The notes under the pieces are model-generated. The model ran no database searches and had not been told where the DNA came from. It was given only the letters and a program-made list of their open reading frames with translations. From contig NZ_JALJWR010000001.1 of the NCBI RefSeq assembly GCF_024169315.1, forward strand, positions 6,064,501-6,128,500: DNA of 64,000 nt, read 5' to 3'. A program made the translations under genes and the position numbers. Below are positions 1 to 64,000 of the stretch, piece after piece; positions within the stretch are counted from its first letter, which is position 1; every line of letters begins with the position of its first letter. The DNA comes from Pseudomonas migulae. Its GTDB lineage: Bacteria > Pseudomonadota > Gammaproteobacteria > Pseudomonadales > Pseudomonadaceae.

Positions 1-2
1 AC

Positions 3-1085
3 GCCCGTAACCGCGTCGACGTGTTCTTCGGCACCGGCAGCTTCGCCGACGAGCAAACCATCGAAGTGGTCTGCGCCAACGGCGTGGTCGAAAAACTGGT
101 GGCCAAGCACATCATCATCGCCACCGGTTCGCGTCCTTATCGCCCGGCGGACATCGATTTCCATCACCCGCGTATCTACGATAGCGACACCATCCTCAGC
201 CTCGGCCACACCCCGCGTAAACTCATCGTTTACGGCGCCGGCGTGATCGGTTGCGAATACGCGTCGATCTTCAGCGGTCTGGGCGTGCTGGTCGAACTGG
301 TGGATAACCGTGGTCAGTTGCTGAGCTTCCTCGACTCGGAAATTTCCCAGGCGCTGAGCTACCACTTCAGCAACAACAACATCACGGTTCGCCACAACGA
401 AGACTACGACCGCGTCGAAGGCGTGGACAACGGCGTGATCCTGCACCTCAAGTCCGGCAAGAAGATCAAGGCCGACGCCTTGCTCTGGTGCAACGGCCGT
501 ACCGGTAATACCGATCAGTTGGGTCTGGAAAACATCGGCGTCAAGGTCAACAGCCGTGGCCAGATCGAAGTCGACGAGGCCTATCGTACCTGCGTACCGA
601 ACATCTACGGTGCCGGTGACGTGATCGGCTGGCCGAGCCTGGCCAGTGCCGCGCACGACCAGGGCCGCTCGGCCGCTGGCAGCATCGTCGACAACGGTAG
701 CTGGCGCTTCGTCAACGACGTACCGACCGGCATCTACACGATTCCCGAGATCAGCTCGATCGGCAAGAACGAGCAAGAGCTGACGCAGGCCAAGGTGCCG
801 TACGAAGTGGGCAAGGCGTTCTTCAAGAGCATGGCGCGAGCACAGATCGCCGGCGAGCCCCAGGGCATGCTGAAGATCCTGTTCCACCGCGAGACGCTGG
901 AAGTGCTGGGTGTTCACTGCTTCGGTTATCAGGCGTCGGAAATCGTCCACATCGGTCAGGCGATCATGAACCAGCCGGGTGAGCTGAACACGCTGAAGTA
1001 TTTCGTCAACACGACGTTCAACTACCCGACCATGGCCGAAGCCTATCGGGTAGCGGCGTACGATGGCCTCAACCGGCTTTTTTGA
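3..1085 (+). CDS. sthA: Soluble pyridine nucleotide transhydrogenase, 5'-truncated by window edge
   Basis: The reading frame is open from base 3, so the true start lies outside the window; about 360 C-terminal residues of a roughly 465-residue family are visible. It is a cytosolic FAD flavoprotein that equilibrates NADPH and NADH. Seen: the ATGSRP turn near 130-150, a second dinucleotide-binding motif [10 protein letters not shown] near 230-260, the FAD-binding [10 protein letters not shown] near 610-640, and the pyridine-nucleotide-disulfide dimerisation domain, ending in [14 protein letters not shown]. The family is related to lipoamide dehydrogenase but lacks the redox disulfide; the N-terminal part that would show this is missing here. 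It converges on the phosphodiesterase gene downstream. Confidence 0.95.
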
Positions 1086-1127
1086 GCGGCTCCGGCCGGT
1101 GGCCTGAGCCGGCCGGGGAGACCGATT

Positions 1128-1850
1128 TCAGCAATTCTCGAGCGTGGCGCTGGCCAAACCGGGAAAGTCTGTAATCAGGCTGTCAACGCCGAAGTCGGCG
1201 AGTCTGCGCATCAGCGCGGGCTCGTTGACTGTCCATACCGACACATGCAACCCCTGACGTTGCGCCTTCTGCAGGCGTTCCGGCGTACACAGGGTCCAGT
1301 TCAGCGCCAGAATCTCGCAGCCATAGCTTTGCGCGACCTTCAAAGGGTCGAGCCAGGCGTATTCGGCCACCAGCCCGCGGGACACGTCCGGCACCAAGTC
1401 CAGCGCGGCTTTCAGCACCTCTCGCGAACTCGAGGTGATGGTGACCTTGTCGAGCATGCCAAAACGCTGAGCCATTTCGCGAATCGCCAACACGGTGGTC
1501 GCGGCGCGGGTGCGGGAAGCGCTTTTGACTTCCAGCTGCCAGTGCTCGAAGTCGCATTTCTCGAACAGTTCTTCCAGCGTGGGAATCGGGCATGGCTTGA
1601 TCCAGCCCGGGCCGCCCTTGCGCGCGTCGTAGGTCACCAGTTCGGCAGCGGTGTGCTCGACCACCTTGCCGCGCCGGTCGGTGGTGCGCTTGAGGGTCGG
1701 GTCATGAATGACCATCAACTCGTTGTCCATGGACAGATGCAGGTCCAGTTCGCAGCGGCGTACGCCGTGCTTGAGGCACTCCTGAAAGCTGGTCAGGGTG
1801 TTTTCCGGTGCTTCGCCCTTGGCGCCGCGATGGCCGTAGATGAGGGTCAC
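1128..1850 (-). CDS. Glycerophosphodiester phosphodiesterase (GDPD family)
   Basis: A 240-residue GDPD TIM-barrel protein that would hydrolyse glycerophosphodiesters to glycerol-3-phosphate and an alcohol. The N-terminus carries the catalytic signature: YGHRGAKGEAPENT (His near residue 7, Glu near 15), CELDLHLSMD (metal-binding Glu/Asp) and VIHDPTLKRTT (second His). No signal peptide is visible, so it resembles the cytosolic UgpQ type rather than periplasmic GlpQ. The start is GTG at 1850 with an AAGGAAG ribosome-binding site just upstream. It follows the PilZ gene by 18 bp on the same strand and is probably co-transcribed with it. Confidence 0.9.
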   Translation of the reverse strand: MTLIYGHRGAKGEAPENTLTSFQECLKHGVRRCELDLHLSMDNELMVIHDPTLKRTTDRRGKVVEHTAAELVTYDARKGGPGWIKPCPIPTLEELFEKCDFEHWQLEVKSASRTRAATTVLAIREMAQRFGMLDKVTITSSSREVLKAALDLVPDVSRGLVAEYAWLDPLKVAQSYGCEILALNWTLCTPERLQKAQRQGLHVSVWTVNEPALMRRLADFGVDSLITDFPGLASATLENC

Positions 1851-1868
1851 GGTTCTTCCTTAAAAAGA

Positions 1869-2447
1869 TTAAATACCTGATTCGTTTTCGCGGGCCAGAC
1901 GTCGTTCCTGGGCCTGCTTCTGCAAAATGTAGCGGGCCAGCAGTTGGCGCTGGGCATCGGTTGGGCGTTCGAACTCGGTGCCGACGTCGTAGCCGTCGCC
2001 CTTGCGATCGCAATGGGTAACACGCGCCCGCAGCAACAGGCCGAGGGCTTGCGGCATCAGCACCAGTTTCACCGACAGGTGCGTGCCCGCGGCAATCGGT
2101 GTCGGGTGCTGGAAGTCGATGCCACCCTCGGAGATGATCACGGGTTGCGGCTCGCCGATCTGTCCGAGCACGGTGATGGCGATCACCTGGCTGAGCAGGT
2201 CGATGCGTTTGTTCTGGGATTTCAGGAACGCCGCGAGGTTGCGGTCGCGCTCGCTGATCTGGCGCAACAGGTGTTGCGATTCGAATTCGCTCAGGTGCAG
2301 TTCGCTGAGCAGGTTGAAGAGTGGGGAAGCATCCTGCAACACTTCCTGGCCTGCGGCTTCGGGAGCGGACAGGGGCCGAATTTCCAGTGCGATCGTGTCC
2401 TCGATACGGTAGTATTCGCGGCGATCTTCTTCATCTAATGTCGACAT
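1869..2447 (-). CDS. PilZ-domain protein (putative c-di-GMP receptor)
   Basis: A 192-residue cytosolic protein. The N-terminus has the PilZ RxxxR c-di-GMP motif (RREYYRIED, about residues 8-16), and the C-terminal beta-barrel part contains a SEGGIDF variant of the (D/N)xSxxG loop and DVGTEFERP. The segment in between, about residues 45-90, is helical and charged. The architecture fits a single-domain PilZ adaptor with an N-terminal extension. It heads a likely two-gene unit with the GDPD gene and is divergent from lolC; the 94-bp gap must hold both promoters. The downstream target cannot be read from the sequence. Confidence 0.85.
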   Translation of the reverse strand: MSTLDEEDRREYYRIEDTIALEIRPLSAPEAAGQEVLQDASPLFNLLSELHLSEFESQHLLRQISERDRNLAAFLKSQNKRIDLLSQVIAITVLGQIGEPQPVIISEGGIDFQHPTPIAAGTHLSVKLVLMPQALGLLLRARVTHCDRKGDGYDVGTEFERPTDAQRQLLARYILQKQAQERRLARENESGI

Positions 2448-2541
2448 GGCGAACCCATGGTAGCGGCGGTGGTCTGAGTGTAAAGCTGGTTATCGACCCC
2501 CGCCACAAGGACGTTCCTTTTCCCTCCGAACAAGCCCCGAC

Positions 2542-3792
2542 ATGTTCAGACCTCTCTTCGTATTTATTGGCACGCGTTATACCCGTGCAAAGCGTCGCAA
2601 TCATTTTGTGTCGTTCATTTCCCTGACTTCGATGATCGGTCTTGCCCTCGGCGTGATCGTGATGATCGTGGTGCTGTCGGTCATGAACGGCTTCGATCAT
2701 GAGATGCGCACCCGCGTGCTGGGCATGGTGCCCCACGCGACCATCGAGTCCGGCGAGCCGATCAGCGACTGGCAAAGCCTGGCCGCCAAGGTCAAGCAGA
2801 ACCCGCAGGTGACGGCCGTGGCGCCGTTTACCCAGATGCAGGGTCTGCTGACCAACAACGGCAAAGTCTCCAAAGTGCTGCTCAATGCCATCGACCCGGC
2901 GCTGGAACGCCAGGTGTCGATCATTGACAAGTTCATGCTGCAGGGAAAACTCGATGACCTCGCGCCCGGCAGTTTCGGCATCGTCATTGGCGACAAGGCG
3001 GCCGCCAAGCTCGGCGCGGCCATCGGCGACAAGCTGACCTTCGTCGCACCGGAAGTCACCGTGACCCCGGCCGGCATGTTCCCACGCATGAAACGCTTCA
3101 CCGTCGTGGGCATCTTCCACGTCGGTGCCGGCGAGATCGACGGTTACCTGGGCGTCACCAACCTGCAGGACCTGGCGAAGCTGCACCGCTGGAAGCCGGA
3201 TCAGGTGCAGGGCATCCGCCTGAAGTTCGACGACCTGTTCCAGGCCCCACGCACTGCGTGGAACATCGCCCAGCAGCTCGGCGAAGACCATTTCTACGCC
3301 CGCGACTGGACCCGCACCCACGGCAATCTGTATCAGGCGATCCGGATGGAAAAAGCCATGATCGGTCTGCTGTTGCTGCTGATCGTTGCCGTCGCTGCGT
3401 TCAACATCATTTCCACGCTGGTGATGGTGGTGAACGACAAGAAGGGCGATATCGCGATTCTGCGCACCCTTGGCGCCACACCGCGTTCGATCATGGCGAT
3501 CTTCATGGTCCAGGGCACCGTCATTGGCGTGGTCGGCACGTTGATCGGCGCCGTGGTCGGGATTTTCGCCGCGCTGAACGTCAGCGCCGCGATCTCGGCC
3601 CTCGAAGGGCTGATCGGGCACAAATTCCTCAACGCCGACGTGTACTTCATCGATTACCTGCCGTCGCAAGTGCAGAGCCAGGATGTGTTGATGGTCTGCG
3701 CCGCCGCGTTGGTCCTGAGTTTCCTCGCCACCCTGTATCCAGCCTGGCGTGCCGCGCGCACCCAGCCTGCGGAGGCGCTACGTTATGAGTGA
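2542..3792 (+). CDS. lolC: Lipoprotein-releasing ABC transporter permease LolC
   Basis: A 416-residue inner-membrane permease of the LolCDE complex, which extracts outer-membrane lipoproteins and passes them to LolA. One transmembrane segment sits near residues 23-50 ([20 protein letters not shown]), then a large periplasmic domain, then three C-terminal segments near 273-297, 318-346 and 378-400 with a MacB/FtsX-type core. It starts [20 protein letters not shown], almost identical to the second permease at 4548. It overlaps lolD by 8 bp, indicating translational coupling. The assignment as LolC rather than LolE rests on gene order only. Confidence 0.93.
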
Positions 3793-4483
3793 GTCGGGCA
3801 TGAGTGATAAAGCAATCTTGAGCTGCCGCAACCTGGGCAAATCCTACGAGGAAGGCCCGGAGTCGGTAGAGGTACTGGCGGGTCTGCAGCTGGAGCTGCA
3901 TCCGGGTGAGCGCGTGGCGATTGTCGGCACGTCGGGGTCGGGCAAAAGTACCTTGCTCAACCTGCTGGGCGGCCTCGACACGCCCACCAAGGGCAGCGTC
4001 TGGCTCGACGGCGAAGAGCTTTCGGCGCTGAGCGAGAAAAATCGTGGCCTGCTGCGTAACCGTTCCCTCGGGTTCGTGTACCAATTCCACCATTTGCTGC
4101 CGGAATTCACCGCGCTGGAAAACGTCTGCATGCCGCTGCTGATCGGCAAGACAGCGATCCCCGAAGCACGTCAGCGTGCGACGGCGTTGCTGGAGCGGGT
4201 AGGGCTGGGCCATCGCCTGGAGCACAAGCCGTCCGAATTGTCCGGTGGCGAACGCCAGCGGGTGGCCATCGCCCGCGCCCTGGTGAACAAGCCAGGCCTG
4301 GTGATGCTCGACGAGCCGACCGGCAACCTCGACTCCCACACCGCCCAGGGCATTCAGGATTTGATGCTGGAACTCAGCACCTCGATGCGCACGGCGTTCC
4401 TGGTGGTGACCCACGACATGAACCTGGCTCGTCAGATGGATCGCGTCCTGCATTTGCAGGAAGGTTGCCTGACGCCTATCTGA
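3785..4483 (+). CDS. lolD: Lipoprotein-releasing ABC transporter ATPase LolD
   Basis: A 232-residue ABC ATPase. Walker [10 protein letters not shown] (about 48-56), a Q-loop ([12 protein letters not shown]), signature [15 protein letters not shown], Walker [12 protein letters not shown] and the switch His in VVTHDM are all intact. The chosen start is ATG 3785, which overlaps the lolC stop; an upstream in-frame ATG at 3749 lies deep inside lolC and is less likely. LolD energises lipoprotein release by LolC/LolE. A strong hairpin with a T-run follows immediately, before lolE. Confidence 0.95.
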
Positions 4484-4492
4484 TTGGTCGAA

Positions 4493-4530
4493 ACCCGATG
4501 TCTGAAAAGGCGTCGGGTCTTTTTGTTTTT
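4493..4530 (+). terminator. Intrinsic terminator between lolD and lolE
   Basis: An ACCCGATG / CGTCGGGT stem (one G-U pair) at 4493-4500 and 4511-4518 is followed by a run of T with a single G to 4530. It lies 10 bp after the lolD stop and 18 bp before lolE, so lolE expression may rely on read-through or on its own promoter. Confidence 0.8.
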
Positions 4531-4547
4531 ATACGGTGCCCCAGCGA

Positions 4548-5792
4548 ATGTTCAGACCGTTATCGATCTTTATCGGCACGCGCTATACCCGCGCCAAGCG
4601 CCGCAATCGCTTTGTTTCGTTCATCTCGATGACCTCGATGATCGGCCTCGCCCTCGGCGTCCTGGCGATGATCGTGGTGTTGTCGGTGATGAACGGCTTC
4701 CAGCGCGAAATGAGTTCGCGCATCCTCGGCATGGTGCCTCACGCGACTATCGTCGGCGTCAATCCGATCGATGATTGGCAGCCGGTGGCCGCGGCCGCGA
4801 TGAAAAATCCGGAAGTGACCGCCGCTGTGCCGTTCACCGAGATGGAAGGCATGCTCTCCTATAAAGGCACGATGCAGCCGATTCAGGTCAGCGGTGTCGA
4901 TCCGGCGCTGGAAGGCAAGGTGTCGATCGTGGCTCAGCACATCGTTCAGGGCCGTCTCGATGCCTTGAAGCCAGGCGAGTTCGGCGTAGTGATCGGCGAG
5001 ATCACAGCGCGACGGTTCCGCTTGAATGTGGGCGACAAGATCACCCTGATCGTGCCGGAAGTCAGCAACGCACCGGGCGGGATTACCCCGCGCATGCAGC
5101 GCCTGAACGTGGTTGGTGTGTTCAAGGTCGGTGCCGAGCTGGACGGTTCGATGGCGCTGATCCACGTTGCCGATGCCGCGCAGATGCAGCATTGGGAACC
5201 GAATCAGGTGCAGAGCGTGCGCCTGGCGGTGAAGGATTTATACGCGGCGCCGCAGGTATCCAGCGATATCGCGGGCGGCCTGGGCACGGCTTACAAGGCT
5301 GACGACTGGACCCACACCCAGGGCAGCCTGTTCAGCGCGATGAAAATGGAAAAAACCATGATCGGCTTGCTGTTGCTGATGATCGTTGCAGTGGCGGCGT
5401 TCAACATCATCGCGACACTGATCATGGTGGTGAACGACAAAGGCGCGGACATCGCGATCCTGCGCACCATCGGCGCCACGCCTCGGCAGATCATGGCGAT
5501 TTTCATGGTCCAGGGCACGGTGATCGGGGTGGTCGGCACCTTGATCGGTGGCGTGCTCGGCGTGATTGCGGCGCTGAACGTCAGTGAGCTGGTGGGCTGG
5601 ATGGAGCGGGTGAGCGGGCAGCACATCTTCAGTTCCGATGTGTATTTCGTCAGCAACTTGCCTTCGGAGTTGCAGGGTGGGGATGTGCTGTTGATCTGTT
5701 CTGCGGGGTTTGTGCTGAGCTTCCTGGCCACGGTTTACCCGGCATGGCGTGCGGCGAAGATCGAGCCGGCTCACGCGCTTCGGTATTCGTAA
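4548..5792 (+). CDS. lolE: Lipoprotein-releasing ABC transporter permease LolE
   Basis: A 414-residue paralogue of the permease at 2542 with the same layout: N-terminal transmembrane helix, periplasmic domain and three C-terminal helices ([58 protein letters not shown]). The start is ATG 4548 ([20 protein letters not shown]), matching the paralogue's N-terminus; a GTG at 4536 would add only four residues. It completes the LolCDE complex as the second permease. A REP-type inverted repeat follows. Confidence 0.92.
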   Translation: MFRPLSIFIGTRYTRAKRRNRFVSFISMTSMIGLALGVLAMIVVLSVMNGFQREMSSRILGMVPHATIVGVNPIDDWQPVAAAAMKNPEVTAAVPFTEMEGMLSYKGTMQPIQVSGVDPALEGKVSIVAQHIVQGRLDALKPGEFGVVIGEITARRFRLNVGDKITLIVPEVSNAPGGITPRMQRLNVVGVFKVGAELDGSMALIHVADAAQMQHWEPNQVQSVRLAVKDLYAAPQVSSDIAGGLGTAYKADDWTHTQGSLFSAMKMEKTMIGLLLLMIVAVAAFNIIATLIMVVNDKGADIAILRTIGATPRQIMAIFMVQGTVIGVVGTLIGGVLGVIAALNVSELVGWMERVSGQHIFSSDVYFVSNLPSELQGGDVLLICSAGFVLSFLATVYPAWRAAKIEPAHALRYS

Positions 5793-5806
5793 TCCGGTAG
5801 ACCGCT

Positions 5807-5895
5807 TTCGCGGGCAAGCCTCGCTCCTACAGGGTCTATGTCGATTGCATCTTTGCGTTCGACACAAAACCGTAGGAGCGAGGCTTGCCCGCGAA
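5807..5895. repeat. REP-type inverted repeat pair (class A)
   Basis: Perfect 24-bp arms at 5807-5830 and 5872-5895 (TTCGCGGGCAAGCCTCGCTC... and its complement) enclose a 41-bp spacer. It lies between the convergent lolE and cinS genes. The same arm recurs at 13906-13996. Confidence 0.9.
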
Positions 5896-5914
5896 GGGGC
5901 CAGCCCTGCTGGCC

Positions 5915-7264
5915 TTAATCCCCTTTTGGCAACTCAATCACAAACCTGGTCCATCCATCAGCCGATTCACAACGAATCTGCCCACCATGGGCACGCACGA
6001 TCGACTGGGTAATCGCCAATCCCAACCCCGCATGTTCACTGCTGCCTTCCTGTCTGGCCGGATCCGCCCGGTAGAAGCGATCAAACAAACGCGGCAGTAA
6101 TGTCCCGTCAATGCCTTCGCCGCTGTTCTCAACCGTCAGGTTCAACGCTTCAGGTCGCTCGATAATCCGCACGCGAACCTCACCCTCGGCCGGCGTAAAC
6201 CGCAACGCGTTGTCCAGCAAATTGGACAGTGCACGCCGCAGCATGCTGCGGTCACCCTCCATGCGCGCATGACCTTCACGACTCAGCGTCACCCGAGCGT
6301 CCTCGGCCAACGGCGCAAAAAACTCCAGCAACACATCCGCTTCCTCCGCCAACTCCAGCGGTTCGCGCTTGGGCGTCAGCAAACCATGGTCGGCTTTCGC
6401 CAGGTACAACATGTCGTTGACCAGTTGCGCCATCCATTGCAGTTCTTCGAGGTTGCTGTGCAGCGCCTCGCGGTAGTCCTCGATGGGCCGCGGGCGGGTG
6501 AGGGTGACCTGGGTGTGGGTCAGCAGGTTTGACAGTGGCGTGCGCAGCTCATGGGCGATGTCGGCGGAAAACGCCGAGAGCCGCTGAAACGAGTCGTCGA
6601 GGCGTCCGAGCATGGCGTTGAAGTGGTGGGCCATTTCCGCGAGTTCTGGCGGCATGTCGTCTTCGGGCAGGCGAGCGTTGAGCGATTGCGCCGAAACTCC
6701 GCGGGCGACCGCACTCATGCGGCGCAATGGACGCAGCCCGCTGCGCGCCGCCCAGGCACCGAGCAGCGCCGTGGCCAGGGCAGACAAACCCACGGTGAGC
6801 CAGATCAGGTGCTGCATGCGTTGCAGAAAGTGCTGGTGATGGGTGATGTCCAGCAGCAGGGTCAATTGTGGTGAATCAGGCTTGTCGACAAACAATGGAG
6901 CGTTCAGGACGCGGTAGTCGGTGTCGTTGTCGTTAATGGTCGATAAGCCCGGTTTGTGCGGGAGCTTGTCGGGTACACGCGTGGAGCTGTCATACCAGCG
7001 TTGGCCATCGCTGCCGGTAATGCGCAGTGAAAGATCAGCCTCACGACTCAATTCATCCGCCAGCCTGATTTCGCTGTCACTCGATCGGATATCGTGAAGC
7101 GCCCGACGCAAACCGATCAACTTACCGTCCAGCAACTGCTGATCCAGTTCAACAAAATGCGCTTCGCTGGCGCGACTGAACAACACCCCGGCAAACAACG
7201 AAACCACGGCAGTGCAGGCGGCAAACAGCAACGCGAGGCGGCTGCTCAAGGACAATCGGCGCAT
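5915..7264 (-). CDS. cinS: Copper-responsive sensor histidine kinase (CinS/CusS family)
   Basis: A 449-residue membrane kinase. A first transmembrane segment at about 10-30, a periplasmic sensor of about 130 residues, a second segment near 160-182, HAMP, HisKA (FSADIAHELRTPLSN, phospho-His), and HATPase with N-box NLLDNALRF and G-box GLGLAITQS. It belongs to the heavy-metal sensor kinase family (CusS/CopS/IrlS). Its start codon shares one base with the stop of the regulator gene, so the two are translationally coupled. The CinS name rests on linkage to a cinA-queF operon, as described in P. putida; the sensed metal is inferred from context. Confidence 0.88.
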   Translation of the reverse strand: MRRLSLSSRLALLFAACTAVVSLFAGVLFSRASEAHFVELDQQLLDGKLIGLRRALHDIRSSDSEIRLADELSREADLSLRITGSDGQRWYDSSTRVPDKLPHKPGLSTINDNDTDYRVLNAPLFVDKPDSPQLTLLLDITHHQHFLQRMQHLIWLTVGLSALATALLGAWAARSGLRPLRRMSAVARGVSAQSLNARLPEDDMPPELAEMAHHFNAMLGRLDDSFQRLSAFSADIAHELRTPLSNLLTHTQVTLTRPRPIEDYREALHSNLEELQWMAQLVNDMLYLAKADHGLLTPKREPLELAEEADVLLEFFAPLAEDARVTLSREGHARMEGDRSMLRRALSNLLDNALRFTPAEGEVRVRIIERPEALNLTVENSGEGIDGTLLPRLFDRFYRADPARQEGSSEHAGLGLAITQSIVRAHGGQIRCESADGWTRFVIELPKGD

Positions 7265-7944
7265 CAGGCAGGACGCTCTTCAAGGACATAACCCATGCCG
7301 CGCACGGTGTGGATCAACTTGTTCGGGAATTCGTCGTCGATCTTCAGGCGCAACCGGCGGATGGCGACTTCGATGACATTGGTGTCGCTGTCGAAGTTCA
7401 TGTCCCAGACCTGCGAAGCAATCAGCGACTTGGGCAACACTTCACCCTGACGTCGCAGGAGCATTTCCAGCAGGGCGAATTCCTTGGCGGTCAGGTCGAT
7501 GCGTTGACCGCTGCGTTCGACGCGGCGACGGATCAAATCCAGGCGCAAATCGGCCAGTTGCAGGCTGGTTTCCTGAGGCGGGGCGCTGCCACGGCGCAAC
7601 AGGCTGCGGACCCGGGCCAGCAGTTCGGAGAAGGCGAACGGCTTGACCAGGTAATCGTCGGCGCCGAGTTCGAGGCCGTGGACCCTGTCTTCCACCGCAT
7701 CTCGCGCTGTCAGAAAAAGTACCGGCGTTTCGAGGCCGGCGCTGCGCACGGCTTGCAGGATCTGCCAGCCATCGCGCCCCGGCAGCATCACATCGAGGAT
7801 CAATAGCGCGTAATCGCCGCTCAGCGCCAATTGCAGACCGGAGTTGCCGTCGGCCACCAGCTCGGCGTTGAATCCGGCCTCGGCCAGGCCCTGGCGCAGG
7901 TAGTGGCCGGTTTTCGGTTGGTCTTCGACGATCAGTAGTTTCAT
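7264..7944 (-). CDS. cinR: OmpR-family copper response regulator (CinR/CopR type)
   Basis: A 226-residue two-domain regulator. The receiver has the acidic pair ED near residues 7-8, phospho-acceptor Asp51 ([12 protein letters not shown]) and the conserved Lys in [10 protein letters not shown]. The C-terminal winged helix contains [15 protein letters not shown] and [13 protein letters not shown]. It is divergent from cinA. A perfect CTGACA-N5-GTAAT box lies in the shared intergenic region, the site type reported for CopR/CinR regulators in Pseudomonas. A second near-match precedes copA, so this pair may also control copABCD. Confidence 0.9.
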
Positions 7945-8006
7945 GGGCGACTCGAGGTAAGTGGAACGAACGCTTTATACCGTGGGCAGCGTCAGTACAG
8001 GCCAAC

Positions 8007-8022
8007 CTGACAAAGTTGTAAT
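8007..8022 (+). promoter_or_regulatory. CopR/CinR binding box upstream of cinA
   Basis: CTGACA AAGTT GTAAT is an exact match to the CTGACA-N5-GTAAT copper box. It sits 78 bp before the cinA start in the cinR-cinA divergent intergenic region. Confidence 0.85.
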
Positions 8023-8099
8023 CTGGCCGTCAGCTTGTGGGCAGTGGCTGCAGTTTAAAGTTTTCCACAGGCTGAACCTTATCTTGTTGGAGTACGACT

Positions 8100-8624
8100 A
8101 TGTTTTTGCGCACACCTCTGATGCTGGTTGCGTGTTTGCTGGCGCTGAGCTCGCCGGCGTGGGCAGCGCCGACGCACACCTACGACTTCGGTCAACCGGC
8201 TCCGGCCGCAAAGGCGGGCCGCAGCGTCGAAGTGGTGATGGGTGACATGTCGTTTACGCCCAAGGCCATCGATATCAAGGCCGGTGAGACGATTCGTTTT
8301 GTGCTGGTGAATAAAGGCCAGTTGCTGCACGAATTCAACCTCGGCGACGCGGCGATGCATGCAAAACATCAGCAGGAAATGTTGAAGATGCAGCAGAGCG
8401 GCATGCTCACGCCTACAGGCATGAAGGAAATGGACCACAGTTCGATGGCCGGCATGGATCACGGAATGATGAAACACGATGACCCGAATAGTGTCCTCGT
8501 CGAACCCGGCAAAACCGCCGAGCTGACCTGGACCTTCACCAAGGCCACCAGTCTGGAATTTGCCTGCAATATCCCTGGCCACTATCAGGCTGGCATGGTC
8601 GGCAAGTTGACTGTCAGTCAGTAA
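8100..8624 (+). CDS. cinA: Periplasmic plastocyanin/azurin-like copper protein CinA
   Basis: A 174-residue exported cupredoxin. A Sec signal peptide of about 22 residues ends ...SPAWA. Type-1 copper ligands are visible: a His in LLHEFN, and a Cys, His and Met in CNIPGHYQAGM near the C-terminus. Between them lies a long Met/His-rich insert (about residues 85-130, MKEMDHSSMAGMDHGMM) that would bind extra Cu(I). The protein probably sequesters or carries periplasmic copper. It is divergent from cinRS, preceded by the copper box, and 61 bp upstream of queF, reproducing the cinAQ layout known in P. putida. Confidence 0.88.
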   Translation: MFLRTPLMLVACLLALSSPAWAAPTHTYDFGQPAPAAKAGRSVEVVMGDMSFTPKAIDIKAGETIRFVLVNKGQLLHEFNLGDAAMHAKHQQEMLKMQQSGMLTPTGMKEMDHSSMAGMDHGMMKHDDPNSVLVEPGKTAELTWTFTKATSLEFACNIPGHYQAGMVGKLTVSQ

Positions 8625-8685
8625 GCACTCAAAGACGGGAGCAAAGGCTGGTAGAATCCGCTGATTCTTCAGTCAGGTTTCCGCC

Positions 8686-9516
8686 ATGCATCCCGCAGCC
8701 GAACACTCGCCGCTGGGCAAATCCAGCGAATACATCGCCACTTACACGCCGTCCTTGCTGTTCCCGATCCCGCGCACCGCGAAATGGGCCGAGCTGGGTC
8801 TGACGGCTGAAACCCTGCCGTACAAGGGCGTGGATTTCTGGAACTGCTTCGAGCTGTCGTGGCTGTTGCCGTCCGGCAAACCCGTGGTGGCGATCGGCGA
8901 ATTCAGCATCCCGGCGGATTCGCCGAACATCATCGAATCCAAGTCGTTCAAACTGTACCTGAACTCGCTGAACCAGACGCCGTTTGCCGACACCGCGAGC
9001 CTTGAAGCGACGCTGGTGAAAGACCTGTCCGCTGCGGCGGGTAAACCGGTTGGCGTGCGGATTCGCAGCCTGAAAGACGTTGAAGCCGAAGGCGTCGTGG
9101 CGCTGCCGGGCGTGTGCATCGATGATCTGGAGATCAGCGTCAGCAACTACGAGCATCCGCGTCCGGAGCTGCTGCGTTGCGACGAGTCGCGCGTTGTCGA
9201 AGAGAGCGTGCACAGTCATCTGCTCAAGTCCAATTGCCCGGTTACCAGCCAGCCGGACTGGGGCAGCGTGGCGGTGGAATACCGTGGCGCGGCGCTGGAT
9301 CATGCGAGTTTGCTGGAGTACATCGTGAGTTTCCGCCAGCACTCGGACTTCCATGAGCAGTGCGTGGAGCGGATTTTCCTCGACCTGCAGCGGCTGCTGA
9401 AACCCGAGAAACTGACGGTGTATGCGCGCTATGTGCGGCGTGGAGGGTTGGATATCAACCCGTATCGCAGCACTGAAGACGTTCAACTGCCGAACCACCG
9501 TCTGGTCCGCCAATAA
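8686..9516 (+). CDS. queF: NADPH-dependent 7-cyano-7-deazaguanine (preQ0) reductase QueF/CinQ
   Basis: A 276-residue long-form QueF that reduces preQ0 to preQ1 in queuosine biosynthesis. The NADPH-binding motif [13 protein letters not shown] lies in the N-terminal half. The catalytic Cys and Asp are in [13 protein letters not shown], and the substrate-binding Glu/His follow in FHEQCVERI. Start ATG 8686. It lies directly behind cinA and could be copper-induced by read-through, as CinQ is in P. putida. The two-domain length (about 275-280 residues) is normal for proteobacterial QueF. Confidence 0.95.
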
Positions 9517-9524
9517 AGATCTAA

Positions 9525-9614
9525 TGTGGGAGCGGGCTTGCTCGCGAATGCGGTGTATCAGTCGGCATTGATGGTGCCTGATAAACCGCATTCGCGAGCA
9601 AGCCCGCTCCCACA
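9525..9614. repeat. REP-type inverted repeat pair (class B)
   Basis: Perfect 30-bp arms at 9525-9554 and 9585-9614 (TGTGGGAGCGGGCTTGCTCG... and its complement) with a 30-bp spacer. The same class occurs at 56245 and, with a variant core, at 60011. Confidence 0.9.
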
Positions 9615-9642
9615 GGGGAATGCGTTACAAATCGTAGATATG

Positions 9643-9676
9643 AAAAAGCCCCGCTATCGCTAGCGGGGCTTTTTTG
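9643..9676. terminator. Bidirectional intrinsic terminator
   Basis: Stem GCCCCGCTA (9648-9656), loop TCGC, stem TAGCGGGGC, flanked by an A-run on the left and a T-run on the right. It serves the convergent queF and DUF4404 genes. Confidence 0.88.
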
Positions 9677-9688
9677 TATCCGGTGGCT

Positions 9689-9985
9689 TCAGATCCCCAT
9701 ATTGCCCAAGGCCTGCACGATGTTGCGCAGTGTGCCGGCGAGAGTAGGGTGCTCAATTTCGAAACGTTCTACGGCCAAATTCACATTGTCGGAGAGGCTG
9801 GAGTCCTGGGTTTTGGTTTCCAGTTCAATCTCAAGTTCGATCTGTTGCATCAGTGCATGCAGGTCTTCGCGCTCGGCTTCCGTCAGCGGCGGATTCTGTT
9901 CCAATTGCTCGCGCAGAGTATTGAGCTGTTCTTGCAGTTCGCGGGCAGGCATGGCGTTCTTCCTTTTATCGATAGGCACTGGCAT
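9689..9985 (-). CDS. DUF4404 family small protein
   Basis: A 98-residue soluble, acidic, helical protein (MPARELQEQLNTLREQLEQN...) with two predicted amphipathic helices that look coiled-coil forming, then a short C-terminal IEHPTLAGTLRNIVQALGNMGI. It matches the pattern of the uncharacterised DUF4404 family. No catalytic motif, signal or membrane segment is visible. It stands alone between a terminator and the HAD-like gene. Confidence 0.75.
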   Translation of the reverse strand: MPVPIDKRKNAMPARELQEQLNTLREQLEQNPPLTEAEREDLHALMQQIELEIELETKTQDSSLSDNVNLAVERFEIEHPTLAGTLRNIVQALGNMGI

Positions 9986-10061
9986 AGACCGTAGCAGCGC
10001 GCCAAAGGTCTATGGCTGACCTTTAGATTAATCCACTCGCGCGAAACCTGCATGATCCGGG

Positions 10062-10682
10062 TCAGGGCTTTTCACCCTTGAGGCGACGCAGGCTGATGTC
10101 GGCCAGGCAGTTGTCGAGTTCGCCCAGGTGATCGATCACTGAGTGCACGCCCAGACTGAACAGCTGCACCGTCGCCTTGCCGCGCAGGTGTTCGCGTTCC
10201 TTCTGGCTCAAGGCCTGCCATTCGCTGGGCGCCAGCCCGCAAAGCGAGCCGCAGGAGGCCAGGCCAATCGTCCACAGCCCGGCGTTCAGGCCCGACTGCA
10301 GCAGTCGCGGTTCGCCGCTGACCAGCACGCAGCCATCCAGGCGCTCGACATTCAGCGCCATCAAGGCTTCCCAGCACGCATTCGGCGCGGGCCAAGGATT
10401 GATTGTTGCGGGGTGTTGCGAAGGTTTGATCCATTCCGGTAGAGCGGCCGCCAGGGAATGGCTGAGGGCAGGGGCGAGTTCGTCGAGCCAGGCACAGGGA
10501 ATCTGCTGACGTTGCAGGCTGTGCAAACTGTCCAGGGCACCCGGCGTGACCTCGGCGTGCTCGGCAGAATGGGCGTCGTGCTGGCGCGTGCGGGCGCCGA
10601 AATCCACCAGGCATCCGCTGAGGCCGAACAGGACGGCGGTCAGGCTGGGTGCGGCGAGGGGCAAGGCTTCGGCGTGCGGCAT
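10062..10682 (-). CDS. HAD-like protein with degenerate catalytic motif
   Basis: A 206-residue protein that resembles HAD-superfamily phosphatases (phosphonoacetaldehyde hydrolase-like). The first strand reads AVLFGLSGCLVDFG, where an active enzyme would have FDLDG, so both catalytic aspartates are absent. Later segments (VLVSGEPRLLQSGLNAGLWTIGLASCGSLCG) resemble HAD motif IV surroundings (GDxxxxxxxGxxAGMxTIG) but also lack the acidic pair. It is probably a non-catalytic HAD fold; the function is unknown. Divergent from mlaA. Confidence 0.65.
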   Translation of the reverse strand: MPHAEALPLAAPSLTAVLFGLSGCLVDFGARTRQHDAHSAEHAEVTPGALDSLHSLQRQQIPCAWLDELAPALSHSLAAALPEWIKPSQHPATINPWPAPNACWEALMALNVERLDGCVLVSGEPRLLQSGLNAGLWTIGLASCGSLCGLAPSEWQALSQKEREHLRGKATVQLFSLGVHSVIDHLGELDNCLADISLRRLKGEKP

Positions 10683-10882
10683 GTCAACGTCCCTGAAATA
10701 GCGACAAGGCTATGCGTGGCCGGTGACAGTTGGATGACATTGATGTGAATCACTCACACTCAGGGCGAATCATCCGAACGCCATCACGCACGATACTGCC
10801 TAAAGCGGCTTTTCCACCTTATACTAACCAGCTTCATGCCCGGGCCAAGACGCCCGCGCCAGTACAAACCAAGGAGTTTTCT

Positions 10883-11572
10883 ATGCGCTGGAGCAATCAT
10901 CTAGCTCAGCTTTTCGTATGCGCCAGTGTGTTACTGGCTCCGTTCGTTGCCCAGGCAGCCTCGGAAGACGACCCTTGGGAAAGCATCAACCGTCCTATCT
11001 ACAAATTCAACGATGTGGTCGATACCTATGCGCTGAAGCCGTTGGCGCAGGGCTACCAGTTCGTCACCCCGCAGTTTCTCGAAGACGGCATCCACAACAT
11101 GTTCCGCAACGTCGGTGATGTCACCAACCTTGCCAACAACATCTTGCAGGCCAAACCGGCCGCGGCCGGGGTCGATACCGCGCGCCTGATCTTCAACACC
11201 ACGTTCGGCGTGCTGGGCTTCTTCGACGTGGGCACCAAAATGGGCCTGAACCGCAGCGACGAAGACTTCGGTCAGACGCTGGGCTACTGGGGTGTAGGCA
11301 GCGGCCCGTACGTGATGCTGCCGTTGCTCGGCCCAAGCACTCTGCGTGATGCTCCGGCGAAATACGTCGATGGCTACACCGGCCCATACCCGTACATTCA
11401 CGATGTGCCCGTGCGTAATTCGATCTTCGGCCTGAACATCGTCGACACCCGCGCCAGCCTGCTGTCGGCCGAGAAGCTGATCAGTGGCGACAAGTACACC
11501 TTCATCCGCAATGCGTACTTGCAGAACCGCGAATTCAAAGTGAAGGACGGTCAGGTCGAAGACGATTTCTGA
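10883..11572 (+). CDS. mlaA: MlaA/VacJ family phospholipid-trafficking protein
   Basis: A 229-residue MlaA homologue, the outer-membrane component that removes misplaced phospholipids for the Mla pathway. Family motifs DPWESINRPIYKFND, the LIFNTTFGVLGFFDVGT segment and GPYVMLPLLGPSTLRDA are intact. The start is ATG 10883, 7 bp after AAGGAG. The signal peptide ends VAQAA and contains no lipobox: the only cysteine (residue 13) is preceded by LFV, which does not fit L-A/S-G/A-C, so this looks like a signal peptidase I substrate rather than a lipoprotein. A strong terminator follows. Confidence 0.9.
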   Translation: MRWSNHLAQLFVCASVLLAPFVAQAASEDDPWESINRPIYKFNDVVDTYALKPLAQGYQFVTPQFLEDGIHNMFRNVGDVTNLANNILQAKPAAAGVDTARLIFNTTFGVLGFFDVGTKMGLNRSDEDFGQTLGYWGVGSGPYVMLPLLGPSTLRDAPAKYVDGYTGPYPYIHDVPVRNSIFGLNIVDTRASLLSAEKLISGDKYTFIRNAYLQNREFKVKDGQVEDDF

Positions 11573-11588
11573 TTTCGACCGATAAAAC

Positions 11589-11625
11589 GAAGAAGGCGGC
11601 CAGTTGGCCGCCTTCTTTGCTTTTG
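11589..11625 (+). terminator. Intrinsic terminator after mlaA
   Basis: Stem AGAAGGCGGCC (11591-11601), loop AGTT, stem GGCCGCCTTCT (11606-11616), then TTGCTTTT. Partly symmetric, so it may also serve the convergent PilZ gene. Confidence 0.85.
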
Positions 11626-11633
11626 GATCCGGG

Positions 11634-11933
11634 TTATTTCATCTTCAAGATTGTAAGGCCGAGTTTCTGACTGCCGCCGTCCTGTTCTTTGACCCACACC
11701 ACTTCGGTGTCGGCTTCGAGGCCTTTGAGCGCCGCATGATCGGAATCGATCCGCACGCTCAGGCGGTCGCCGACCTTGAACAAGCGAGGCGCCTCAACCT
11801 GCATGCCACTGCTGGAAAGGTCGATGCAGACGGCTGCAACCTCGTCCCCTTCGTGAATAAGCGCGACATCGGCATCGACCCGCATGCGGATGAAATCACG
11901 CTTTTCACTGTAGTCCCGATCGGTTTGACTCAT
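11634..11933 (-). CDS. Single-domain PilZ protein
   Basis: A 99-residue PilZ domain. The c-di-GMP signature is complete: KRDFIRMRVD (RxxxR, about residues 11-20) and DLSSSG (DxSxxG, about 59-64), followed by the beta-barrel strands ending GLTILKMK. It is a likely cytosolic c-di-GMP adaptor. It sits between mlaA and rssB in the order seen in other pseudomonads (mlaA - PilZ - rssB - rssC - tal). A 276-bp gap separates it from rssB. Confidence 0.88.
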   Translation of the reverse strand: MSQTDRDYSEKRDFIRMRVDADVALIHEGDEVAAVCIDLSSSGMQVEAPRLFKVGDRLSVRIDSDHAALKGLEADTEVVWVKEQDGGSQKLGLTILKMK

Positions 11934-12209
11934 GGGCTTCGTCCTTCCATTGAGTTACGGTTTTGTCTGTTCTTATAACTCCCGGTGATTTGACAAGTAA
12001 AGACGTCAAGCGACCATCGGCGTGAGCTTGAAACGCCCCGCGGATGGGAGTACCGTCTGCGCCTTAGAAGGGCACCTCTGGTGTGCCTGTGAGTAGGGTG
12101 AATGCCCGAAAGCGGTGCAACAGAGAGGCTAGAAAGCGAATCCAGTAGTGTGCGCGGGGTCAATTGCCCAGCCTGCTACGCCAACCTAATTCTGGCGCCG
12201 TTTGCCCAC

Positions 12210-13391
12210 ATGCCAAAAACCAGTGCCACGCTGCTGATAATCGATGATGACGAAGTAGTGCGCGCGAGCCTCGCCGCCTATTTGGAAGACAGTGGTTTCA
12301 GCGTCTTGCAGGCCAGCAATGGCCAGCAGGGTCTTCAGGTATTCGAGCAATACAAGCCCGACTTGGTCATCTGCGATCTGCGCATGCCGCAGATGGGCGG
12401 ACTCGAACTCATCCGCCAGGTCACCGAGCGGTCACCGCAAACCCCAGTTATTGTGGTGTCGGGTGCCGGCGTGATGAACGACGCGGTCGAGGCCTTGCGC
12501 CTGGGCGCGGCGGATTACCTGATCAAGCCTCTCGAAGATCTGGCCGTGCTCGAGCACTCCGTGCGCCGGGCCCTGGATCGCGCGCGCCTGCTGCTGGAAA
12601 ACCAGCGCTACCGCGAGAAGCTGGAAAAGGCCAACCGCGAGCTCGAAGCCAGCCTGAACCTGCTCCAGGAAGACCAGAACGCCGGTCGCCAGGTGCAGAT
12701 GAACATGCTGCCGGTCAGCCCCTGGACCATCGACGAGTTCCAGTTTGCTCACCAGATCATCCCGTCGCTGTACCTGTCGGGTGATTTCGTCGACTACTTT
12801 CGGGTCGACGAGCGTCGGGTAGCGTTCTACCTGGCGGACGTTTCCGGTCATGGTGCCTCTTCAGCCTTCGTCACCGTGCTGCTGAAATTCATGACCACGC
12901 GCTTGTTGTTCGAATCCAAGCGCAACGGCACATTGCCGGAATTCAAGCCTTCAGAGGTCCTTGGTCATATCAACCGGGGCCTGATCAGTTGTAAGCTGGG
13001 TAAACACGTCACAATGGTCGGTGGAGTCATCGACGAGGAGACAGGTTTGTTGACCTATAGCATCGGCGGTCATTTGCCGTTGCCTGTGTTGTACACGCCA
13101 GACAGTGTCCGTTATCTGGAAGGGCGTGGTCTGCCGGTGGGCCTCTTCAATGAAGCCACCTACGAAGACCACGTGCTGGAACTGCCGCCGACGTTCAGCC
13201 TGACGCTGATGTCTGATGGCATTCTGGACCTTTTGCCAGAACCTACACTCAAAGAAAAAGAAGCGGCTTTGCCCCAGCGGGTCAAGGCAGCGGGCGGCAC
13301 CCTGGATGGGTTGCGGCAGGTTTTTGGATTGGCCACGCTAGGGGAGATGCCGGATGATATCGCCCTGTTGGTGTTGAGCAGGAATCTTTAA
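12210..13391 (+). CDS. rssB: Fused response regulator / PP2C-type (SpoIIE) phosphatase RssB
   Basis: A 393-residue protein: receiver domain at about 1-125 (LLIIDDDEVVRASL; phospho-Asp in VICDLRMPQMGG; Lys in YLIKPLED), a coiled-coil linker at about 130-165, and a C-terminal PP2C/SpoIIE phosphatase (GDFVDYF, YLADVSGHGASSA, LMSDGILDL). ATG 12210 is preferred; an ATG at 12102 would add an unusual 36-residue leader. In Pseudomonas this protein is called RssB and is linked to control of sigma-S through the STAS protein encoded next. The metal-binding Asp residues look intact, unlike the degenerate E. coli RssB domain. Confidence 0.88.
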   Translation: MPKTSATLLIIDDDEVVRASLAAYLEDSGFSVLQASNGQQGLQVFEQYKPDLVICDLRMPQMGGLELIRQVTERSPQTPVIVVSGAGVMNDAVEALRLGAADYLIKPLEDLAVLEHSVRRALDRARLLLENQRYREKLEKANRELEASLNLLQEDQNAGRQVQMNMLPVSPWTIDEFQFAHQIIPSLYLSGDFVDYFRVDERRVAFYLADVSGHGASSAFVTVLLKFMTTRLLFESKRNGTLPEFKPSEVLGHINRGLISCKLGKHVTMVGGVIDEETGLLTYSIGGHLPLPVLYTPDSVRYLEGRGLPVGLFNEATYEDHVLELPPTFSLTLMSDGILDLLPEPTLKEKEAALPQRVKAAGGTLDGLRQVFGLATLGEMPDDIALLVLSRNL

Positions 13392-13873
13392 TGAGTACCG
13401 GTAGAATCCAGTTCGCCGAGCAGGACGGCACCTTCGTCCTGAAGTTCGTCGGTGAAGTTCGCCTGACCCTGTGTTCGGCGTTGGATGCGACTATTGAGCG
13501 GATCTTCACGGCGTTGAATTTCAACGCGATCGTGATCGACCTGACCGAAACCCGCAGCATCGACAGCACCACCCTTGGCCTGCTGGCCAAATTGTCGATC
13601 CTGTCGCGGCAAAAGGTCGGCCTGCTGCCGACCGTCGTCACCACCCACGAAGACATCACCCGTCTGCTGCAGTCCATGGGCTTCGAGCAGGTGTTCAACA
13701 TCGTTGACCGCCCGATCCCGTGCCCTGAGTGCCTGACCGACCTGCCAGACCAGGATCAGTCCGAGGAAGTGGTGCGGATCAAAGTGCTCGAAGCGCACAA
13801 GATCCTGATGGGGCTGAACGATTCGAATCGTGAAGCGTTCCATGATCTGGTGAATGCGCTGGAGCGGCATTGA
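13391..13873 (+). CDS. rssC: STAS-domain anti-sigma factor antagonist RssC
   Basis: A 160-residue protein with an N-terminal STAS domain (about 1-105). The DSTTLG motif places a phosphorylatable Ser at residue 59, equivalent to the DSS serine of SpoIIAA. A C-terminal tail of about 55 residues contains a CPEC pair. The start codon overlaps the rssB stop (TAATG), so the two are coupled. It is the probable substrate of the RssB phosphatase in a partner-switching module. The related HsbR/HsbA pair has the same architecture; gene neighbourhood favours RssB/RssC. Confidence 0.85.
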   Translation: MSTGRIQFAEQDGTFVLKFVGEVRLTLCSALDATIERIFTALNFNAIVIDLTETRSIDSTTLGLLAKLSILSRQKVGLLPTVVTTHEDITRLLQSMGFEQVFNIVDRPIPCPECLTDLPDQDQSEEVVRIKVLEAHKILMGLNDSNREAFHDLVNALERH

Positions 13874-13905
13874 TCTCAAGGTGATGTAGTCCGCGGACTG
13901 GCCTG

Positions 13906-13996
13906 TTCGCGGGCAAGCCTCGCTCCTACGGTTTTGCGTCGTTCAAATGACCACGACCCGACACATTCCCCTGTAGGAGCGAGGCTTGCCCGCGAA
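13906..13996. repeat. REP-type inverted repeat pair (class A)
   Basis: Perfect 24-bp arms at 13906-13929 and 13973-13996, identical to those at 5807-5895, with an unrelated 43-bp spacer. Located between the convergent rssC and tal genes. Confidence 0.9.
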
Positions 13997-14055
13997 AGCG
14001 CCCCGCACGACCTCCTCATCCGTCAGCGCGAAGCCAACACCAGACAAACATCCAC

Positions 14056-14090
14056 AAAAAAGGGCGAACCCAATGGGTTCGCCCTTTTGT
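14056..14090. terminator. Bidirectional intrinsic terminator at the 3' end of tal
   Basis: Stem AAAAGGGCGAACCC (14058-14071), loop AAT, and the complementary arm ending CCCTTTT. A- and T-runs on either side fit termination of tal on the minus strand and of rssC on the plus strand. Confidence 0.88.
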
Positions 14091-14107
14091 ATTGCGTCGA
14101 AACTAGA

Positions 14108-15067
14108 TCACAGCTTGGCCTGCAGCAGCGCCTCAAGCTTCTCCTGATCCCGGGCAAACTGACGAATCCCCTCAGCCAGTTTCTCGGTCGCCATCGCATC
14201 TTCGTTGGACAACCAACGGAACTGCGCTTCATTCAGGCTCAAACGCGCCTCACCGGCATGGCCCGGCGCCAATTTGCGCTCCAGCTTGCCCGTATCCGCC
14301 GCCAATTTGCGCTCCAGCTTGCCCGTATCCGCCGCCAGCTTGTCGATCAAGTCCGGGCTGATGGTCAAACGGTCGCAACCGGCCAACTGCTCGATCTGAT
14401 TCAGATTACGGAAGCTCGCGCCCATGACCACGGTCTTGTAGTCATTGGCCTTGTAGTAGTTGTAAATGCGCGTCACCGACTGCACGCCCGGATCATCCGC
14501 GCCGGTGTAGTCGTTGCCGTTGGCCTTCTTGTACCAGTCGTAGATCCGACCCACGAACGGCGAAATCAGGAACACACCTGCATCCGCACACGCCGCCGCT
14601 TGCGCGAACGAGAACAGCAGCGTCAGGTTGGTCTGGATGCCTTCTTTTTCCAGAATCTCGGCAGCGCGGATGCCTTCCCAGGTGGAAGCGATCTTGATCA
14701 GCACGCGGTCGCGGCCGATGCCGGCCTTGTCGTACAGCTCGATCAGACGGTGCGCACGCTTCAATACGGCGTCAGTGTCGAACGACAGGCGCGCATCCAC
14801 CTCAGTGGAAATACGGCCAGGAATCACCTTCAGAATTTCTTGCCCTACCGCAACGCCAAAACGGTCACTGGCCAGGCCCACATCGCCCTTGCAGTCGCTG
14901 ACGCAAGCGTTCAGCAATTCGGCATAACCAGGAATGGCCGCCGCTTTGAGCAGCAGGGAAGGGTTGGTGGTAGCGTCCACCGGTTTAACGCGAGCGATCG
15001 CTTCGAAGTCGCCGGTGTCGGCAACCACGGTGGTCATCTGTTTGAGTTGTTCCAGCTTGGAAGTCAT
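14108..15067 (-). CDS. tal: Transaldolase with an 11-residue tandem duplication
   Basis: A 319-residue transaldolase of the pentose phosphate pathway. The Schiff-base Lys is residue 125 ([12 protein letters not shown]); the [12 protein letters not shown] and TISPDLI motifs are intact. ATG 15067 ([10 protein letters not shown]) is chosen; an upstream in-frame ATG at 15124 gives a poor leader. The usual pseudomonad length is about 308; the extra 11 residues come from [11 protein letters not shown] occurring twice in tandem (243-253 and 254-264), caused by a 33-bp direct repeat. The insertion lies after the barrel strand with TISPDL, in a helical region, and keeps the frame. Confidence 0.95.
14268..14333. 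repeat. 33-bp tandem direct repeat inside tal
   Basis: Two identical 33-bp units at 14268-14300 and 14301-14333 (each beginning GCCAATTTGCGCTCC), followed by 4 bases that begin a third unit. The duplication is in frame and adds 11 residues to transaldolase. Confidence 0.95.
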
Positions 15068-15275
15068 GGGCGTGCTCTGTCCTATGGGTCTAATGACATT
15101 ACCCGAGCGCTGACAGCCACTCAAGGGTGTGTGTACGTATCGAGGGCCTCAGCGGCAACAACCTGAAAACGGCTGTTTGAATGGCGGGGCGCAGTATCGA
15201 TAAATACGATGCCAAATCAGACCACAGGTTCAACCCAGGCGACCGTTAACGCCCAGAAGGTCCACAGTCATGACT

Positions 15276-15587
15276 TCAGTTCGCCAATACGTCTCGGAAA
15301 ACGTCAGGGCGAATAGCTGCGATATGAAGGAGCGATCGTGCAGCCCCAGAAGGGGACCGTCGTCCTTGTTCCCACTCCTGCAGAGTGCGTACGGAAACGC
15401 CCAGCAGCTCCGCAAACTTCGGTTGTGATAGACCGGTTTTGCTTCGGGCCTCTGCAGCCTCGGTTACTTCAACTTTGTGAACGTCGCCGTGTAGGCCGGC
15501 TTTGACTTCAAGAATCGACGCCAACAGTTCTTCGCCAATATTGCGTTTGGCATCCCGTTCCATCAGTTCTTTTTCAGTTAGGGGCAT
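15276..15587 (-). CDS. Antitoxin with HTH domain, HigA/NadS family
   Basis: A 103-residue protein. The C-terminal half is an XRE-type helix-turn-helix (TGLSQPKFAELLGVSVRTLQEWEQG, about residues 50-75) followed by RRSPSGAARSLLHIAA, a pattern typical of NadS/HigA-like antitoxins. The N-terminal 45 residues are charged and probably contact the toxin. It overlaps the upstream toxin gene by 14 bp, toxin first, which is the HigBA order. It should autorepress the operon through the palindrome at 15906-15920. Confidence 0.85.
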   Translation of the reverse strand: MPLTEKELMERDAKRNIGEELLASILEVKAGLHGDVHKVEVTEAAEARSKTGLSQPKFAELLGVSVRTLQEWEQGRRSPSGAARSLLHIAAIRPDVFRDVLAN

Positions 15588-15906
15588 GATTCAGCTCCTT
15601 TGCGATTTTGCGCAGTATATGCGCGGGGATGTTCTCTGTGGCGCCTTTGCCGTAGATCAGCAATGTGACCAAGGCGCCGCTGGCAAGTTGCGCGATGTAG
15701 ATAATTCTAACCGCGCCACTTTTACCGCGACCATCCATGCTCCAACGCACTTTTCGGCATCCCTCCGAGCCCGGGATCACTGCGCCTGCGTCCGGATTGT
15801 TTGCCAGATAGGACATGAACGCACCGCGTTCTTCTTCAGTCCAGTAATCCGGCCAGAGTTTTGTAAATATCTTGGATTCAATGATTGTCAGCATGGTTGC
15901 GATCAT
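15574..15906 (-). CDS. RelE/HigB-family toxin
   Basis: A 110-residue basic protein of the RelE/ParE superfamily (HigB-2-like), probably an mRNA interferase acting on the ribosome. Seen: IIESKIFTKLWPDYWTEEERGAFMSYL at the N-terminus, GCRKVRWSMDGRGKSGAVRIIYI in the core, and the C-terminal LLIYGKGATENIPAHILRKIAKEL. Start is ATG 15906 or, four codons later, ATG 15894 (MLTIIES). The later start would leave the operator palindrome upstream of the coding sequence. Co-transcribed with the HTH antitoxin. Confidence 0.85.
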   Translation of the reverse strand: MIATMLTIIESKIFTKLWPDYWTEEERGAFMSYLANNPDAGAVIPGSEGCRKVRWSMDGRGKSGAVRIIYIAQLASGALVTLLIYGKGATENIPAHILRKIAKELNHAPN

Positions 15907-15920
15907 ACGTCTTTGACGTA
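15906..15920. promoter_or_regulatory. Candidate operator of the higBA-type operon
   Basis: A perfect palindrome TACGTC-TTT-GACGTA at the 5' end of the toxin gene. Its position at the promoter/start fits autoregulation by the HTH antitoxin. Confidence 0.55.
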
Positions 15921-15952
15921 GTGGCTGACAATTGGAGGCTAATTGCCTTTTA

Positions 15953-16174
15953 TTAGATCCGGCGACGGGTTCGGCTCACAACTCCTATCGTCTTGGACCG
16001 CTTGCAGATAAGACCTTTGAGCGCATGAACCGAGCCCGTCTTGGCCAAAAATTCAACACTGCCGTCTCGCAACGTTACAAATTCGACGTGATCACCTGCG
16101 GCCAACCCGAGCGAGGTGCGAACCTGCGCCGGAATGGTAATTCGTCCTTGCGTCGTTAGCCTCGCAGTTGCCAT
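15953..16174 (-). CDS. Orphan AbrB/MazE-like (SpoVT-AbrB fold) protein, atypical C-terminus
   Basis: A 73-residue protein starting MATARLTTQGRITIPAQVRTSLGLAAGDHVEF, a clear swapped-hairpin AbrB DNA-binding domain of the PrlF/MazE antitoxin type. Homologues usually end with an acidic helix that contacts a toxin. Here the end reads KGLICKRSKTIGVVSRTRRRI, basic and short, suggesting frameshift or truncation. No partner toxin gene lies beside it; the unrelated HigB-type toxin follows 46 bp downstream on the same strand. It begins 38 bp after the dusA stop on the same strand. Confidence 0.7.
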   Translation of the reverse strand: MATARLTTQGRITIPAQVRTSLGLAAGDHVEFVTLRDGSVEFLAKTGSVHALKGLICKRSKTIGVVSRTRRRI

Positions 16175-16211
16175 CAATGACACTCCATTAACGTAGCTAG
16201 GGACTTTCCGG

Positions 16212-17207
16212 TTACCGCCCCTCCAACAACTCCGCCGCCTGATCCAGCAACACCAAAGGCTCCTTGGCCTTGTGAATATCCACCGACAACAACTGCCGAA
16301 ACTTGCGTGCCCCCGGAAACCCGGTGCCCAGCCCCAGCACATGCCGGGTGATGTGATGCATCGAGCCGCCCGCATCAATGTGCGCCGCTATGTAAGGCCG
16401 CAACTGCGCCAGCGCCTCGGCCCGGCTGATCACCGGCGCCGTGCTGCCGAACAGTTGCTGATCCACCTCGGCCATCACATAAGGATTGTGATACGCCTCA
16501 CGGCCGAGCATCACACCGTCGAACGTCTGCAAATGCTCGTGACAGGCCTCCAGCGTCTTGATCCCGCCGTTGAGAATGATCTCCAGCTCCGGAAAATCCT
16601 TCTTCAACTGCGCCGCCACGTCATACCGCAGAGGCGGAATGTCGCGATTCTCCTTCGGCGACAACCCCTCCAGAATCGCAATCCGCGCATGCACCGTAAA
16701 ACTCGTGCACCCGGCATCGCGAACCGTGCCGACGAAATCACACAACTCCTCGTAACTGTCCCGCCCATTAATCCCGATGCGATGCTTCACCGTCACCGGA
16801 ATCGACACCGCGTCACGCATCGCCTTCACACAATCCGCCACCAACTGCGGATGCCCCATCAGCACCGCGCCGATCATATTGTTCTGCACCCGATCACTCG
16901 GGCAGCCGACATTCAGGTTCACCTCGTCATAACCGTGCTCCTGCGCCATGCGCGCGCAAGCGGCCAGGTCCAGCGGGACGCTGCCGCCGAGTTGCAGGGC
17001 GAGCGGGTGTTCGGCTTCGTTGTGACGCAGGAAGCGGTCGTGATCGCCGTTGAGGAGTGCGCCGGTGGTGACCATTTCGGTGTAGAGGAGGGCGTGCTTG
17101 GAGAGCAGGCGTAGGAAATACCTGCAATGCCTGTCAGTCCAATCCATCATCGGGGCGACGGAGAAGCGGCGGGAGAGCGGGGCGGGCGTGGCGGTGATTG
17201 GGGGCAT
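16212..17207 (-). CDS. dusA: tRNA-dihydrouridine(20/20a) synthase DusA
   Basis: A 331-residue FMN enzyme that reduces U20/U20a in tRNA D-loops. Motifs: APMMDWTDRHCRYF (N-terminal FMN loop), LNVGCPSDRVQ with the catalytic Cys, KHRIGING, TVHAR and the phosphate-binding LNGGI and GVMLGREAYHNP. The C-terminal recognition domain holds the DusA-type HITRHVLGLG and PGARKFRQLLS segments. Length and motifs match DusA rather than DusB or DusC. Confidence 0.95.
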   Translation of the reverse strand: MPPITATPAPLSRRFSVAPMMDWTDRHCRYFLRLLSKHALLYTEMVTTGALLNGDHDRFLRHNEAEHPLALQLGGSVPLDLAACARMAQEHGYDEVNLNVGCPSDRVQNNMIGAVLMGHPQLVADCVKAMRDAVSIPVTVKHRIGINGRDSYEELCDFVGTVRDAGCTSFTVHARIAILEGLSPKENRDIPPLRYDVAAQLKKDFPELEIILNGGIKTLEACHEHLQTFDGVMLGREAYHNPYVMAEVDQQLFGSTAPVISRAEALAQLRPYIAAHIDAGGSMHHITRHVLGLGTGFPGARKFRQLLSVDIHKAKEPLVLLDQAAELLEGR

Positions 17208-17475
17208 TGGCGGTTCTGGAATGGGTGAGGCTGGGAGGTGGGGAGTTTATCAGGATTGGGGTTGCGGGGCTTAGGCGAGTCTTGTTGCCGTTGTTCAGGG
17301 CATCTGAACAACGGCATGAGAGGAATTCGACGATGGGGGACGAGATTGCATGGTAAAGAGAAACCGAACCCCGTCATTTCAATAACGGGGTGCTAGTCCA
17401 GAGCAGTTGAAGAGCTGGTGTAAAGTAAGGGAACAACTGAACTCTGCAGGGTGCATTTCGATCCAGAGAGTTCGT

Positions 17476-17901
17476 TTAGACGATCTTCAACCCTTCGAAA
17501 GGGTTCCAGCCTTGCGAACCTTTTACCTGTTTCAGGTAGTAGGCATAGTTGACGCTCAACCCATACATAAGTGCAAAGACGACGTTCAGGCCGCTGCCTA
17601 AGGCTTTGGGCATTTCATAGCCGAGGATTGCAAAGGTGAACGTCAGGCCGAAGGTGATGCCAACGATGATCGCTATGAGTGCCAGGTTCTTTTTCCACAG
17701 ACCGAGCACAAAAAGATAAATCGGCCCGAAGAAAATAGCGATGAAGTTTATATTGATCAGCATGCGCTTACGGGTCGGTAGTTGCTTGAGCGCCGAACTG
17801 AAGTTGGGGCTTTTGGGGCTGCCGTTCTGATTGAAAAAAGCGAAACGCTCTTTCCATTTTGGGCTGGCATTGTCGGTTTGCAATTCATCCGTGTTGCTCA
17901 T
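17476..17901 (-). CDS. DUF2628-type small membrane protein
   Basis: A 141-residue protein with a hydrophilic N-terminus (about 1-45, containing KWKERFAFF) and hydrophobic stretches near 47-66, 70-95 and 100-120 (MLININFIAIFFGPIYLFVLG; LALIAIIVGITFGLTF). The aromatic Phe/Pro/Tyr pattern FFGPIYLF is the hallmark of DUF2628 membrane proteins. Function unknown. It stands alone, with lower GC than its neighbours. Confidence 0.7.
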   Translation of the reverse strand: MSNTDELQTDNASPKWKERFAFFNQNGSPKSPNFSSALKQLPTRKRMLININFIAIFFGPIYLFVLGLWKKNLALIAIIVGITFGLTFTFAILGYEMPKALGSGLNVVFALMYGLSVNYAYYLKQVKGSQGWNPFEGLKIV

Positions 17902-18097
17902 GTTCTGTCCTTTTTTGGGTGGCGCTCGGTCGAGGTATCGACCAGATTTTCTTTCAGTGTGCTTGGTATCGCGTTTTCTGCAGGCCAGTGGCCAATGTTG
18001 CGGGGTGAGTTTCCGGCAGCGTATGAAATTTCACAAGCCATTATGTTTGGCCGAGACTTCGTTCGTTTCCTCTCACGTACCCGCAGAGAACCGCAAG

Positions 18098-18172
18098 TTG
18101 ATCTTGAGTATCATCAAAGTCGTGCTGATCGTCGGTGTTTTGTTTCTGAGCGTGTGCTCGGGTGAATCATGA
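18098..18172 (+). pseudogene. Remnant of a small lipoprotein gene (paralogue of 18959)
   Basis: A TTG-initiated 24-codon frame encodes a signal-like peptide LILSIIKVVLIVGVLFLSVCSGES. It aligns base by base with the first 21 codons of the lipoprotein gene at 18959 (LSAC changed to LSVC), then stops directly after the lipobox region where that gene continues for 50 codons. A terminator follows. It could be a decayed duplicate or a functional short entericidin-like peptide; no convincing ATG is present. Confidence 0.5.
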
Positions 18173-18177
18173 GTTCG

Positions 18178-18207
18178 AAGGGGCGTCCGAGGAGGGCGCC
18201 CCTTTGT
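18178..18207 (+). terminator. Intrinsic terminator after the small lipoprotein remnant
   Basis: AGGGGCGTCC (18179-18188) pairs with GGGCGCCCCT (18194-18203) with one G-U pair, followed by TTTGT. Confidence 0.6.
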
Positions 18208-18211
18208 GACA

Positions 18212-18481
18212 TCAGGACCGCTCAGCATCCATACGTCGCGCAACGACATCTAGAACATCACAGCCATCGCGCAAGGGTATGCAGCAAAGCATTGCGAAGT
18301 CGCTGAGTATCACCGAGTCCGTGGTGATGTCGCCGCGCATCGCGAGGTTTTCCAGGATCTGCGTTACCGCGCCAATTCGGTAGCGTGCGGTGCTAAGCAG
18401 TGAATGCAGCGGTTGGGTGGTGTTTACATACAACGAGGGAAGGTCGTCTGCGTTGCTGGTTAAAGCCATATATTCTTTCAT
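18212..18481 (-). CDS. Hypothetical protein, 89 aa
   Basis: An 89-residue soluble protein with a hydrophilic start (MKEYMALTSNADDLPSLYVN) and a helical body (LHSLLSTARYRIGAVTQILENLAMRG...DVLDVVARRMDAERS). The layout recalls the small Pseudomonas-restricted families (DUF3077/DUF6124-like) that lie beside structured repeats, but I cannot assign it firmly. It is flanked by the candidate structured RNA at 18554-18700, which lies just upstream of its start. Confidence 0.5.
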   Translation of the reverse strand: MKEYMALTSNADDLPSLYVNTTQPLHSLLSTARYRIGAVTQILENLAMRGDITTDSVILSDFAMLCCIPLRDGCDVLDVVARRMDAERS

Positions 18482-18958
18482 GAGTGATTGCCTTGAAGTG
18501 AAGTGAGATCACCTACCACTCGTTGTCGCCAAACAATGGGTGGTAGCTGTACGCGGGTTGGCGAACCGGACAAGGCACAAACCGGCAGACCCGAAGATCT
18601 CCCACGCACAGCCACCAAAAAAAAGGTAGCCAAGTGCGTTTAGAAACTCTCCGAGCTGGCTCGGAGGATTCTGTGCCTTATCATCGAGTCGCCAAACCCG
18701 ATACGCCATTTGGGCGTGGACCGGACTATAGGCCTCGTGACAAAAGCACAGCAATGGACAAGTGTACGGACAATTCCCAGAGTCGTGTAGGACGTTACTC
18801 TTTTAACAGTTTGTCTGGAAAAGTCCCTTTTTTTGCCTCAAGCAATCACTACCTGAACAAACGCTGTCGCCCAGCAAAGTTTCATAATTCCCGGCGGGCT
18901 TGCGGCATAGGATGACTCCCCAAGGTCACCGCGCTTCCAACCCACAGGAAACTGAAAA
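18482..18958. other. 477-bp gene-free stretch
   Basis: Apart from the structured element at 18554-18700 nothing coding is convincing. An 81-codon minus-strand frame at 18509-18754 exists but runs through the paired stems and lacks a recognisable protein pattern. 18701-18958 should carry the promoter of the downstream lipoprotein gene, which has an AGGAAAC ribosome-binding site just before its ATG. Confidence 0.6.
18554..18700. ncRNA. Candidate structured RNA with a multi-stem junction
   Basis: About 147 bases fold into nested and adjacent stems. A closing stem CGGGTTGGCGA (18554-18564) pairs with TCGCCAAACCCG (18689-18700), with one bulge. An inner stem AAGGCACA pairs with TGTGCCTT (18572-18579 with 18672-18679). 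One hairpin arm ACGCAC...GTGCGT (18604-18609 with 18634-18639) is topped by GCCACC/GGTAGC around an A8 loop, and a second hairpin is CTCCGAG-CTGG-CTCGGAG (18649-18666). No convincing coding content is seen. The strand is uncertain because the stems are symmetric. Confidence 0.5.
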
Positions 18959-19177
18959 ATGATCTCGAACCTCTTTAAAGTCGCTCTGATCGCCGGTGCG
19001 TTGCTATTGAGCGCCTGTTCGGGTGCGAGCACTCATAGCGAATATTCGGAAGCCACCCTGCCGTCTGCCGGTTTTGGTCCGGGGCCTACCAACAACCCCA
19101 ATAAGATGAATTTCCATGGCAGTGCGCTCGGCAACAGCTTCGGCGAGTACGGTTCGGGGTTGTTGCACGACGATTAA
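18959..19177 (+). CDS. Small outer-membrane-type lipoprotein
   Basis: A 72-residue lipoprotein precursor. The N-terminus MISNLFKVALIAGALLLSACSGAS has a perfect lipobox (LSAC, Cys20). The mature 53 residues are Gly/Asn/Ser-rich and low in structure (GFGPGPTNNPNKMNFHGSAL...EYGSGLLHDD). Residue +2 after Cys is Ser, so it should be exported to the outer membrane by the Lol system. The function is not recognisable. A truncated copy of its first 21 codons lies at 18098. Confidence 0.75.
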   Translation: MISNLFKVALIAGALLLSACSGASTHSEYSEATLPSAGFGPGPTNNPNKMNFHGSALGNSFGEYGSGLLHDD

Positions 19178-19206
19178 CGGCGGAAGTGTTTCCGCCGTTT
19201 TGCGTT
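19176..19206 (+). terminator. Intrinsic terminator after the small lipoprotein
   Basis: Stem AACGGCGGAA (19176-19185), loop GTGT, stem TTCCGCCGTT, then TTGCGTTTT. The stem overlaps the last base of the stop codon. Confidence 0.85.
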
Positions 19207-19297
19207 TTGCCTGATGTGCCGTCTGCTTTGGGTTGGCGACTGCTGCGCAGTCGGACGCAGGCTTCGCCAGCTGCTACATGGGGTGTGTAGGTGGCGT

Positions 19298-20083
19298 CTA
19301 TTTGGGCTCGGGTGTCGCTATCCATTGGCCCAATACTTTTTGGTAGTTGCCTGTGACTTTGGCCAGGTGCAACCACTGATCGACGTACAACTTCCAAGTC
19401 ATGTCATCACGCGGCAGCAAGTAAGCCTTCTCACCGTATTGCATGAATTGCTTCGGGTTCACCGCGCACAGACCGGGTTTGAGTTTCTGCTGATACAGCG
19501 CTTCCGAAGCATCGGTGATCATCACGTCAGCCTTCTTGTCCAGCAGCTCCTGAAAGATGGTCACGTTGTCGTGAAGGCTCAATTGCGCCTTGGGCAAAAA
19601 CGCGTGAACAAAGGCTTCGTTGGTACCACCAGCCGGTTCAACCAAGCGAACCGAAGGCTGGTTGATTTGCTCGATGGTCTGGTACCGCGCCTGATCCTCG
19701 CAACGCACTAACGGGATTTTGCCGTCGACATCCAGCGTGGTGCTGAAGAAGGCTTTTTTCTGTCGTTCAAGCGTGACCGAGATCCCGCCCATGCCGATGT
19801 CGCATTTGCCCGCCAGCATGTCGGGCATCAGGGTTTTCCAGGTGGTCTGCACCCACTCGACCTTGACGCCGAGGCTGTCGGCCAGTGAGCGGGCCATGGC
19901 GATGTCAATGCCCGAGTATTCGCCGTCCTCGGCTTTGACGGTATAGGGTTTGTAGTCGCCCGTCGTACACACGCGCAGTTGACCCTGTTGGATGACGCTG
20001 TCCAGATGCGATTGCTCTGCCTGAGCGGCAAACGACAGAGCGAGCAGGCCACCGAGCATCATTGTACTTTTTACGTTTTTCAT
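19298..20083 (-). CDS. Periplasmic solute-binding protein family 3, PheC-like
   Basis: A 261-residue exported protein with a signal peptide of about 22 residues (...SFAAQA). The body is a type II periplasmic binding fold: LRVCTTGDYKPYTV, GIDIAMARSLADSLG, DIGMGGISVTLERQ, EPAGGTNEAFVHAF, ADVMITDASEA and EKAYLLPRDD. These blocks resemble the Pseudomonas cyclohexadienyl (arogenate/prephenate) dehydratase PheC, itself an enzyme evolved from an amino-acid binding protein. No ABC permease or ATPase genes are adjacent, which favours an enzyme or an orphan binding protein. I cannot decide between the two from motifs alone. Confidence 0.75.
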   Translation of the reverse strand: MKNVKSTMMLGGLLALSFAAQAEQSHLDSVIQQGQLRVCTTGDYKPYTVKAEDGEYSGIDIAMARSLADSLGVKVEWVQTTWKTLMPDMLAGKCDIGMGGISVTLERQKKAFFSTTLDVDGKIPLVRCEDQARYQTIEQINQPSVRLVEPAGGTNEAFVHAFLPKAQLSLHDNVTIFQELLDKKADVMITDASEALYQQKLKPGLCAVNPKQFMQYGEKAYLLPRDDMTWKLYVDQWLHLAKVTGNYQKVLGQWIATPEPK

Positions 20084-20167
20084 TGTTATCCGGCTTCCAT
20101 GATGGAGTGGGGCTGAGAGTACCTACTTTCTGCCGCGCCGCTCAACATCATCCTCGCCGGGGCGGAC

Positions 20168-20437
20168 TCAGTGACAGCAGCAACTCGAACCGCCGCAGCC
20201 AGATTTCTTCTTTACGCCTTCATGTTTGTCTTCTGCCAGTACGCTTGCTGGATACCCTGCCTCCTTCAGTGCGGATAACAGAACATCGCTCTCGGCCACC
20301 CCAGTCACCTTGACCCGACCGGACGCCAGATCGACAGTCACTTCACCCACCCCGGCGAGCGGCTGCAACGCGGCGTTGATGTGTTTGACACAGCTCCCGC
20401 AGCTCATGCCTTCGACTTGCAGGTCGGTGCTGTTCAT
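20168..20437 (-). CDS. copZ: Heavy-metal-associated (CopZ-like) copper chaperone with Cys-rich tail
   Basis: An 89-residue cytosolic protein. The N-terminal 65 residues are a ferredoxin-like HMA domain with the Cu(I) motif GMSCGSC (Cys pair near residues 12-15) and the GEVTVDLASGRVKV and LKEAGYPA blocks. A C-terminal extension of about 22 residues ends KKKSGCGGSSCCCH, adding four further cysteines and a His. ATG 20437 gives the natural N-terminus. The promoter has a 19-bp spacer and dyad typical of CueR control. It probably ferries Cu(I) to exporters. Confidence 0.88.
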   Translation of the reverse strand: MNSTDLQVEGMSCGSCVKHINAALQPLAGVGEVTVDLASGRVKVTGVAESDVLLSALKEAGYPASVLAEDKHEGVKKKSGCGGSSCCCH

Positions 20438-20485
20438 TGTGTAAGCCTCTTTTACTGTGAGTGGCAGGTGGTGATGACGTGGATC

Positions 20486-20517
20486 GATCGTTGACCCTGC
20501 CACGATGGCAAGGTCAA
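20486..20517 (-). promoter_or_regulatory. CueR/MerR-type promoter of the copZ-like gene
   Basis: Read on the minus strand: -35 TTGACC (20517-20512), a 19-bp spacer carrying the dyad GACCTTGCC...GGCAGGGTC, and -10-like AACGAT (20492-20487). The over-long spacer with a centred dyad is the hallmark of MerR-family activators such as CueR. The copZ ATG is about 50 bp downstream. Confidence 0.75.
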
Positions 20518-20534
20518 GCGCTTCTTTAAGGGTG

Positions 20535-20933
20535 TTAGTTGTTCATCGGCATCTTCATCATGCTCGACTGCTGATCCATCATTTTCATCATCATGCCCAT
20601 CATCTGGTCTGAGCGGTCCTTGCCGCCGGACATGCCTTTGCCCATTCCCATGCCTTGGCAATGGTTGTGCATCATGCCCATGCTGTCCTTCATCGTGGTC
20701 ATGCCTTCTTGCATGGCGGCCTGGCGTTCGGCCGGGGTTTTGGCAGCGATCATTTTTTCGTGGGCCGCTTGCATCTTTTGCATCTGTTCGCTCATGGCCT
20801 TGTCTTGCGTGGTGGTGGAGGCGGTGGCCGGTGTGGTTGGCGGTGTGTCGGGGTGATGTTCCTCGACGGCCAGAGCAACCAATGGGCTACTGATGAGCAG
20901 TGCGGCGACGAGTGCTTTGAAGTGCGAATGCAT
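20535..20933 (-). CDS. Secreted Met-rich protein, probably periplasmic copper binding
   Basis: A 132-residue protein with a Sec signal peptide (about 1-22, ...SPLVALA), a Pro/Thr-rich linker, a helical segment (MSEQMQKMQAAHEKMIAAKTPAERQ), then a Met/His-rich C-terminus (MHNHCQGMGMGKGM; MMGMMMKMMDQQSSMMKM). About a fifth of the residues are Met. It has no catalytic motif. Lying between the copZ-like gene and copDCBA, it is probably a periplasmic Cu(I) sponge or chaperone. Its own promoter is unclear; the 276-bp upstream gap includes an FNR-type box. Confidence 0.7.
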   Translation of the reverse strand: MHSHFKALVAALLISSPLVALAVEEHHPDTPPTTPATASTTTQDKAMSEQMQKMQAAHEKMIAAKTPAERQAAMQEGMTTMKDSMGMMHNHCQGMGMGKGMSGGKDRSDQMMGMMMKMMDQQSSMMKMPMNN

Positions 20934-21179
20934 GGCAATCTCCAGTGAGTCAGGGACGTACAGGACTATTGAGCCGCGCTATAGACGTGAAGCCAAAGGG
21001 GGGGCGGCCTTAATTCAGGACGCTCGGAGAACGGTTTTAATCGTTGACGCGAACGAAGCGCAGGCGTGCTGGCGGCCACAGTACGAGCACTTGGCGGATC
21101 AGCAGCGGTAGGTAAGCTCGGAACCGTGTACCTGATCCGAGGGATTACCTTGAGCTTAGTCCCGAGCAAGAGGCCGTCA

Positions 21180-21193
21180 TTGATCCATATCAA
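21180..21193. promoter_or_regulatory. Perfect FNR/Anr box with no obvious target
   Basis: TTGATCCATATCAA matches the TTGAT-N4-ATCAA consensus of Anr/Dnr exactly. The nearest minus-strand gene start downstream is 247 bp away (20933); no plus-strand gene follows because copD is convergent. Confidence 0.6.
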
Positions 21194-21209
21194 GTTGTGC
21201 TGCTTTACG

Positions 21210-22148
21210 TTACTCCGCGCTCATCTCCATTTCCGGACTCAACGTCCCCAACCAAGCCACCAACCCCACAATCAACACCGCCGCCGCCAATTCAACCACC
21301 ACGCTGCGCCGCAACGTATTCGCTGCCACCCGATACTGACCCTCACGCAACGACCGCTGCAAAAACGGCCCCAGGTGAAACCGGTTCAACGCGACGAGCA
21401 CCAGCATCCCGGCAAACAGCGCGATTTTGATGGACAGCAAAATCCCGTAGGTACTGAGCAAGACATCGTCGAGCGTTGGCCCCACGATGAACAGGTAATT
21501 CACGACGCCCGTGACCGTGATGACGGCCACGATCACCGCGCCCACCCATTCAAATCGGCTGACAGCCCGAGCCAGTAACCTGATCCGCTCTTCCGTTTGC
21601 AGCGCGTTAATTTTCGCCATCCACGCAAACGCCACCAATGCGCCAACCCAGGCACCCGCTGCCAGCAGGTGCAGAATGTCCACCGCAAAATGCCAATACC
21701 GACGGCTGCCTTCATCCATCGCCCCATGACCGTTCCAGGCCAGGCTGGCCAAGGCGATAGCGCCGGCAAAAGAGGCGATCAGCAGGCTGAATCCGGGCGC
21801 ACGGTGATTGAGCATCACCGCCAGACTGGCGATAACCAGCGCGATGATACGCACGACCCAGGCCAACCCGACATCCGTCTCAAACACCATCATCTCGATA
21901 TGCGGACGCAGCTCGGCAAAGTCCGTTTCACCGCTCATGGCGCTCGCCATCATCACCATGCTGGCGACAGAAAGCAGCACGCCCAGCAACGCCGTTCCCG
22001 TCAACATCGACCGAAACGGCAACACCGCCCCCGATATCCGTTCCTGTCCTTTAAGGCTATACAGCCCAAACAACCCCATCCCAAACAGCAGCATCAAATC
22101 CACGTACAACCCAAACCGCAGTGCAATGCTGATCCAGTCGCTCATCAA
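21210..22148 (-). CDS. copD: Copper resistance inner-membrane protein CopD
   Basis: A 312-residue polytopic membrane protein of the CopD family with about eight hydrophobic segments (for example GLYVDLMLLFGMGLFGLYSL, WVVRIIALVIASLAVML and IKIALFAGMLVLVALNRFHLG). Its family takes part in copper uptake across the inner membrane together with CopC. It begins one base after copC ends, the last gene of the copABCD operon. Conserved His and Met residues are visible in HFAVDILHLLAAGAWVG and GHGAMDEG. Confidence 0.92.
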   Translation of the reverse strand: MMSDWISIALRFGLYVDLMLLFGMGLFGLYSLKGQERISGAVLPFRSMLTGTALLGVLLSVASMVMMASAMSGETDFAELRPHIEMMVFETDVGLAWVVRIIALVIASLAVMLNHRAPGFSLLIASFAGAIALASLAWNGHGAMDEGSRRYWHFAVDILHLLAAGAWVGALVAFAWMAKINALQTEERIRLLARAVSRFEWVGAVIVAVITVTGVVNYLFIVGPTLDDVLLSTYGILLSIKIALFAGMLVLVALNRFHLGPFLQRSLREGQYRVAANTLRRSVVVELAAAVLIVGLVAWLGTLSPEMEMSAE

Positions 22149-22520
22149 TCACTTCACTTTGAACGTGACATTGCCGGTGATCGGATGAGTGTCCGAAGAC
22201 ACCGCTCGCCATTCGACTTTGTAGGTGCCGGCAGGCAAGGGCGAGAGCGGGGTGATGAGCATGGTTTTCGGATCGCTGCCGCCGGAGACTTTGGCCTTCA
22301 TTGGCATGGGGGAGTGCGCCATGCCGGGCATTTCCGTCATGACCAGTTTTGCGCCGGAGAACTGGGTCATGAGGTTTTCGGAAAAGTGCAGTTCGATCTT
22401 GCCTGGTGCCGCGCCCTCCGCACCTTCAGTGGGCGTGGAGGAGAGCAGTTTCGGGTGCGCCTGAGCCAATCCACTCACGAGCAAGCCGATGACAACAGCG
22501 GTGATTTTGATTGTGCGCAT
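22149..22520 (-). CDS. copC: Periplasmic copper-binding protein CopC
   Basis: A 123-residue protein with a 21-residue signal peptide (...VSGLAQA). The mature protein starts HPKLLSSTP; this N-terminal His is a Cu(II) ligand in the family. A Met motif MPGMAHSPMPM forms the Cu(I) site, and a His in SSDTHPITG completes the Cu(II) site. Single-domain CopC beta-barrel. It overlaps no gene but abuts copD, fitting joint function. Confidence 0.95.
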   Translation of the reverse strand: MRTIKITAVVIGLLVSGLAQAHPKLLSSTPTEGAEGAAPGKIELHFSENLMTQFSGAKLVMTEMPGMAHSPMPMKAKVSGGSDPKTMLITPLSPLPAGTYKVEWRAVSSDTHPITGNVTFKVK

Positions 22521-22574
22521 GCAAGGCCTCTTTACCGCTCGAAGCGGTTGTTTTTGGTTTTTGAGTCAACGCGT

Positions 22575-23462
22575 TTAGAACCACAGCCGAACGCCGAGAA
22601 CAAGGCGCGCTTCGCTGCGATCCTCACCGTCGTCCCTGGCGTAATCCGCGGTTCTGCCGTAGGTGCGGTTCCAGGTCACGCCGATGTATGGGGCGAATTC
22701 CCGGCGAATTTCATAGCGCAACCGCAGCCCGGCTTCGGTGTTGGACAGACCGGAACCAATGCCGCGTTGCGGATCGTTTTTGCCGTAGACATTCAGTTCG
22801 GCAGTCGGCTGCAAAATGAGCCGGTTGGTCAGCAGGATGTCGTAGTCACCTTCCAGTCGCGCGGCGGTCTGGCCGCCTTCGCCGATGAACGCCGTGGCCT
22901 CGGTTTCAAAGTTGTAGAGCGCCATGCCTTGTACGCCGAACGCGGCCCAGGTTTGCGGGGCACCGGGTTTGAAATCCTGGCGCACACCGGTCACCACGTC
23001 CCACCACGAGGAGATGGCATGCCCCCACAGCGCCTGGATTTCGGCGTCTTCGGTTTTGCCGTTGCTGCGTTCGCCTTCGGAGCGCAGCCACAGACGGTCG
23101 ATGTCGCCACCAATCCAGCCGGAGAGATCCCAGGCCAGCGCACTGCCGTCGTCGGCGTCCTGCCATTCGAGTTTGTCGGCGAGGAAGTAGTGGTTGAGCG
23201 CGGAGTCGTGCACGTTATGGCCGTCGGGGCTGACGAAGACGGCGGCGCGGTCGGTGTCGGTCAAAACCGGGATCGGCGTGCGGCTTTCGGTGGGCGCAGC
23301 GGGCTGCATCTGGCCGTCGTCCATGCTTTGCATCTGGCTATGGTCCATGCCCTGCATCTGGCTGTGATCCATGTTCTGCATGTCGTCGGTCGCGGCCATC
23401 GCCGAAGAGAGTGTCAGGCTCGCGGTCACGAATGCCAAAGAGATCGGGGTGAGTCTGGTCAT
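22575..23462 (-). CDS. copB: Outer-membrane copper resistance protein CopB
   Basis: A 295-residue CopB. A signal peptide (about 1-22) is followed by Met/His repeats ([20 protein letters not shown]), then the outer-membrane beta-barrel domain from about residue 75 ([20 protein letters not shown]) to the terminal aromatic F ([10 protein letters not shown]), typical of barrel proteins. The Met repeats are shorter than in plasmid-borne CopB of P. syringae. It sits 12 bp behind copA. Confidence 0.93.
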
Positions 23463-23474
23463 GGTTTAGGCGCC

Positions 23475-25175
23475 TCATTCTTCCACGCGAACTTCACGGA
23501 ACATGCCCATTTCCATGTGGTACAGGAGATGGCAGTGATAGGCCCAGCGGCCGAGCGCATCGGCCGTTACGCGATAGCTGCGTCGGGAGCCGGGTGGCAT
23601 GTCGATGGTGTGTTTGCGCACCATGAACTGGCCGTTTTCATCTTCGAGGTCGCTCCACATGCCGTGCAGGTGGATGGGGTGGGTCATCATCGTGTCGTTA
23701 ACCAGCACGATGCGCACGCGCTCGCCGTACTTGAGGCGCAGCGGTTCGGCGTCGGAGAATTTCACGCCGTTGAACGACCAGGCGAACTTCTCCATGTGGC
23801 CGGTGAGGTGCAGCTCGAGGGTGCGGCTTGGGTCGCGGCCGTCCGGGTCGTCGAAAGTGCTGCGCAGGTCGGAATAGGTGAGGACGCGGCGGCCGTTGTT
23901 GCGCAAGCCGAGGCCTGGATCGTCGAGTTTCGGCGAGGTGCTCATGGCTTGCATGTCCACCAGCGGGTTGTCGTTTTCCGTTGCGGGATGCGATTGCATG
24001 CCGCCCATGGCACTGTGATCCATGCCCGCCATGTCGCCCATGCTGCCGTGATCCATCCCGCCCATGCCCATGTCATCCATGGTCACCAGCGGTCGCGGAT
24101 CGAGTGCCGGCACGGGCGCGGACAAACCTGCTTTCGCCGCCAGCGTGCCCCGTGCGTAGCCGCTGCGATCCATCGACTGGGCGAACACGGTGTAGGCGTC
24201 CAGCGCCGGCTCGACAATCACATCAAACGTCTCCGCCACCGCAATGCGGAATTCGTCGACGCTCACCGGTTTGACGTGCAGCCCGTCCGCTGCGACCACC
24301 GTCATTTTCAGCCCGGGAATGCGCACGTCGAAGTAGGTCATGGCGGAGCCGTTGATGAACCGCAGGCGCAATTTTTCGCCCGGTCGGAACACGCCCGTCC
24401 AGTTCGAGTCCGGTGCCTGGCCGTTCATCAAGTAGGTGTAGGTGGCGCCGCTGACGTCGGCGAGGTCTGTGGGATTCATCTTCATTTCGGCCCACATCTT
24501 TCGATCGGCGACCGTGGAAGCCCAACCGTTCTCGCTGACGTCGTGGATGAAATCGCCCACGGTGCGCTTGTTGTAGTTGTAGTAATCGGACTGCTTTTTC
24601 AGGGTGTTCATCAGGCTGGCCGCGTCTTCGTCGGTCCAGTCGGTCAGCATCACCACGTAATCGCGGTCGTACTGGAAAGGCTCCGGCTCCTTGGCGTCGA
24701 TCACCAGCGGGCCGTAAACGCCGGACTGTTCCTGAAGGCCCGAATGGCTGTGATACCAGTAGGTGCCGTTCTGCCGGAGCTTGAATGTGTAAACGTAAAC
24801 GCCGCCGGGTTCGATGCCGTGAAAACTCAGCCCCGGCACGCCGTCCATGTTGGCCGGCAGCAAAATGCCGTGCCAGTGAATGGAGGTGTTTTCCTTGAGC
24901 CGGTTCTTCACCCGCAGGGTGACCGTGTCGCCTTCACGCCAGCGCAGCAGTGGGCCGGGGATGCCGCCGTTGATGGTCATCGCAGTGCGCGGATTGCCGG
25001 TGATGTTGACCGGGGTTTCGCCGATGAACAGGTCGAAATCGGTGCCGGCCAACACCTGCGGTTCACCAGGGCCGGTGACCGCCCACACAGGCGTGCGCCA
25101 TAACCCGAGGCCGCCGAGCAGCCCGCCCGCGGCGAGGCCTTTCACGAAGGTGCGTCTTGAAGTGTTGGAGTGCAT
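23475..25175 (-). CDS. copA: Periplasmic multicopper oxidase CopA
   Basis: A 566-residue laccase-type multicopper oxidase with a Tat signal (SRRTFVKGLAAGG), so it is exported folded. The four copper motifs are intact: HWHGILLP and YWYHSHSG in the N-terminal cupredoxin domain, HPIHLHGMW and WAYHCHLLYHMEMGM at the C-terminus. A Met-rich stretch near residues 365-395 (MDDMGMGGMDHGSMGDMAGM) probably binds or oxidises Cu(I). It heads copABCD. A one-mismatch CopR/CinR box lies 85 bp upstream. No copRS genes adjoin the operon, so control by CinRS at 5915-7944 or a distant pair is likely. Confidence 0.96.
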   Translation of the reverse strand: MHSNTSRRTFVKGLAAGGLLGGLGLWRTPVWAVTGPGEPQVLAGTDFDLFIGETPVNITGNPRTAMTINGGIPGPLLRWREGDTVTLRVKNRLKENTSIHWHGILLPANMDGVPGLSFHGIEPGGVYVYTFKLRQNGTYWYHSHSGLQEQSGVYGPLVIDAKEPEPFQYDRDYVVMLTDWTDEDAASLMNTLKKQSDYYNYNKRTVGDFIHDVSENGWASTVADRKMWAEMKMNPTDLADVSGATYTYLMNGQAPDSNWTGVFRPGEKLRLRFINGSAMTYFDVRIPGLKMTVVAADGLHVKPVSVDEFRIAVAETFDVIVEPALDAYTVFAQSMDRSGYARGTLAAKAGLSAPVPALDPRPLVTMDDMGMGGMDHGSMGDMAGMDHSAMGGMQSHPATENDNPLVDMQAMSTSPKLDDPGLGLRNNGRRVLTYSDLRSTFDDPDGRDPSRTLELHLTGHMEKFAWSFNGVKFSDAEPLRLKYGERVRIVLVNDTMMTHPIHLHGMWSDLEDENGQFMVRKHTIDMPPGSRRSYRVTADALGRWAYHCHLLYHMEMGMFREVRVEE

Positions 25176-25260
25176 GCCGTTTTTATTCCCGGTCCGTCAG
25201 TTGGGAGACAACTTGACGACGAGACTAACGGGCGCTGCCTTTCAGCAGACTGAGGCGCGG

Positions 25261-25276
25261 ATTACAGTTTTGACAG
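25261..25276 (-). promoter_or_regulatory. CopR/CinR box upstream of copA
   Basis: On the minus strand it reads CTGTCA AAACT GTAAT, one mismatch from CTGACA-N5-GTAAT. It lies 85 bp before the copA start. Confidence 0.7.
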
Positions 25277-25289
25277 GTTCACGCTGCAT

Positions 25290-25994
25290 TCAACGGTTGG
25301 TGGTGGATTTCGACGCCGTCGCCACCGTCCCGCTACCACAATTGATATACGAAGACTTCTTCAACCAGCGCTGATCCGGGTAGTACGAAAACAACAACTG
25401 CCCGCCTTTCATCGAATCAATCAGCTTGTGCGCAATCGCCGGCCGTACCGCCGGGCAGCCCAGGCTTCTGCCGATTCGGCCATTGGCCCGTGCGAGCACC
25501 GGACTGACGTAAGGCGCGCCATGAATCACGATCGCCCGGTCGAACGCATTGTCGTTGAAACCCGGCTCCAGGCCTTCCATGCGCAGCGAATAACCGTTCT
25601 GCCCGACATAGCTCTGTTGCGTGCGATACAGCCCGAGGCTGGTGGCGAAGCTTTCATTCTGATTGGAGAAATTGACGGCCATGTTTTCGCCGCTGTTGCG
25701 ACCATGGGCGACCAGTTCATGAAACAGCAACTTGCGCTTCTTTAAATCGAATACCCAGAGGCGCTGTTCGGTGGAAGGCAGGGAATAATCAATCACCGCA
25801 AGTCTTTGGACAGGCGCAGCACCTTGAGCGATGCTGCATTGCGAGGCGCGAACGGCGAGGTTAATGACGTTGGCGTTGGCTTTCGGGGCCGCTTTGATGA
25901 GGGCGGCCGCGAGTGAATCGGCGTAGGCTAACGGTACGGACATTGCAGTCAATAGCAGGGCCGGCAGCAGATAGCCAATACGTAGTGGCGCCAT
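25290..25994 (-). CDS. YkuD-like murein L,D-transpeptidase family protein, exported
   Basis: A 234-residue protein with a signal peptide (about 1-25, ...SVPLAYA) and a C-terminal catalytic-type domain of the YkuD_2 family. The motif AIVIHGAPYVSP...GRIGRSLGCPAVRP has the expected His and the nucleophilic Cys in GCPAV. An N-terminal region (about 30-70) has a disulfide-capable Cys pair with INCGSG at the end. It probably acts on peptidoglycan peptides in the periplasm. Divergent from a larger L,D-transpeptidase gene, sharing an 81-bp promoter gap. Confidence 0.82.
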   Translation of the reverse strand: MAPLRIGYLLPALLLTAMSVPLAYADSLAAALIKAAPKANANVINLAVRASQCSIAQGAAPVQRLAVIDYSLPSTEQRLWVFDLKKRKLLFHELVAHGRNSGENMAVNFSNQNESFATSLGLYRTQQSYVGQNGYSLRMEGLEPGFNDNAFDRAIVIHGAPYVSPVLARANGRIGRSLGCPAVRPAIAHKLIDSMKGGQLLFSYYPDQRWLKKSSYINCGSGTVATASKSTTNR

Positions 25995-26075
25995 ATAGAT
26001 GTCTCATCATGTTAAGTTCGAGTCTAGCAGTGCAATGAAAGCCAGGCGTTGAATGCGGGAGATTAAGGATTATCC

Positions 26076-27818
26076 ATGGTGCTTTTAACAAGGTTATTCG
26101 TCATAAGCCGCGTATTTTTTATGGGCTTTCTGATCAGCGGCACGGCGCTTGCGGAAACTTCGCCGATTGAGCCGGTAATTGCGCCTAGCTCCGTTATCGA
26201 GGCCGAAGCAGAAGATAACGTCGGTCAGGCGATTCAGGCGTCGCTGGAGCCCCTGAAAACCGCGTTTCCGCCGTTGCTGACCGCGCCGCGTCATCGGCGC
26301 GTGGATGTCAGCCGTCTGGTCATGGATTTTTATACGCATCGCGCTTATCGCGCAGCGTGGACGGATGACCGCGACGTCGCACAATTGATCGCCAGCCTGA
26401 ACGCGACTGAAGCCGATGGTTTGAACCCGACGGATTTTCATATCGATGAGCTGGTCCGGTCCCAGGCCACAATGCAGACCACACCGGTCACCCCCGAGCA
26501 GCGGGCGGCCTTTGATTTGGCGACGACGCATACCTTCATTACCGCGCTGCTGCAGTTGCGGCGGGGCAAGGTCGATCCTTCGCGGCTCGACATTCACTGG
26601 AATTTTGACGCCAATGGCGTCGACCCGCGCGACGACGTCAATGCGTTCTTCGCGGCGCTCGACAATCACGATGTCGCGAAGGCGTTTGCCATCGCTCCGC
26701 CGCAAGAAGCGGTGTACGGGGGGTTGCGTCAGGCGCTGGCGCAACTGCGCGGTATTCGTGATCGGGGCGGTTGGCCGCAAGTGGTCGTCGACCATTCGCT
26801 CAAGCCTGGCATGGACGAACCGGCTGTCGCGCAGTTGCGCGCGAGGATGGTTGCGGCAGGTTTTCTCGATCCGCGACTGGTCCGCGGTACGAAGTACGAC
26901 GGCGCCGTCACCGCCGCAGTGAAAAAGTATCAGAACGAGCAATACCTCGGAGCGGATGGCATGGCGGGGGCGACCACGCTGGCGGCCTTGAATGTGCCCG
27001 TGGATGCGCGCATTGACCAGGTTCGCGTGAACATGGAGCGCGCGCGCTGGCTGCTTTACAAACTTCAAGGCACGTTCGTTATCGTTGATATCGCCGGCTA
27101 CAAAGTGGCGATGTACCGCGATGGTCAGCCGATCTGGCGATCCCGGGTGCAGGTCGGTAAAGCGGCGCGCAATACGCCGATCTTTCAGGCGCAGATCACC
27201 TACATCACGTTTAATCCGACCTGGACGGTGCCACCGACGATTCTCAAGGAAGACGTGCTGCCGAAGATTCAGAGCAATCCCGGTTACCTGGCCGCCAACC
27301 GTATTCGCGTGATCGATCGCGAAGGCAACGAGCTGGATCCGGCGGGCGTCGACTGGACCCACCCGCGTGGCATCAGCTTGCGCCAGGATGCCGGGCCCGA
27401 GAGTTCGCTGGGCCAGGTGGTGATCCGCTTCCCCAACGACTACGCGATTTACCTTCACGACACGCCGCATCGCGAGTTGTTTGCCAAGACTGTTCGCGCG
27501 ACCAGTTCGGGCTGCATCCGGGTGGAGAATCCGCTGCAACTGGTGGAGTTGTTGTTCAACGACCCGGTTAAATGGAACAGTGCCGGTATTCAGAAACAGC
27601 TGGCCAACGGCAAGACCGAGAACATTCGGCTGCCGGTGAAAGTGCCGGTGCTGTTGGCCTATTGGACGGTCGATTTGGGCAGCGACGGGCGCGTGGCATT
27701 CAAGCCCGATGTGTACGGCTACGATGCACCCGTGTTGCGGGCATTGAATCGACCTGCGCAAATGCCGGTGCTGAATCTGCATGCGGCGACGACCTCGGCG
27801 GGGACGGGGCAGCCGTAA
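26076..27818 (+). CDS. L,D-transpeptidase, YcbB/LdtD type
   Basis: A 580-residue exported enzyme that would form 3-3 peptidoglycan cross-links. Signal peptide about 1-27 (...SGTALA), an N-terminal scaffold domain at about 60-220, a peptidoglycan-binding domain at about 245-310 (AVAQLRARMVAAGFL...AVKKYQNEQYLGADGMAG), then the YkuD catalytic domain at about 330-500 with HDTPHRELF and the active-site SSGCIRVENP (Cys). Length and order match the YcbB family. Start ATG 26076, which is preceded only by a weak ribosome-binding site. Confidence 0.92.
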   Translation: MVLLTRLFVISRVFFMGFLISGTALAETSPIEPVIAPSSVIEAEAEDNVGQAIQASLEPLKTAFPPLLTAPRHRRVDVSRLVMDFYTHRAYRAAWTDDRDVAQLIASLNATEADGLNPTDFHIDELVRSQATMQTTPVTPEQRAAFDLATTHTFITALLQLRRGKVDPSRLDIHWNFDANGVDPRDDVNAFFAALDNHDVAKAFAIAPPQEAVYGGLRQALAQLRGIRDRGGWPQVVVDHSLKPGMDEPAVAQLRARMVAAGFLDPRLVRGTKYDGAVTAAVKKYQNEQYLGADGMAGATTLAALNVPVDARIDQVRVNMERARWLLYKLQGTFVIVDIAGYKVAMYRDGQPIWRSRVQVGKAARNTPIFQAQITYITFNPTWTVPPTILKEDVLPKIQSNPGYLAANRIRVIDREGNELDPAGVDWTHPRGISLRQDAGPESSLGQVVIRFPNDYAIYLHDTPHRELFAKTVRATSSGCIRVENPLQLVELLFNDPVKWNSAGIQKQLANGKTENIRLPVKVPVLLAYWTVDLGSDGRVAFKPDVYGYDAPVLRALNRPAQMPVLNLHAATTSAGTGQP

Positions 27819-27911
27819 TGGCCGTCAACCGTTCGGCGCTTGCCCGTGGGATCCGAAGAGCGGCAGGGTCAACGCGCACTTGAAAATGACGCCTTGAGGC
27901 TGAGCGGCGTA

Positions 27912-27944
27912 GGGAAATGGGCGTTCATGTCACGCCCATTTCTC
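27912..27944. terminator. Hairpin between convergent ldt and lysR-type genes
   Basis: GAAATGGGCGT (27914-27924) pairs with ACGCCCATTTC (27932-27942) around a 7-base loop. The T-run is weak, so this is a likely but not certain terminator. Confidence 0.5.
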
Positions 27945-27948
27945 CTGT

Positions 27949-28791
27949 TCAAACCTTGCCCAGCTCCTCCCGCAAAAACGCCACCAGCCCTCGCTGCAAT
28001 CCAGTCAGCGCGCCTTCCCGACTGATCAACGCCAACTCTGTCGGTGGCAGGTCCGGCAGGTCCGTGCACACAGTGTGCTCTGGCAACACCGCCGAAGCGG
28101 GCAGCACCGAGAGACCCAACCCGGACGCCACCGCCGCCTGAATCCCCGTCAGACTGTGGCTGCCAAACGCAACCCGCCACGGTCGCTGGGCCACATCCAG
28201 CAGGCGGATCGCCCGTTGCCGGTAAATGCAGCCCTGCGGAAACAACGCCAGTGGCAAGACTCCCTGGGTTGAGTCGACCCCCGCACCCTTGACCCACACC
28301 AGCGCTTCCGGCCACGCCGCCCAACTGGGGCCGCTGTCCGGTTCACGTTTGACCAGTGCGATATCGATGGCGCCCGTGGCGAGCTTCTGCTTGAGATCGG
28401 TGCTCATGCCGCTGACGGTTTCCAGCCGCGCTTCAGGTCGGCTGCGGTTGAAGCCCGCGAGGATCACGGCCATACGCCGTGCATCAAAATCCTCCGGTAC
28501 GCCGATGCGCAGGATCTCCAGGTCGAGGTCGCTGGCGAGGGCTTCCACCGCCTCCGAAGACAGGGCCAGCAGGCGCCGTGCATAGTGAATCAGCATCTCG
28601 CCGTGCTCGGTGACGCTGATGTTCTGCCCGGTGCGGTCGCGAAGCAGCAGCGCATGCCCGACCAGTTCTTCCAGCTTGCGAACCTGTTGGCTCACGGTGG
28701 ATTGGGTGCGGTGCACACGCTCGGCAGCGCGGGTGAAGCTACCCTCGTCCACCACGCAGACGAAGGTCTTGAGCAGTTCGAGATCGAGCAT
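27949..28791 (-). CDS. LysR-family transcriptional regulator
   Basis: A 280-residue LTTR. The winged HTH covers residues 1-60 (DLELLKTFVCVVDEGSFTRAAERVHRTQSTVSQQVRKLEEL); the effector-binding domain follows, with LEILRIGVPEDFD at the start of the first lobe. It is divergent from the HAD-aldolase pair, the usual arrangement for an LTTR and its target operon, with 102 bp between the starts. The inducer is unknown. Confidence 0.92.
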   Translation of the reverse strand: MLDLELLKTFVCVVDEGSFTRAAERVHRTQSTVSQQVRKLEELVGHALLLRDRTGQNISVTEHGEMLIHYARRLLALSSEAVEALASDLDLEILRIGVPEDFDARRMAVILAGFNRSRPEARLETVSGMSTDLKQKLATGAIDIALVKREPDSGPSWAAWPEALVWVKGAGVDSTQGVLPLALFPQGCIYRQRAIRLLDVAQRPWRVAFGSHSLTGIQAAVASGLGLSVLPASAVLPEHTVCTDLPDLPPTELALISREGALTGLQRGLVAFLREELGKV

Positions 28792-28893
28792 GGCGGCTCC
28801 CTTGATATTCGATTTACCACTGACGAGTCGATATTAATTTAATTTCACACTATCACTGTTCGCTCGTAACCTGAAGATCACCTTTCAGAGGGC

Positions 28894-29604
28894 ATGAACA
28901 TGACACTCAAAAACACCCCGCGCCCCGAGTGGCTGACCTTCGATTGCTACGGCACGCTGATTCAATGGGATGAAGGCTTGAAAGCCGTGGCCGCGCAGAT
29001 CCTGCGTGACAAGGGGGACCACACCGTTGATGTCGATCGCCTGATCGAGGTGTATGACCGGCACGAACACCGACTGGAGCAGACACCGCCGCATCGTTCG
29101 TTCCGTCAGTTGAGCACCCTTGGGCTGCAATTGGCGTTGGAGGAATTGGGATTGGCGAGCTCGGCCGAAGACAGTCAACGGCTGGCGGCGGCTATCCCGA
29201 AGATGCCGCCGTTTCCCGAGGTGATCGATACGCTCGCCCGGCTCAAGGCGATGGGTTTCAAGTTGTGCATCGTCTCCAACACCGATGACGACATCATCGC
29301 CGGCAATGTGGCGCAACTCGGTGGGCACATCGATCGGGTCATCACCGCCCAGCAGGCCGGCGCCTACAAGCCGAATCCACGGCTGTTCGACTACGCTCAC
29401 GAGCAGCTTGGCGTCAGTCGTGACCAGGTAGTGCATATTTGCGCGAGCCCGACGCTGGACCACGCCGCCGCGCGTGACATGCATTTTCGCTGTGTGTGGA
29501 TCGACCGCGGCACCGGTCGTCAATTGCTGCCCGACTATCAACCCGATGCGATTGTGAGCACGCTGGATCAAGTCGTGCCTCTGTTCGAATCCCTTGGCTG
29601 GTAA
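28894..29604 (+). CDS. HAD superfamily hydrolase, haloacid dehalogenase type II-like
   Basis: A 236-residue HAD enzyme with all core motifs: nucleophile and acid in TFDCYGTLI (about residue 16), Ser/Thr in IVSNTDDD, Lys in AGAYKPNPRLF and the acidic loop in ASPTLDHAAARD. It resembles L-2-haloacid dehalogenases, but the Asn expected two residues after the motif Ser is Thr here, so real dehalogenation is doubtful and a phosphatase is possible. Starts ATG 28894 and 28900 are both feasible. It is followed 17 bp later by a class II aldolase gene. Confidence 0.8.
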   Translation: MNMTLKNTPRPEWLTFDCYGTLIQWDEGLKAVAAQILRDKGDHTVDVDRLIEVYDRHEHRLEQTPPHRSFRQLSTLGLQLALEELGLASSAEDSQRLAAAIPKMPPFPEVIDTLARLKAMGFKLCIVSNTDDDIIAGNVAQLGGHIDRVITAQQAGAYKPNPRLFDYAHEQLGVSRDQVVHICASPTLDHAAARDMHFRCVWIDRGTGRQLLPDYQPDAIVSTLDQVVPLFESLGW

Positions 29605-29621
29605 ACCCCGGAGTCATTGCC

Positions 29622-30413
29622 ATGGCACACACCCTTGCCGGCGGTAACCGTTCCGCACGCTACTCCGACCTGAACCTCGATTCGCCGGCTGTCATCACGG
29701 CGCGCACCGAGCTGGCGGCGTGCTTTCAACTGGCGGCCCTGCATGGGCTGGAGGAGGGGATCTGCAACCACTTTTCCGCCATGGTGCCGGGGCGCGATGA
29801 TCTGTTTTTCGTGAACCCCTATGGCTACGCGTTTGCAGAAGTCACCGCAGACAACCTGCTGGTCTGCGACTTCCACGGCAACGTCGTGGCCGGCGAGGGC
29901 CAGCCCGAGGCGACCGCGTTCTACATCCACGCCCGCCTGCACAAACAGCTGCCGAGGGTGAAAGTGGCGTTTCACACGCACATGCCGCACGCCACGGCGT
30001 TGTGTTTGCTGCAAGGCCCGCCGCTGCTGTGGCTGGGGCAAACAGCGTTGAAATTCTACGGGCGTACAGCGGTGGACGAGCACTACAACGGCCTGGCCCT
30101 CGATGAATCCGAAGGTGACCGGATTGCCAGCGTCATGGGCAATGCCGACGTGCTGTTTCTGAAAAACCACGGCGTGATCGTCGCCGGGCCGACCATTGCC
30201 GAAGCCTGGGACGATCTGTACTACCTGGAGCGCGCCGCCCAGGTGCAATTGATGGCGATGGCGACCCAGCGCGATCTCAAGCCGGTGCCTCACGCCATTG
30301 CGCAACGCGCCTACGAGCAAATGCGCCTTGGCGATGCGGAAAGTGCGCGGGCGCATTTGCACAGTGCGATGCGACGCCTGACCAAAGGACAATTGCCCCA
30401 TACCATCCCGTAG
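29622..30413 (+). CDS. Class II aldolase/adducin family protein
   Basis: A 263-residue Zn-dependent class II aldolase/adducin fold. Seen: GLEEGICNHFSAMVPG (substrate phosphate loop), the catalytic acid region PEATAFYIHARLHKQ, metal-binding HTHMPHA and FLKNHGVIVAG with the third His. The start is ATG 29622, with CCGGAG ahead. The family covers sugar-phosphate aldolases and decarboxylases; the substrate cannot be assigned. The HAD gene upstream and divergent LysR gene suggest one small catabolic unit. Confidence 0.85.
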   Translation: MAHTLAGGNRSARYSDLNLDSPAVITARTELAACFQLAALHGLEEGICNHFSAMVPGRDDLFFVNPYGYAFAEVTADNLLVCDFHGNVVAGEGQPEATAFYIHARLHKQLPRVKVAFHTHMPHATALCLLQGPPLLWLGQTALKFYGRTAVDEHYNGLALDESEGDRIASVMGNADVLFLKNHGVIVAGPTIAEAWDDLYYLERAAQVQLMAMATQRDLKPVPHAIAQRAYEQMRLGDAESARAHLHSAMRRLTKGQLPHTIP

Positions 30414-30478
30414 ACTAAGCTCGCAAACATTAAGGGTTTTGGGCCTTCGCCCTTGCCTTACCCTTGCAGGACGAGCTT

Positions 30479-32050
30479 TTGCCTATCTCTCATGACGACC
30501 CGGGCCACACCAGTGGCATCGCTTTGAAACGGCTCCCCCTGCGCAAGGCGGCGGTGCTGTTTATTGTGGTGGTGTGTCTGAGCCTGTGTGGTTTGCTTTA
30601 TCTGCAACTGGAGCAATCGCGCCGGCACGATCTGGCGGTGGCCGAAGTGGCGTCATCGAACCTCACGCGCGCCATGGCGCAGCAGGCCGAAGACACGTTC
30701 ATGAAAGCCGATCTGGTCCTGACCAGTCTGGCGGACTGGATTCAGGTCGACGGGTTTGCCCACGTGCAGATCCCGCGTCTACAGAAAACGTTTGCCCGGC
30801 GCGTCCAGGCTCTCAGTCAGTTGCACGGGATCTTCCTGTTCGATCAAAAGGGGCAATGGGTCGTCACCTCCTTCGAAGATTTACCCCGTGGCCCCGGCGT
30901 GGCGGACCGCGACTATTTCCTGTTTCACCAACAGAACGTTTCGTCCCTGGCACACATCGGGCCCGCAGTTCGCAGTCGCGTGAATGGCGAGTGGATCATC
31001 CCGGTGTCAAAACGGGTCAACGACAAGGACGGCCATTTCCAGGGCGTTTTGCTGGCCGGCATCAAAATGTCCTACTTCGATCAGTTTTTCAAAAGCTTCA
31101 GCATCGATGACGACGGCTCCATGTTCCTCGCGCTGACCGACGGAACGCTGCTGGCGCGACGGCCGTTTGTGGAATCACAGATTGGCCAGTCACTGGCCAA
31201 AGGGGCGATTTTCAGCAAGTACCTGACGGGCGCAATGTCCGGCAACGCCATGATCGGTTCTGTGCTCGATGGCACCGTTCGCTTGCATGGCTACCGGCAA
31301 CTCGACGCCTATCCGGTGGTGGTGTCGGCAGCCTCGTCCAGGGATTCGATTCTCAAGGGTTGGTATGACACGGCGCTTAAATCCAGCGTCATTGTGGCGC
31401 TGGTTGTGCTGGGTGTGGGGTTGTTCGGTTGGGTGTTCGTGCGCCAGGTGCGCCTCGGTGAGCGGGTCGAGAAGGATTTGCGCAAGGCCAAGGAGGCGCT
31501 GAAGCTGATCGCGACCCATGACAGTCTCACCGGCCTGGCCAATCGCCGACTGTTCGAGCAGGCGCTGGCCATCGAGTTTGGCCGTGGCGCCCGGCAGTCG
31601 AGTTCGCTGAGCCTGATCATGCTCGATATCGATTACTTCAAGCGCTACAACGACGCTTACGGCCACGTCGCAGGTGACCATTGCCTGGCCGAAGTGGCGA
31701 GGGCGGTGAAGAGTTGTTGCCATCGAACCGCCGACCTGGCGGTGCGTTACGGCGGCGAGGAGTTCGCCGTGCTACTGCCGGATACCGATGTTCACGGTGC
31801 GCTGGTGATTGCCGAGCAGATCCGCCGTAGTGTCATGGCCAAGAACATTAGCCATAGCGGTGCGCCCAGCGGTTTCGTGACGGTTAGCCTGGGCTGCTAT
31901 GCCTTCGTACCGACGCGCCTGGATAGCACTGAAGTGTTCATCGGGCGTGCGGATGCGGCTTTGTATCAGGCCAAGCATTCCGGGCGAAACCGTTCGGCGG
32001 TGTTGTCGATGGACGGTGGCGTCGGGGAATTGATGCGCTCGGATCGCTGA
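30479..32050 (+). CDS. Membrane diguanylate cyclase with periplasmic Cache sensor
   Basis: About 523 residues. Transmembrane helix near 20-40 (VLFIVVVCLSLCGLLYL), a periplasmic double-Cache-like sensor at about 45-290 (GIFLFDQKGQWVVTSF; DRDYFLFHQQN; GEWIIPVSKRVNDKDG), a second helix near 305-325, then a GGDEF domain. The active site GGEEF is intact, and the inhibitory site RTAD lies five residues before it, so product feedback is likely. No ATG is available: TTG 30479 behind AGGACGAG is chosen, and TTG 30464 is the alternative. Confidence 0.88.
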   Translation: MPISHDDPGHTSGIALKRLPLRKAAVLFIVVVCLSLCGLLYLQLEQSRRHDLAVAEVASSNLTRAMAQQAEDTFMKADLVLTSLADWIQVDGFAHVQIPRLQKTFARRVQALSQLHGIFLFDQKGQWVVTSFEDLPRGPGVADRDYFLFHQQNVSSLAHIGPAVRSRVNGEWIIPVSKRVNDKDGHFQGVLLAGIKMSYFDQFFKSFSIDDDGSMFLALTDGTLLARRPFVESQIGQSLAKGAIFSKYLTGAMSGNAMIGSVLDGTVRLHGYRQLDAYPVVVSAASSRDSILKGWYDTALKSSVIVALVVLGVGLFGWVFVRQVRLGERVEKDLRKAKEALKLIATHDSLTGLANRRLFEQALAIEFGRGARQSSSLSLIMLDIDYFKRYNDAYGHVAGDHCLAEVARAVKSCCHRTADLAVRYGGEEFAVLLPDTDVHGALVIAEQIRRSVMAKNISHSGAPSGFVTVSLGCYAFVPTRLDSTEVFIGRADAALYQAKHSGRNRSAVLSMDGGVGELMRSDR

Positions 32051-32104
32051 GATGACGTCGGCTTGGCGACCCGCGATTTGACCTCGCGGGTCGCTTGCAC
32101 GTGT

Positions 32105-32440
32105 TCAACTACCGCCTGTTCCGCCTCCGGCACCGCCGGTCCCACCGCCCGCTGCACCGGTGCCACCCCCCGCACCGGAACCGCTGGAGCTGCCTGTTCC
32201 GCCCGTTCCGCCGGAGCTGCCGCTTGAGGAGCCCGAGCCGCCATCGCCCTTGTTACCGCCATCGCCGCTGTGGCCGCCGGAAGGTGCACTGGGGTTATTG
32301 TTGGGCGCCATCGTCGAGCCGCCCGTCGATCCGGATTGGGTGCCGGTGGCGTCTGTGCCGTCACCCGACGCTGCGAAAGCGCTCGCGGATGCCGCCGCCA
32401 ACAGGCTCGCCAGCAACAGTGAAGTGAATTTGATGTTCAT
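32105..32440 (-). CDS. Secreted Gly/Ser/Thr-rich low-complexity protein
   Basis: A 111-residue precursor with a signal peptide of about 23 residues (MNIKFTSLLLASLLAAASASAFA). The mature part is almost wholly G, S, T, A and N (SGSSSGSSGGTGGTGSSSG...), without Cys or a hydrophobic core, so it should be disordered. Codon usage gives a GC-rich repeat. Many pseudomonads carry such hypothetical secreted proteins. No partner genes; the function is unknown. Confidence 0.65.
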   Translation of the reverse strand: MNIKFTSLLLASLLAAASASAFAASGDGTDATGTQSGSTGGSTMAPNNNPSAPSGGHSGDGGNKGDGGSGSSSGSSGGTGGTGSSSGSGAGGGTGAAGGGTGGAGGGTGGS

Positions 32441-32532
32441 CAGGGTGCGTCTCCAAAGATGAGTCGTTACCTGATGTTGGTGTGAAGGGCTGTGGGGTTG
32501 GTGCCGATTGGATGACGAGCGGTCGTCGAGGA

Positions 32533-33120
32533 TCAGCGGCGACCGTAATCAGCAAGCTTTTGCTCGAGGTTCTGCCGCACTTGCGGCCATTCATCATCGA
32601 TGATGCTGAACCGCACCGAGTTGCGTTTTCGGCCGTCGGGCATGATCCGTTCGTGGCGCACGATTCCTTCCTGCTGCGCCCCTAGCCTGAGGATGGCGTT
32701 GCGTGATTTCTGGTTGTTTTCGTCGGTGGTGAATTGCACCCGCACACAGTCCAGCACGTCGAAGGCAAAGCGCAGCATCAGGTATTTGGCTTCGGTGTTG
32801 ACGAAGGTTTTTTGCCCGCGGGCCGAGATCCAGCTGCTGCCGATTTCGAGCTTGCGGTTGAGCCGGTCGATTTTCCAGAAGCGCGTCGAGCCGATGACCT
32901 CGCCGGTGTCGTTCAGCACAATGACGAAGGGCAGGACGGTGCCGGCATCCCGGCCGTCCAGGGCTTTTTTCAGGTAGCTGTCGACGGTGCTCGCAGAGGG
33001 CACGACGGTGACAGTCAGGTTCCACAGTTCGCCGTCAGTGGCGGCGTGTACCAATGCGTCGGCGTCGCTGTATTGCAGCGGGCGCAGGCTGATTCCGTGG
33101 CCTTTCAGTGTGGTTTCCAT
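32533..33120 (-). CDS. GNAT-family N-acetyltransferase (RimJ/RimL type)
   Basis: A 195-residue protein starting METTLKGHGISLRPLQYSDADAL. RimJ/L-like features include IGSTRFWKIDRLNRKLEIGSSWI and the cofactor and substrate region QKTFVNTEAKYLMLRFAFDVLDCVRVQFTTDENNQKSR. ATG 33120 is the natural N-terminus; frames extending upstream give an implausible leader. It probably acetylates an amine or a protein N-terminus. Divergent from xthA. Confidence 0.85.
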   Translation of the reverse strand: METTLKGHGISLRPLQYSDADALVHAATDGELWNLTVTVVPSASTVDSYLKKALDGRDAGTVLPFVIVLNDTGEVIGSTRFWKIDRLNRKLEIGSSWISARGQKTFVNTEAKYLMLRFAFDVLDCVRVQFTTDENNQKSRNAILRLGAQQEGIVRHERIMPDGRKRNSVRFSIIDDEWPQVRQNLEQKLADYGRR

Positions 33121-33247
33121 GACAGCGGTTTTCTCGGCAGATCGGGCGGGCGTCGGGCGGCTATTACGCCGTACTTGAGATGGCCGACGCAACCACCGGA
33201 ATGCCTGGATGTCACACACTGAACACACCTGTCCGGAGTGCTGGCCC

Positions 33248-34042
33248 ATGAAGAATCTGCGAATCGCCACGTTCAACGTCAATGGCATGCGCGCCCGGCT
33301 GCCGAACCTGCTGGCCTGGCTGGAGCGGGAGAAACCGGACATCGCCTGCTTGCAGGAGCTCAAGTCGGTGGACAGTGCATTTCCTGCCGCAGAACTCGAG
33401 GCTGCCGGCTACGGCGCGATATGGCAGGGGCAGTCATCGTGGAACGGGGTGGCCATTCTGGCGCGGGATGCACAACCACTGGAGAGTCGCCGTGGTTTGC
33501 CGGGCGACGACGGCGATACCCACAGTCGGTATCTGGAGGCTGCCGTGCACGGTGTGCTGGTGGGCTGTCTGTATCTGCCAAACGGCAATCCGCAGCCAGG
33601 GCCGAAGTTCGATTACAAGCTGGCCTGGTTCGAGCGGCTGATCGCCTATGCCAAGGATCTCCAGGGCAGCGAACATCCGGTGGTACTGGCCGGCGACTAC
33701 AACGTGGTGCCGACTGACCTGGACATCTATAACCCGAGGTCCTGGCTCAAGGATGCGCTGCTGCAACCGGAAAGCCGCGCGTGTTATCAACGGTTGCTGG
33801 ATCAGGGCTGGACCGATTCCCTGCGCCATCTGTATCCAGAGGATCGGCTCTACACCTTCTGGGACTATTTCCGACAACACTGGCAGAAAAACTCCGGGTT
33901 GCGCATCGATCATCTGTTGCTCAATCCGGCGCTGAGTCCTTATTTGCAAGAGGCCGGTGTCGATGCGTGGGTGCGTAACGAATCGCATGCCAGCGACCAT
34001 GCCCCTACGTGGATTCAACTGGGTTCGCGCAAGCGCCGTTGA
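33248..34042 (+). CDS. xthA: Exodeoxyribonuclease III
   Basis: A 264-residue AP endonuclease/3' exonuclease in base-excision repair. EEP-fold motifs: IATFNVNGMRAR, metal-binding Glu in CLQELKSVD, AGDYNVVPTDLDI (Asp/Asn), DYFRQHWQKNSGLRIDHLL and the catalytic SDHAPTWI. ATG 33248 gives the standard N-terminus (MKNLRIATFNVNG). Confidence 0.94.
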   Translation: MKNLRIATFNVNGMRARLPNLLAWLEREKPDIACLQELKSVDSAFPAAELEAAGYGAIWQGQSSWNGVAILARDAQPLESRRGLPGDDGDTHSRYLEAAVHGVLVGCLYLPNGNPQPGPKFDYKLAWFERLIAYAKDLQGSEHPVVLAGDYNVVPTDLDIYNPRSWLKDALLQPESRACYQRLLDQGWTDSLRHLYPEDRLYTFWDYFRQHWQKNSGLRIDHLLLNPALSPYLQEAGVDAWVRNESHASDHAPTWIQLGSRKRR

Positions 34043-34154
34043 ATTACCGCGTGGGGCGATTGGCGAAATCAATTGTCGGTCGGACCGCTTTTTCCCTTAT
34101 ACATGGCGCCCATCGGCGGAGAGATCCGCGGCCCCAATGCATAAGGATCGAGCA

Positions 34155-34982
34155 ATGAGCGAGCCACGCCTGAGCAATCTTGCGTTGTACCTGCAACGTC
34201 TGGGTTTCGACGCGCCACCGGTGCCCACTCTGGAAACCCTGCGTCAGTTGCAGCTTCGTCACACCGGCGTGTTCCCGTTCGAGAACCTCACCACATTGTC
34301 TGGCGAGCCGGTACTCATCGACTTGCCGTCCATCGAGCAAAAAATCCTGCACGATGGCCGCGGTGGTTATTGCTACGAACTCAACAACCTGTTCCTGGCC
34401 CTGCTTCAGGCGTTGGGCTTCGACGCTTGCGGCATATCCGGCCGCGTGGTCATGGGCCAACCCGAGGGCGCGTGGACCGCGCGTACGCACCGCTTGAGCC
34501 TGGTTACCCTGGAGGGCGTGCGCTACATCACTGATGTGGGTTTCGGCGGTATGGTCCCCACCGCACCGCTGCTGCTCGACACTCCGGCCGAGCAACTCAC
34601 CCCTCACGAACCCTATCGGATCGAACGCCACGAAGACGGCTACACCCTGCGCGCTAACGTCGCCGGTGAGTGGCGGGCGATGTACATCTTCGACCTGCAA
34701 CGCCAGGAAGACATCGATTACACCGTCGGCAACTGGTATGTCTCAACCCATCCCGAATCGTCCTTTGCCAAACAGCTGATGGTGGCGCGGACGGGGGAAG
34801 GTTGGCGGCGTACGCTGAACAATGGCAGTTTTGCGATCCACCGGATCGGCAGCGAGAGCGAGCGGTGGCAGATCTCGCAGGTGGCTGATCTGGTCCGGTT
34901 GCTGGAGAGCGAGTTCGGGATCCGGGTGCCTGAGCATGCACATTTGAAGCAGGTGCTTGGGCGGTTGATCGCGCCGGCCTAG
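34155..34982 (+). CDS. Arylamine N-acetyltransferase
   Basis: A 275-residue cytosolic NAT that transfers acetyl from acetyl-CoA to arylamines or hydrazines. The Cys-His-Asp triad is visible: Cys in GRGGYCYELNNLF (about residue 70), His in RTHRLSLV (about 114) and Asp in YITDVGFGGMVP (about 129). The start is ATG 34155 behind GGATCGAG. Its stop overlaps the convergent brnA stop by 4 bp. Arylamine acylation could relate to the aromatic-amine catabolism encoded further along, but there is no operon link. Confidence 0.92.
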   Translation: MSEPRLSNLALYLQRLGFDAPPVPTLETLRQLQLRHTGVFPFENLTTLSGEPVLIDLPSIEQKILHDGRGGYCYELNNLFLALLQALGFDACGISGRVVMGQPEGAWTARTHRLSLVTLEGVRYITDVGFGGMVPTAPLLLDTPAEQLTPHEPYRIERHEDGYTLRANVAGEWRAMYIFDLQRQEDIDYTVGNWYVSTHPESSFAKQLMVARTGEGWRRTLNNGSFAIHRIGSESERWQISQVADLVRLLESEFGIRVPEHAHLKQVLGRLIAPA

Positions 34983-35296
34983 GGGCGAGCGTCAGGCTCC
35001 ATCATTTGCCGGATTTCGTTGACGGCATCCAGCAACTTTTTCTCCAGGCTTTTCAGGTCGGAGGGCGTTATCCCTTTTTTGAGATGCCCGGTCTCGGCAG
35101 ATTTGTTTTTGTCGCTGAGCAATGCGTGTCGCAGCGTGTTGTTGATCACCGTCTGGTAGCCATACCCCTCGCTTTCCGCGAGCGCGCGAGCGGCCTCTAT
35201 GACCGCTTCATCCAGCATGATGGTGATGCGGGTTTTACCTTTGCCCGGGGCAACCGCCCCTCGCTTGGCACTGCTGAAGTCGTACTCATCTTTCAT
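34979..35296 (-). CDS. brnA: BrnA-family antitoxin
   Basis: A 105-residue protein with a ribbon-helix-helix-like C-terminal half: KTRITIMLDEAVIEAARALAES, GYGYQTVINNTLRHAL. The GYQTxIN motif is characteristic of BrnA. A long charged tail (about 70-105) extends beyond the typical length. It follows brnT by 3 bp, toxin first, as in described brnTA loci. It should bind BrnT and repress the operon. Confidence 0.88.
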   Translation of the reverse strand: MKDEYDFSSAKRGAVAPGKGKTRITIMLDEAVIEAARALAESEGYGYQTVINNTLRHALLSDKNKSAETGHLKKGITPSDLKSLEKKLLDAVNEIRQMMEPDARP

Positions 35297-35299
35297 TAC

Positions 35300-35581
35300 T
35301 CAAGCCTCCAGATATTGGCGACGCTCGTTTTTCGTGGCGAGACGCGCGGAAATGATTCGAACGAAATTCGGATCGCGGTAGGTGTACACAACGACCAGCA
35401 AGCGACACCTGGCGTCCAGCTCCATGGTGATCCATCGTTGCTCATCATGAAGATCATCCTCAAGCGTCAGTGCTCGTTCGTCATGGAGCACGGCCTCAGT
35501 CTCGGCGAGGCTGATGCCTTTATGCTTCAGTTTGTTCGCCGCGTTTTTTGCCTTGTGATACTGAATTTCGAATGACTTCAT
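35300..35581 (-). CDS. brnT: BrnT-family ribonuclease toxin
   Basis: A 93-residue RelE-like toxin. The N-terminus FEIQYHKAKNAANKLKHKGISLAETEAVLHDERAL is a recognisable BrnT variant (the usual form is FEWDxxKAxxNxxKHGVxFEEA). The core RWITMELDARCRLLVVVYTYRDPNFVRIISARLATKNERRQY carries the conserved R and K/E-R-Y end. The first residues (IQYHKA for WDPxKA) are less conserved. Confidence 0.88.
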   Translation of the reverse strand: MKSFEIQYHKAKNAANKLKHKGISLAETEAVLHDERALTLEDDLHDEQRWITMELDARCRLLVVVYTYRDPNFVRIISARLATKNERRQYLEA

Positions 35582-35582
35582 T

Positions 35583-35601
35583 ATGCATACTTTATATGTA
35601 T
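35583..35601. promoter_or_regulatory. Candidate operator of brnTA
   Basis: An imperfect inverted repeat ATGCAT-N7-ATGTAT lies immediately upstream of the brnT start, in an AT-rich promoter-like stretch. Position supports autoregulation; one arm mismatch. Confidence 0.35.
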
Positions 35602-35604
35602 AAA

Positions 35605-35633
35605 AAAGAGGGCGACCACTACCGGTGGTCGCC
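35605..35633 (-). terminator. Hairpin with T-run on the minus strand
   Basis: GGCGACCAC (35611-35619) pairs with GTGGTCGCC (35625-35633). Read on the minus strand it is followed by CTCTTTTTT, like an intrinsic terminator, although no minus-strand gene is visible between 35634 and 35838. It may insulate brnTA from antisense transcription. Confidence 0.5.
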
Positions 35634-35728
35634 AGGAATTCAAAAGACTAGCGGGAGATGCGAGGGGGCCCGGGAGGGATATATTTCAAGGTTTATTGAA
35701 GGATGCCGAGGGTGAGCCGCGGTCGGGG

Positions 35729-35744
35729 ATGGACACATGTCCAT
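35729..35744. promoter_or_regulatory. Palindrome upstream of the nucleobase permease
   Basis: ATGGACA-CA-TGTCCAT, 7-bp perfect arms, 95 bp before the permease start. Candidate operator of an unidentified regulator. Confidence 0.45.
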
Positions 35745-35756
35745 AATCTGACCGGT

Positions 35757-35772
35757 GAGTTGTATACAACTC
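35757..35772. promoter_or_regulatory. Perfect 16-bp palindrome, candidate GntR-type operator
   Basis: GAGTTGTATACAACTC is fully self-complementary; its core TTGTATACAA is the form bound by many GntR-family repressors. It lies 67 bp before the permease start, in the promoter region. Confidence 0.6.
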
Positions 35773-35838
35773 TATAGACATTTGTCCTGAGTCTTGCATA
35801 CAGTGTGCGCATAACAAAAACCAGGGAACCCCCCAACC

Positions 35839-37356
35839 ATGAAAACGCCCCATGTTTCACACCAACGGCCTGAGGACGAAAACCTCGGGGTCGGCGCGAA
35901 TATGGCTTACGGCCTGCAACATGTTCTGACCATGTATGGCGGTATCGTCGCTGTGCCTTTGATCATCGGCCAGGCGGCCGGGCTCTCGCCGGCGGACATC
36001 GGTTTGTTGATTGCTGCTTCATTGTTTGCGGGGGGCTTGGCGACATTGCTGCAGACCCTCGGTTTACCGTTTTTCGGTTGTCAGTTGCCGCTGGTGCAGG
36101 GCGTCTCGTTCTCCGGCGTCGCGACCATGGTGGCGATCGTCAGCAGTGGCGGGGAGGGCGGGTTTCAGTCGATTCTCGGGGCGGTGATTGCCGCATCGCT
36201 GATCGGATTGCTGATCACCCCCGTATTCTCGCGAATCACCAAGTTTTTCCCGCCACTGGTGACGGGCATCGTCATCACGACCATTGGCCTGACGCTGATG
36301 CCGGTGGCCGCGCGCTGGGCCATGGGCGGCAACAGCCATGCGCCGGATTTCGGCAGCATGGCGAACATCGGTCTGGCAGCGGTGACGCTGGTGCTGGTGC
36401 TGTTACTGAGCAAGATCGGCAGCGCGACGATCTCCCGTTTGTCGATCCTGCTGGCGATGGTCATCGGCACGATCATCGCGGTGTTTCTCGGCATGGCGGA
36501 CTTCTCGTCCGTCACGCAAGGCCCGATGTTCGGCTTCCCGACGCCGTTCCATTTCGGCATGCCGACCTTCCACTTTGCTGCGATCCTGTCGATGTGCATC
36601 GTGGTCATGGTGACACTGGTGGAAACCTCGGCGGACATCCTCGCGGTCGGTGAAATCATCGACACCAAGGTCGACTCCAAACGCTTGGGCAACGGTTTGC
36701 GCGCGGACATGCTGTCGAGCATGATCGCGCCGATCTTCGGCTCCTTCACCCAAAGCGCGTTCGCTCAGAACGTCGGACTGGTAGCGGTGACCGGGATCAA
36801 GAGCCGCTTCGTGGTGGCTACCGGCGGGTTGTTCCTGGTGATCCTGGGTCTGTTGCCTTTCATGGGCCGGGTCATCGCCGCCGTGCCGACTTCCGTGCTG
36901 GGTGGTGCCGGTATCGTGCTGTTCGGCACCGTCGCGGCCAGCGGCATTCGCACGCTGTCCAAGGTGGATTACCGCAACAACGTCAACCTGATCATCGTCG
37001 CCACCTCCATCGGTTTCGGCATGATCCCCATCGCCGCGCCGAATTTCTACGACCACTTCCCAAGCTGGTTCGCCACGATCTTCCACTCGGGCATCAGCTC
37101 CTCGGCGATCATGGCCATCGTGCTGAACCTGGCCTTCAACCACCTCACCGCCGGCAACTCGGATCAACAGTCGGTGTTTGCAGCCGGTACTGAACGGGTC
37201 CTGCGTTATCAGGATCTCGCGGCGTTGCGCGAAGGGGATTATTTCAGCGAAGGCAAGTTGCATGACTGCGACGGGAAAGAGATCCCGGTGGTGGAGGCGG
37301 ACCATGGACATGGAGAGCCTCGGGCGGTGCATGCGAAAAGCAGTGAACATGTCTGA
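35839..37356 (+). CDS. Nucleobase:cation symporter-2 (xanthine/uric acid/uracil permease)
   Basis: A 505-residue inner-membrane transporter with about 14 helices. NCS2 motifs: NMAYGLQHVLTMYGGIVAVPLIIG in TM1, QGVSFSGVATM in TM3, the signature VVMVTLVETSADILAVGE in TM8 and SSMIAPIFGSFTQSAFAQNVGLVAVTG in the TM9-TM10 region. The F(T)Q...NVG motif fits the xanthine/urate branch better than uracil. The first residues MKTPHVSHQRPEDEN are cytosolic. Two palindromes upstream suggest repressor control. Confidence 0.9.
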   Translation: MKTPHVSHQRPEDENLGVGANMAYGLQHVLTMYGGIVAVPLIIGQAAGLSPADIGLLIAASLFAGGLATLLQTLGLPFFGCQLPLVQGVSFSGVATMVAIVSSGGEGGFQSILGAVIAASLIGLLITPVFSRITKFFPPLVTGIVITTIGLTLMPVAARWAMGGNSHAPDFGSMANIGLAAVTLVLVLLLSKIGSATISRLSILLAMVIGTIIAVFLGMADFSSVTQGPMFGFPTPFHFGMPTFHFAAILSMCIVVMVTLVETSADILAVGEIIDTKVDSKRLGNGLRADMLSSMIAPIFGSFTQSAFAQNVGLVAVTGIKSRFVVATGGLFLVILGLLPFMGRVIAAVPTSVLGGAGIVLFGTVAASGIRTLSKVDYRNNVNLIIVATSIGFGMIPIAAPNFYDHFPSWFATIFHSGISSSAIMAIVLNLAFNHLTAGNSDQQSVFAAGTERVLRYQDLAALREGDYFSEGKLHDCDGKEIPVVEADHGHGEPRAVHAKSSEHV

Positions 37357-37365
37357 CGTTTGATT

Positions 37366-37407
37366 GAAAAAAAGGCCGATCTGTCGAATGACAGATCGGC
37401 CTTTTTC
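37366..37407. terminator. Bidirectional terminator
   Basis: AAAAAGGCCGATCTGTC pairs with GACAGATCGGCCTTTTT (37368-37384 with 37389-37405) around GAAT. It separates the permease from the minus-strand catabolic island. Confidence 0.92.
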
Positions 37408-37418
37408 ATTGTCGGTCT

Positions 37419-38651
37419 CTATTGCCCGCTTTGCGTCCAGCGCCCCATCAACGTATTGGACGGCAGTTGTTCATCCAACAGCTTTCTCGCCGTTTCCACT
37501 CCCGCCACCGGCAGCCCTTCAGGGTTTAACAAACCAATCTGCACCAGCACGCTGGCCTGGTCCCAGTAGATATGCTCGTGGTACAGCTTGTCCCCCCGGA
37601 ACTTGATCACCCCCAGCATCGGAATCTCGACGTACTGACCGGTCGGTGCGACGTTGGGCAGCATCCAGTCGATTTCAGTGCTGTGGGTGAAACACATGAT
37701 GAATTCATCCACGATCTGCAGTGCGCCGATGGTGCGGGAAATAGGGATGAGCTTCATGTCCGGCGGGTTGCCGTGGACAAAATGGTGTTGATAGAAGCGG
37801 CTGAGTTCCCTGGCGCCGACGCCGCCGGTCATGGTCGGGATATGGTTGACATAGGGTTCGGCGACCATGGTCGCCATGGTGGCGGGCACGTCACGGGTCT
37901 CGAATTCGTGGCGAATATGTTCTTCCCACAGGGCCGACAGGTTGAAGTGGGGACCGATCTCGCGCTTGAGCGCGGCAATGCTGCGTTCATGGGCCATCAG
38001 CGAGGCTGGCTTGTCGTAGTGTGAGCTCCCGGCCCGGGCGAAGGCATGGTCGACGCCGGGGTACACGTAGATTTCAGCTTTGTCGTTGCCGGCCAGGTGC
38101 TGGTTGATCCGGTCACGGGCATTGGCGTCGCAGTAGCCATCGTTCTCGGCAAAATGCAGTACCAGCCGGCCCGTGAGGTTTTCCGATTCGTGCAGCAGGT
38201 GTTCGATACCCATGCCGTAGTAGCCGACCGAACAGGCCACATCGGTGCGCGCGGCGGTTAGCCAGGCCAGTTTGCCGCCCATGCAGAAGCCGACATAACC
38301 CAGGCCCGAACCTTCGACTTCAGGCAGGGCACGCAGGGCTTTGAAGCTGGCGTCGATATCGGTGATTGCCTTGTCCACGTCCAGGCGCTGAAACAGGTCG
38401 ATGGCAACGGCAAAATCCGCTTCGGTGTAGCCCAGGTCCACGCCCGGTTGCAGGCGCCAGAACAGGTCCGGCACCAGTGCCACGTAGCCCTCTTCGGCAT
38501 AGAAATCGGCCACCGCGCGCATATTGGCGTTGACCCCGAAAATCTCCTGGCCGATCACCACCCCGGGGCCCTTACCGCTGGCCGGCAGGGCCAGGTAACC
38601 GCTGAACGTGGCGTTGTTGTCCGTTGCCCGGATCTCAATCATCTTGCCCAT
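37419..38651 (-). CDS. Dienelactone hydrolase fused to a SnoaL-like domain
   Basis: A 410-residue two-domain protein. Residues about 1-245 are a dienelactone hydrolase: GVVIGQEIFGVN, nucleophilic Cys in GYVGFCMGGKLA, Asp in HFAENDGYCDA and His in VDHAFAR, so the Cys-Asp-His triad is present. Residues about 255-400 are an NTF2/SnoaL-like fold (FETRDVPATMATM; HHFVHGNPPD; DEFIMCFTHSTEIDWMLP; PMLGVIKFRGDKLYHEHIYWDQ). SnoaL domains catalyse ring or lactone chemistry or serve as pockets. It is the last gene of the downstream sub-operon, 28 bp after the SDR gene. A lactone or ester intermediate is the probable substrate class. Confidence 0.85.
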   Translation of the reverse strand: MGKMIEIRATDNNATFSGYLALPASGKGPGVVIGQEIFGVNANMRAVADFYAEEGYVALVPDLFWRLQPGVDLGYTEADFAVAIDLFQRLDVDKAITDIDASFKALRALPEVEGSGLGYVGFCMGGKLAWLTAARTDVACSVGYYGMGIEHLLHESENLTGRLVLHFAENDGYCDANARDRINQHLAGNDKAEIYVYPGVDHAFARAGSSHYDKPASLMAHERSIAALKREIGPHFNLSALWEEHIRHEFETRDVPATMATMVAEPYVNHIPTMTGGVGARELSRFYQHHFVHGNPPDMKLIPISRTIGALQIVDEFIMCFTHSTEIDWMLPNVAPTGQYVEIPMLGVIKFRGDKLYHEHIYWDQASVLVQIGLLNPEGLPVAGVETARKLLDEQLPSNTLMGRWTQSGQ

Positions 38652-38679
38652 GTTGTCTACCTCATTCGGTTATCAGGTT

Positions 38680-39468
38680 TTATTGGCTGTCACGGTGTTG
38701 TTGAAACCACACTCGCGGCGACACGCCACGGTCTGGCCCCAGGATCGAAAAACCGCCGTCTACCGGTACGTCGACACCGGTCATCCAGCCTGCACCGGCG
38801 CTGCATAGAAAAGCCACCACGCTTGCTACCTCATGGCCCCGTCCAATACGCCCGAGCGGGTGAAAGGGGGCTCCAACCCGATCGGCCAGCTGCGGATCGT
38901 TGCCGCTGAGGTCGGCGACGCTGGGCGACCAGGTCCAGGCCGGGGATACGCTCAGCACCCGGACTTGCTCCGGGGCCAGGGTCATGGCCAGGTTTTTCGT
39001 CAGTTGCAGGATGCCGGCCTTGGAGGCGGGGTAGAGTGCACGCCCGGCGGCGCCGAATTTGCCACCGGTACTGCCAATGTTAATCACCACGCCGCCACTG
39101 GGCAGATGCACGGCGGCCTTCTGGGTAAAGATTGCCGCTGACACCAGATTGACGTTCAGGGTTTTCAGCCACTGTGCGCGGTCAGAAGCCAGTCCCTGAT
39201 CGGCGTACAGGCAAGCGTTGTTGACCAGGATGTCGAGCCTGCCGAAGCGGGCCAGCGTGGCCGTGATGCATGCGTCGATATCTTCGTCGCGCTCCACGTC
39301 GCAGGCTGAAAACCCGCAACCCATTGCTTGCGCCAATGCCTGACCGCTGTCGGCATTACGCCCCACCAGCATCACTCGAGCCCCCTCGGCCAACAGCTGC
39401 CGAGCGATGTCCAGACCCAGTCCCTGAGTACTGCCGGTCACAATCGCCACTTTGCCTTCGAGCATCAT
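38680..39468 (-). CDS. Short-chain dehydrogenase/reductase
   Basis: A 262-residue SDR of the classical type. NAD(P) motif TGSTQGLGLDIA (TGxxxGxG, about residues 11-22), NNACLY (NAG-like), catalytic YPASK with the Ser about a dozen residues ahead in IGSTGGKFGAAGRALYPASK, and the C-terminal GVDVPVDGGFS. ATG 39468 (MMLEGKVAIVTG) is chosen. It overlaps the end of the isochorismatase-fold gene by 4 bp. In such a cluster it could oxidise a cis-diol or alcohol formed by the adjacent dioxygenase. Confidence 0.88.
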   Translation of the reverse strand: MMLEGKVAIVTGSTQGLGLDIARQLLAEGARVMLVGRNADSGQALAQAMGCGFSACDVERDEDIDACITATLARFGRLDILVNNACLYADQGLASDRAQWLKTLNVNLVSAAIFTQKAAVHLPSGGVVINIGSTGGKFGAAGRALYPASKAGILQLTKNLAMTLAPEQVRVLSVSPAWTWSPSVADLSGNDPQLADRVGAPFHPLGRIGRGHEVASVVAFLCSAGAGWMTGVDVPVDGGFSILGPDRGVSPRVWFQQHRDSQ

Positions 39469-40061
39469 CGCAAGACCTCCAGGGCTTCCTTGACGTGGCT
39501 GATACGGGCGATCAGCGCCATGCTCGCCAGCGAGGCCGCATGTGTGCCGCTGTCCGCGCTGGCGCAGGCATCTGCCGCCACCGTCACTTCGAATCCGCAA
39601 TCCACCGCATGGCGCACTGTGCTCTCCACCACCGAGTGGGTCGCCACGCCAGCGATCAACAGGTGCGAAGGATTGAGCTGGCGCACCAAAGTTTCCAGCG
39701 GTGAACCATAAAAAGCATTGATCCGGTTGTGGGTGACGACGAACTCATGGCGGCTGTCCAGAGGCGCCAGCGCGCTGAAAAACTCCGCTCCCCAACTGCC
39801 TTCCCGGGCAGCACCAAGGGTGGCGACAGTGCGCAGAATCGGCGCGTTCTGGATCAGGTCGGCATAGTCCGGTCGGAACGCTACGCGCACGTGAACGATC
39901 GGCCAGCCCTTGGCGCGTGCGCCGGCCAGTAATCTGCCGGCGGCGTCGAGCAGTGGAGCACGCAGGCTGTCATCAGATCCCAGCCCGACCCTGATCTTGC
40001 CGTCGGGGTGCAACACGTCATTCTGATAGTGCAGGGCGATCACCACCGGCGCGTTCATCAC
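39465..40061 (-). CDS. Isochorismatase-fold protein lacking the catalytic triad
   Basis: A 198-residue cysteine-hydrolase-family protein. The fold is recognisable from ALHYQNDVLHP, HVRVAFRPDYADL, EFVVTHNRINAFYGSPLETLV and LLIAGVATHSVVESTVRHAVDCGFEVTV. Against the family pattern, the Asp (DxQND) is His, the Lys (VVxK) is His, and the Cys (TxxCVEST) is Val, so all three classical residues are replaced. PhzD-like members also lack Cys but keep Asp and Lys. It may have a different chemistry or be a binding or subunit protein. It overlaps both neighbours by 4 bp. Confidence 0.82.
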   Translation of the reverse strand: MMNAPVVIALHYQNDVLHPDGKIRVGLGSDDSLRAPLLDAAGRLLAGARAKGWPIVHVRVAFRPDYADLIQNAPILRTVATLGAAREGSWGAEFFSALAPLDSRHEFVVTHNRINAFYGSPLETLVRQLNPSHLLIAGVATHSVVESTVRHAVDCGFEVTVAADACASADSGTHAASLASMALIARISHVKEALEVLR

Positions 40062-40591
40062 ACGAATACCTCAAGGTTGGCGAACACATCGTTGCAGTTG
40101 ATGAGGTCCACGCGCTTGAGCTGGATCTGCCAGCCACCATCGTCCTGAGCGGCCAGTTTATAGATGTAGCGACCAGCCAGCTGGCGTTGTTCCAGGCGCC
40201 ACTCGCTGTACTGGAAGCTGGCGCTGACCACCAGCAGACCCTGGGCGTCGAGACCCTCGACCATCACATTGCCGACCATGTGCGCGGTCTGGGTCTGCGG
40301 TTGCTGGGACCAGTTGCGGGCGTTTTCCACCCGCCGGATCCGCACCTCACGCAGCATGCGGTTTTCCCAGAACAGCGAGATATGATCGAACGGGTTGGCT
40401 TGCTCGTGCTTGTGCGGCACCCAGTACATGCCGGTGTCGGTGAACAGCTTGTCCCACTCCCAGAAACGCCGCTCATCCAGCAGGCGCGCCTCCTGATAAA
40501 GAAACTGTTCGATCTGGCGCAGGGTCTCGACGGGAACCTGGGCGGGAGTCAACTGGCGGGTGTCGACGTCGACTCGGCGGTCAAGCAGCAT
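40058..40591 (-). CDS. Aromatic-ring-hydroxylating dioxygenase, beta subunit (second system)
   Basis: A 177-residue beta subunit of a Rieske non-haem oxygenase (NTF2-like fold). Typical segments: QIEQFLYQEARLLDERRFWEWDKLFTDTGMYWVP, FDHISLFWENRMLREVRIRRVENARNWSQQPQTQTAHMVGN, and IQLKRVDLINCNDVFANLEVFV. Its start overlaps the alpha-subunit end by 11 bp and its end overlaps the isochorismatase-like start by 4 bp. It is only distantly similar to AntB in the same window, so it belongs to a distinct oxygenase. Confidence 0.92.
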   Translation of the reverse strand: MLLDRRVDVDTRQLTPAQVPVETLRQIEQFLYQEARLLDERRFWEWDKLFTDTGMYWVPHKHEQANPFDHISLFWENRMLREVRIRRVENARNWSQQPQTQTAHMVGNVMVEGLDAQGLLVVSASFQYSEWRLEQRQLAGRYIYKLAAQDDGGWQIQLKRVDLINCNDVFANLEVFV

Positions 40592-41912
40592 GGGTGCTCT
40601 CCTTGGCGATCAGGGTGGCGGTCATGAACTGTTTCCAGGCGGCGAACTGGTTGCGCATCGGCAGTTCGCTGGTGCCGTTGGTGGACACCGCGCCGTCTTC
40701 CAACGGCTTATCGGTACCGACGTAGCGGTGCATGCTGATCCACTCGCCACCGCGGGTCATGTTGCCTTCCTGGCAGCGGGCATAGACTTCGACGTCGTCA
40801 GGCATCACGTTGGAGGAGGGCGAGTTGATGACGTTGGCGTAGGTCAGCGCGCGGTCGAACACGGCATCCGGCGCGCCTTTGCAGCGGAAGGTCTGGATCT
40901 CGACCATGGTCTGGTCCACGGCGATCGGGCGGATCACCCGGAACTGCATGAACACGGTGTGCGGCGAACCGCTGCCGTAGATCACCGTGTTGTGGCGGTT
41001 CATGCCGAGAATTTCCTTGGCGCGCTGGTCGCCGTAGGCCTGGCTCAGGCATTCGAAGTGAGCGCGTGAAACTTCATCGCGCTCGGCGGCGCTCGGGTCG
41101 AAGATCGCTTCCATGTAGCCGTGGCCGTTGTGGTAGGCGCGCAGTTCGAGTTTTTCCCAGAAGTCGTAGGGTTCGCCATTGCCGTCCATGATCAGCAGTT
41201 CGAAGGGCATTTCACCGATGGCCTGGGCTTCGTCACGCGCTGCGTCTACCGATGATTCGTGGGTCACACGGGCGTGCATGGTGTCGTGCAGGTTCTCGTA
41301 GAACACTTTCCAGTTTGAGCGTTGCTGAACTCGGAAGATACCGCCGGCCACCTCGACTTCGCCGACCGGTGAACGGTCGCAGAGGTTGTCGATGGAGGTG
41401 ATGACGCCACCCAGAAACGCTTTCAGGTCCGGTCCGAACGCCGCCTGGCTGGCGAATACGAAGCCGCGATAGGTCTCGACGCGGGCAAGGCTGACCATGG
41501 AGAAATCCGGGTGTTTGGGGTCGTAGCAGGTGCCTTCGAAACCGCTCTTGAGCGGTGCCGACAAATGCTGGCCGTCGAGTTTGAAGGTCCAGGCGTGATA
41601 CGGGCAGCGGAAGAATTTGCCGACACTGCCGTCACCGTCGGCCACCAGTTTGGCGCCCTTGTGCGGGCAGCGGTTGTACAGCACGCTGACCTGCTGGTTG
41701 GCGCCGCGCACCATGATCACGTCCTGATCACCGATACGCGTGGTGTGGTAGTCGCCGGGGTTCTTGACCTGGCTTTCATGGCCGACGTAGATCCAGGCGT
41801 TGCCGTAGATGCGCTCCATCTCCAGCTTGAACAGGGTCGGGTCGGTGTAGACGCTCTTGTGGACGCTGTCCTCACGGATCAAGGCTGCAATTTGCTCGTT
41901 GGTCGGTATCAC
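40581..41912 (-). CDS. Aromatic-ring-hydroxylating dioxygenase, alpha subunit (second system)
   Basis: A 443-residue Rieske alpha subunit. The [2Fe-2S] motif is CPHKG...FRCPYHAWTF (Cys-His and Cys-His). The mononuclear iron site NLHDTMHARVTH has the bridging Asp and two His. The start is GTG 41912 (MIPTNEQIAALI) with GAGGA 6 bp upstream; ORF extension beyond is unlikely. It pairs with the beta subunit and with the reductase just upstream. It resembles alpha subunits of indole-acetate or benzoate/phthalate-type oxygenases, but I cannot name the substrate. Confidence 0.93.
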   Translation of the reverse strand: MIPTNEQIAALIREDSVHKSVYTDPTLFKLEMERIYGNAWIYVGHESQVKNPGDYHTTRIGDQDVIMVRGANQQVSVLYNRCPHKGAKLVADGDGSVGKFFRCPYHAWTFKLDGQHLSAPLKSGFEGTCYDPKHPDFSMVSLARVETYRGFVFASQAAFGPDLKAFLGGVITSIDNLCDRSPVGEVEVAGGIFRVQQRSNWKVFYENLHDTMHARVTHESSVDAARDEAQAIGEMPFELLIMDGNGEPYDFWEKLELRAYHNGHGYMEAIFDPSAAERDEVSRAHFECLSQAYGDQRAKEILGMNRHNTVIYGSGSPHTVFMQFRVIRPIAVDQTMVEIQTFRCKGAPDAVFDRALTYANVINSPSSNVMPDDVEVYARCQEGNMTRGGEWISMHRYVGTDKPLEDGAVSTNGTSELPMRNQFAAWKQFMTATLIAKESTHAA

Positions 41913-41929
41913 GGGATGTCCTCGGTTTG

Positions 41930-42880
41930 TCACAGATCGAGCACCAGCAGCGCGCTGCGGGCACGGGAGACACAAGTGCAAAAACTGCCGCTGGCGCGGT
42001 CACGGTCTGACAGACAGATGTCGCGGTGATCGGGCTGACCGTCGATGACCTGGGCGACGCACACGCCGCAGTCACCCCGTCGGCAGTCGAACATCGGGTC
42101 CAGGCCGGCCTGGAGCATGGCGTCCAGCACGCTTTGCCCGGCGGCCACTTGCAGGCTCACGCCGCGTTCGCGCAGGTGCACTTCAAAGCCTTGATCGCCG
42201 GCCATTTCCAGGGCGCCGCTGAACAGTTCGTAATGCAGGTGATCTTCTGCCCAACCCTGTTCGCGAGCGCAGGCCAGCACGCTGTTGAGCAGGGCGGTCG
42301 GGCCGCAGATATAGAGGTGCAGGCCGGGTCTTGGCGCGGTCAGGATTGCAGCAGCAGGAAGGCGCTTTTGCGGGTCGCCGCCGCTGATCCAGCAATGGTT
42401 GTCCTGGCAGGCGCGGGCCTCTGGCAGATAGGCCATCTGTGCTTCATCGCGACCGGCGTAGTGCAGGGTGAAGGGCTTGCCCGCTGCTCGCAGCGACCGG
42501 GCCATGCCAAGCATGGGCGTGATGCCGATGCCGCCGGCGATCAGCAGTGCATGTTCGGTGTGCTCATGCAGTGGAAAGTGGTTGCGTGGCGATTCGGCCA
42601 GCAGTTCATCGCCGACCTTGAGCGAGTGCACCCAACGCGATCCACCTGTACTCGACACTTCGAGCTGGACGGCGATTTCGTAGTGCTCGCCGTCGGGCAG
42701 GTTGACCAGTGAATAGGCCCGGCGTTGAGTGCGATTGCCGGGTACGTGCAACTCAAGGTGCGCCCCGGCGGTGAAACCCGGCAGTGGCCGGGCGTCGCTG
42801 GATACCAGCAGGACGCGGCGGATTCTGGGGGTCAATAGCTCGATGTGTTCGACCCTGAGCGAGAGGCTGGACATACGCAA
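41930..42880 (-). CDS. Vanillate demethylase-type oxygenase reductase (flavin + [2Fe-2S])
   Basis: A 316-residue reductase with the FNR modules first and the plant-type ferredoxin last: RRAYSLVN flavin site, AGGIGITPMLGMA nucleotide motif, YICGPTALL, and C-terminal [2Fe-2S] ligands in CRRGDCGVC plus a Cys in FCTC. This FNR-ferredoxin order is that of phthalate dioxygenase reductase/VanB, opposite to the AntC-type order at 48500. It supplies electrons to the second dioxygenase; starts 42880 and 42874 are both possible. Confidence 0.92.
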   Translation of the reverse strand: MRMSSLSLRVEHIELLTPRIRRVLLVSSDARPLPGFTAGAHLELHVPGNRTQRRAYSLVNLPDGEHYEIAVQLEVSSTGGSRWVHSLKVGDELLAESPRNHFPLHEHTEHALLIAGGIGITPMLGMARSLRAAGKPFTLHYAGRDEAQMAYLPEARACQDNHCWISGGDPQKRLPAAAILTAPRPGLHLYICGPTALLNSVLACAREQGWAEDHLHYELFSGALEMAGDQGFEVHLRERGVSLQVAAGQSVLDAMLQAGLDPMFDCRRGDCGVCVAQVIDGQPDHRDICLSDRDRASGSFCTCVSRARSALLVLDL

Positions 42881-42973
42881 TTCCTGTCTGAATTCGTAGC
42901 CACTGTATGAAGCTTGAGGAGGGCAAAAAAGCCGTTAAAGGCAAACCGGTATCCACTTCTGGCGAGAGTGAAT

Positions 42974-42997
42974 TGCAGGAGCGAGCGCGCTCCTGCA
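42974..42997. repeat. Intergenic hairpin between the hydrolase and reductase genes
   Basis: TGCAGGAGCG (42974-42983) and CGCTCCTGCA (42988-42997) form a perfect 10-bp stem with a 4-base loop. The minus-strand 3' side lacks a T-run. It lies exactly between two sub-operons and may be an mRNA processing or stabilising site. Confidence 0.55.
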
Positions 42998-43003
42998 GGC
43001 AGG

Positions 43004-43798
43004 CTAACGCTTGAGGTGCACAAGCAGGGCCCGCAGGTGTTCGCCATCCGCCTGGGCCAGATCGTCCAACACAGCGAAGTGATGACACCCTGCAAGTTCG
43101 ACCAGGCTCACGGTCTGCCCGGCTTCGCGACAGGCACTGGCGTACTCGCGCGAATGTCGAATCAACTCCGGCAACTCATTCGCGCCCACGGTCACCAGCA
43201 ATGGTGCGCCATCGCCGATCAACCTTTGCGGGCTAAAGCGTTGGATATCTTCTTGGCTCAGTTGCAGCTTGTCGTTCAACCAGGTGCGGCTGATGGGTTC
43301 AAGCTCCATCAGGCCGCTGATCGGCAGGGCAAGGGTCACTAGCGGATGTCGGCGATGCAGCGCGGTCAGATGGCCTCCCGCCGAGTGCCCGCAAAGCACC
43401 ACCTGTCGACCGATGTTCAAGGCTTCACGGTGCGCCATCAGGTGGTCCAGTGCGTTGCCGATCTGTCCGACGATGGTGCCCATGCTCGCCTCGGGCGCCA
43501 GGGTGTACTCGAGCAGTCCGACGTTGAAGCCTGCCTCGATCAGCCCTTCGGCAATGAAGGCGTAGTCGTCCTTGTCCGAGGCCTGCCAGTAACCGCCATG
43601 AATGAACAGCAGCGTCGGCGCCCCGGCATCCGCGTGGGCATACCAGTCGAAACGCTCGCGCATGCCATTGCCATAGGACATGCCACGCTGCCAGGCGTGG
43701 CTTGCATAGGTCTCGGCGCTGCGCTGGCGAAAACGCTGCATGATCTGTGGAAAATCACCCACCGCTGCGACGTTGTTGTAAGCCTGATCGAGGTCCAT
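43004..43798 (-). CDS. Alpha/beta hydrolase, kynurenine formamidase-like
   Basis: A 264-residue alpha/beta hydrolase. The oxyanion motif HGGYW (LLFIHGGYWQASDKD), nucleophile elbow GHSAGGHL, Asp region near VTVGANELPELI and His in GCHHFAVLDD are visible. HGGYW with GHSAGG is the pattern of arylformamidase/esterase relatives that act on N-formylkynurenine-like amides. In an operon feeding anthranilate dioxygenase, it might release anthranilate or an aryl amine from an N-formyl or ester conjugate; this is inferred. It is the last gene of the transporter sub-operon. Confidence 0.85.
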   Translation of the reverse strand: MDLDQAYNNVAAVGDFPQIMQRFRQRSAETYASHAWQRGMSYGNGMRERFDWYAHADAGAPTLLFIHGGYWQASDKDDYAFIAEGLIEAGFNVGLLEYTLAPEASMGTIVGQIGNALDHLMAHREALNIGRQVVLCGHSAGGHLTALHRRHPLVTLALPISGLMELEPISRTWLNDKLQLSQEDIQRFSPQRLIGDGAPLLVTVGANELPELIRHSREYASACREAGQTVSLVELAGCHHFAVLDDLAQADGEHLRALLVHLKR

Positions 43799-43804
43799 GG
43801 CTGC

Positions 43805-44491
43805 TCACACTCCCAGATAGCGTTGCGAAAGTTCGGGTTGAGCCGCTAGCTCCACAGGCGTGCCATCCCAGACCTGCCGTCCTTTCTCAATGATGTGATG
43901 ACGGTCGACTACCCGTGCCATTTCCTTGAGATTCTTGTCGATCACCAGAATCGTCTCACCCTCGGCCTTGAGGGTGGCCAGGCAACGCCAGATCTGCTCG
44001 CGGATGATGGGTGCCAGGCCTTCAGTGGCTTCGTCGAGAATCAACAGGCTGGGGTTGGTCAGAAGCGCGCGGCCCACCACCAGCATCTGCTGCTCGCCAC
44101 CGGACAGTGTGCGAGACAGCTGGTCCTGTCGTTCCAGCAAGCGAGGGAACAGTTCATAGACTCGTGCCAGGTCCCACTTGCCCCGCGTGGCGGTGGCCAG
44201 CAGATTTTCCCGCACACTCAAAGTGCCGAAGGCGCGGCGGCCCTCGGGCACCAGTCCCAGACCGGCCTTGGCGATGCGATAGGGCGCAGCACCACGCATT
44301 TCCGTGCCGTTGATGCGGATGCTGCCGGCGCTGGGCTTGAGCAACCCCATGATCGATTTGACCGTGGTGGTCTTGCCCATGCCGTTACGGCCGATCAATG
44401 ACACCACCTGGCCCTGCTCGATGCTCAGGTGCATGTCGAACAACACCTGGCTCAAGCCATAGCCCGCTTTCAAGCCTTGAACTTCAAGCAT
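43805..44491 (-). CDS. Branched-chain-type ABC transporter ATPase, LivF family
   Basis: A 228-residue ABC ATPase (MLEVQGLKAGYGLSQVLFDMHL). Walker A GRNGMGKTT, signature LSGGEQQMLVVGRAL and Walker B LLILDEATEGLAP, then DKNLKEM where the switch His would be. The LivF-type switch is usually VEQN; here VIDKNLKE lacks that pattern, as often seen in aromatic-uptake LivF. ATG 44491; it overlaps the LivG-type gene by 8 bp. Confidence 0.93.
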   Translation of the reverse strand: MLEVQGLKAGYGLSQVLFDMHLSIEQGQVVSLIGRNGMGKTTTVKSIMGLLKPSAGSIRINGTEMRGAAPYRIAKAGLGLVPEGRRAFGTLSVRENLLATATRGKWDLARVYELFPRLLERQDQLSRTLSGGEQQMLVVGRALLTNPSLLILDEATEGLAPIIREQIWRCLATLKAEGETILVIDKNLKEMARVVDRHHIIEKGRQVWDGTPVELAAQPELSQRYLGV

Positions 44492-45233
44492 GTTCTTCTC
44501 CCAGGTAGGCGGCCCGGACTTGCGGGTCGTTGCGCACTTGTTCAACGCTACCGGTCAGCACTGTCTGACCGTACACCAGGACAGTGATACGGTCGGCGAG
44601 GGCGAATACGGCGTCCATGTCATGTTCAACCAGCAGGATTGCGTAGCGGCCCTTGAGGCTGAGCAGCAGCTCGGTCATGCGCGCGGATTCGTCGGCACCC
44701 ATCCCGGCCATCGGCTCATCGAGCAATAACACCGATGCTTCCTGAGCCAGTGCCAGTGCGATCTCCAGTTGCCGCCGTTCGCCATGGGACAGTTCGTGGA
44801 CCGGGTCTTGCGCGCGAAGGCCCAGGCCTACCTGCTGCAGGTAGCCCAACGCCGGTTCCAGCAGGCGGGTGTCACGGCTCAGCGGACGCCACATGCCGAA
44901 CGCCTTGCCCTCGCGGGCAGCGATGGCCAGGGCGACGTTCTCCAGCAAGGTGAACTCGGTGTACAGCTGACTGACCTGGAAGGCCCGCGCCAGTCCAAGG
45001 CGCGGCCGCTGCCAGGCCGGTACGCGGGTGATGTCCTGACCGTTGAGATGAATCTGGCCATGGTCGGGGAAAACTTCTCCGGCGATCTGCGCGATCAGTG
45101 TGGATTTACCGGCGCCGTTCGGGCCGATGATGGCGTGCAACTCGCCTTTGGCCAGTTCCAGGCTGGCGCCGTTGGTGGCTTTCACCGCGCCGAAGGCCTT
45201 GTGCAAATCCTGAATCGACAGTTTTGCGCTCAT
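44484..45233 (-). CDS. Branched-chain-type ABC transporter ATPase, LivG family
   Basis: A 249-residue ATPase beginning MSAKLSIQDLHKAFGAVKATNGASLELAKGE. Walker A GPNGAGKST, signature LSHGERRQLEIALAL, Walker B VLLLDEPMAG and switch His LVEHDMDAVF. LivG-type length and C-terminus (AAYLGEEHA). ATG 45233; overlaps both neighbours, fitting a single mRNA for the ABC transporter. Confidence 0.93.
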   Translation of the reverse strand: MSAKLSIQDLHKAFGAVKATNGASLELAKGELHAIIGPNGAGKSTLIAQIAGEVFPDHGQIHLNGQDITRVPAWQRPRLGLARAFQVSQLYTEFTLLENVALAIAAREGKAFGMWRPLSRDTRLLEPALGYLQQVGLGLRAQDPVHELSHGERRQLEIALALAQEASVLLLDEPMAGMGADESARMTELLLSLKGRYAILLVEHDMDAVFALADRITVLVYGQTVLTGSVEQVRNDPQVRAAYLGEEHA

Positions 45234-46246
45234 GGGCGAGCCTCCACGGCGGCGTTCGGTTTGATGGCAAGCACCTTCGGTTTGCGCTGCAGCAGGCTTA
45301 ACAGCAATCCATAGACGCCTTTCTTGCCGAACAGCACCACCAGCAGTAAGAGCGGGCCGAAAATCAGCATCCAGTGTTCGGTCCACTGGCTCAGCACTTG
45401 TTCAAGGCCCAGGTAGGTGGCCGCGCCCAGCAGCGGGCCGAGCAGGGTGCCGACGCCGCCGAGGATCACCATCGCCATCAGTTCGCCGGACTTTTGCCAG
45501 GCGCCCATGTCGGGGCTGACGAACAGCGCGTAGTTGGCCCACAGAATTCCCGCCAGGCCACCGCCAGTCCCGGCAATCACAAAGGCCGTCAGTCGATAGC
45601 GCAAGGGTTTGAGGCCCAGACTGACGCTGCGCCGCTCGCTCTGCTTGAGCCCGCGCATGACAAAACCGAAACGCGAATTGACCAGCCGCCGGCACAGCAG
45701 CAACCAACCGGCCAGCAACGCGACACACAGGTAGTAGAAGTGGTTGGCGTCGCCCAGATCCAGTGCGCCTAAGGCATTGCGCTCGTTGAGCAGGATGCCG
45801 TCGTCACCGCCGTACAGCGACAGCGAGCCGAGCACGAAGTAGAGCATCTGGCCGAACGCGAGGGTGATCATGATGAACTGCACCCCGCTGGTACGCAGCG
45901 ACAGATAACCCACCAGCAACGAAAGCAGCGCGCATACCAGCAGGGCCAGCGGCCACACCACCAGCGCGCTGTTGCTGCCTTCCCAACCCCACAGCGGCAT
46001 GCCTTGCGACGTGTGGAAGGCAACGATGCCGACGATGTAACCGCCGAGTCCGAAGAATGCGGCATGGCCGAAGCTGACCATGGCGCCGTAGCCGATCAGC
46101 AAATCCAGACTGATGGCCGCCATGCCGTAGATCGCAAGGCGGGTGAAGAAGCTGACCAGGTAGGGTTCGTGCAACCAGTGGGCCAGCAGCGGCATGCAGG
46201 CGAAGGTCGCCAGGCACGCAAGGTCAATGATAAGGCGTGGTGACAT
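45230..46246 (-). CDS. Branched-chain-type ABC transporter permease, LivM family
   Basis: A 338-residue permease with 9-10 hydrophobic helices (for example FLAPFVLGLL-type patterns: SFGHAAFFGLGGYIVGIVAF, MAMVILGGVGTLLGPLLGAATYLGLEQ). The SFGHAAFFGLG and GGVGTLLGPLLG motifs are the LivM hallmarks. It forms the inner-membrane channel with the LivH-type permease. Overlaps the LivG-type gene by 4 bp. Confidence 0.93.
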   Translation of the reverse strand: MSPRLIIDLACLATFACMPLLAHWLHEPYLVSFFTRLAIYGMAAISLDLLIGYGAMVSFGHAAFFGLGGYIVGIVAFHTSQGMPLWGWEGSNSALVVWPLALLVCALLSLLVGYLSLRTSGVQFIMITLAFGQMLYFVLGSLSLYGGDDGILLNERNALGALDLGDANHFYYLCVALLAGWLLLCRRLVNSRFGFVMRGLKQSERRSVSLGLKPLRYRLTAFVIAGTGGGLAGILWANYALFVSPDMGAWQKSGELMAMVILGGVGTLLGPLLGAATYLGLEQVLSQWTEHWMLIFGPLLLLVVLFGKKGVYGLLLSLLQRKPKVLAIKPNAAVEARP

Positions 46247-46256
46247 AGCGTTCTCC

Positions 46257-47168
46257 TCAGGCTCGGGCTGGCAGCAGGCCGCGCGGACGCACCAGCAGCA
46301 CCAGGGCCATGACGATGTAGGCGCTGGCGGAAATCAGCCCGGCGCTCAGGGTGCCGCTGGTTTCGCTGGGCAGCAGTTGGTCCAGCAGCGGCGGAATGTA
46401 GGCACGGCCCAGGCTGTCGACCATGCCGATCAGCAGGGCCCCCACCAACGCGCCGCGCACCGAGCCGACACCGCCGACGACGATGACCACGAAGGTGGTG
46501 ATCAGGATCTTCTCGCCCATGCCGATTTCCACCGACAGCAGCGGTGCCGCCATGAAGCCGGCCAGGCCGCACAGCACGCAACCGAAGACGAACACCAGGG
46601 TGTACAGCCGGGCGATGTTGACGCCCAGCGCGCCGACCATTTCATGGTCGTCGGCACCGGCGCGAATCAGCATGCCCAGGCGCGTGTGGTTGATCAGCAG
46701 CCACATGCCGACCGCCACCACCAGCCCTGCAACGATGAACAGCAGCCGGCTGACCGGGTACATCAGCCCCGGCAGCAACTGAACGAAACTTGAATACCAT
46801 TCGGGCGTGGGCATCGCCGGTGGGCTGCGACCGAAGATCAGGGTCAGCAATTCGTTGCTGAAAAACACCACGGCCAACGTCGCCAGCACCTGATCCAGGT
46901 GATCGCGATTGTAGAGGCGACGCATGATCGAGGTTTCAATCAGCGCGCCATAGCAGGCCGAGCCGATCAGCGCGGCCAGGCCACCCAGCCAGAACGACCC
47001 GGTGGCCATGGAGGTGTAGGCGGCACAGAAAGCGCCGACCATGTAGAAGGCGCCGTGGGCCAGGTTGATCACGCCCATGATGCCGAAAATGAGGGTCAGG
47101 CCTGAGGCCAGCAAAAACAGCAGGGCGCTGTATTGCAGGCCGTTGAGAATTTGTTCGAGCAATAACAT
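46257..47168 (-). CDS. Branched-chain-type ABC transporter permease, LivH family
   Basis: A 303-residue permease beginning MLLLEQILNGLQYSALLFLLASGLTLIFGIMGVINLAHGAFYMVGAF, the classic LivH pattern with INLAHG. VVIVVGGVGSVRGALVGALLIG near the end is the coupling/EAA-like segment. ATG 47168 has GAGGAA 8 bp upstream; a GTG at 47183 is weaker. A GC-rich hairpin with TTTT lies between it and the binding-protein gene. Confidence 0.92.
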   Translation of the reverse strand: MLLLEQILNGLQYSALLFLLASGLTLIFGIMGVINLAHGAFYMVGAFCAAYTSMATGSFWLGGLAALIGSACYGALIETSIMRRLYNRDHLDQVLATLAVVFFSNELLTLIFGRSPPAMPTPEWYSSFVQLLPGLMYPVSRLLFIVAGLVVAVGMWLLINHTRLGMLIRAGADDHEMVGALGVNIARLYTLVFVFGCVLCGLAGFMAAPLLSVEIGMGEKILITTFVVIVVGGVGSVRGALVGALLIGMVDSLGRAYIPPLLDQLLPSETSGTLSAGLISASAYIVMALVLLVRPRGLLPARA

Positions 47169-47183
47169 GACTGCGTTCCTCAC

Positions 47184-47213
47184 GAAAACGCCCCGCAGCG
47201 GTGCTGCAGGGCG
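47184..47213 (-). terminator. Attenuator-like hairpin between the binding-protein and permease genes
   Basis: CGCCCTGCAG...CTGCGGGGCG read on the minus strand (arms 47213-47204 and 47198-47189, one mismatch), followed by TTTTC. Its place downstream of the binding-protein gene fits partial termination that lowers expression of the permeases relative to the binding protein. Confidence 0.55.
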
Positions 47214-47234
47214 AGGACAGGGCTCAGGTGCCGG

Positions 47235-48395
47235 TCAGATCGAGCATTGAGCGGCGTAGCTGTCGACGTGGCGGGTCGCCAGAGTCTTGATCGGCACTTC
47301 GATCAGCTTGCCGTCGGCGCCGGCCTGCACTTGCAGCAGGTACCAGTCGATCACCGGGTGCTGGTTCTGGGCGAAGCTGAAGTCACCGCGAATGGAGTCG
47401 AACTTGACGTTCTTCATGGCCGAGCGGAAGGCCGCCTGGTCTTTCAGATTGCCCTGGGAGGTTTTCAGGGCGGCGCCGATCAGTCGTGCCGTGTCGTAGG
47501 TCTGGGCGGCATACACCGTCGGGGCGCGCTTGTACTTCTCGGTGAAGGCTTTGACGAAGGCCTGGTTGGCCGGATTGTCCGATTGCGGGTTCCACAGGGT
47601 GACGATGTTGGTGCCCTTGGCCACATCGCCGGTGGCGGCGAGCATGCGTTCATCCATGGAGAACACCGGCACCACCATCGGGATTTGCGCCGACAAGCCC
47701 GAGCCGCCGTACTGCTTGGCGAAATTGATGCCGCCGCCGCCCGGGTGAAATTGGAAGATCGCATCCGGCGCCAGCGAACGCACGCGCGCCAGTTCCACCG
47801 AGAAGTCCAGTTGGTTGAGCTTGGTGTAGATCTCGGTCACTTCGCCCTTGAAAGTACGCTTGAAACCGGCCAGTGCGTCACGGCCGCCCTGATAGTTGGG
47901 CGCCAGAATCACCATCTTCTTGTAGCCCAGTTCGTTGGCGGCGACCCCGGCCATCTCGTGCGGGGTGTCGTTCTGGTAGGAGGCGACGAAGTAGTTGGCC
48001 ATGCACTTTTCACCGGCCAGGGTCGAGGGCGCGGTGTTGTTACTCACGTAGAAACCGTCCTTGGTGGCGGTGTTGATCACGGCCGCCAGCACGTTGGAAA
48101 AAATCACCCCGGTGTACAGCGAGATACCATCCAGGCTCATGCGATCGGCAATCTGCTTGGCCTTGGCCGGTTGCAGTCCATCATCTTCCACAATGAGTTG
48201 CACCGGCACACCGCCGAGCTTGCCGCCTTCCTGATCGATCGCCAGCTGGAAGCCGTCTCGAGAGTCTTCGCCCAGATAGCCGGCGGGGGTGGAAAGGGTA
48301 GTGATGAAGCCGATTCGGACAGGCTCCACGGCCTGGGCAGCCGTCGCTGCGCAGAGGGAGGTTGCCAGACATGCACGCAATACCAGGTTTTTCAT
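47235..48395 (-). CDS. Branched-chain-type ABC transporter substrate-binding protein
   Basis: A 386-residue periplasmic protein with signal peptide MKNLVLRACLATSLCAATAAQA. The body is a type I binding fold: RIGFITTLSTPAGYLGEDSRDGFQLAIDQEGGKLGG, YVSNNTAPSTLAGEKC, KKMVILAPNYQGGRDALAGFKR. Liv/aromatic-type homologues bind amino acids or aromatic carboxylates. In this operon the ligand is probably the compound degraded by the adjacent dioxygenases. ATG 48395 is chosen; longer frames lack a signal sequence. Confidence 0.92.
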   Translation of the reverse strand: MKNLVLRACLATSLCAATAAQAVEPVRIGFITTLSTPAGYLGEDSRDGFQLAIDQEGGKLGGVPVQLIVEDDGLQPAKAKQIADRMSLDGISLYTGVIFSNVLAAVINTATKDGFYVSNNTAPSTLAGEKCMANYFVASYQNDTPHEMAGVAANELGYKKMVILAPNYQGGRDALAGFKRTFKGEVTEIYTKLNQLDFSVELARVRSLAPDAIFQFHPGGGGINFAKQYGGSGLSAQIPMVVPVFSMDERMLAATGDVAKGTNIVTLWNPQSDNPANQAFVKAFTEKYKRAPTVYAAQTYDTARLIGAALKTSQGNLKDQAAFRSAMKNVKFDSIRGDFSFAQNQHPVIDWYLLQVQAGADGKLIEVPIKTLATRHVDSYAAQCSI

Positions 48396-48499
48396 GAGGC
48401 GGCCTATGAAGTAGGTCGTGCCAACGCACGGTGGATATCGATGAGGGCAGTGATTCAGTGTTCGGTCGGGCCGATTGATTGTTGTTATGGGATGCTGCG

Positions 48500-49522
48500 T
48501 CAGCTGTTGCTTTCGGTGAATTTCTCCAGATAGAGGCGGCTTTGGTCCAGGCCGTGCTGCTGGCGCCAGTCCTTGATCGACTCGACCATCGGCGGCGGGC
48601 CGCACAGGTACAGGTCGAACGGCTGGTCGCGCAGTTCGGCCAACTCCAGGTGTTCGGCGATATAGCCGGTCTTGCCCGGCCAGTCGGGGTTGGGATTGCT
48701 GACCACAGGCGTGAAACGGAACCCGGGGATGCGTGCGGCATAGGCCTCGATGCGCGAGACCTCGCACAGGTCCGCGGCCTCGCGCACGCCGTAGTACAGG
48801 TGCACCGGATGGCCGCAGCCGTGCTGGTCGGCAATCTGGTCGAGCATGCCCAGAAACGCCGACAGCCCGGTGCCACCGGCCACCATCACCAGCGGGCGAT
48901 CGATGTGGCGCAAATAGAAAGCACCCAGCGGTGCTTCCATGTGGATCACGTCACCGACCTGGCAACGATCGCGCACGTAATCGGTCATCACGCCGCTGGG
49001 CAGCAAGCGAATGAGAAACTGCAAGTTGCTGGTGCCCGGCGCGCAGGCAAAGGAATACGAGCGCCGATGCTCGGTGCCCGGTACTTGCAGGCGAGCGTAC
49101 TGGCCCGGCAGGTAGTCGAGCGCCGCGCCCGCCGCACCGACTTCCACATGCACGATGGCGGTGGTCGGGGAGACCTGTCGTACTTCGCTCACGGTGCCTT
49201 GCAGACTGCTCGGGCCGCTGCTGCCGCAGAGACTGGAATCGAAGTCGAAGTAGAAGGCGGCGTCCGACTGCACGCGCGTCTGGCAGGTCAGTATCTTGCG
49301 CTCGGCCAAGTCACTGGCCGACAGTGCTTCATCGTCCACATAGTCCTGAGTGTACTGCCCTGATTCGCAGCGGCCCTGGCAGGTCGCGCAAACCCCTTCG
49401 CGGCAATCCAACGGAATCTTGATCCCGCTGCGCAGGGCCGCGTCGAGCAGGATTTCATTGTTCTGCACGTTGCAGAAGAGCGTTTTGCCGTCGGCGAAAC
49501 TGAAGGCGACCTTGTACGTCAT
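48500..49522 (-). CDS. antC: Anthranilate 1,2-dioxygenase electron transfer component
   Basis: A 340-residue reductase with an N-terminal plant-type ferredoxin (CREGVCATCQGRC, then Cys in ILTCQTR), followed by FAD-binding (RSYSFACAPG) and NAD-binding (VAGGTGLSAFLGMLD, YLCGPPPMVE) modules. The ferredoxin-FNR order is that of BenC/AntC. It delivers electrons from NADH to AntAB. Gene order antA-antB-antC matches other pseudomonads. A 104-bp gap separates it from the transporter genes, which may have their own promoter. Confidence 0.93.
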   Translation of the reverse strand: MTYKVAFSFADGKTLFCNVQNNEILLDAALRSGIKIPLDCREGVCATCQGRCESGQYTQDYVDDEALSASDLAERKILTCQTRVQSDAAFYFDFDSSLCGSSGPSSLQGTVSEVRQVSPTTAIVHVEVGAAGAALDYLPGQYARLQVPGTEHRRSYSFACAPGTSNLQFLIRLLPSGVMTDYVRDRCQVGDVIHMEAPLGAFYLRHIDRPLVMVAGGTGLSAFLGMLDQIADQHGCGHPVHLYYGVREAADLCEVSRIEAYAARIPGFRFTPVVSNPNPDWPGKTGYIAEHLELAELRDQPFDLYLCGPPPMVESIKDWRQQHGLDQSRLYLEKFTESNS

Positions 49523-49541
49523 GAGCGTTAATCCGCAGGGT

Positions 49542-50039
49542 TCAGAGATGGTAGAAATCGAGCACGGAGTTGATCGTGTCGTTAAGCAGCACTACGTGTT
49601 TACGGGCGATTTTCCAGCTCTCGCCGTCGGGGCGCAGACGGTAGGTGGCGCGGCCGAAGAACTGCTCGGCGGTCTGCATGCGGTAGTACAGGGTGCTCCA
49701 GTTGACGTGCACTTCCAGCTCATCGTCCTGTAGCGGCGCAATGCGCACGTTGCTGATCAAGTGCAGGGTGCGCGGCATCGGGATGGTCGACGCCGCTTTG
49801 CCGGTGCGAATGCGGAACACCCGGTCTTCCAGGCCGCCGCGGTTGGGGTAGTAGATAAGTGACATGCCTTTTTTCGGGTCGGTGGTGTAGACGTGCTCCG
49901 AATCCCATTGCGGCAGGTGGAATTCGCTGTCATCGCTGAACATGGCCAGGTAGGTGTCCCAGTCCTGGGCATCGCAGGCCTCGGCGTTGCGGTAGAGAAA
50001 TTGCTCGACGCGGTATTGCAGTTGCGAATTCATGTTCAC
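49542..50039 (-). CDS. antB: Anthranilate 1,2-dioxygenase small (beta) subunit
   Basis: A 165-residue Rieske oxygenase beta subunit: YRVEQFLYRNAEACDAQDWDTYLAMFSDDSEFHLPQWDSE, SLIYYPNRGGLEDRVFRIRTGKAASTIPMPRTLHLISNVRI, and a terminal VLLNDTINSVLDFYHL. The PMPRTLH segment is a benzoate/anthranilate-type beta-subunit feature. It overlaps antA by 4 bp. Confidence 0.93.
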   Translation of the reverse strand: MNMNSQLQYRVEQFLYRNAEACDAQDWDTYLAMFSDDSEFHLPQWDSEHVYTTDPKKGMSLIYYPNRGGLEDRVFRIRTGKAASTIPMPRTLHLISNVRIAPLQDDELEVHVNWSTLYYRMQTAEQFFGRATYRLRPDGESWKIARKHVVLLNDTINSVLDFYHL

Positions 50040-51439
50040 ACCTCACGCAGTTTCAACGGTTGTTGTTCGGCCGCCTTGCGCGCCAGGCCTTCCAGCAAAA
50101 AGCGCTGCCAGTTGGTGTGCTGGTTGACGTACAGGCCTTCATGGGTGAACTCGGTGCCGGTCAGTGCCGGGGCGATGCCAATCGTTTCGCTGTTGCGGGT
50201 GGCGCCTTCGACCCACTTGCCCTGTCCGCGGGAAATGTCGCTCCAGCGTTCCAGGCGCGCCTGGAAGCCACGTTGGGCTTCACGGAACTCCACGAGGTCA
50301 TCGGGGGTGCCCATGCCGGACACGTTGAAGAAGTCTTCGAACTGACGAATGCGGTTTTCCCGATCGGCGTCCGACTCGCCGACCACGCCCAGGCAGAAGC
50401 TGTTGATCTCGGTCTTGTTCCAGGCCAACGGGCGGATGATGCGCAGCTGCGAGCTGATCTGGTCGAGGAAGAACATGCTCGGATAGACGTTCAGATTGCG
50501 CAGGCGATGCATCATCCATTCGGCTTTGCCCTGGCCATGTTCCTTGACCAGACGCGGCATGATGGTGGCGTAGCCCGGGCGCACGGCAGGGTTGGGCATG
50601 TCGCTGAACAGAAGGCTGTGGCCGTTGTGGAAAGCGAACCAGCCGTCGTCGGTTTCCTTGTCGCCGGCACCCAGCTTGCTGTAGTCCAGGGTGTCGCTGG
50701 AACTCAGGCCTTTCTCGGCGTTGACCTGTTGGCGGTGTTGCACGGTGGCCACGTAGTTGTAGTGGACGGTGCTGACGTGGTAACCGTCAAGGCCGTTCTC
50801 GTTCTGCAGTTTCCAGTTGCCGTCGTAGGTGTAAGCCGACTTGCCCGGCAGCACTTCGAGCTGACCGGTAGGTGACTGCGCCACCATCATGTCGAAGAAC
50901 ACCTTGGCGTCACCGAGGAAGTCTTCCAGGGTGTCGGTGCCCTCCACGTCGAGGCTGACGAACACGAAGCCGTTATAGCTCTCGATACGGGCCTTCTTCA
51001 GGCCGCGGGTAGCCTTGTCGAAGCCTTCGGGGTATTCGCCAGGCGCTTTTACCTTTACCAGCCGGCCGTCGCTTTTGTAGCACCAGGCGTGGAAGGGACA
51101 AGTAAAGGTCGACTGGTTGCCCTTGCCAACGCGGGTAAGGGTGGTTCCACGGTGCTGGCAGGCGTTGATCAGGGCATTGAGATGACCTTCACCGTCGCGG
51201 GTGATGATCAGCGGCTGGCGGCCGGCACGCAGGGTCATGAAGTCGTGATTGTTGGCGATCTCGCTTTCGTGGCAGGCGTAAATCCAGTTCTTCTCGAAAA
51301 TCAGTTCCATTTCCAGATCGAACAATTCCGGGTCGGTAAACATATCGCGAGCGATGCGATAAACACCGTCTTCCGGACGGAAGTCCAGGCAACTTTCTAT
51401 ATAGCTTTTCCACTGTTCGATACTTCGTGCAGTTGTCAT
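50036..51439 (-). CDS. antA: Anthranilate 1,2-dioxygenase large (alpha) subunit
   Basis: A 467-residue alpha subunit that, with AntB and AntC, converts anthranilate to catechol with release of CO2 and ammonia. The Rieske site is CQHRG...FTCPFHAWCY; the iron site is NGLDGYHVSTVH. ATG 51439 (MTTARSIEQW) has GAGGA 7 bp upstream; an in-frame ATG further out would add six residues. First gene of the minus-strand island. The call as anthranilate rather than benzoate oxygenase rests on overall family resemblance and the paired AntR-like regulator. Confidence 0.93.
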   Translation of the reverse strand: MTTARSIEQWKSYIESCLDFRPEDGVYRIARDMFTDPELFDLEMELIFEKNWIYACHESEIANNHDFMTLRAGRQPLIITRDGEGHLNALINACQHRGTTLTRVGKGNQSTFTCPFHAWCYKSDGRLVKVKAPGEYPEGFDKATRGLKKARIESYNGFVFVSLDVEGTDTLEDFLGDAKVFFDMMVAQSPTGQLEVLPGKSAYTYDGNWKLQNENGLDGYHVSTVHYNYVATVQHRQQVNAEKGLSSSDTLDYSKLGAGDKETDDGWFAFHNGHSLLFSDMPNPAVRPGYATIMPRLVKEHGQGKAEWMMHRLRNLNVYPSMFFLDQISSQLRIIRPLAWNKTEINSFCLGVVGESDADRENRIRQFEDFFNVSGMGTPDDLVEFREAQRGFQARLERWSDISRGQGKWVEGATRNSETIGIAPALTGTEFTHEGLYVNQHTNWQRFLLEGLARKAAEQQPLKLREV

Positions 51440-51798
51440 ATCCCAGTCCTCGGCCAATGGGCTAATTCACGCCTTCATTAAATGACGTGGCGATGGACAG
51501 GGTCTATCCGCTTATTAGTGGAAACCCATCCGGAAAATAAGCCTTGATCTTGGGTTGCTGGTGATTAAGTCCCGTAAACAATGGGTTTTGTCGCATATGA
51601 AGGCTGAGCAAACGGCTAATTTTCTTCCAGTAACGGGATAGCCGCTGAGTAACTTGTTGCGGCTTAATTTCAATCGAAGCACCACCAGAGTGTCTCACTG
51701 CAGGTCACTGGAAACTGCCATTGCTCATGGCCCTGGTTTTCACCAGAAGTGCCTTCTATTCATGTGTTGCTCTAAACGCGGCAGGGGGAAGAAATAAT
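51440..51798. promoter_or_regulatory. Divergent control region antA / porin gene
   Basis: A 359-bp gap between divergent starts. Two TCACTG hexamers 10 bp apart, one helical turn (51695-51700 and 51705-51710), lie about 90 bp before the porin ATG and resemble AraC-type half-sites. The rest is AT-richer than flanking genes, fitting promoters. AGGGGGAA precedes the porin ATG. Confidence 0.5.
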
Positions 51799-53049
51799 AT
51801 GTTGCATAAAACGTGGTTAGTTCGAGGGATTCAAACAGTTGGCTTGTTGACGCCAATACTGGCACAGGCCGACGTGGTCTCTGACAGCCGGCTGACACTG
51901 GGTACCCGCAACTTTTACATCGATCGGGATTTCAAGCAGGACAACCCACCCCATTCGCGGGTGGGCAGTTGGACTCAGGGTTTCGACTTGCGTTTCGCCT
52001 CCGGCTATACCGAAGGCCCGGTGCAGTTCGGCCTGGATGCAGAGGTGCAGTATGCCTACAGGCTGGACGGCGGTGGCGGGCGCGGCGATGACTCCATCAT
52101 CCCTTATAGCCGAAGCCGTCAGGAGCAGGCCGATGAATATGGCCGTGGCGGGGCAACGCTGAAAATGCGCTATTCGAAAACCGAGCTGAAAGTCGGTGAA
52201 CTGCGGCCGTTACTGCCGGTGGTGATCATTGACGATTCACGTCAGTTGGTTACGACCTATCGCGGTGGCTTGCTCGAATCCAAGGAAATCGACGGCCTGA
52301 CATTGACCGCCGGGCGGCTGACGCAGATCGGTGCGCGTAACTCCTCCAACTACGAAAAACTGTACCTGCAGACCGGCTCGGGTGTGCGCCACGGCAGTGA
52401 CGGGCTCAACCTCGCCGGTGCCAGCTATGCCTTCACTCCGTCGCTGACGGGTACTTACTTCTACGCGCAACTGGAAGACATCTACCAGCAGCACTACCTG
52501 GGCATCACTCATCTGGCAGACCTGGGCGACGGCTATGCGCTGAAGACCGACCTGCGTTATTTCAACAACAGCGAAGACGGCGACGCTCTCTACGGCGACA
52601 TTGACAACCGTTCCTATGGCGCCATGACCTCCCTGAAAAAAGGCGGGCACCGCTTCGGCGTGGGGTACCAGCGCATGCTCGGTGACAGCAACTTCCCGAC
52701 ACTGGGCGGTTATGTGCCGCAGCCGTTCCTGGTGAACTGGTCGCGGGTGGCGTTCATCAAACCCAACGAAAAATCCTGGCAACTGCGTTATGACTACGAC
52801 TTTGCCGCCATGGGTCTGCCGGGTCTGAGCTTCATGACCCGATATTTGAAGGGCAGTTCGGTGGACCGTGGCGACAACCTCAGCCAGGCAGCGGAGCAGG
52901 AGCGCAATCTGGTGCTGTCCTACGTGGTGCAAAGCGGTCCGCTCAAAGGCGTGGGCGTGGAGGCCGGCAACGTCGTTGCCAAATTCAGCCACGGCAATGA
53001 CTGGGTGGAAAACCGCCTGATCACCACTTACACCTGGAAATTTTGGTAA
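51799..53049 (+). CDS. OprD-family outer-membrane porin
   Basis: A 416-residue porin with a signal peptide (MLHKTWLVRGIQTVGLLTPILAQA). The mature start DVVSDSRLTLGTRNFYIDRDFKQDN is the OprD family's conserved N-terminal block, and the chain ends with a terminal aromatic strand (TYTWKFW). About 18 strands are expected; OprD-family substrates are amino acids and aromatic acids (for example BenF, OpdK). Divergent from antABC; probably the outer-membrane route for the compound degraded here. A hairpin at 53091-53118 follows. Confidence 0.92.
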   Translation: MLHKTWLVRGIQTVGLLTPILAQADVVSDSRLTLGTRNFYIDRDFKQDNPPHSRVGSWTQGFDLRFASGYTEGPVQFGLDAEVQYAYRLDGGGGRGDDSIIPYSRSRQEQADEYGRGGATLKMRYSKTELKVGELRPLLPVVIIDDSRQLVTTYRGGLLESKEIDGLTLTAGRLTQIGARNSSNYEKLYLQTGSGVRHGSDGLNLAGASYAFTPSLTGTYFYAQLEDIYQQHYLGITHLADLGDGYALKTDLRYFNNSEDGDALYGDIDNRSYGAMTSLKKGGHRFGVGYQRMLGDSNFPTLGGYVPQPFLVNWSRVAFIKPNEKSWQLRYDYDFAAMGLPGLSFMTRYLKGSSVDRGDNLSQAAEQERNLVLSYVVQSGPLKGVGVEAGNVVAKFSHGNDWVENRLITTYTWKFW

Positions 53050-53090
53050 CGTCCTGCCCTCAAATCGGACGCAGTTGTGCGCTGAAGTGA

Positions 53091-53118
53091 CGCCTTGGGT
53101 AGCGGATTACCCAAGGCG
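53091..53118. repeat. Hairpin downstream of the porin gene
   Basis: CGCCTTGGGTA (53091-53101) and TACCCAAGGCG (53108-53118), 11-bp perfect stem, 6-base loop. No T-run follows on either strand, so termination is doubtful. Confidence 0.6.
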
Positions 53119-53308
53119 CTGACCATGACCGGCACCGTTGCTGTGCGCATCAACGCCGCACAGCGCGTTCGATATCCTGATAGTTTCTGATTACTAGCCA
53201 AAAAATGCGGATATCGCCTGTTCGCACCAGCTGGGCATAGCCCTTGCAAACGTAATGAGAATACGCGCCGAAGAGCGTGTCGATGTCCATTGCCGTGGGT
53301 GTACTGAG

Positions 53309-54322
53309 ATGACCGAACCAAATGTTGCCCAGTTTCGAGATATCCGCATAGATCGCTACGACCTGGCCGGTGCCCGGGCGTGGATGGCCGGAATTTGCGG
53401 GCCGCACGAACTGCAGACTTCGCAGCCGAACCGGATTCAGTTTCACCACAAGGCCAATGTCTTCAAATCCATGTCCACGACTTTGGGCCGGATGGAATAC
53501 GGCACTGACGTGACCATTGGCGTCGAGGATGCCGAACACCTCAATTGTTACAGCCTCAGCCTGCCGATTCGCGGCGAGCAGGAGTTGGTCAAGGATGGCC
53601 GTCGGTTGTACTCCAATCAGGATCAGGGGCTGATTGTGACGCCGCACGAAACCCAGACACTGAGCATGGCCGGTGACTGTCACAAGATCTCCGTGGTGAT
53701 AACTCGCATGGCCATGCGCCAGACACTGGAAGGCATGCTGCAACGCCCGCTGGAAATGCCGCTGAAGTTCGAGCCGGTGATGGATGCGGTCAACGGCGCC
53801 TCTGCCTCTTGGTGGCGGTTGGCCCGTTACTACATCGATGAACTGGAACGCGGTCACGACCTGTTCAGTCAGGTGTTCTTCACCCGCGATATCGAAAGCG
53901 CGCTGATCAAGGGGCTCATCCTTTCCCAGCCCAACAACTACAGTGCCGAGCTTCGTGACCAACTGGGCGTCAAGTTGCCGTATTACCTGGTGCGCGCCAA
54001 GGACTTCATAGAAAGCAACGCTCGCGAAGACATCCACCTGGAAGACATCGAGGCGGCGGCAGGTGTGTCCCGCTTCAAACTGTTCGAAGGCTTTCGCAAG
54101 CACATGGGCGTCTCGCCCATGGCTTACCTGAAAAAGTTTCGCCTCGGCGCCGTACGTCAGGAAATCCTCGAAGACGCCTCGGTGCGCAACATCTCCGTGA
54201 TTGCGATGTGCTGGGGTTTTTCGCATCTGGGCCGGTTCGCCAGCGAGTATCGCAAGCTGTTCAACGAAACGCCCAGTGCCACTCTGCAGCGCAGCGAAGC
54301 CCGTCGCAATCGGTCGCTTTGA
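53309..54322 (+). CDS. antR: AraC-family activator, AntR-like
   Basis: A 337-residue regulator with an AraC_binding_2 type sensor domain (about 1-200: IEFHHKANVFKSMSTTLGRMEYG-like segment; HLNCYSLSLPIRGEQEL; GLIVTPHETQTLSM) and two C-terminal HTH motifs (HLEDIEAAAGVSRFKLFEGFRKHMGVSPMAYL; ISVIAMCWGFSHLGRFASEYRKLFNETP). ATG 53309 is chosen. Location beside antABC suggests it activates ant genes with anthranilate as inducer; the ligand is inferred. Confidence 0.82.
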   Translation: MTEPNVAQFRDIRIDRYDLAGARAWMAGICGPHELQTSQPNRIQFHHKANVFKSMSTTLGRMEYGTDVTIGVEDAEHLNCYSLSLPIRGEQELVKDGRRLYSNQDQGLIVTPHETQTLSMAGDCHKISVVITRMAMRQTLEGMLQRPLEMPLKFEPVMDAVNGASASWWRLARYYIDELERGHDLFSQVFFTRDIESALIKGLILSQPNNYSAELRDQLGVKLPYYLVRAKDFIESNAREDIHLEDIEAAAGVSRFKLFEGFRKHMGVSPMAYLKKFRLGAVRQEILEDASVRNISVIAMCWGFSHLGRFASEYRKLFNETPSATLQRSEARRNRSL

Positions 54323-54323
54323 C

Positions 54324-55319
54324 ATGGCGACTTTCCATGCGGCCACCGCCAACAGCGTGGGCCTGAACTTGTCGCTGATGTGCCGCGAGCCGGTCTTTAC
54401 CAGTCGCTCGGCGCAGGAAACCCAGCATTTGATGGGGCAAGCGCTGGTGGAACATGAGCTGGATTGGCCGCGGGGCGGTGTTGATACGGCGTTCTATCGC
54501 GGCCAGGTCGCCAGTTGCGAACTGTATGCGCTGCGTTACGGCGGTCAGGTAGAAATCCGGCCGCAGCCTTTCGAAGATTTCGTACTGGTACAGATGCCGC
54601 TGCGCGGCAGTGCCACGCTTGAGTCCGACGGCATGGGCTATGCCGTCAGCCCGGGAGAAGTGGCGATTCTGTCTCCGCGCAAGCAGGCTCGAGTGGTGTG
54701 GGAGGAGGGCTGCGAGCAACTGATCCTCAAACTGCCACGGGTATTACTCGACGCCAGCCAGAGTGCGCTGGCCGATGACTTGCCATCTGACTTCACGTTA
54801 GCGCCGGTCAGCCGTCTGGAACGGCCACTGGCGATGCGCTGGTTTCGTCTGGTCAGTGAGTTGCTGGAGCACTTGCCCGAGGGCGAGTCGAGTACACCGC
54901 CTTCACGCTGGTTACAGCATCTGGAGCAAAGCCTGCCGCTGTTTCTGCTCAGCCATTGTGGCGTTGCGCAACAAGCGTCGCCTTCGCCGCGGCAGCCCAC
55001 CCGTCAACTGCAAAAAATCGACACCTGCATGCGCGAGCACCTTGTTCAAGGCATCTCCCTGGCTGAACTGGCGGTTGCTGTCGGGATGAGTATTCGCAGC
55101 TTGAACACCTTATGCCAACGTGAATACGGTCAAAGCCCGATGGACCGCTTGCGCGGATTACGGCTTGAAGCCGCCAGGGAGTACTTGCTGGCGAGGCCGT
55201 ACACCAGCGTGACAGAGGTAGCGCTGGAGTTCGGGTTCGGGCATGTGGGGCGGTTTGCCAATTACTATCGGCAGCGGTTTGGAGAGTTGCCGAAGCAGAC
55301 GATGAAGTCTCAGGCATGA
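54324..55319 (+). CDS. Second AraC-family regulator
   Basis: A 331-residue AraC-type protein separate in sequence from the first: MATFHAATANSVGLNLSL..., a sensor domain of about 220 residues (FEDFVLVQMPLRGSATLES; PRKQARVVWEEGCEQLILKLPR) and the HTH pair (ISLAELAVAVGMSIRSLNTLCQREYGQSPMDRL; VTEVALEFGFGHVGRFANYYRQRFGELPKQ). It starts 1 bp after antR ends, so both form one operon. Two activators for one locus suggest that ant and the second dioxygenase unit respond to different inducers. Confidence 0.88.
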   Translation: MATFHAATANSVGLNLSLMCREPVFTSRSAQETQHLMGQALVEHELDWPRGGVDTAFYRGQVASCELYALRYGGQVEIRPQPFEDFVLVQMPLRGSATLESDGMGYAVSPGEVAILSPRKQARVVWEEGCEQLILKLPRVLLDASQSALADDLPSDFTLAPVSRLERPLAMRWFRLVSELLEHLPEGESSTPPSRWLQHLEQSLPLFLLSHCGVAQQASPSPRQPTRQLQKIDTCMREHLVQGISLAELAVAVGMSIRSLNTLCQREYGQSPMDRLRGLRLEAAREYLLARPYTSVTEVALEFGFGHVGRFANYYRQRFGELPKQTMKSQA

Positions 55320-55410
55320 GGGGGGATTCCGGTCGGCCTGGCTCAGGTAGCGCAGCCCGATGGCTGCTAGCCAACCTTTAGGGGGATTCACTTGACGGCA
55401 ATGCCAAAAC

Positions 55411-55440
55411 GAAAAAACCCGCCATAAGGCGGGTTTTTGG
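55411..55440 (-). terminator. Intrinsic terminator for tRNA-Asn
   Basis: AAAAACCCGCC-ATAA-GGCGGGTTTTT at 55413-55438. On the minus strand it follows the tRNA by about 40 bp and ends in a T-run. Confidence 0.88.
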
Positions 55441-55477
55441 TGTTCCGAGATTTTGAAAGCCTTCTCAGAACCTTGTC

Positions 55478-55553
<76 letters not shown>

Positions 55554-55771
55554 ATGGCGTGTATGTTACTGATTCAAAAAGAGAAGTCAAGCACCTGTTA
55601 GCAACTTGAGGGATTCATCGGGACAGACGGTGGTTTATCGGCGATTGGCGGTTACCAGAACGGCACCAGAGGTCTACCATGGCCGCCCGGAAGTGGTTAC
55701 ACGCGCTGCCGGCCATTTGCCGAAAAGGTACGCGCCATGAATTACACAGCCCGAAGCAACGAGGTGTTCGC

Positions 55772-56002
55772 ATGAGCATTGCACAGATCAGCCTGCCCAA
55801 AGGGGTCGGCCCGCACGCCGAAAAACTGTTCGACGCCATCACTCAGGCCAGCACCGCTGACGAATTGAACCGCGCAGGCGGCAAGGCCGAAGGGTTTGTC
55901 CTGGGCCTGGAAAGCACCAAGGCCATCAAAAGCCAGGTCGCCGAATCGCTGTACGTCGCCTATGACGACGCGGCCAGCCAGCGCGCGACCGAACTGGCTT
56001 AA
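55772..56002 (+). CDS. Small conserved hypothetical protein, 76 aa
   Basis: A 76-residue soluble helical protein starting MSIAQISLPKGVGPHAEKLFDAITQASTADELNRAGGKAEGFVLGLESTKAIKS. ATG 55772 with GAGGTG ahead. No known motif. It converges with a small membrane protein gene and overlaps its stop by 4 bp. Such short proteins are common in pseudomonads next to tRNA genes; the function is unknown. Confidence 0.65.
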   Translation: MSIAQISLPKGVGPHAEKLFDAITQASTADELNRAGGKAEGFVLGLESTKAIKSQVAESLYVAYDDAASQRATELA

Positions 56003-56208
56003 CCGCCGAAGGTCACGGTGGCGAGCATCAGCTTGGTGTAAAGCAGCGTCGCGCCCAGTTGCACCAGCCACAAGGCCAGGCCGCCGAGAAACACCCCCGC
56101 AGCCACTTGCAGCACCAGGTTATTGCTGCGTTTGGCCGGGACGCGGGGGATGAAGTCATTCAGGTCATCCAGGTCATCGCGCTCAGCGCGCAGGTCATCG
56201 TTTTTCAT
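55999..56208 (-). CDS. Small single-span membrane protein
   Basis: A 69-residue protein: an acidic cytosolic N-terminus (MKNDDLRAERDDLDDLNDFIPRVPAKRS), then one or two hydrophobic segments (NLVLQVAAGVFLGGLALWLVQLGATLLYTKLML, about 29-62). No further domain. Convergent with the 76-residue gene; followed upstream by a REP-type repeat. The function is unknown. Confidence 0.7.
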   Translation of the reverse strand: MKNDDLRAERDDLDDLNDFIPRVPAKRSNNLVLQVAAGVFLGGLALWLVQLGATLLYTKLMLATVTFGG

Positions 56209-56244
56209 GGGCTTCTCTAGATTTTCAGGATGTACACAAAACCC

Positions 56245-56334
56245 TGTGGGAGCGGGCTTGCTCGCGAAAGCGGTGGGTCAGCTTGCATAAGCGTTGAATG
56301 TGCCGACGCTTTCGCGAGCAAGCCCGCTCCCACA
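56245..56334. repeat. REP-type inverted repeat pair (class B)
   Basis: Perfect 28-bp arms at 56245-56272 and 56307-56334, same arm family as 9525-9614 (GTGGGAGCGGGCTTGCTCGCGAA), spacer 34 bp. Confidence 0.9.
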
Positions 56335-56393
56335 ATTGATCTGTGTGCAGTCTAGAGGGCTTGGCTGGCGGGTTGAGAATTATCTGAGCCTAT

Positions 56394-56427
56394 AAAAAAC
56401 GGGAAGCCCAAGGGCTTCCCGTTTTTC
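56394..56427 (-). terminator. Intrinsic terminator of the aminotransferase gene
   Basis: AAAACGGGAAGCCC and its complement around AA (56396-56425), with A/T-runs on both sides; 16 bp beyond the stop codon. Confidence 0.88.
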
Positions 56428-56442
56428 GTATTACCGCACGAC

Positions 56443-57639
56443 TCAGATCACCGCAACGATGGCCTTGGTCACGACATCAATGTTGCTCTGGTTCAACGCG
56501 GCGACGCAGATGCGGCCGGTGTCCAGGGCGTAGATGCCGAACTCGTTACGCAGGCGGGTCACTTGCTCGACCGTCAGGCCGGAGTAGGAGAACATGCCGC
56601 GCTGACGACCGACGAAGCTGAAATCACGCTGTGGAGCTTGCTTCGCCAACTGCTCAACCATCTGGATGCGCATGCCGCGAATCCGCAGGCGCATTTCAGC
56701 CAGTTCTTCTTCCCACTGGGCGCGCAGTTCCGGGCTGTTCAGCACGGCGGCAACGATGCTGGCGCCGTGGGTCGGCGGGTTGGAGTAGTTGGTGCGGATT
56801 ACGCGCTTGACTTGCGACAGCACGCGCGCGCTTTCTTCTTTCGATTCGCTGACGATCGACAGGGCGCCAACGCGCTCGCCGTACAGCGAGAAGGATTTGG
56901 AGAACGAGCTGGAGACGAAGAAGGTCAGGCCCGATTCAGCGAACAGGCGCACAGCGGCGGCGTCTTCGTCGATGCCATCACCAAAGCCCTGGTAGGCCAT
57001 GTCGAGGAACGGCACGTGACCTTTGGCTTTCACCACGTCCAGCACGTTTTTCCAGTCTTGCGGACTGAGGTCCACGCCGGTCGGGTTGTGGCAGCACGCG
57101 TGTAGCACAACGATCGAGCCGGACGGCAGGGCGTTCAGGTCTTCCAGCAGGCCGGCACGGTTAACGTCGTGGGTCGCGGCGTCGTAGTAACGGTAGTTCT
57201 GCACCGGGAAACCGGCGGTTTCGAACAGCGCGCGGTGGTTTTCCCAGCTTGGGTCGCTGATCGCCACGACGGCGTTCGGCAGCAGTTGCTTGAGGAAGTC
57301 GGCACCGATTTTCAGGGCGCCAGTACCGCCAACGGCTTGAGTGGTGATGACGCGGCCAGCGGCAATCAGCGGCGAGTCATTGCCAAACAGCAGTTTTTGA
57401 ACGGCCTGGTCGTAGGCAGCGATGCCATCAATCGGCAAATAGCCACGGGAAGCGTGTTGAGCGACGCGAATCGTCTCGGCTTCGACAACGGCGCGCAGGA
57501 GTGGAATTCGCCCCTCCTCGTTGCAGTAAACACCGACCCCCAGGTTGACCTTGTTGGTACGGGTATCGGCGTTGAATGCTTCGTTGAGGCCCAGGATTGG
57601 ATCGCGTGGTGCCATTTCGACAGCGGAGAACAGGCTCAT
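56443..57639 (-). CDS. Aromatic amino acid aminotransferase (TyrB/AspC family)
   Basis: A 398-residue PLP fold-type I enzyme. Typical blocks: VNLGVGVYCNEEGRIPLLRAV, TTQAVGGTGALKIGADFL, SDPSWENHRALFETAGF, HACCHNPTGVDLS, the PLP Lys in SSSFSKSFSLYGERVG, and Arg in the C-terminal GIYALDTGRICVAAL. The family deaminates aromatic and dicarboxylic amino acids with 2-oxoglutarate; in Pseudomonas it serves Phe/Tyr metabolism. Divergent from uvrB. Confidence 0.9.
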   Translation of the reverse strand: MSLFSAVEMAPRDPILGLNEAFNADTRTNKVNLGVGVYCNEEGRIPLLRAVVEAETIRVAQHASRGYLPIDGIAAYDQAVQKLLFGNDSPLIAAGRVITTQAVGGTGALKIGADFLKQLLPNAVVAISDPSWENHRALFETAGFPVQNYRYYDAATHDVNRAGLLEDLNALPSGSIVVLHACCHNPTGVDLSPQDWKNVLDVVKAKGHVPFLDMAYQGFGDGIDEDAAAVRLFAESGLTFFVSSSFSKSFSLYGERVGALSIVSESKEESARVLSQVKRVIRTNYSNPPTHGASIVAAVLNSPELRAQWEEELAEMRLRIRGMRIQMVEQLAKQAPQRDFSFVGRQRGMFSYSGLTVEQVTRLRNEFGIYALDTGRICVAALNQSNIDVVTKAIVAVI

Positions 57640-57977
57640 TTTTGCGGCGGCTCTGAATGGAGAGTGGAGGGACGTGTCGCGCTCCAGCCGAATGCACTAG
57701 AGCGGTGCACAAACGGGGAGCTAGTATAGAGGCCATCCGCGATTGATGGCGACAGACGATTCGGCTTTTAGCGTAAGTTTTTCCGATTATTTTTCGACCG
57801 TTAGTCGATTGATCCCGTCAAAGACTTCAAGGGATGTAGGACGTTTGCCTTGAAAGCGCGGGCAATCGACTCCACATTGAGCACAATCCAGTTTTTTCCT
57901 CGGGCGACGTCGGTCGTTTGTGGTCTTTTTCGTTGCTGTCCGGTTTGCCCGGACGGGCGCGACCCAGAGGGTATTTC
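57640..57977. other. 338-bp intergenic region, divergent promoters
   Basis: Between the aminotransferase and uvrB starts. No open frame of note, no hairpin and no repeat was seen. I looked for a LexA box (CTG-N10-CAG) upstream of uvrB and found none, so SOS control of uvrB is not supported here. Confidence 0.55.
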
Positions 57978-59993
57978 ATGTCTGAATTCCAGCTAGTCAC
58001 CCGCTTCGAGCCCGCCGGCGATCAGCCGGAAGCCATTCGCCTGATGGTCGAGGGCATCGAAGCCGGGCTGGCGCACCAGACGTTGCTCGGTGTGACCGGC
58101 TCGGGCAAGACGTTCAGCATCGCCAATGTCATCGCCCAGGTTCAGCGCCCGACGCTGGTCCTGGCGCCGAACAAGACCCTGGCCGCGCAGTTGTACGGTG
58201 AATTCAAGGCGTTCTTTCCGAACAACGCCGTCGAGTACTTCGTTTCCTATTACGACTACTACCAGCCCGAAGCCTACGTGCCGTCCTCGGACACCTTCAT
58301 CGAGAAAGACGCCTCGATCAACGATCACATCGAGCAGATGCGGCTCTCGGCGACCAAAGCGTTGCTGGAGCGCAAGGACGCGATCATCGTCACCACGGTG
58401 TCGTGCATCTACGGCCTGGGCAGCCCGGAAACCTATTTGAAAATGGTGTTGCACGTGGATCGGGGCGACAAGCTCGATCAGCGCGCCTTGCTGCGTCGCC
58501 TGGCGGACCTGCAATACACCCGCAACGACATGGATTTCGCCCGCGCGACGTTCCGCGTGCGCGGTGATGTGATCGACATCCACCCGGCAGAATCCGATTT
58601 CGAAGCGATCCGCATCGAGCTGTTCGATGACGAAGTCGAGAGCCTGTCGGCCTTCGATCCGCTGACCGGCGAGGTGATCCGCAAGTTGCCGCGCTTCACC
58701 TTCTACCCGAAAAGCCACTACGTGACGCCGCGAGAAACCCTGCTCGGCGCCATCGAAGGGATCAAGGTCGAGTTGCAGGAGCGGCTGGAATACCTGCGTT
58801 CCAACAACAAACTGGTGGAAGCGCAACGCCTCGAGCAACGCACGCGTTTCGACCTGGAGATGATCCTCGAGCTGGGCTACTGCAACGGCATCGAAAACTA
58901 CTCGCGCTACCTCTCGGGTCGTGCCTCCGGTGAAGCGCCGCCGACGTTGTTCGATTACTTGCCGGCCGATGCCTTGCTGGTGATCGACGAATCCCACGTC
59001 AGCGTGCCGCAGGTCGGCGCGATGTATAAGGGCGACCGCTCACGTAAAGAAACGCTGGTGGAGTACGGCTTCCGTCTGCCTTCGGCGCTGGACAACCGGC
59101 CGATGCGCTTCGACGAATTCGAAGGCATCAGCCCGCAGACGATTTTTGTCTCGGCCACGCCGGGCAACTATGAGGCGGAACATGCCGGTCGCGTGGTCGA
59201 GCAACTGGTGCGCCCGACCGGTCTGGTGGACCCGCAAATCGAAATCCGTCCGGCGCTGACCCAGGTCGACGATCTGCTTTCGGAAATCACCAAGCGTGTC
59301 GCCCTTGAAGAGCGGGTGTTGGTCACCACGCTGACCAAGCGTATGTCCGAAGACTTGACCGATTACCTGGCCGACCACGGCGTGCGCGTGCGTTATCTGC
59401 ACTCGGACATCGATACCGTGGAGCGCGTCGAAATCATCCGCGATTTGCGTCTAGGCACGTTTGATGTGCTGGTGGGGATCAACCTGCTGCGTGAGGGCCT
59501 GGACATGCCGGAAGTATCCTTGGTCGCGATTCTCGATGCGGACAAGGAAGGCTTCCTGCGCTCCGAACGCTCGCTGATCCAGACCATCGGACGTGCGGCG
59601 CGAAACCTCAACGGTCGGGCGATTCTCTATGCAGACCGGATCACCGGTTCCATGGAGCGGGCGATCGGCGAAACCGAGCGTCGTCGCGACAAACAGATTG
59701 CCTTCAACCTCGCCAACGGCATTACGCCAAAGGGTGTGTTCAAGGACGTTGCCGACATCATGGAAGGCGCCACCGTGCCGGGTTCGCGCAGCAAGAAGCG
59801 CAAAGGCATGGCCAAGGCCGCCGAGGAAAGTGCCAAGTACGAAGCGGAATTGCGTTCGCCGGGAGAAGTCGCCAAGCGCATCAAGGCCTTGGAAGAGAAG
59901 ATGTACGCCTTGGCTCGCGACCTCGAATTCGAAGCGGCGGCGCAGATGCGCGATGAGATTACCAAGCTGCGGGAGCGGTTGATTGCTGTTTGA
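57978..59993 (+). CDS. uvrB: UvrABC excinuclease subunit B
   Basis: A 671-residue DNA-damage recognition helicase-like protein. Walker A GVTGSGKT (about 40-47), beta-hairpin [20 protein letters not shown]-like [14 protein letters not shown] motif VI, and a C-terminal UvrC-interacting UVR motif ([25 protein letters not shown]). ATG 57978 ([16 protein letters not shown]) is the family start. A REP repeat follows. Confidence 0.97.
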
Positions 59994-60010
59994 TTTGCGT
60001 TGACTGTATG

Positions 60011-60113
60011 GGCCTCATCGCGGGCAAGCCCGCTGCCACAGTGATCGAGGGCGCTCACACATTTTTTGAGCACCCGCAGCCCCTGTGGGAGCGGGCTTGC
60101 CCGCGATGAGGCC
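60011..60113. repeat. REP-type inverted repeat pair (variant class B)
   Basis: 30-bp arms at 60011-60040 and 60084-60113 (GGCCTCATCGCGGGCAAGCC...), one mismatch. Lies between uvrB and the convergent efflux gene. Confidence 0.88.
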
Positions 60114-60136
60114 AGTCAGGGCGATACAAATATCAA

Positions 60137-61687
60137 CTAGTGCGCCTCACCAGCCTTCAACCCCGGCGGCAATTTCCTGGTCAACAACACCGCAATCATG
60201 CTGATCCCCAGCGCAATCCCGACAAAATGAAACGCATCGTTGTAAGCCATGATCGATGCCTGCTGATGGGCAATCTCGCTGAGCTTGCCCAGCGCCGCTG
60301 ATTCACTGCCAAACCGGTCCGTCAACGACGCCATGCGCTCGGCCACCTGCGGGTTGCTCGGCACGATAGATTCACGCAAATAATCAAAGTAGGTCTTGGT
60401 CCGTGCATCCAGCAACGTGGCGAGGAGGGCGATGCCGATCGCGCCGCCGAGGTTGCGCAGGATGTTGAACAGGCTCGACGCCGACCCCGCATCCTGCGGC
60501 AGGATGTACGCGGTGGCGATCAGCGAGATCGTCACCATGATCAACGGCTGGCCCAGCGCACGGATGATCTGGATCTGATTGAACTGCGGTCCGGCAAAGT
60601 CCGGGTTCAACACGCCCGAGGAAAAACTCGCCAGGCCGAATAAACCGAACCCCAGCGTGCACAGCCATTTCGGTGAAATGACCTTCATCAGTTTTGGCAC
60701 CAGCGGAATCAGGAACAGCTGCGGCACGCCCATCCACATGATCACTTCGCCGATCTGCAGGGCGTTGTAGTTCTGGATCTGCGCCAGGTACAACGGCAAC
60801 AGATAGATCGAGCCATACAACCCGACGCCCATCCCGATGCTGGAAATGCTCGATAAGCCGAAGTTGCGATTGCCCAGGATGCCAAGGTTGATCAGCGGGT
60901 TGGGCTTGGAAAATTGCACGATCACAAAGGTGATCAGGCTGATCAGCGCGATGCTGCCGAGCGCTACGATCAGGTCCGATTCCAGCCAGTCCTTGCGATG
61001 GCCTTCCTCCAGAAAAACCTGCAAACAACCGAGGCCGATGCCGAGGGTGACAATTCCGGTGTAATCGGTGCTTTTCAGCAGTTCCCAGTGCGCTTCTTTC
61101 TTCTCCAGGCCATACATCAGGCCGGCGATCATGATCAGGCCCGGCGGGATGTTGATGTAGAAAATGTATTCCCAGCCCCAGTTTTCCGTCAGCCAGCCGC
61201 CGAGGGTCGGGCCGATGGAGGGTGCGAACGTTGCGGTCATGGCAAACATTGCCATGCCTTTGGCGCGGTGGTGTTCAGGAAGTTTGATCAGCGTCAGGGT
61301 GAACGCCAGAGGGATCAGCGCGCCGCCGGTGAAGCCTTGCAGCGCACGAAAAATGATCATGCTTTCCAGGCTCCACGCCATGGAGCAAAGCAGGGAAGCG
61401 GCAAGAAATCCGAGTGAGACCCACACCGCCAAACGGCGCGCCGAGAGCAGCTGCACCAGCCACGCCGTCAGCGGAATCATGATGATTTCCGCGACCAGGT
61501 ACGACGTGGAAATCCACGAGCCTTCTTCCAGGGTCGCCGACAGCGCGCCCTGAATATCCTTGAGCGAAGAGTTGGTGATCTGGATGTCGAGCACCGCCAT
61601 GAACGCGCCGAGCATCACGCTCATCACCGCGATCCAGTCCCGCCGGGTCGGTTCGCCGGCGGGGCGGATCAGTTGATCACCGGCCAT
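60137..61687 (-). CDS. DHA2-family MFS multidrug efflux transporter (EmrB type)
   Basis: A 516-residue inner-membrane transporter with 14 predicted helices. DHA2/EmrB features: DWIAVMSVMLGAFMAVLDIQITNSSLKDIQGAL (TM1 with D-x-T/N motif), the loop motif WVSLGFLAASLLCSMAWSLESMI and LAFTLTLIKLPEHHRAKGMAMFAMTATFAPSIGPTLGGWL (motif C, GPxxGG). It overlaps the membrane fusion protein gene by 11 bp. With it and an outer-membrane channel encoded elsewhere it would form a tripartite pump. Confidence 0.93.
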   Translation of the reverse strand: MAGDQLIRPAGEPTRRDWIAVMSVMLGAFMAVLDIQITNSSLKDIQGALSATLEEGSWISTSYLVAEIIMIPLTAWLVQLLSARRLAVWVSLGFLAASLLCSMAWSLESMIIFRALQGFTGGALIPLAFTLTLIKLPEHHRAKGMAMFAMTATFAPSIGPTLGGWLTENWGWEYIFYINIPPGLIMIAGLMYGLEKKEAHWELLKSTDYTGIVTLGIGLGCLQVFLEEGHRKDWLESDLIVALGSIALISLITFVIVQFSKPNPLINLGILGNRNFGLSSISSIGMGVGLYGSIYLLPLYLAQIQNYNALQIGEVIMWMGVPQLFLIPLVPKLMKVISPKWLCTLGFGLFGLASFSSGVLNPDFAGPQFNQIQIIRALGQPLIMVTISLIATAYILPQDAGSASSLFNILRNLGGAIGIALLATLLDARTKTYFDYLRESIVPSNPQVAERMASLTDRFGSESAALGKLSEIAHQQASIMAYNDAFHFVGIALGISMIAVLLTRKLPPGLKAGEAH

Positions 61688-62726
61688 CGTCAGGGGCGTC
61701 TTTGATGTTCACTTTGGCGGTGACCGACATGCCCGGACGAATCTTGCCGTGCAGCGGACTGTCCGCGGCGAAGGTCAGTTTTACCGGAATTCGTTGTACG
61801 ACTTTGGTGAAGTTGCCGGTGGCGTTGTCCGGGGGCAACAGGCTGAACTGCGCGCCTGAGGCGGCGAACAGGCTGTCGACTCGCGCTTCAATCGGCGTGT
61901 CGCTGTAGGCGTCGAAAGTCAGTTCGGCTTTCTGGCCGGGCTGCATGTGGCCGATCTGGGTTTCCTTGAAGTTGGCCTGAATCCAGATGTCCTGGTCCGG
62001 GACGATCGACATCAGGTAAGCGCCGGCCTGCACGTATTGGCCTTCGCGGGCGGCACGCTGACCAATAAGGCCGCTGATGGGGGCGTGGATTTCGCTGCGG
62101 GTCAGGTTCAGTTCAGCCTGGGCCAGATCGGTTTTGGCGTTGGCGATCATGGCGTCGAGGCGCTTGATTTCGGCGCTCAGGGAATTGACTTGCTGGCGCT
62201 GACTTTGTGCGTCCGCCTGGGCCTTGATCACCTGCGAGCGGGCGATGTGGTTGTCGGCGGAGAGGGTGGTCACCCGTTCTTCCGAAACATAGCCGGGTTT
62301 ACGCAGGGTTTGCGCGCGGGACAAGTCGATCTGCGAGCGACCGAGGCTGGCCTGGCTGGAGGCGACTTGCGCGTCGCTTGCGGCAATCAGGCTGGCTTGC
62401 TGGGTCAGTTTGCTCTGGGCTTGCAGGCGTTCGGCCTGGCGGGTGGCGAGCGTGGCGTTGGCGCGATCGACGGCGAGGTGGAAGTCATCGCCTTCGAGCT
62501 TGATCAGCAACTGGCCTTTCTCGACGTGCTGGTTGTCCTGCACCAGCACCTGATCAATGCGCGCGCCCAACTGGCTCGACACACGGGTGATCTCGCCCTG
62601 GACATAGGCGTTGTCGGTGCTTTCATAAAACCGTCCCTTGAAGAACCACTGGGCAAAAAAGCCCCCGGCAATCAGCAGGACGATCAACAGGAAAATAAAC
62701 AGGCGACGCTTGAGTTGGGCAGGCAT
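61677..62726 (-). CDS. HlyD/EmrA-family membrane fusion protein
   Basis: A 349-residue adaptor with one N-terminal transmembrane segment (LFIFLLIVLLIAGGFFAQWFF), a lipoyl-like domain (YVQGEITRVSSQLGARIDQVLVQDNQHVEKGQLL), a long alpha-helical coiled-coil hairpin (about 95-200), and a beta-barrel domain (IHAPISGLIGQRAAREGQYVQAG). ATG 62726 (MPAQLKRR) is chosen over 62783, whose 19-residue leader is unusual. Pairs with the EmrB-type gene. Confidence 0.92.
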   Translation of the reverse strand: MPAQLKRRLFIFLLIVLLIAGGFFAQWFFKGRFYESTDNAYVQGEITRVSSQLGARIDQVLVQDNQHVEKGQLLIKLEGDDFHLAVDRANATLATRQAERLQAQSKLTQQASLIAASDAQVASSQASLGRSQIDLSRAQTLRKPGYVSEERVTTLSADNHIARSQVIKAQADAQSQRQQVNSLSAEIKRLDAMIANAKTDLAQAELNLTRSEIHAPISGLIGQRAAREGQYVQAGAYLMSIVPDQDIWIQANFKETQIGHMQPGQKAELTFDAYSDTPIEARVDSLFAASGAQFSLLPPDNATGNFTKVVQRIPVKLTFAADSPLHGKIRPGMSVTAKVNIKDAPDDGR

Positions 62727-62946
62727 GGGGCAAACTGTAGTCGAGAAATTGTAAGGAAAGTTATCAGCAGAAGAATCTGGCATACAGTCGATAGTGGGTA
62801 AATGCCATCGGCTGATAATCCATCATTCATCCCGGCCCGAGCCCGTTGTAGACGCAAACTTGGCTTAAATGCCCTGCTTACTGGAGCCGGGCGGGCAACG
62901 CCTGTTACCATTCGCCCTTTGTTTTATCTTCATTTCGAGACTTGCC

Positions 62947-64000
62947 ATGACCACCGTCCGCACGCGCATCGCGCCATCGCCTACCGGGGACCCCCACGTA
63001 GGTACCGCTTACATCGCACTGTTCAACTACTGCTTTGCCAAGCAGCACGGCGGTGAGTTCATCCTGCGGATCGAAGACACCGATCAGTTGCGTTCGACCC
63101 GCGAGTCCGAACAGCAGATTTTCGACGCCCTGCGCTGGTTGGGGATCGACTGGAGCGAAGGCCCGGACGTCGGTGGCCCGCACGGTCCGTACCGTCAAAG
63201 CGAGCGTGGCGACATCTATCAGAAGTACTGCCAGCAACTGGTCGAGATGGGGCACGCGTTCCCGTGCTTCTGCACCGCCGAAGAACTGGACCAGATGCGC
63301 GCCGAGCAAATGGCCCGTGGCGAAACCCCGCGTTACGACGGCCGTGCGCTGTTGCTGTCCAAGGAAGAAGTCGCGCGCCGTCTGGCCGCTGGCGAGCCGC
63401 ACGTGATCCGCATGAAAGTGCCGAGCGAAGGCGTGTGCGTGGTCCCGGACATGCTGCGTGGCGACGTCGAGATCCCGTGGGATCGCATGGACATGCAAGT
63501 GCTGATGAAGACCGACGGCCTGCCGACGTACTTCCTGGCCAACGTGGTCGATGACCACCTGATGGGCATCACCCACGTTCTGCGCGGCGAAGAATGGCTG
63601 CCTTCGGCACCGAAACTGATTCTTCTGTACGAATACTTCGGCTGGGAACAACCGGAGCTGTGCTACATGCCGCTGCTGCGTAACCCGGACAAGAGCAAGC
63701 TGTCCAAGCGCAAGAACCCGACCTCGGTGACGTTCTACGAGCGCATGGGCTTCATGCCCGAAGCGATGCTCAACTACCTGGGACGCATGGGCTGGTCGAT
63801 GCCGGACGAGCGCGAGAAGTTCTCGTTGCAGGAAATGGTCGACAACTTCGACCTGAGCCGCGTCTCCCTCGGTGGGCCGATTTTCGACATCGAGAAGCTG
63901 TCGTGGCTCAACGGCCAGTGGCTGCGTGACTTGCCGGTGGAAGAGTTCGCCTCGCGCCTGCAAACCTGGGCCCTCAACCCTGAATACATGATGAAGATCG
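62947..64000 (+). CDS. gltX: Glutamyl-tRNA synthetase, 3'-truncated by window edge
   Basis: 351 residues of class Ic GluRS, which charges tRNA-Glu. HIGH motif variant [14 protein letters not shown] (about 9-22), the zinc-binding-like CFCTAEE region, [28 protein letters not shown] and the KMSKS variant SKLSKRKNP (about 250). The frame is open to the last base, so about 140 C-terminal residues lie outside the window. ATG 62947. Confidence 0.97.

Follow-up and report, generated by a model that had tools for sequence, protein, structure and literature searches.

The window analysed here is a stretch of 64,000 nucleotides from Pseudomonas migulae, and positions 37419-55319 of it hold 18 genes: fifteen on the minus strand, and an OprD-family porin gene and two AraC genes on the plus strand. 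Every gene named in the original prediction lies where it was placed, although the minus-strand count was given there as about 14. Three minus-strand genes encode anthranilate dioxygenase, consisting of the large subunit AntA (50036-51439; 942.9 bits against an NCBIfam cut-off of 671.9), the small subunit AntB (49542-50033; 279.4 against 213.5), and the reductase AntC (48500-49522; 595 against 402). All three subunits exceed curated cut-offs, which confirms their identification as AntABC; catA is located elsewhere in the genome (456 bits versus 392). A LIV-type transporter is encoded on the same strand by genes for a substrate-binding protein (47235-48401; closest PDB sequences 4evq and 4zpj) and, from profile matches, LivH-type (46257-47168) and LivM-type (45230-46246) permeases and LivG-type (44484-45233) and LivF-type (43805-44491) ATPases. 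On the plus strand are the porin gene (51796-53049; Pfam OprD, 457.3 bits), the gene for AraC1 (53309-54322), an ortholog of AntR (75% to its counterpart in the antR unit of pCAR1), and the gene for AraC2 (54321-55319). Anthranilate would act through AntR to switch on antABC.

The genes form a discrete variable unit of 18.1 kb (37382-55477, left edge approximate) between an NCS2 permease gene and a tRNA-Asn (GTT) gene at the right boundary (55478-55553, minus strand; ARAGORN and Rfam tRNA). Three relatives were fetched for an empty-site comparison, and one of them (G011, locus L117) has an empty site, where sequences matching window positions 32544-37357 and 55478-64000 lie about 0.19 kb apart; the other two had no right-flank homology within the stretch read. 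The right-flank homology starts at the 3′ end of the tRNA-Asn gene. Two features expected of a tRNA-linked genomic island are present, namely the empty site, in one of three relatives, and this tRNA-bounded edge. No integrase is encoded among the 18 genes, the tRNA end occurs as a single copy within the 64-kb window, and at 0.56-0.63 per 2 kb the GC content of the span is unremarkable. The gene order recurs in many genomes and is therefore not due to chance. The block is best read as a mobile catabolic island that is tRNA-linked in this strain and is also carried on a conjugative plasmid.

A second Rieske oxygenase is encoded on the minus strand by genes for a PDR/VanB-type reductase (red2, 41930-42874), an alpha subunit (alpha2, 40581-41906), and a beta subunit assigned by Pfam (beta2, 40058-40591). 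All three score below every NCBIfam cut-off, consistent with the description of this dioxygenase in the original prediction as unassigned. The closest PDB sequences are IadD for alpha2, IadE for beta2 (best match 7yls_A, shared with 9o71), and 7ylr for red2. We infer that 7ylr is IadC, which would place the trio closest to IadC, IadD, and IadE, the indole-3-acetate (IAA) oxygenase of Variovorax, and this kinship fits the earlier idea of an indolic precursor. By sequence comparison, alpha2 is kin to that system but forms a separate clade, sister to IadD. Two IAA-pocket residues of IadD are replaced in 98 of 99 alpha2 rows, which contain repeats or near-identical strains: K322 by histidine, which is H316 in alpha2, and F251, whose position falls in a gapped part of the alignment, by asparagine, which is N243 in alpha2. 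Both are retained in all six iad-type rows. The pocket residues N210, H216, H221, H311, R329, and Y362 are retained in at least 98 of the 99 alpha2 rows, but R329 is not diagnostic because AntA has it too.

These comparisons bear on whether the substrate is IAA itself, with the island an iad variant in which hydrolytic side-chain removal replaces the branch with the CoA ligase and thiolase. The kinship to IadCDE and the shared H311, R329, and Y362 favor such a variant, as do the formamidase-like gene and LIV-type importer, both also described for iad in PMC12633357 and PMC10374108. The iad locus of Variovorax paradoxus (PMC10374108, PMC12633357, PMC9613470) encodes a two-component Rieske oxygenase that supplies, for each of the three island subunits, the nearest relative of known structure, and iad and the island both have an SDR, a formamidase-like hydrolase, and a solute-binding protein, with anthranilate as the product (the presumed one for the island). 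However, F251 and K322 are replaced in the island clade, and no acyl-CoA ligase IadF, thiolase IadG, or alcohol dehydrogenase IadH is encoded among the 18 island genes. The regulators are two AraC types, with no MarR regulator in the island. IorA and IorB, which serve as iad marker genes in PMC9613470, are likewise missing from the island, and the IorB family (NF006179) was not found in the rest of the genome either. Unlike iad, the island adds an isochorismatase-fold protein (ICH), a DLH-SnoaL fusion, OprD, AraC regulators, and antABC. In two loci of other genera (L074 and L080), genes for an iad-type oxygenase and an AMP ligase lie next to the second block, an arrangement that speaks for a second substrate. 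Plain iad membership was rejected on pocket residues, gene content, and the absence of IorB, and IAA is an unlikely substrate, although iad was kept as the mechanistic model.

The accessory enzymes differ from those of known routes. The ICH gene (39465-40058, minus strand) encodes a protein with the fold and overall length of the amidohydrolases BiuH, TrtA, and maleamate amidase. In the alignment with TrtA, H10, H110, and V143 occupy the positions of Asp, Lys, and Cys, which we take to be the catalytic triad of isochorismatase-family cysteine hydrolases. H10 and H110 were found in 86/86 rows (including repeats or near-identical strains) and in 121/121 rows, and V143 in 81/86 and 118/121, respectively. 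With H-H-V in place of D-K-C, the automatic name "cysteine hydrolase" is misleading, and a reading of ICH as an amidase was rejected on this alignment. The SDR dehydrogenase (38680-39471, minus strand) exceeds the cut-off for NCBIfam PRK08265 (382.6 against 294 bits) and has the motifs YPASK and TGSTQGLG. The fusion protein (37419-38651, minus strand) has a well-supported DLH half (Pfam DLH, 154.8 bits), with C123, D171, and H202 invariant in 25 rows and an N-terminal part that matches DLH structures in Foldseek. The model has pLDDT below 50 at residues 263-277 and 352-405, so the structural match speaks for the DLH domain only. The C-terminal part is SnoaL-like, but its SnoaL_2 match is weak, at 23.2 bits (E = 1.1e-4) where the cut-off is 27, and the structural model is poor in this half. 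Among 88 loci, which include two drawn twice (L104 = L022 and L106 = L034), DLH-SnoaL occurs alone in 66, an FAD oxidoreductase (F25) alone in 12, both in none, and neither in 10. We read the two as alternative lower branches, some of the loci being partial. The minus-strand gene at 43004-43798 encodes a kynurenine-formamidase-like alpha/beta hydrolase. Its best PDB match is 9n8r, named Lipase 1, and the arylformamidase-like label given to it earlier is supported by its similarity to a kynurenine formamidase (PDB 4e11; E = 6.8e-18) and by an HGGYW motif. It is present in only 10 of the 88 loci and is therefore counted as accessory.

The original prediction had proposed comparing the island with indole-acetate and kynurenine loci. 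The iac locus of Pseudomonas putida 1290 likewise has Rieske alpha and beta subunits, a reductase, and an SDR in an indole-acid pathway (PMC9613470, PMC7225977). However, none of the island genes encodes IacA, an acyl-CoA-dehydrogenase-like flavin oxygenase. PMC9613470 has iac-like loci leading to catechol and iad-like loci to anthranilate, and defines only these two types of aerobic IAA locus. In PMC6221969 and PMC12538310, the iif/ind and WHOP ipo/dho genes likewise use an SDR in taking an indolic substrate to anthranilate, often with antABC nearby in Pseudomonas, but their first enzyme is a flavin oxygenase and not a Rieske oxygenase as in the island. A flavin-dependent indole oxygenase of the IifC/IifD type was not found among the island genes, and both iac and iif were rejected on island gene content. 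The kynurenine pathway was rejected as well, since in this genome the best kynureninase score was 19.5 bits against a cut-off of 246.4 and the KynB family PF04199 had no match.

Most of the island is present in the ant region of the carbazole plasmid pCAR1 of Pseudomonas resinovorans CA10 (NC_004444), including the reductase, alpha subunit (89%), beta subunit, ICH, SDR, DLH, two AraC proteins, OprD, AntABC, and the binding protein. Unlike the island, the pCAR1 region is interrupted by ISPre1 and IS1384 and has no formamidase-like gene beside the reductase, and the part of it that was read lacks the four liv genes. Anthranilate is formed during growth on carbazole with pCAR1, and none of the transcription units listed in PMC2642839 for growth on succinate or on carbazole includes the SDR-to-reductase genes. 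None of the open-licence papers searched assigns a substrate or function to the second block, in pCAR1 or elsewhere. The block could be a separate pathway that shares a mobile unit with antABC and acts on a substrate unrelated to anthranilate. The pCAR1 transcription units favor this reading, as do a promoter box and probably a regulator of the block's own. Comparison of upstream regions revealed a tandem promoter-proximal box upstream of red2 (42930-42963, minus strand), which is conserved in 28 of 34 Pseudomonas regions (the same two repeated loci included) and whose sole exact match in the genome is the one upstream of red2. From neighborhood and box comparison, this is the proposed site of AraC2, which would drive the red2 operon; the tblastn threshold behind the AraC2 counts was permissive, and paralogues may be among them. 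Most non-Pseudomonas loci have no ant genes within 10-kb flanks.

Linkage in Pseudomonas argues against such separation. The second oxygenase was found in 18 of 298 Pseudomonas genomes as 19 copies, with at most five candidate places scored per genome, and antA lies within 10.3 kb of all 19 through three arrangements. All 18 oxygenase-bearing genomes have antA, against 93 of the 298 overall (P = 2.3e-10, kinship ignored). Genome G131 carries the oxygenase twice, with a separate antA for each copy, and in five unique poae-type loci the second block directly follows antC at a distance of about 70-130 bp; neither a box of its own nor araC2 was found there. A 36-38% homologue was present in seven genomes, three of whose loci were inspected. 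Independence of the second block from anthranilate, which the original prediction had set against itself, finds some footing in the box and in the pCAR1 units, yet antA stands beside every Pseudomonas copy and two separate pathways are quite improbable. The proposal that the extra genes feed the anthranilate/catechol route gains from this linkage, while the nature of the substrate is a matter of inference.

The clade extends to Pseudomonas, Achromobacter, Burkholderia, Variovorax, Bordetella, Azoarcus, Alcaligenes, and other genera (80 of 534 relatives; two further sets of relatives comprised the best 120). In other genera, the genes beside alpha2 among the 88 loci include those for IorA (five loci), IorB (four), a cyclase-family protein (five), and an iad-type oxygenase (two). 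In one locus (L085) a molybdenum-hydroxylase subunit is encoded near the second block; a neighboring 357-aa gene, considered as a further subunit, was instead sulfonate-binding-protein-like, below cut-off. A gene upstream of red2 in L103, a Trp/Tyr permease by Pfam, was an NCBIfam serine/threonine transporter above cut-off. The molybdenum-hydroxylase subunit would suit a different nitrogen-containing aromatic as the source of anthranilate, for example a 4-quinolone, a quinazolinone, or an N-acylanthranilate. The antA linkage by itself names no indole, and formamidase-like and isochorismatase-fold genes are present. However, the nearest relatives of known structure use indole-3-acetate, some copies have IorAB or an iad-type oxygenase as neighbors, and ICH has no amidase triad, which makes a substrate of this kind rather unlikely.

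We consider it an even chance that the mobile island takes up an indole-3-carboxyl-type compound, most probably something other than IAA, and breaks it down to anthranilate and then catechol. The compound would enter through OprD and then the LIV-type transporter, whose specificity for it is presumed. Alpha2/beta2 with red2 may first oxygenate the indole C2-C3 bond, by analogy with IadCDE and IAA, and the SDR would then oxidize the hydroxyindoline to a 3-hydroxy-2-oxindole. Loss of the C3 substituent and of C2 and opening of the lactam, all with no CoA chemistry, would fall to ICH and DLH-SnoaL, whose roles are guesses, and to the formamidase-like hydrolase where present; AntABC would convert anthranilate to catechol. 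Tentatively, this could represent a third aerobic bacterial indole-acid route beside iac and iad, CoA-free, in which a Rieske clade is retuned to a non-IAA acid such as indole-3-carboxylate and the conserved histidines of ICH, replacing D-K-C, carry out a new reaction.

Bacterial removal of indole hormones and defense compounds affects roots and microbiomes, and the oxygenase of this island is related to, but distinct from, a known bacterial auxin-degrading oxygenase. The clade is widespread and occurs even on the well-studied pCAR1, with no substrate given in the papers searched, and its tie to antABC makes the substrate question directly testable.

Fifteen genes run along the minus strand of the island, with antA (51439) at one end and a gene encoding a DLH-SnoaL fusion (37419) at the other, and the genes for OprD and two AraC regulators (AraC1, the AntR ortholog, and AraC2) are divergent from this run on the plus strand. 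The gene names and coordinates (37419..55319) of the original prediction were correct. Gaps within the run are mostly -11 to 28 bp, with larger ones between livH and the gene for the LIV-type substrate-binding protein (SBP; 66 bp), between the SBP gene and antC (98 bp), and between the second reductase gene, red2, and the gene for a kynurenine formamidase-like hydrolase (129 bp). AntA, AntB and AntC passed curated cut-offs, while none was reached by the second Rieske alpha and beta subunits and reductase (alpha2, beta2 and red2). An 11-pair terminator-like hairpin between the SBP gene and livH (47189-47213), found in a scan that was near shuffled expectation as a whole (21 versus 16.5), could raise SBP expression over that of the permease genes.

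The genome is a single 6.54-Mb contig, and its nearest named relatives place it in the genus Pseudomonas. In one relative, which lacks both alpha2 (at E 1e-60) and antA (at E 1e-150), the counterparts of window positions 32544-37357 and 55478-64000 are separated by only ~0.19 kb. Homology stops near 37381 on the left flank and restarts on the right where the tRNA-Asn(GTT) gene has its 3′ end (55478), and the genes at 37419-55319 are a tRNA-linked island. Two other relatives that were fetched had homology to the left side only. There was no integrase among the island genes, the tRNA end occurs in one copy in the window, and the GC content of the island is not aberrant.

The nearest PDB sequences to alpha2 were IadD, 9o71_A and 7yls_B (E ~2e-111), that of beta2 was the beta chain common to 7yls, 8h2t and 9o71, and that of red2 was 7ylr, which we infer to be IadC. 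Work on 9O71 identifies it as IadDE and argues for monooxygenation via an epoxide (PMC12633357), and a study of the Variovorax enzyme describes conversion of indole-3-acetate (IAA) to oxIAA by IadDE with IadC and lists the pocket residues (PMC10374108). These were compared in a 106-row alignment that included 99 alpha2 and six iad-type rows. N210, H216 and H221 were kept in all 99 alpha2 rows and H311, R329 (also present in AntA) and Y362 in 98, but F251 was replaced by N and K322 by H in 98/99, the F251 column lying in a gapped stretch, whereas both were retained in the six iad-type rows. Position 211 was Q in those six and L in 97/99 alpha2 rows, as in Variovorax IadD. In a 33-row tree, 25 alpha2 rows fell on one side and six iad-type rows on the other, a split that had starred support, albeit with long-branch warnings. 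Alpha2 is sister to IadD and has a distinct pocket. In a published classification, iorB and iotA mark iad clusters and iacA, iacB and iacI mark iac clusters (PMC9613470). None of the five was recognisable in the window's island, which therefore probably belongs to neither class under that scheme. The absence of a CoA ligase and a thiolase makes breakdown of IAA along the iad route less likely.

A more distant homologue of alpha2 (36-38% identity) occurs in 7 of 298 Pseudomonas genomes. In the three loci that were inspected (L101, L105 and L108) it has the iad-type pocket F and K and adjoins genes like those for tryptophan monooxygenase IaaM and indoleacetamide hydrolase IaaH, with a Trp/Tyr permease also present in L101; this looks like a cluster for tryptophan to IAA and its oxidation.

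Across 88 neighbourhoods (80 kept of 534 relatives plus eight others, two loci being drawn twice), beta2 was found in 88, the SDR in 87, the isochorismatase-fold protein (ICH) in 86, araC2 in 58, SBP in 56, red2 in 51 and livM in 22; the formamidase-like gene was found in 10. DLH-SnoaL (66/88) and a CrtI/CrtO-like FAD oxidoreductase (12/88) never occurred together, and 10 loci had neither. Genes beside alpha2 included IorA (5/88), IorB (4/88), a cyclase-family protein (5/88) and an iad-type oxygenase (2/88). In the latter two loci (L074, Schauerella, and L080, Achromobacter) the second-oxygenase block is divergent beside an iad-type reductase, alpha and beta set and an AMP ligase, shown in L074 and assigned by similarity in L080. 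Two window-type loci (L015, L102) had no formamidase-like gene between livF and red2, and in L085 a molybdopterin-binding (MoCoBD) protein gene adjoins the block, with cyclase-family and FAD oxidoreductase genes. An aldehyde dehydrogenase gene near the block (L020, L022, L030, L032, L107, L033, L042, L045 and L048; directly after DLH-SnoaL in poae-type loci) hints at an aldehyde as substrate or by-product.

Within Pseudomonas, alpha2 (at least 87% identity) was present in 18/298 genomes in 19 copies and antA in 93/298, with at most five candidate places scored per genome. All 18 alpha2 genomes had antA (hypergeometric P for co-occurrence 2.3e-10, kinship not corrected for), which lay 2.6 to 10.3 kb from each alpha2 copy. 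Three arrangements were seen: the window type; the pCAR1 type (block, araC2, araC1, oprD, antABC); and the poae type (araC1, antABC, red2 to DLH-SnoaL, aldehyde dehydrogenase). Pseudomonas sp. Root562 carries two block copies, one of window type and one of poae type, and a separate antABC set accompanies each. Most non-Pseudomonas loci had no ant genes in their flanks, which counts against the anthranilate link.

A tandem box, commonly GCM-N6-GGMTA followed by TTGCC-N5-CGGC, lies upstream of red2 in 28 of 34 Pseudomonas regions (including two loci drawn twice), and it resembles XylS half-sites. The six regions without it (L020, L022 and its repeat L104, L030, L032 and L107) are all of poae type, with red2 ~70-130 bp after antC, as measured between alignment ends, and araC2 was not found in them. 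Because box and araC2 are absent together, AraC2 is the putative regulator acting at the box. In the island's own genome a single site matched the full pattern exactly (42930-42963, 55 bp away from where red2 starts), one-mismatch sites were absent and two-mismatch sites numbered eight; at three mismatches there were 58 sites versus 66 for the reversed control, so such loose matches are meaningless.

The plasmid pCAR1 (NC_004444), typed as conjugative, carries red2-alpha-beta-ICH-SDR-DLH, two AraC genes, OprD, ISPre1, antABC, IS1384 and a binding protein. The tiling-array table shows increases for KT2440 on carbazole in pCAR1 antA-antC (86 to 4410) and antR (54 to 1271); the only entry from the block was ORF21, which encodes the DLH protein (KT2440, 310 to 486; CA10, 513 to 1325), and no unit in that table covers SDR to red2 (PMC2642839). 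Anthranilate-forming growth therefore revealed no oxygenase transcript on pCAR1 within this table, a result that favours a separate inducer over simple co-induction.

Alignment of ICH with TrtA and BiuH placed H10, H110 and V143 at the positions of the catalytic Asp, Lys and Cys of those enzymes; names of mutants among the structure matches also point to the role of the Cys. H10 and H110 were kept in 86/86 neighbourhood rows, which contain repeats or near-identical strains, and in 121/121 wider rows, V143 in 81/86 and 118/121, and H141 in 84/86. Position 109 was Lys in 27/86 rows, so a lysine adjoins the site in some members. The ICH model (mean pLDDT 89.2) puts residues 10 and 110 at strand ends and 140-143 at a helix start, and a metal site may be speculated. 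In the DLH-SnoaL fusion, C123, D171, H202, E36 and R206 were kept in 25/25 rows. Since position 81 is Ala, in place of the Arg of dienelactone hydrolase, its substrate is probably not dienelactone.

In the proposed pathway, a compound would enter through OprD and the LIV system, and alpha2, beta2 and red2 would oxygenate an indole C2-C3 bond. The SDR would form an oxindole, and loss of the side chain and of C2 would fall to ICH and DLH-SnoaL, joined in some cases by the formamidase-like hydrolase. AntABC would then yield catechol, to be taken on by a catA elsewhere in the genome (456.3 bits versus a cut-off of 392). Among these steps, only that of AntABC and the oxygenase family have curated or solved relatives underlying them. 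The original observation of the island stands, and its reading of the extra genes as feeding antABC keeps its direction; it can be sharpened to a tRNA-linked, iad-related but distinct Rieske pathway that feeds antABC from a putative indolic substrate.
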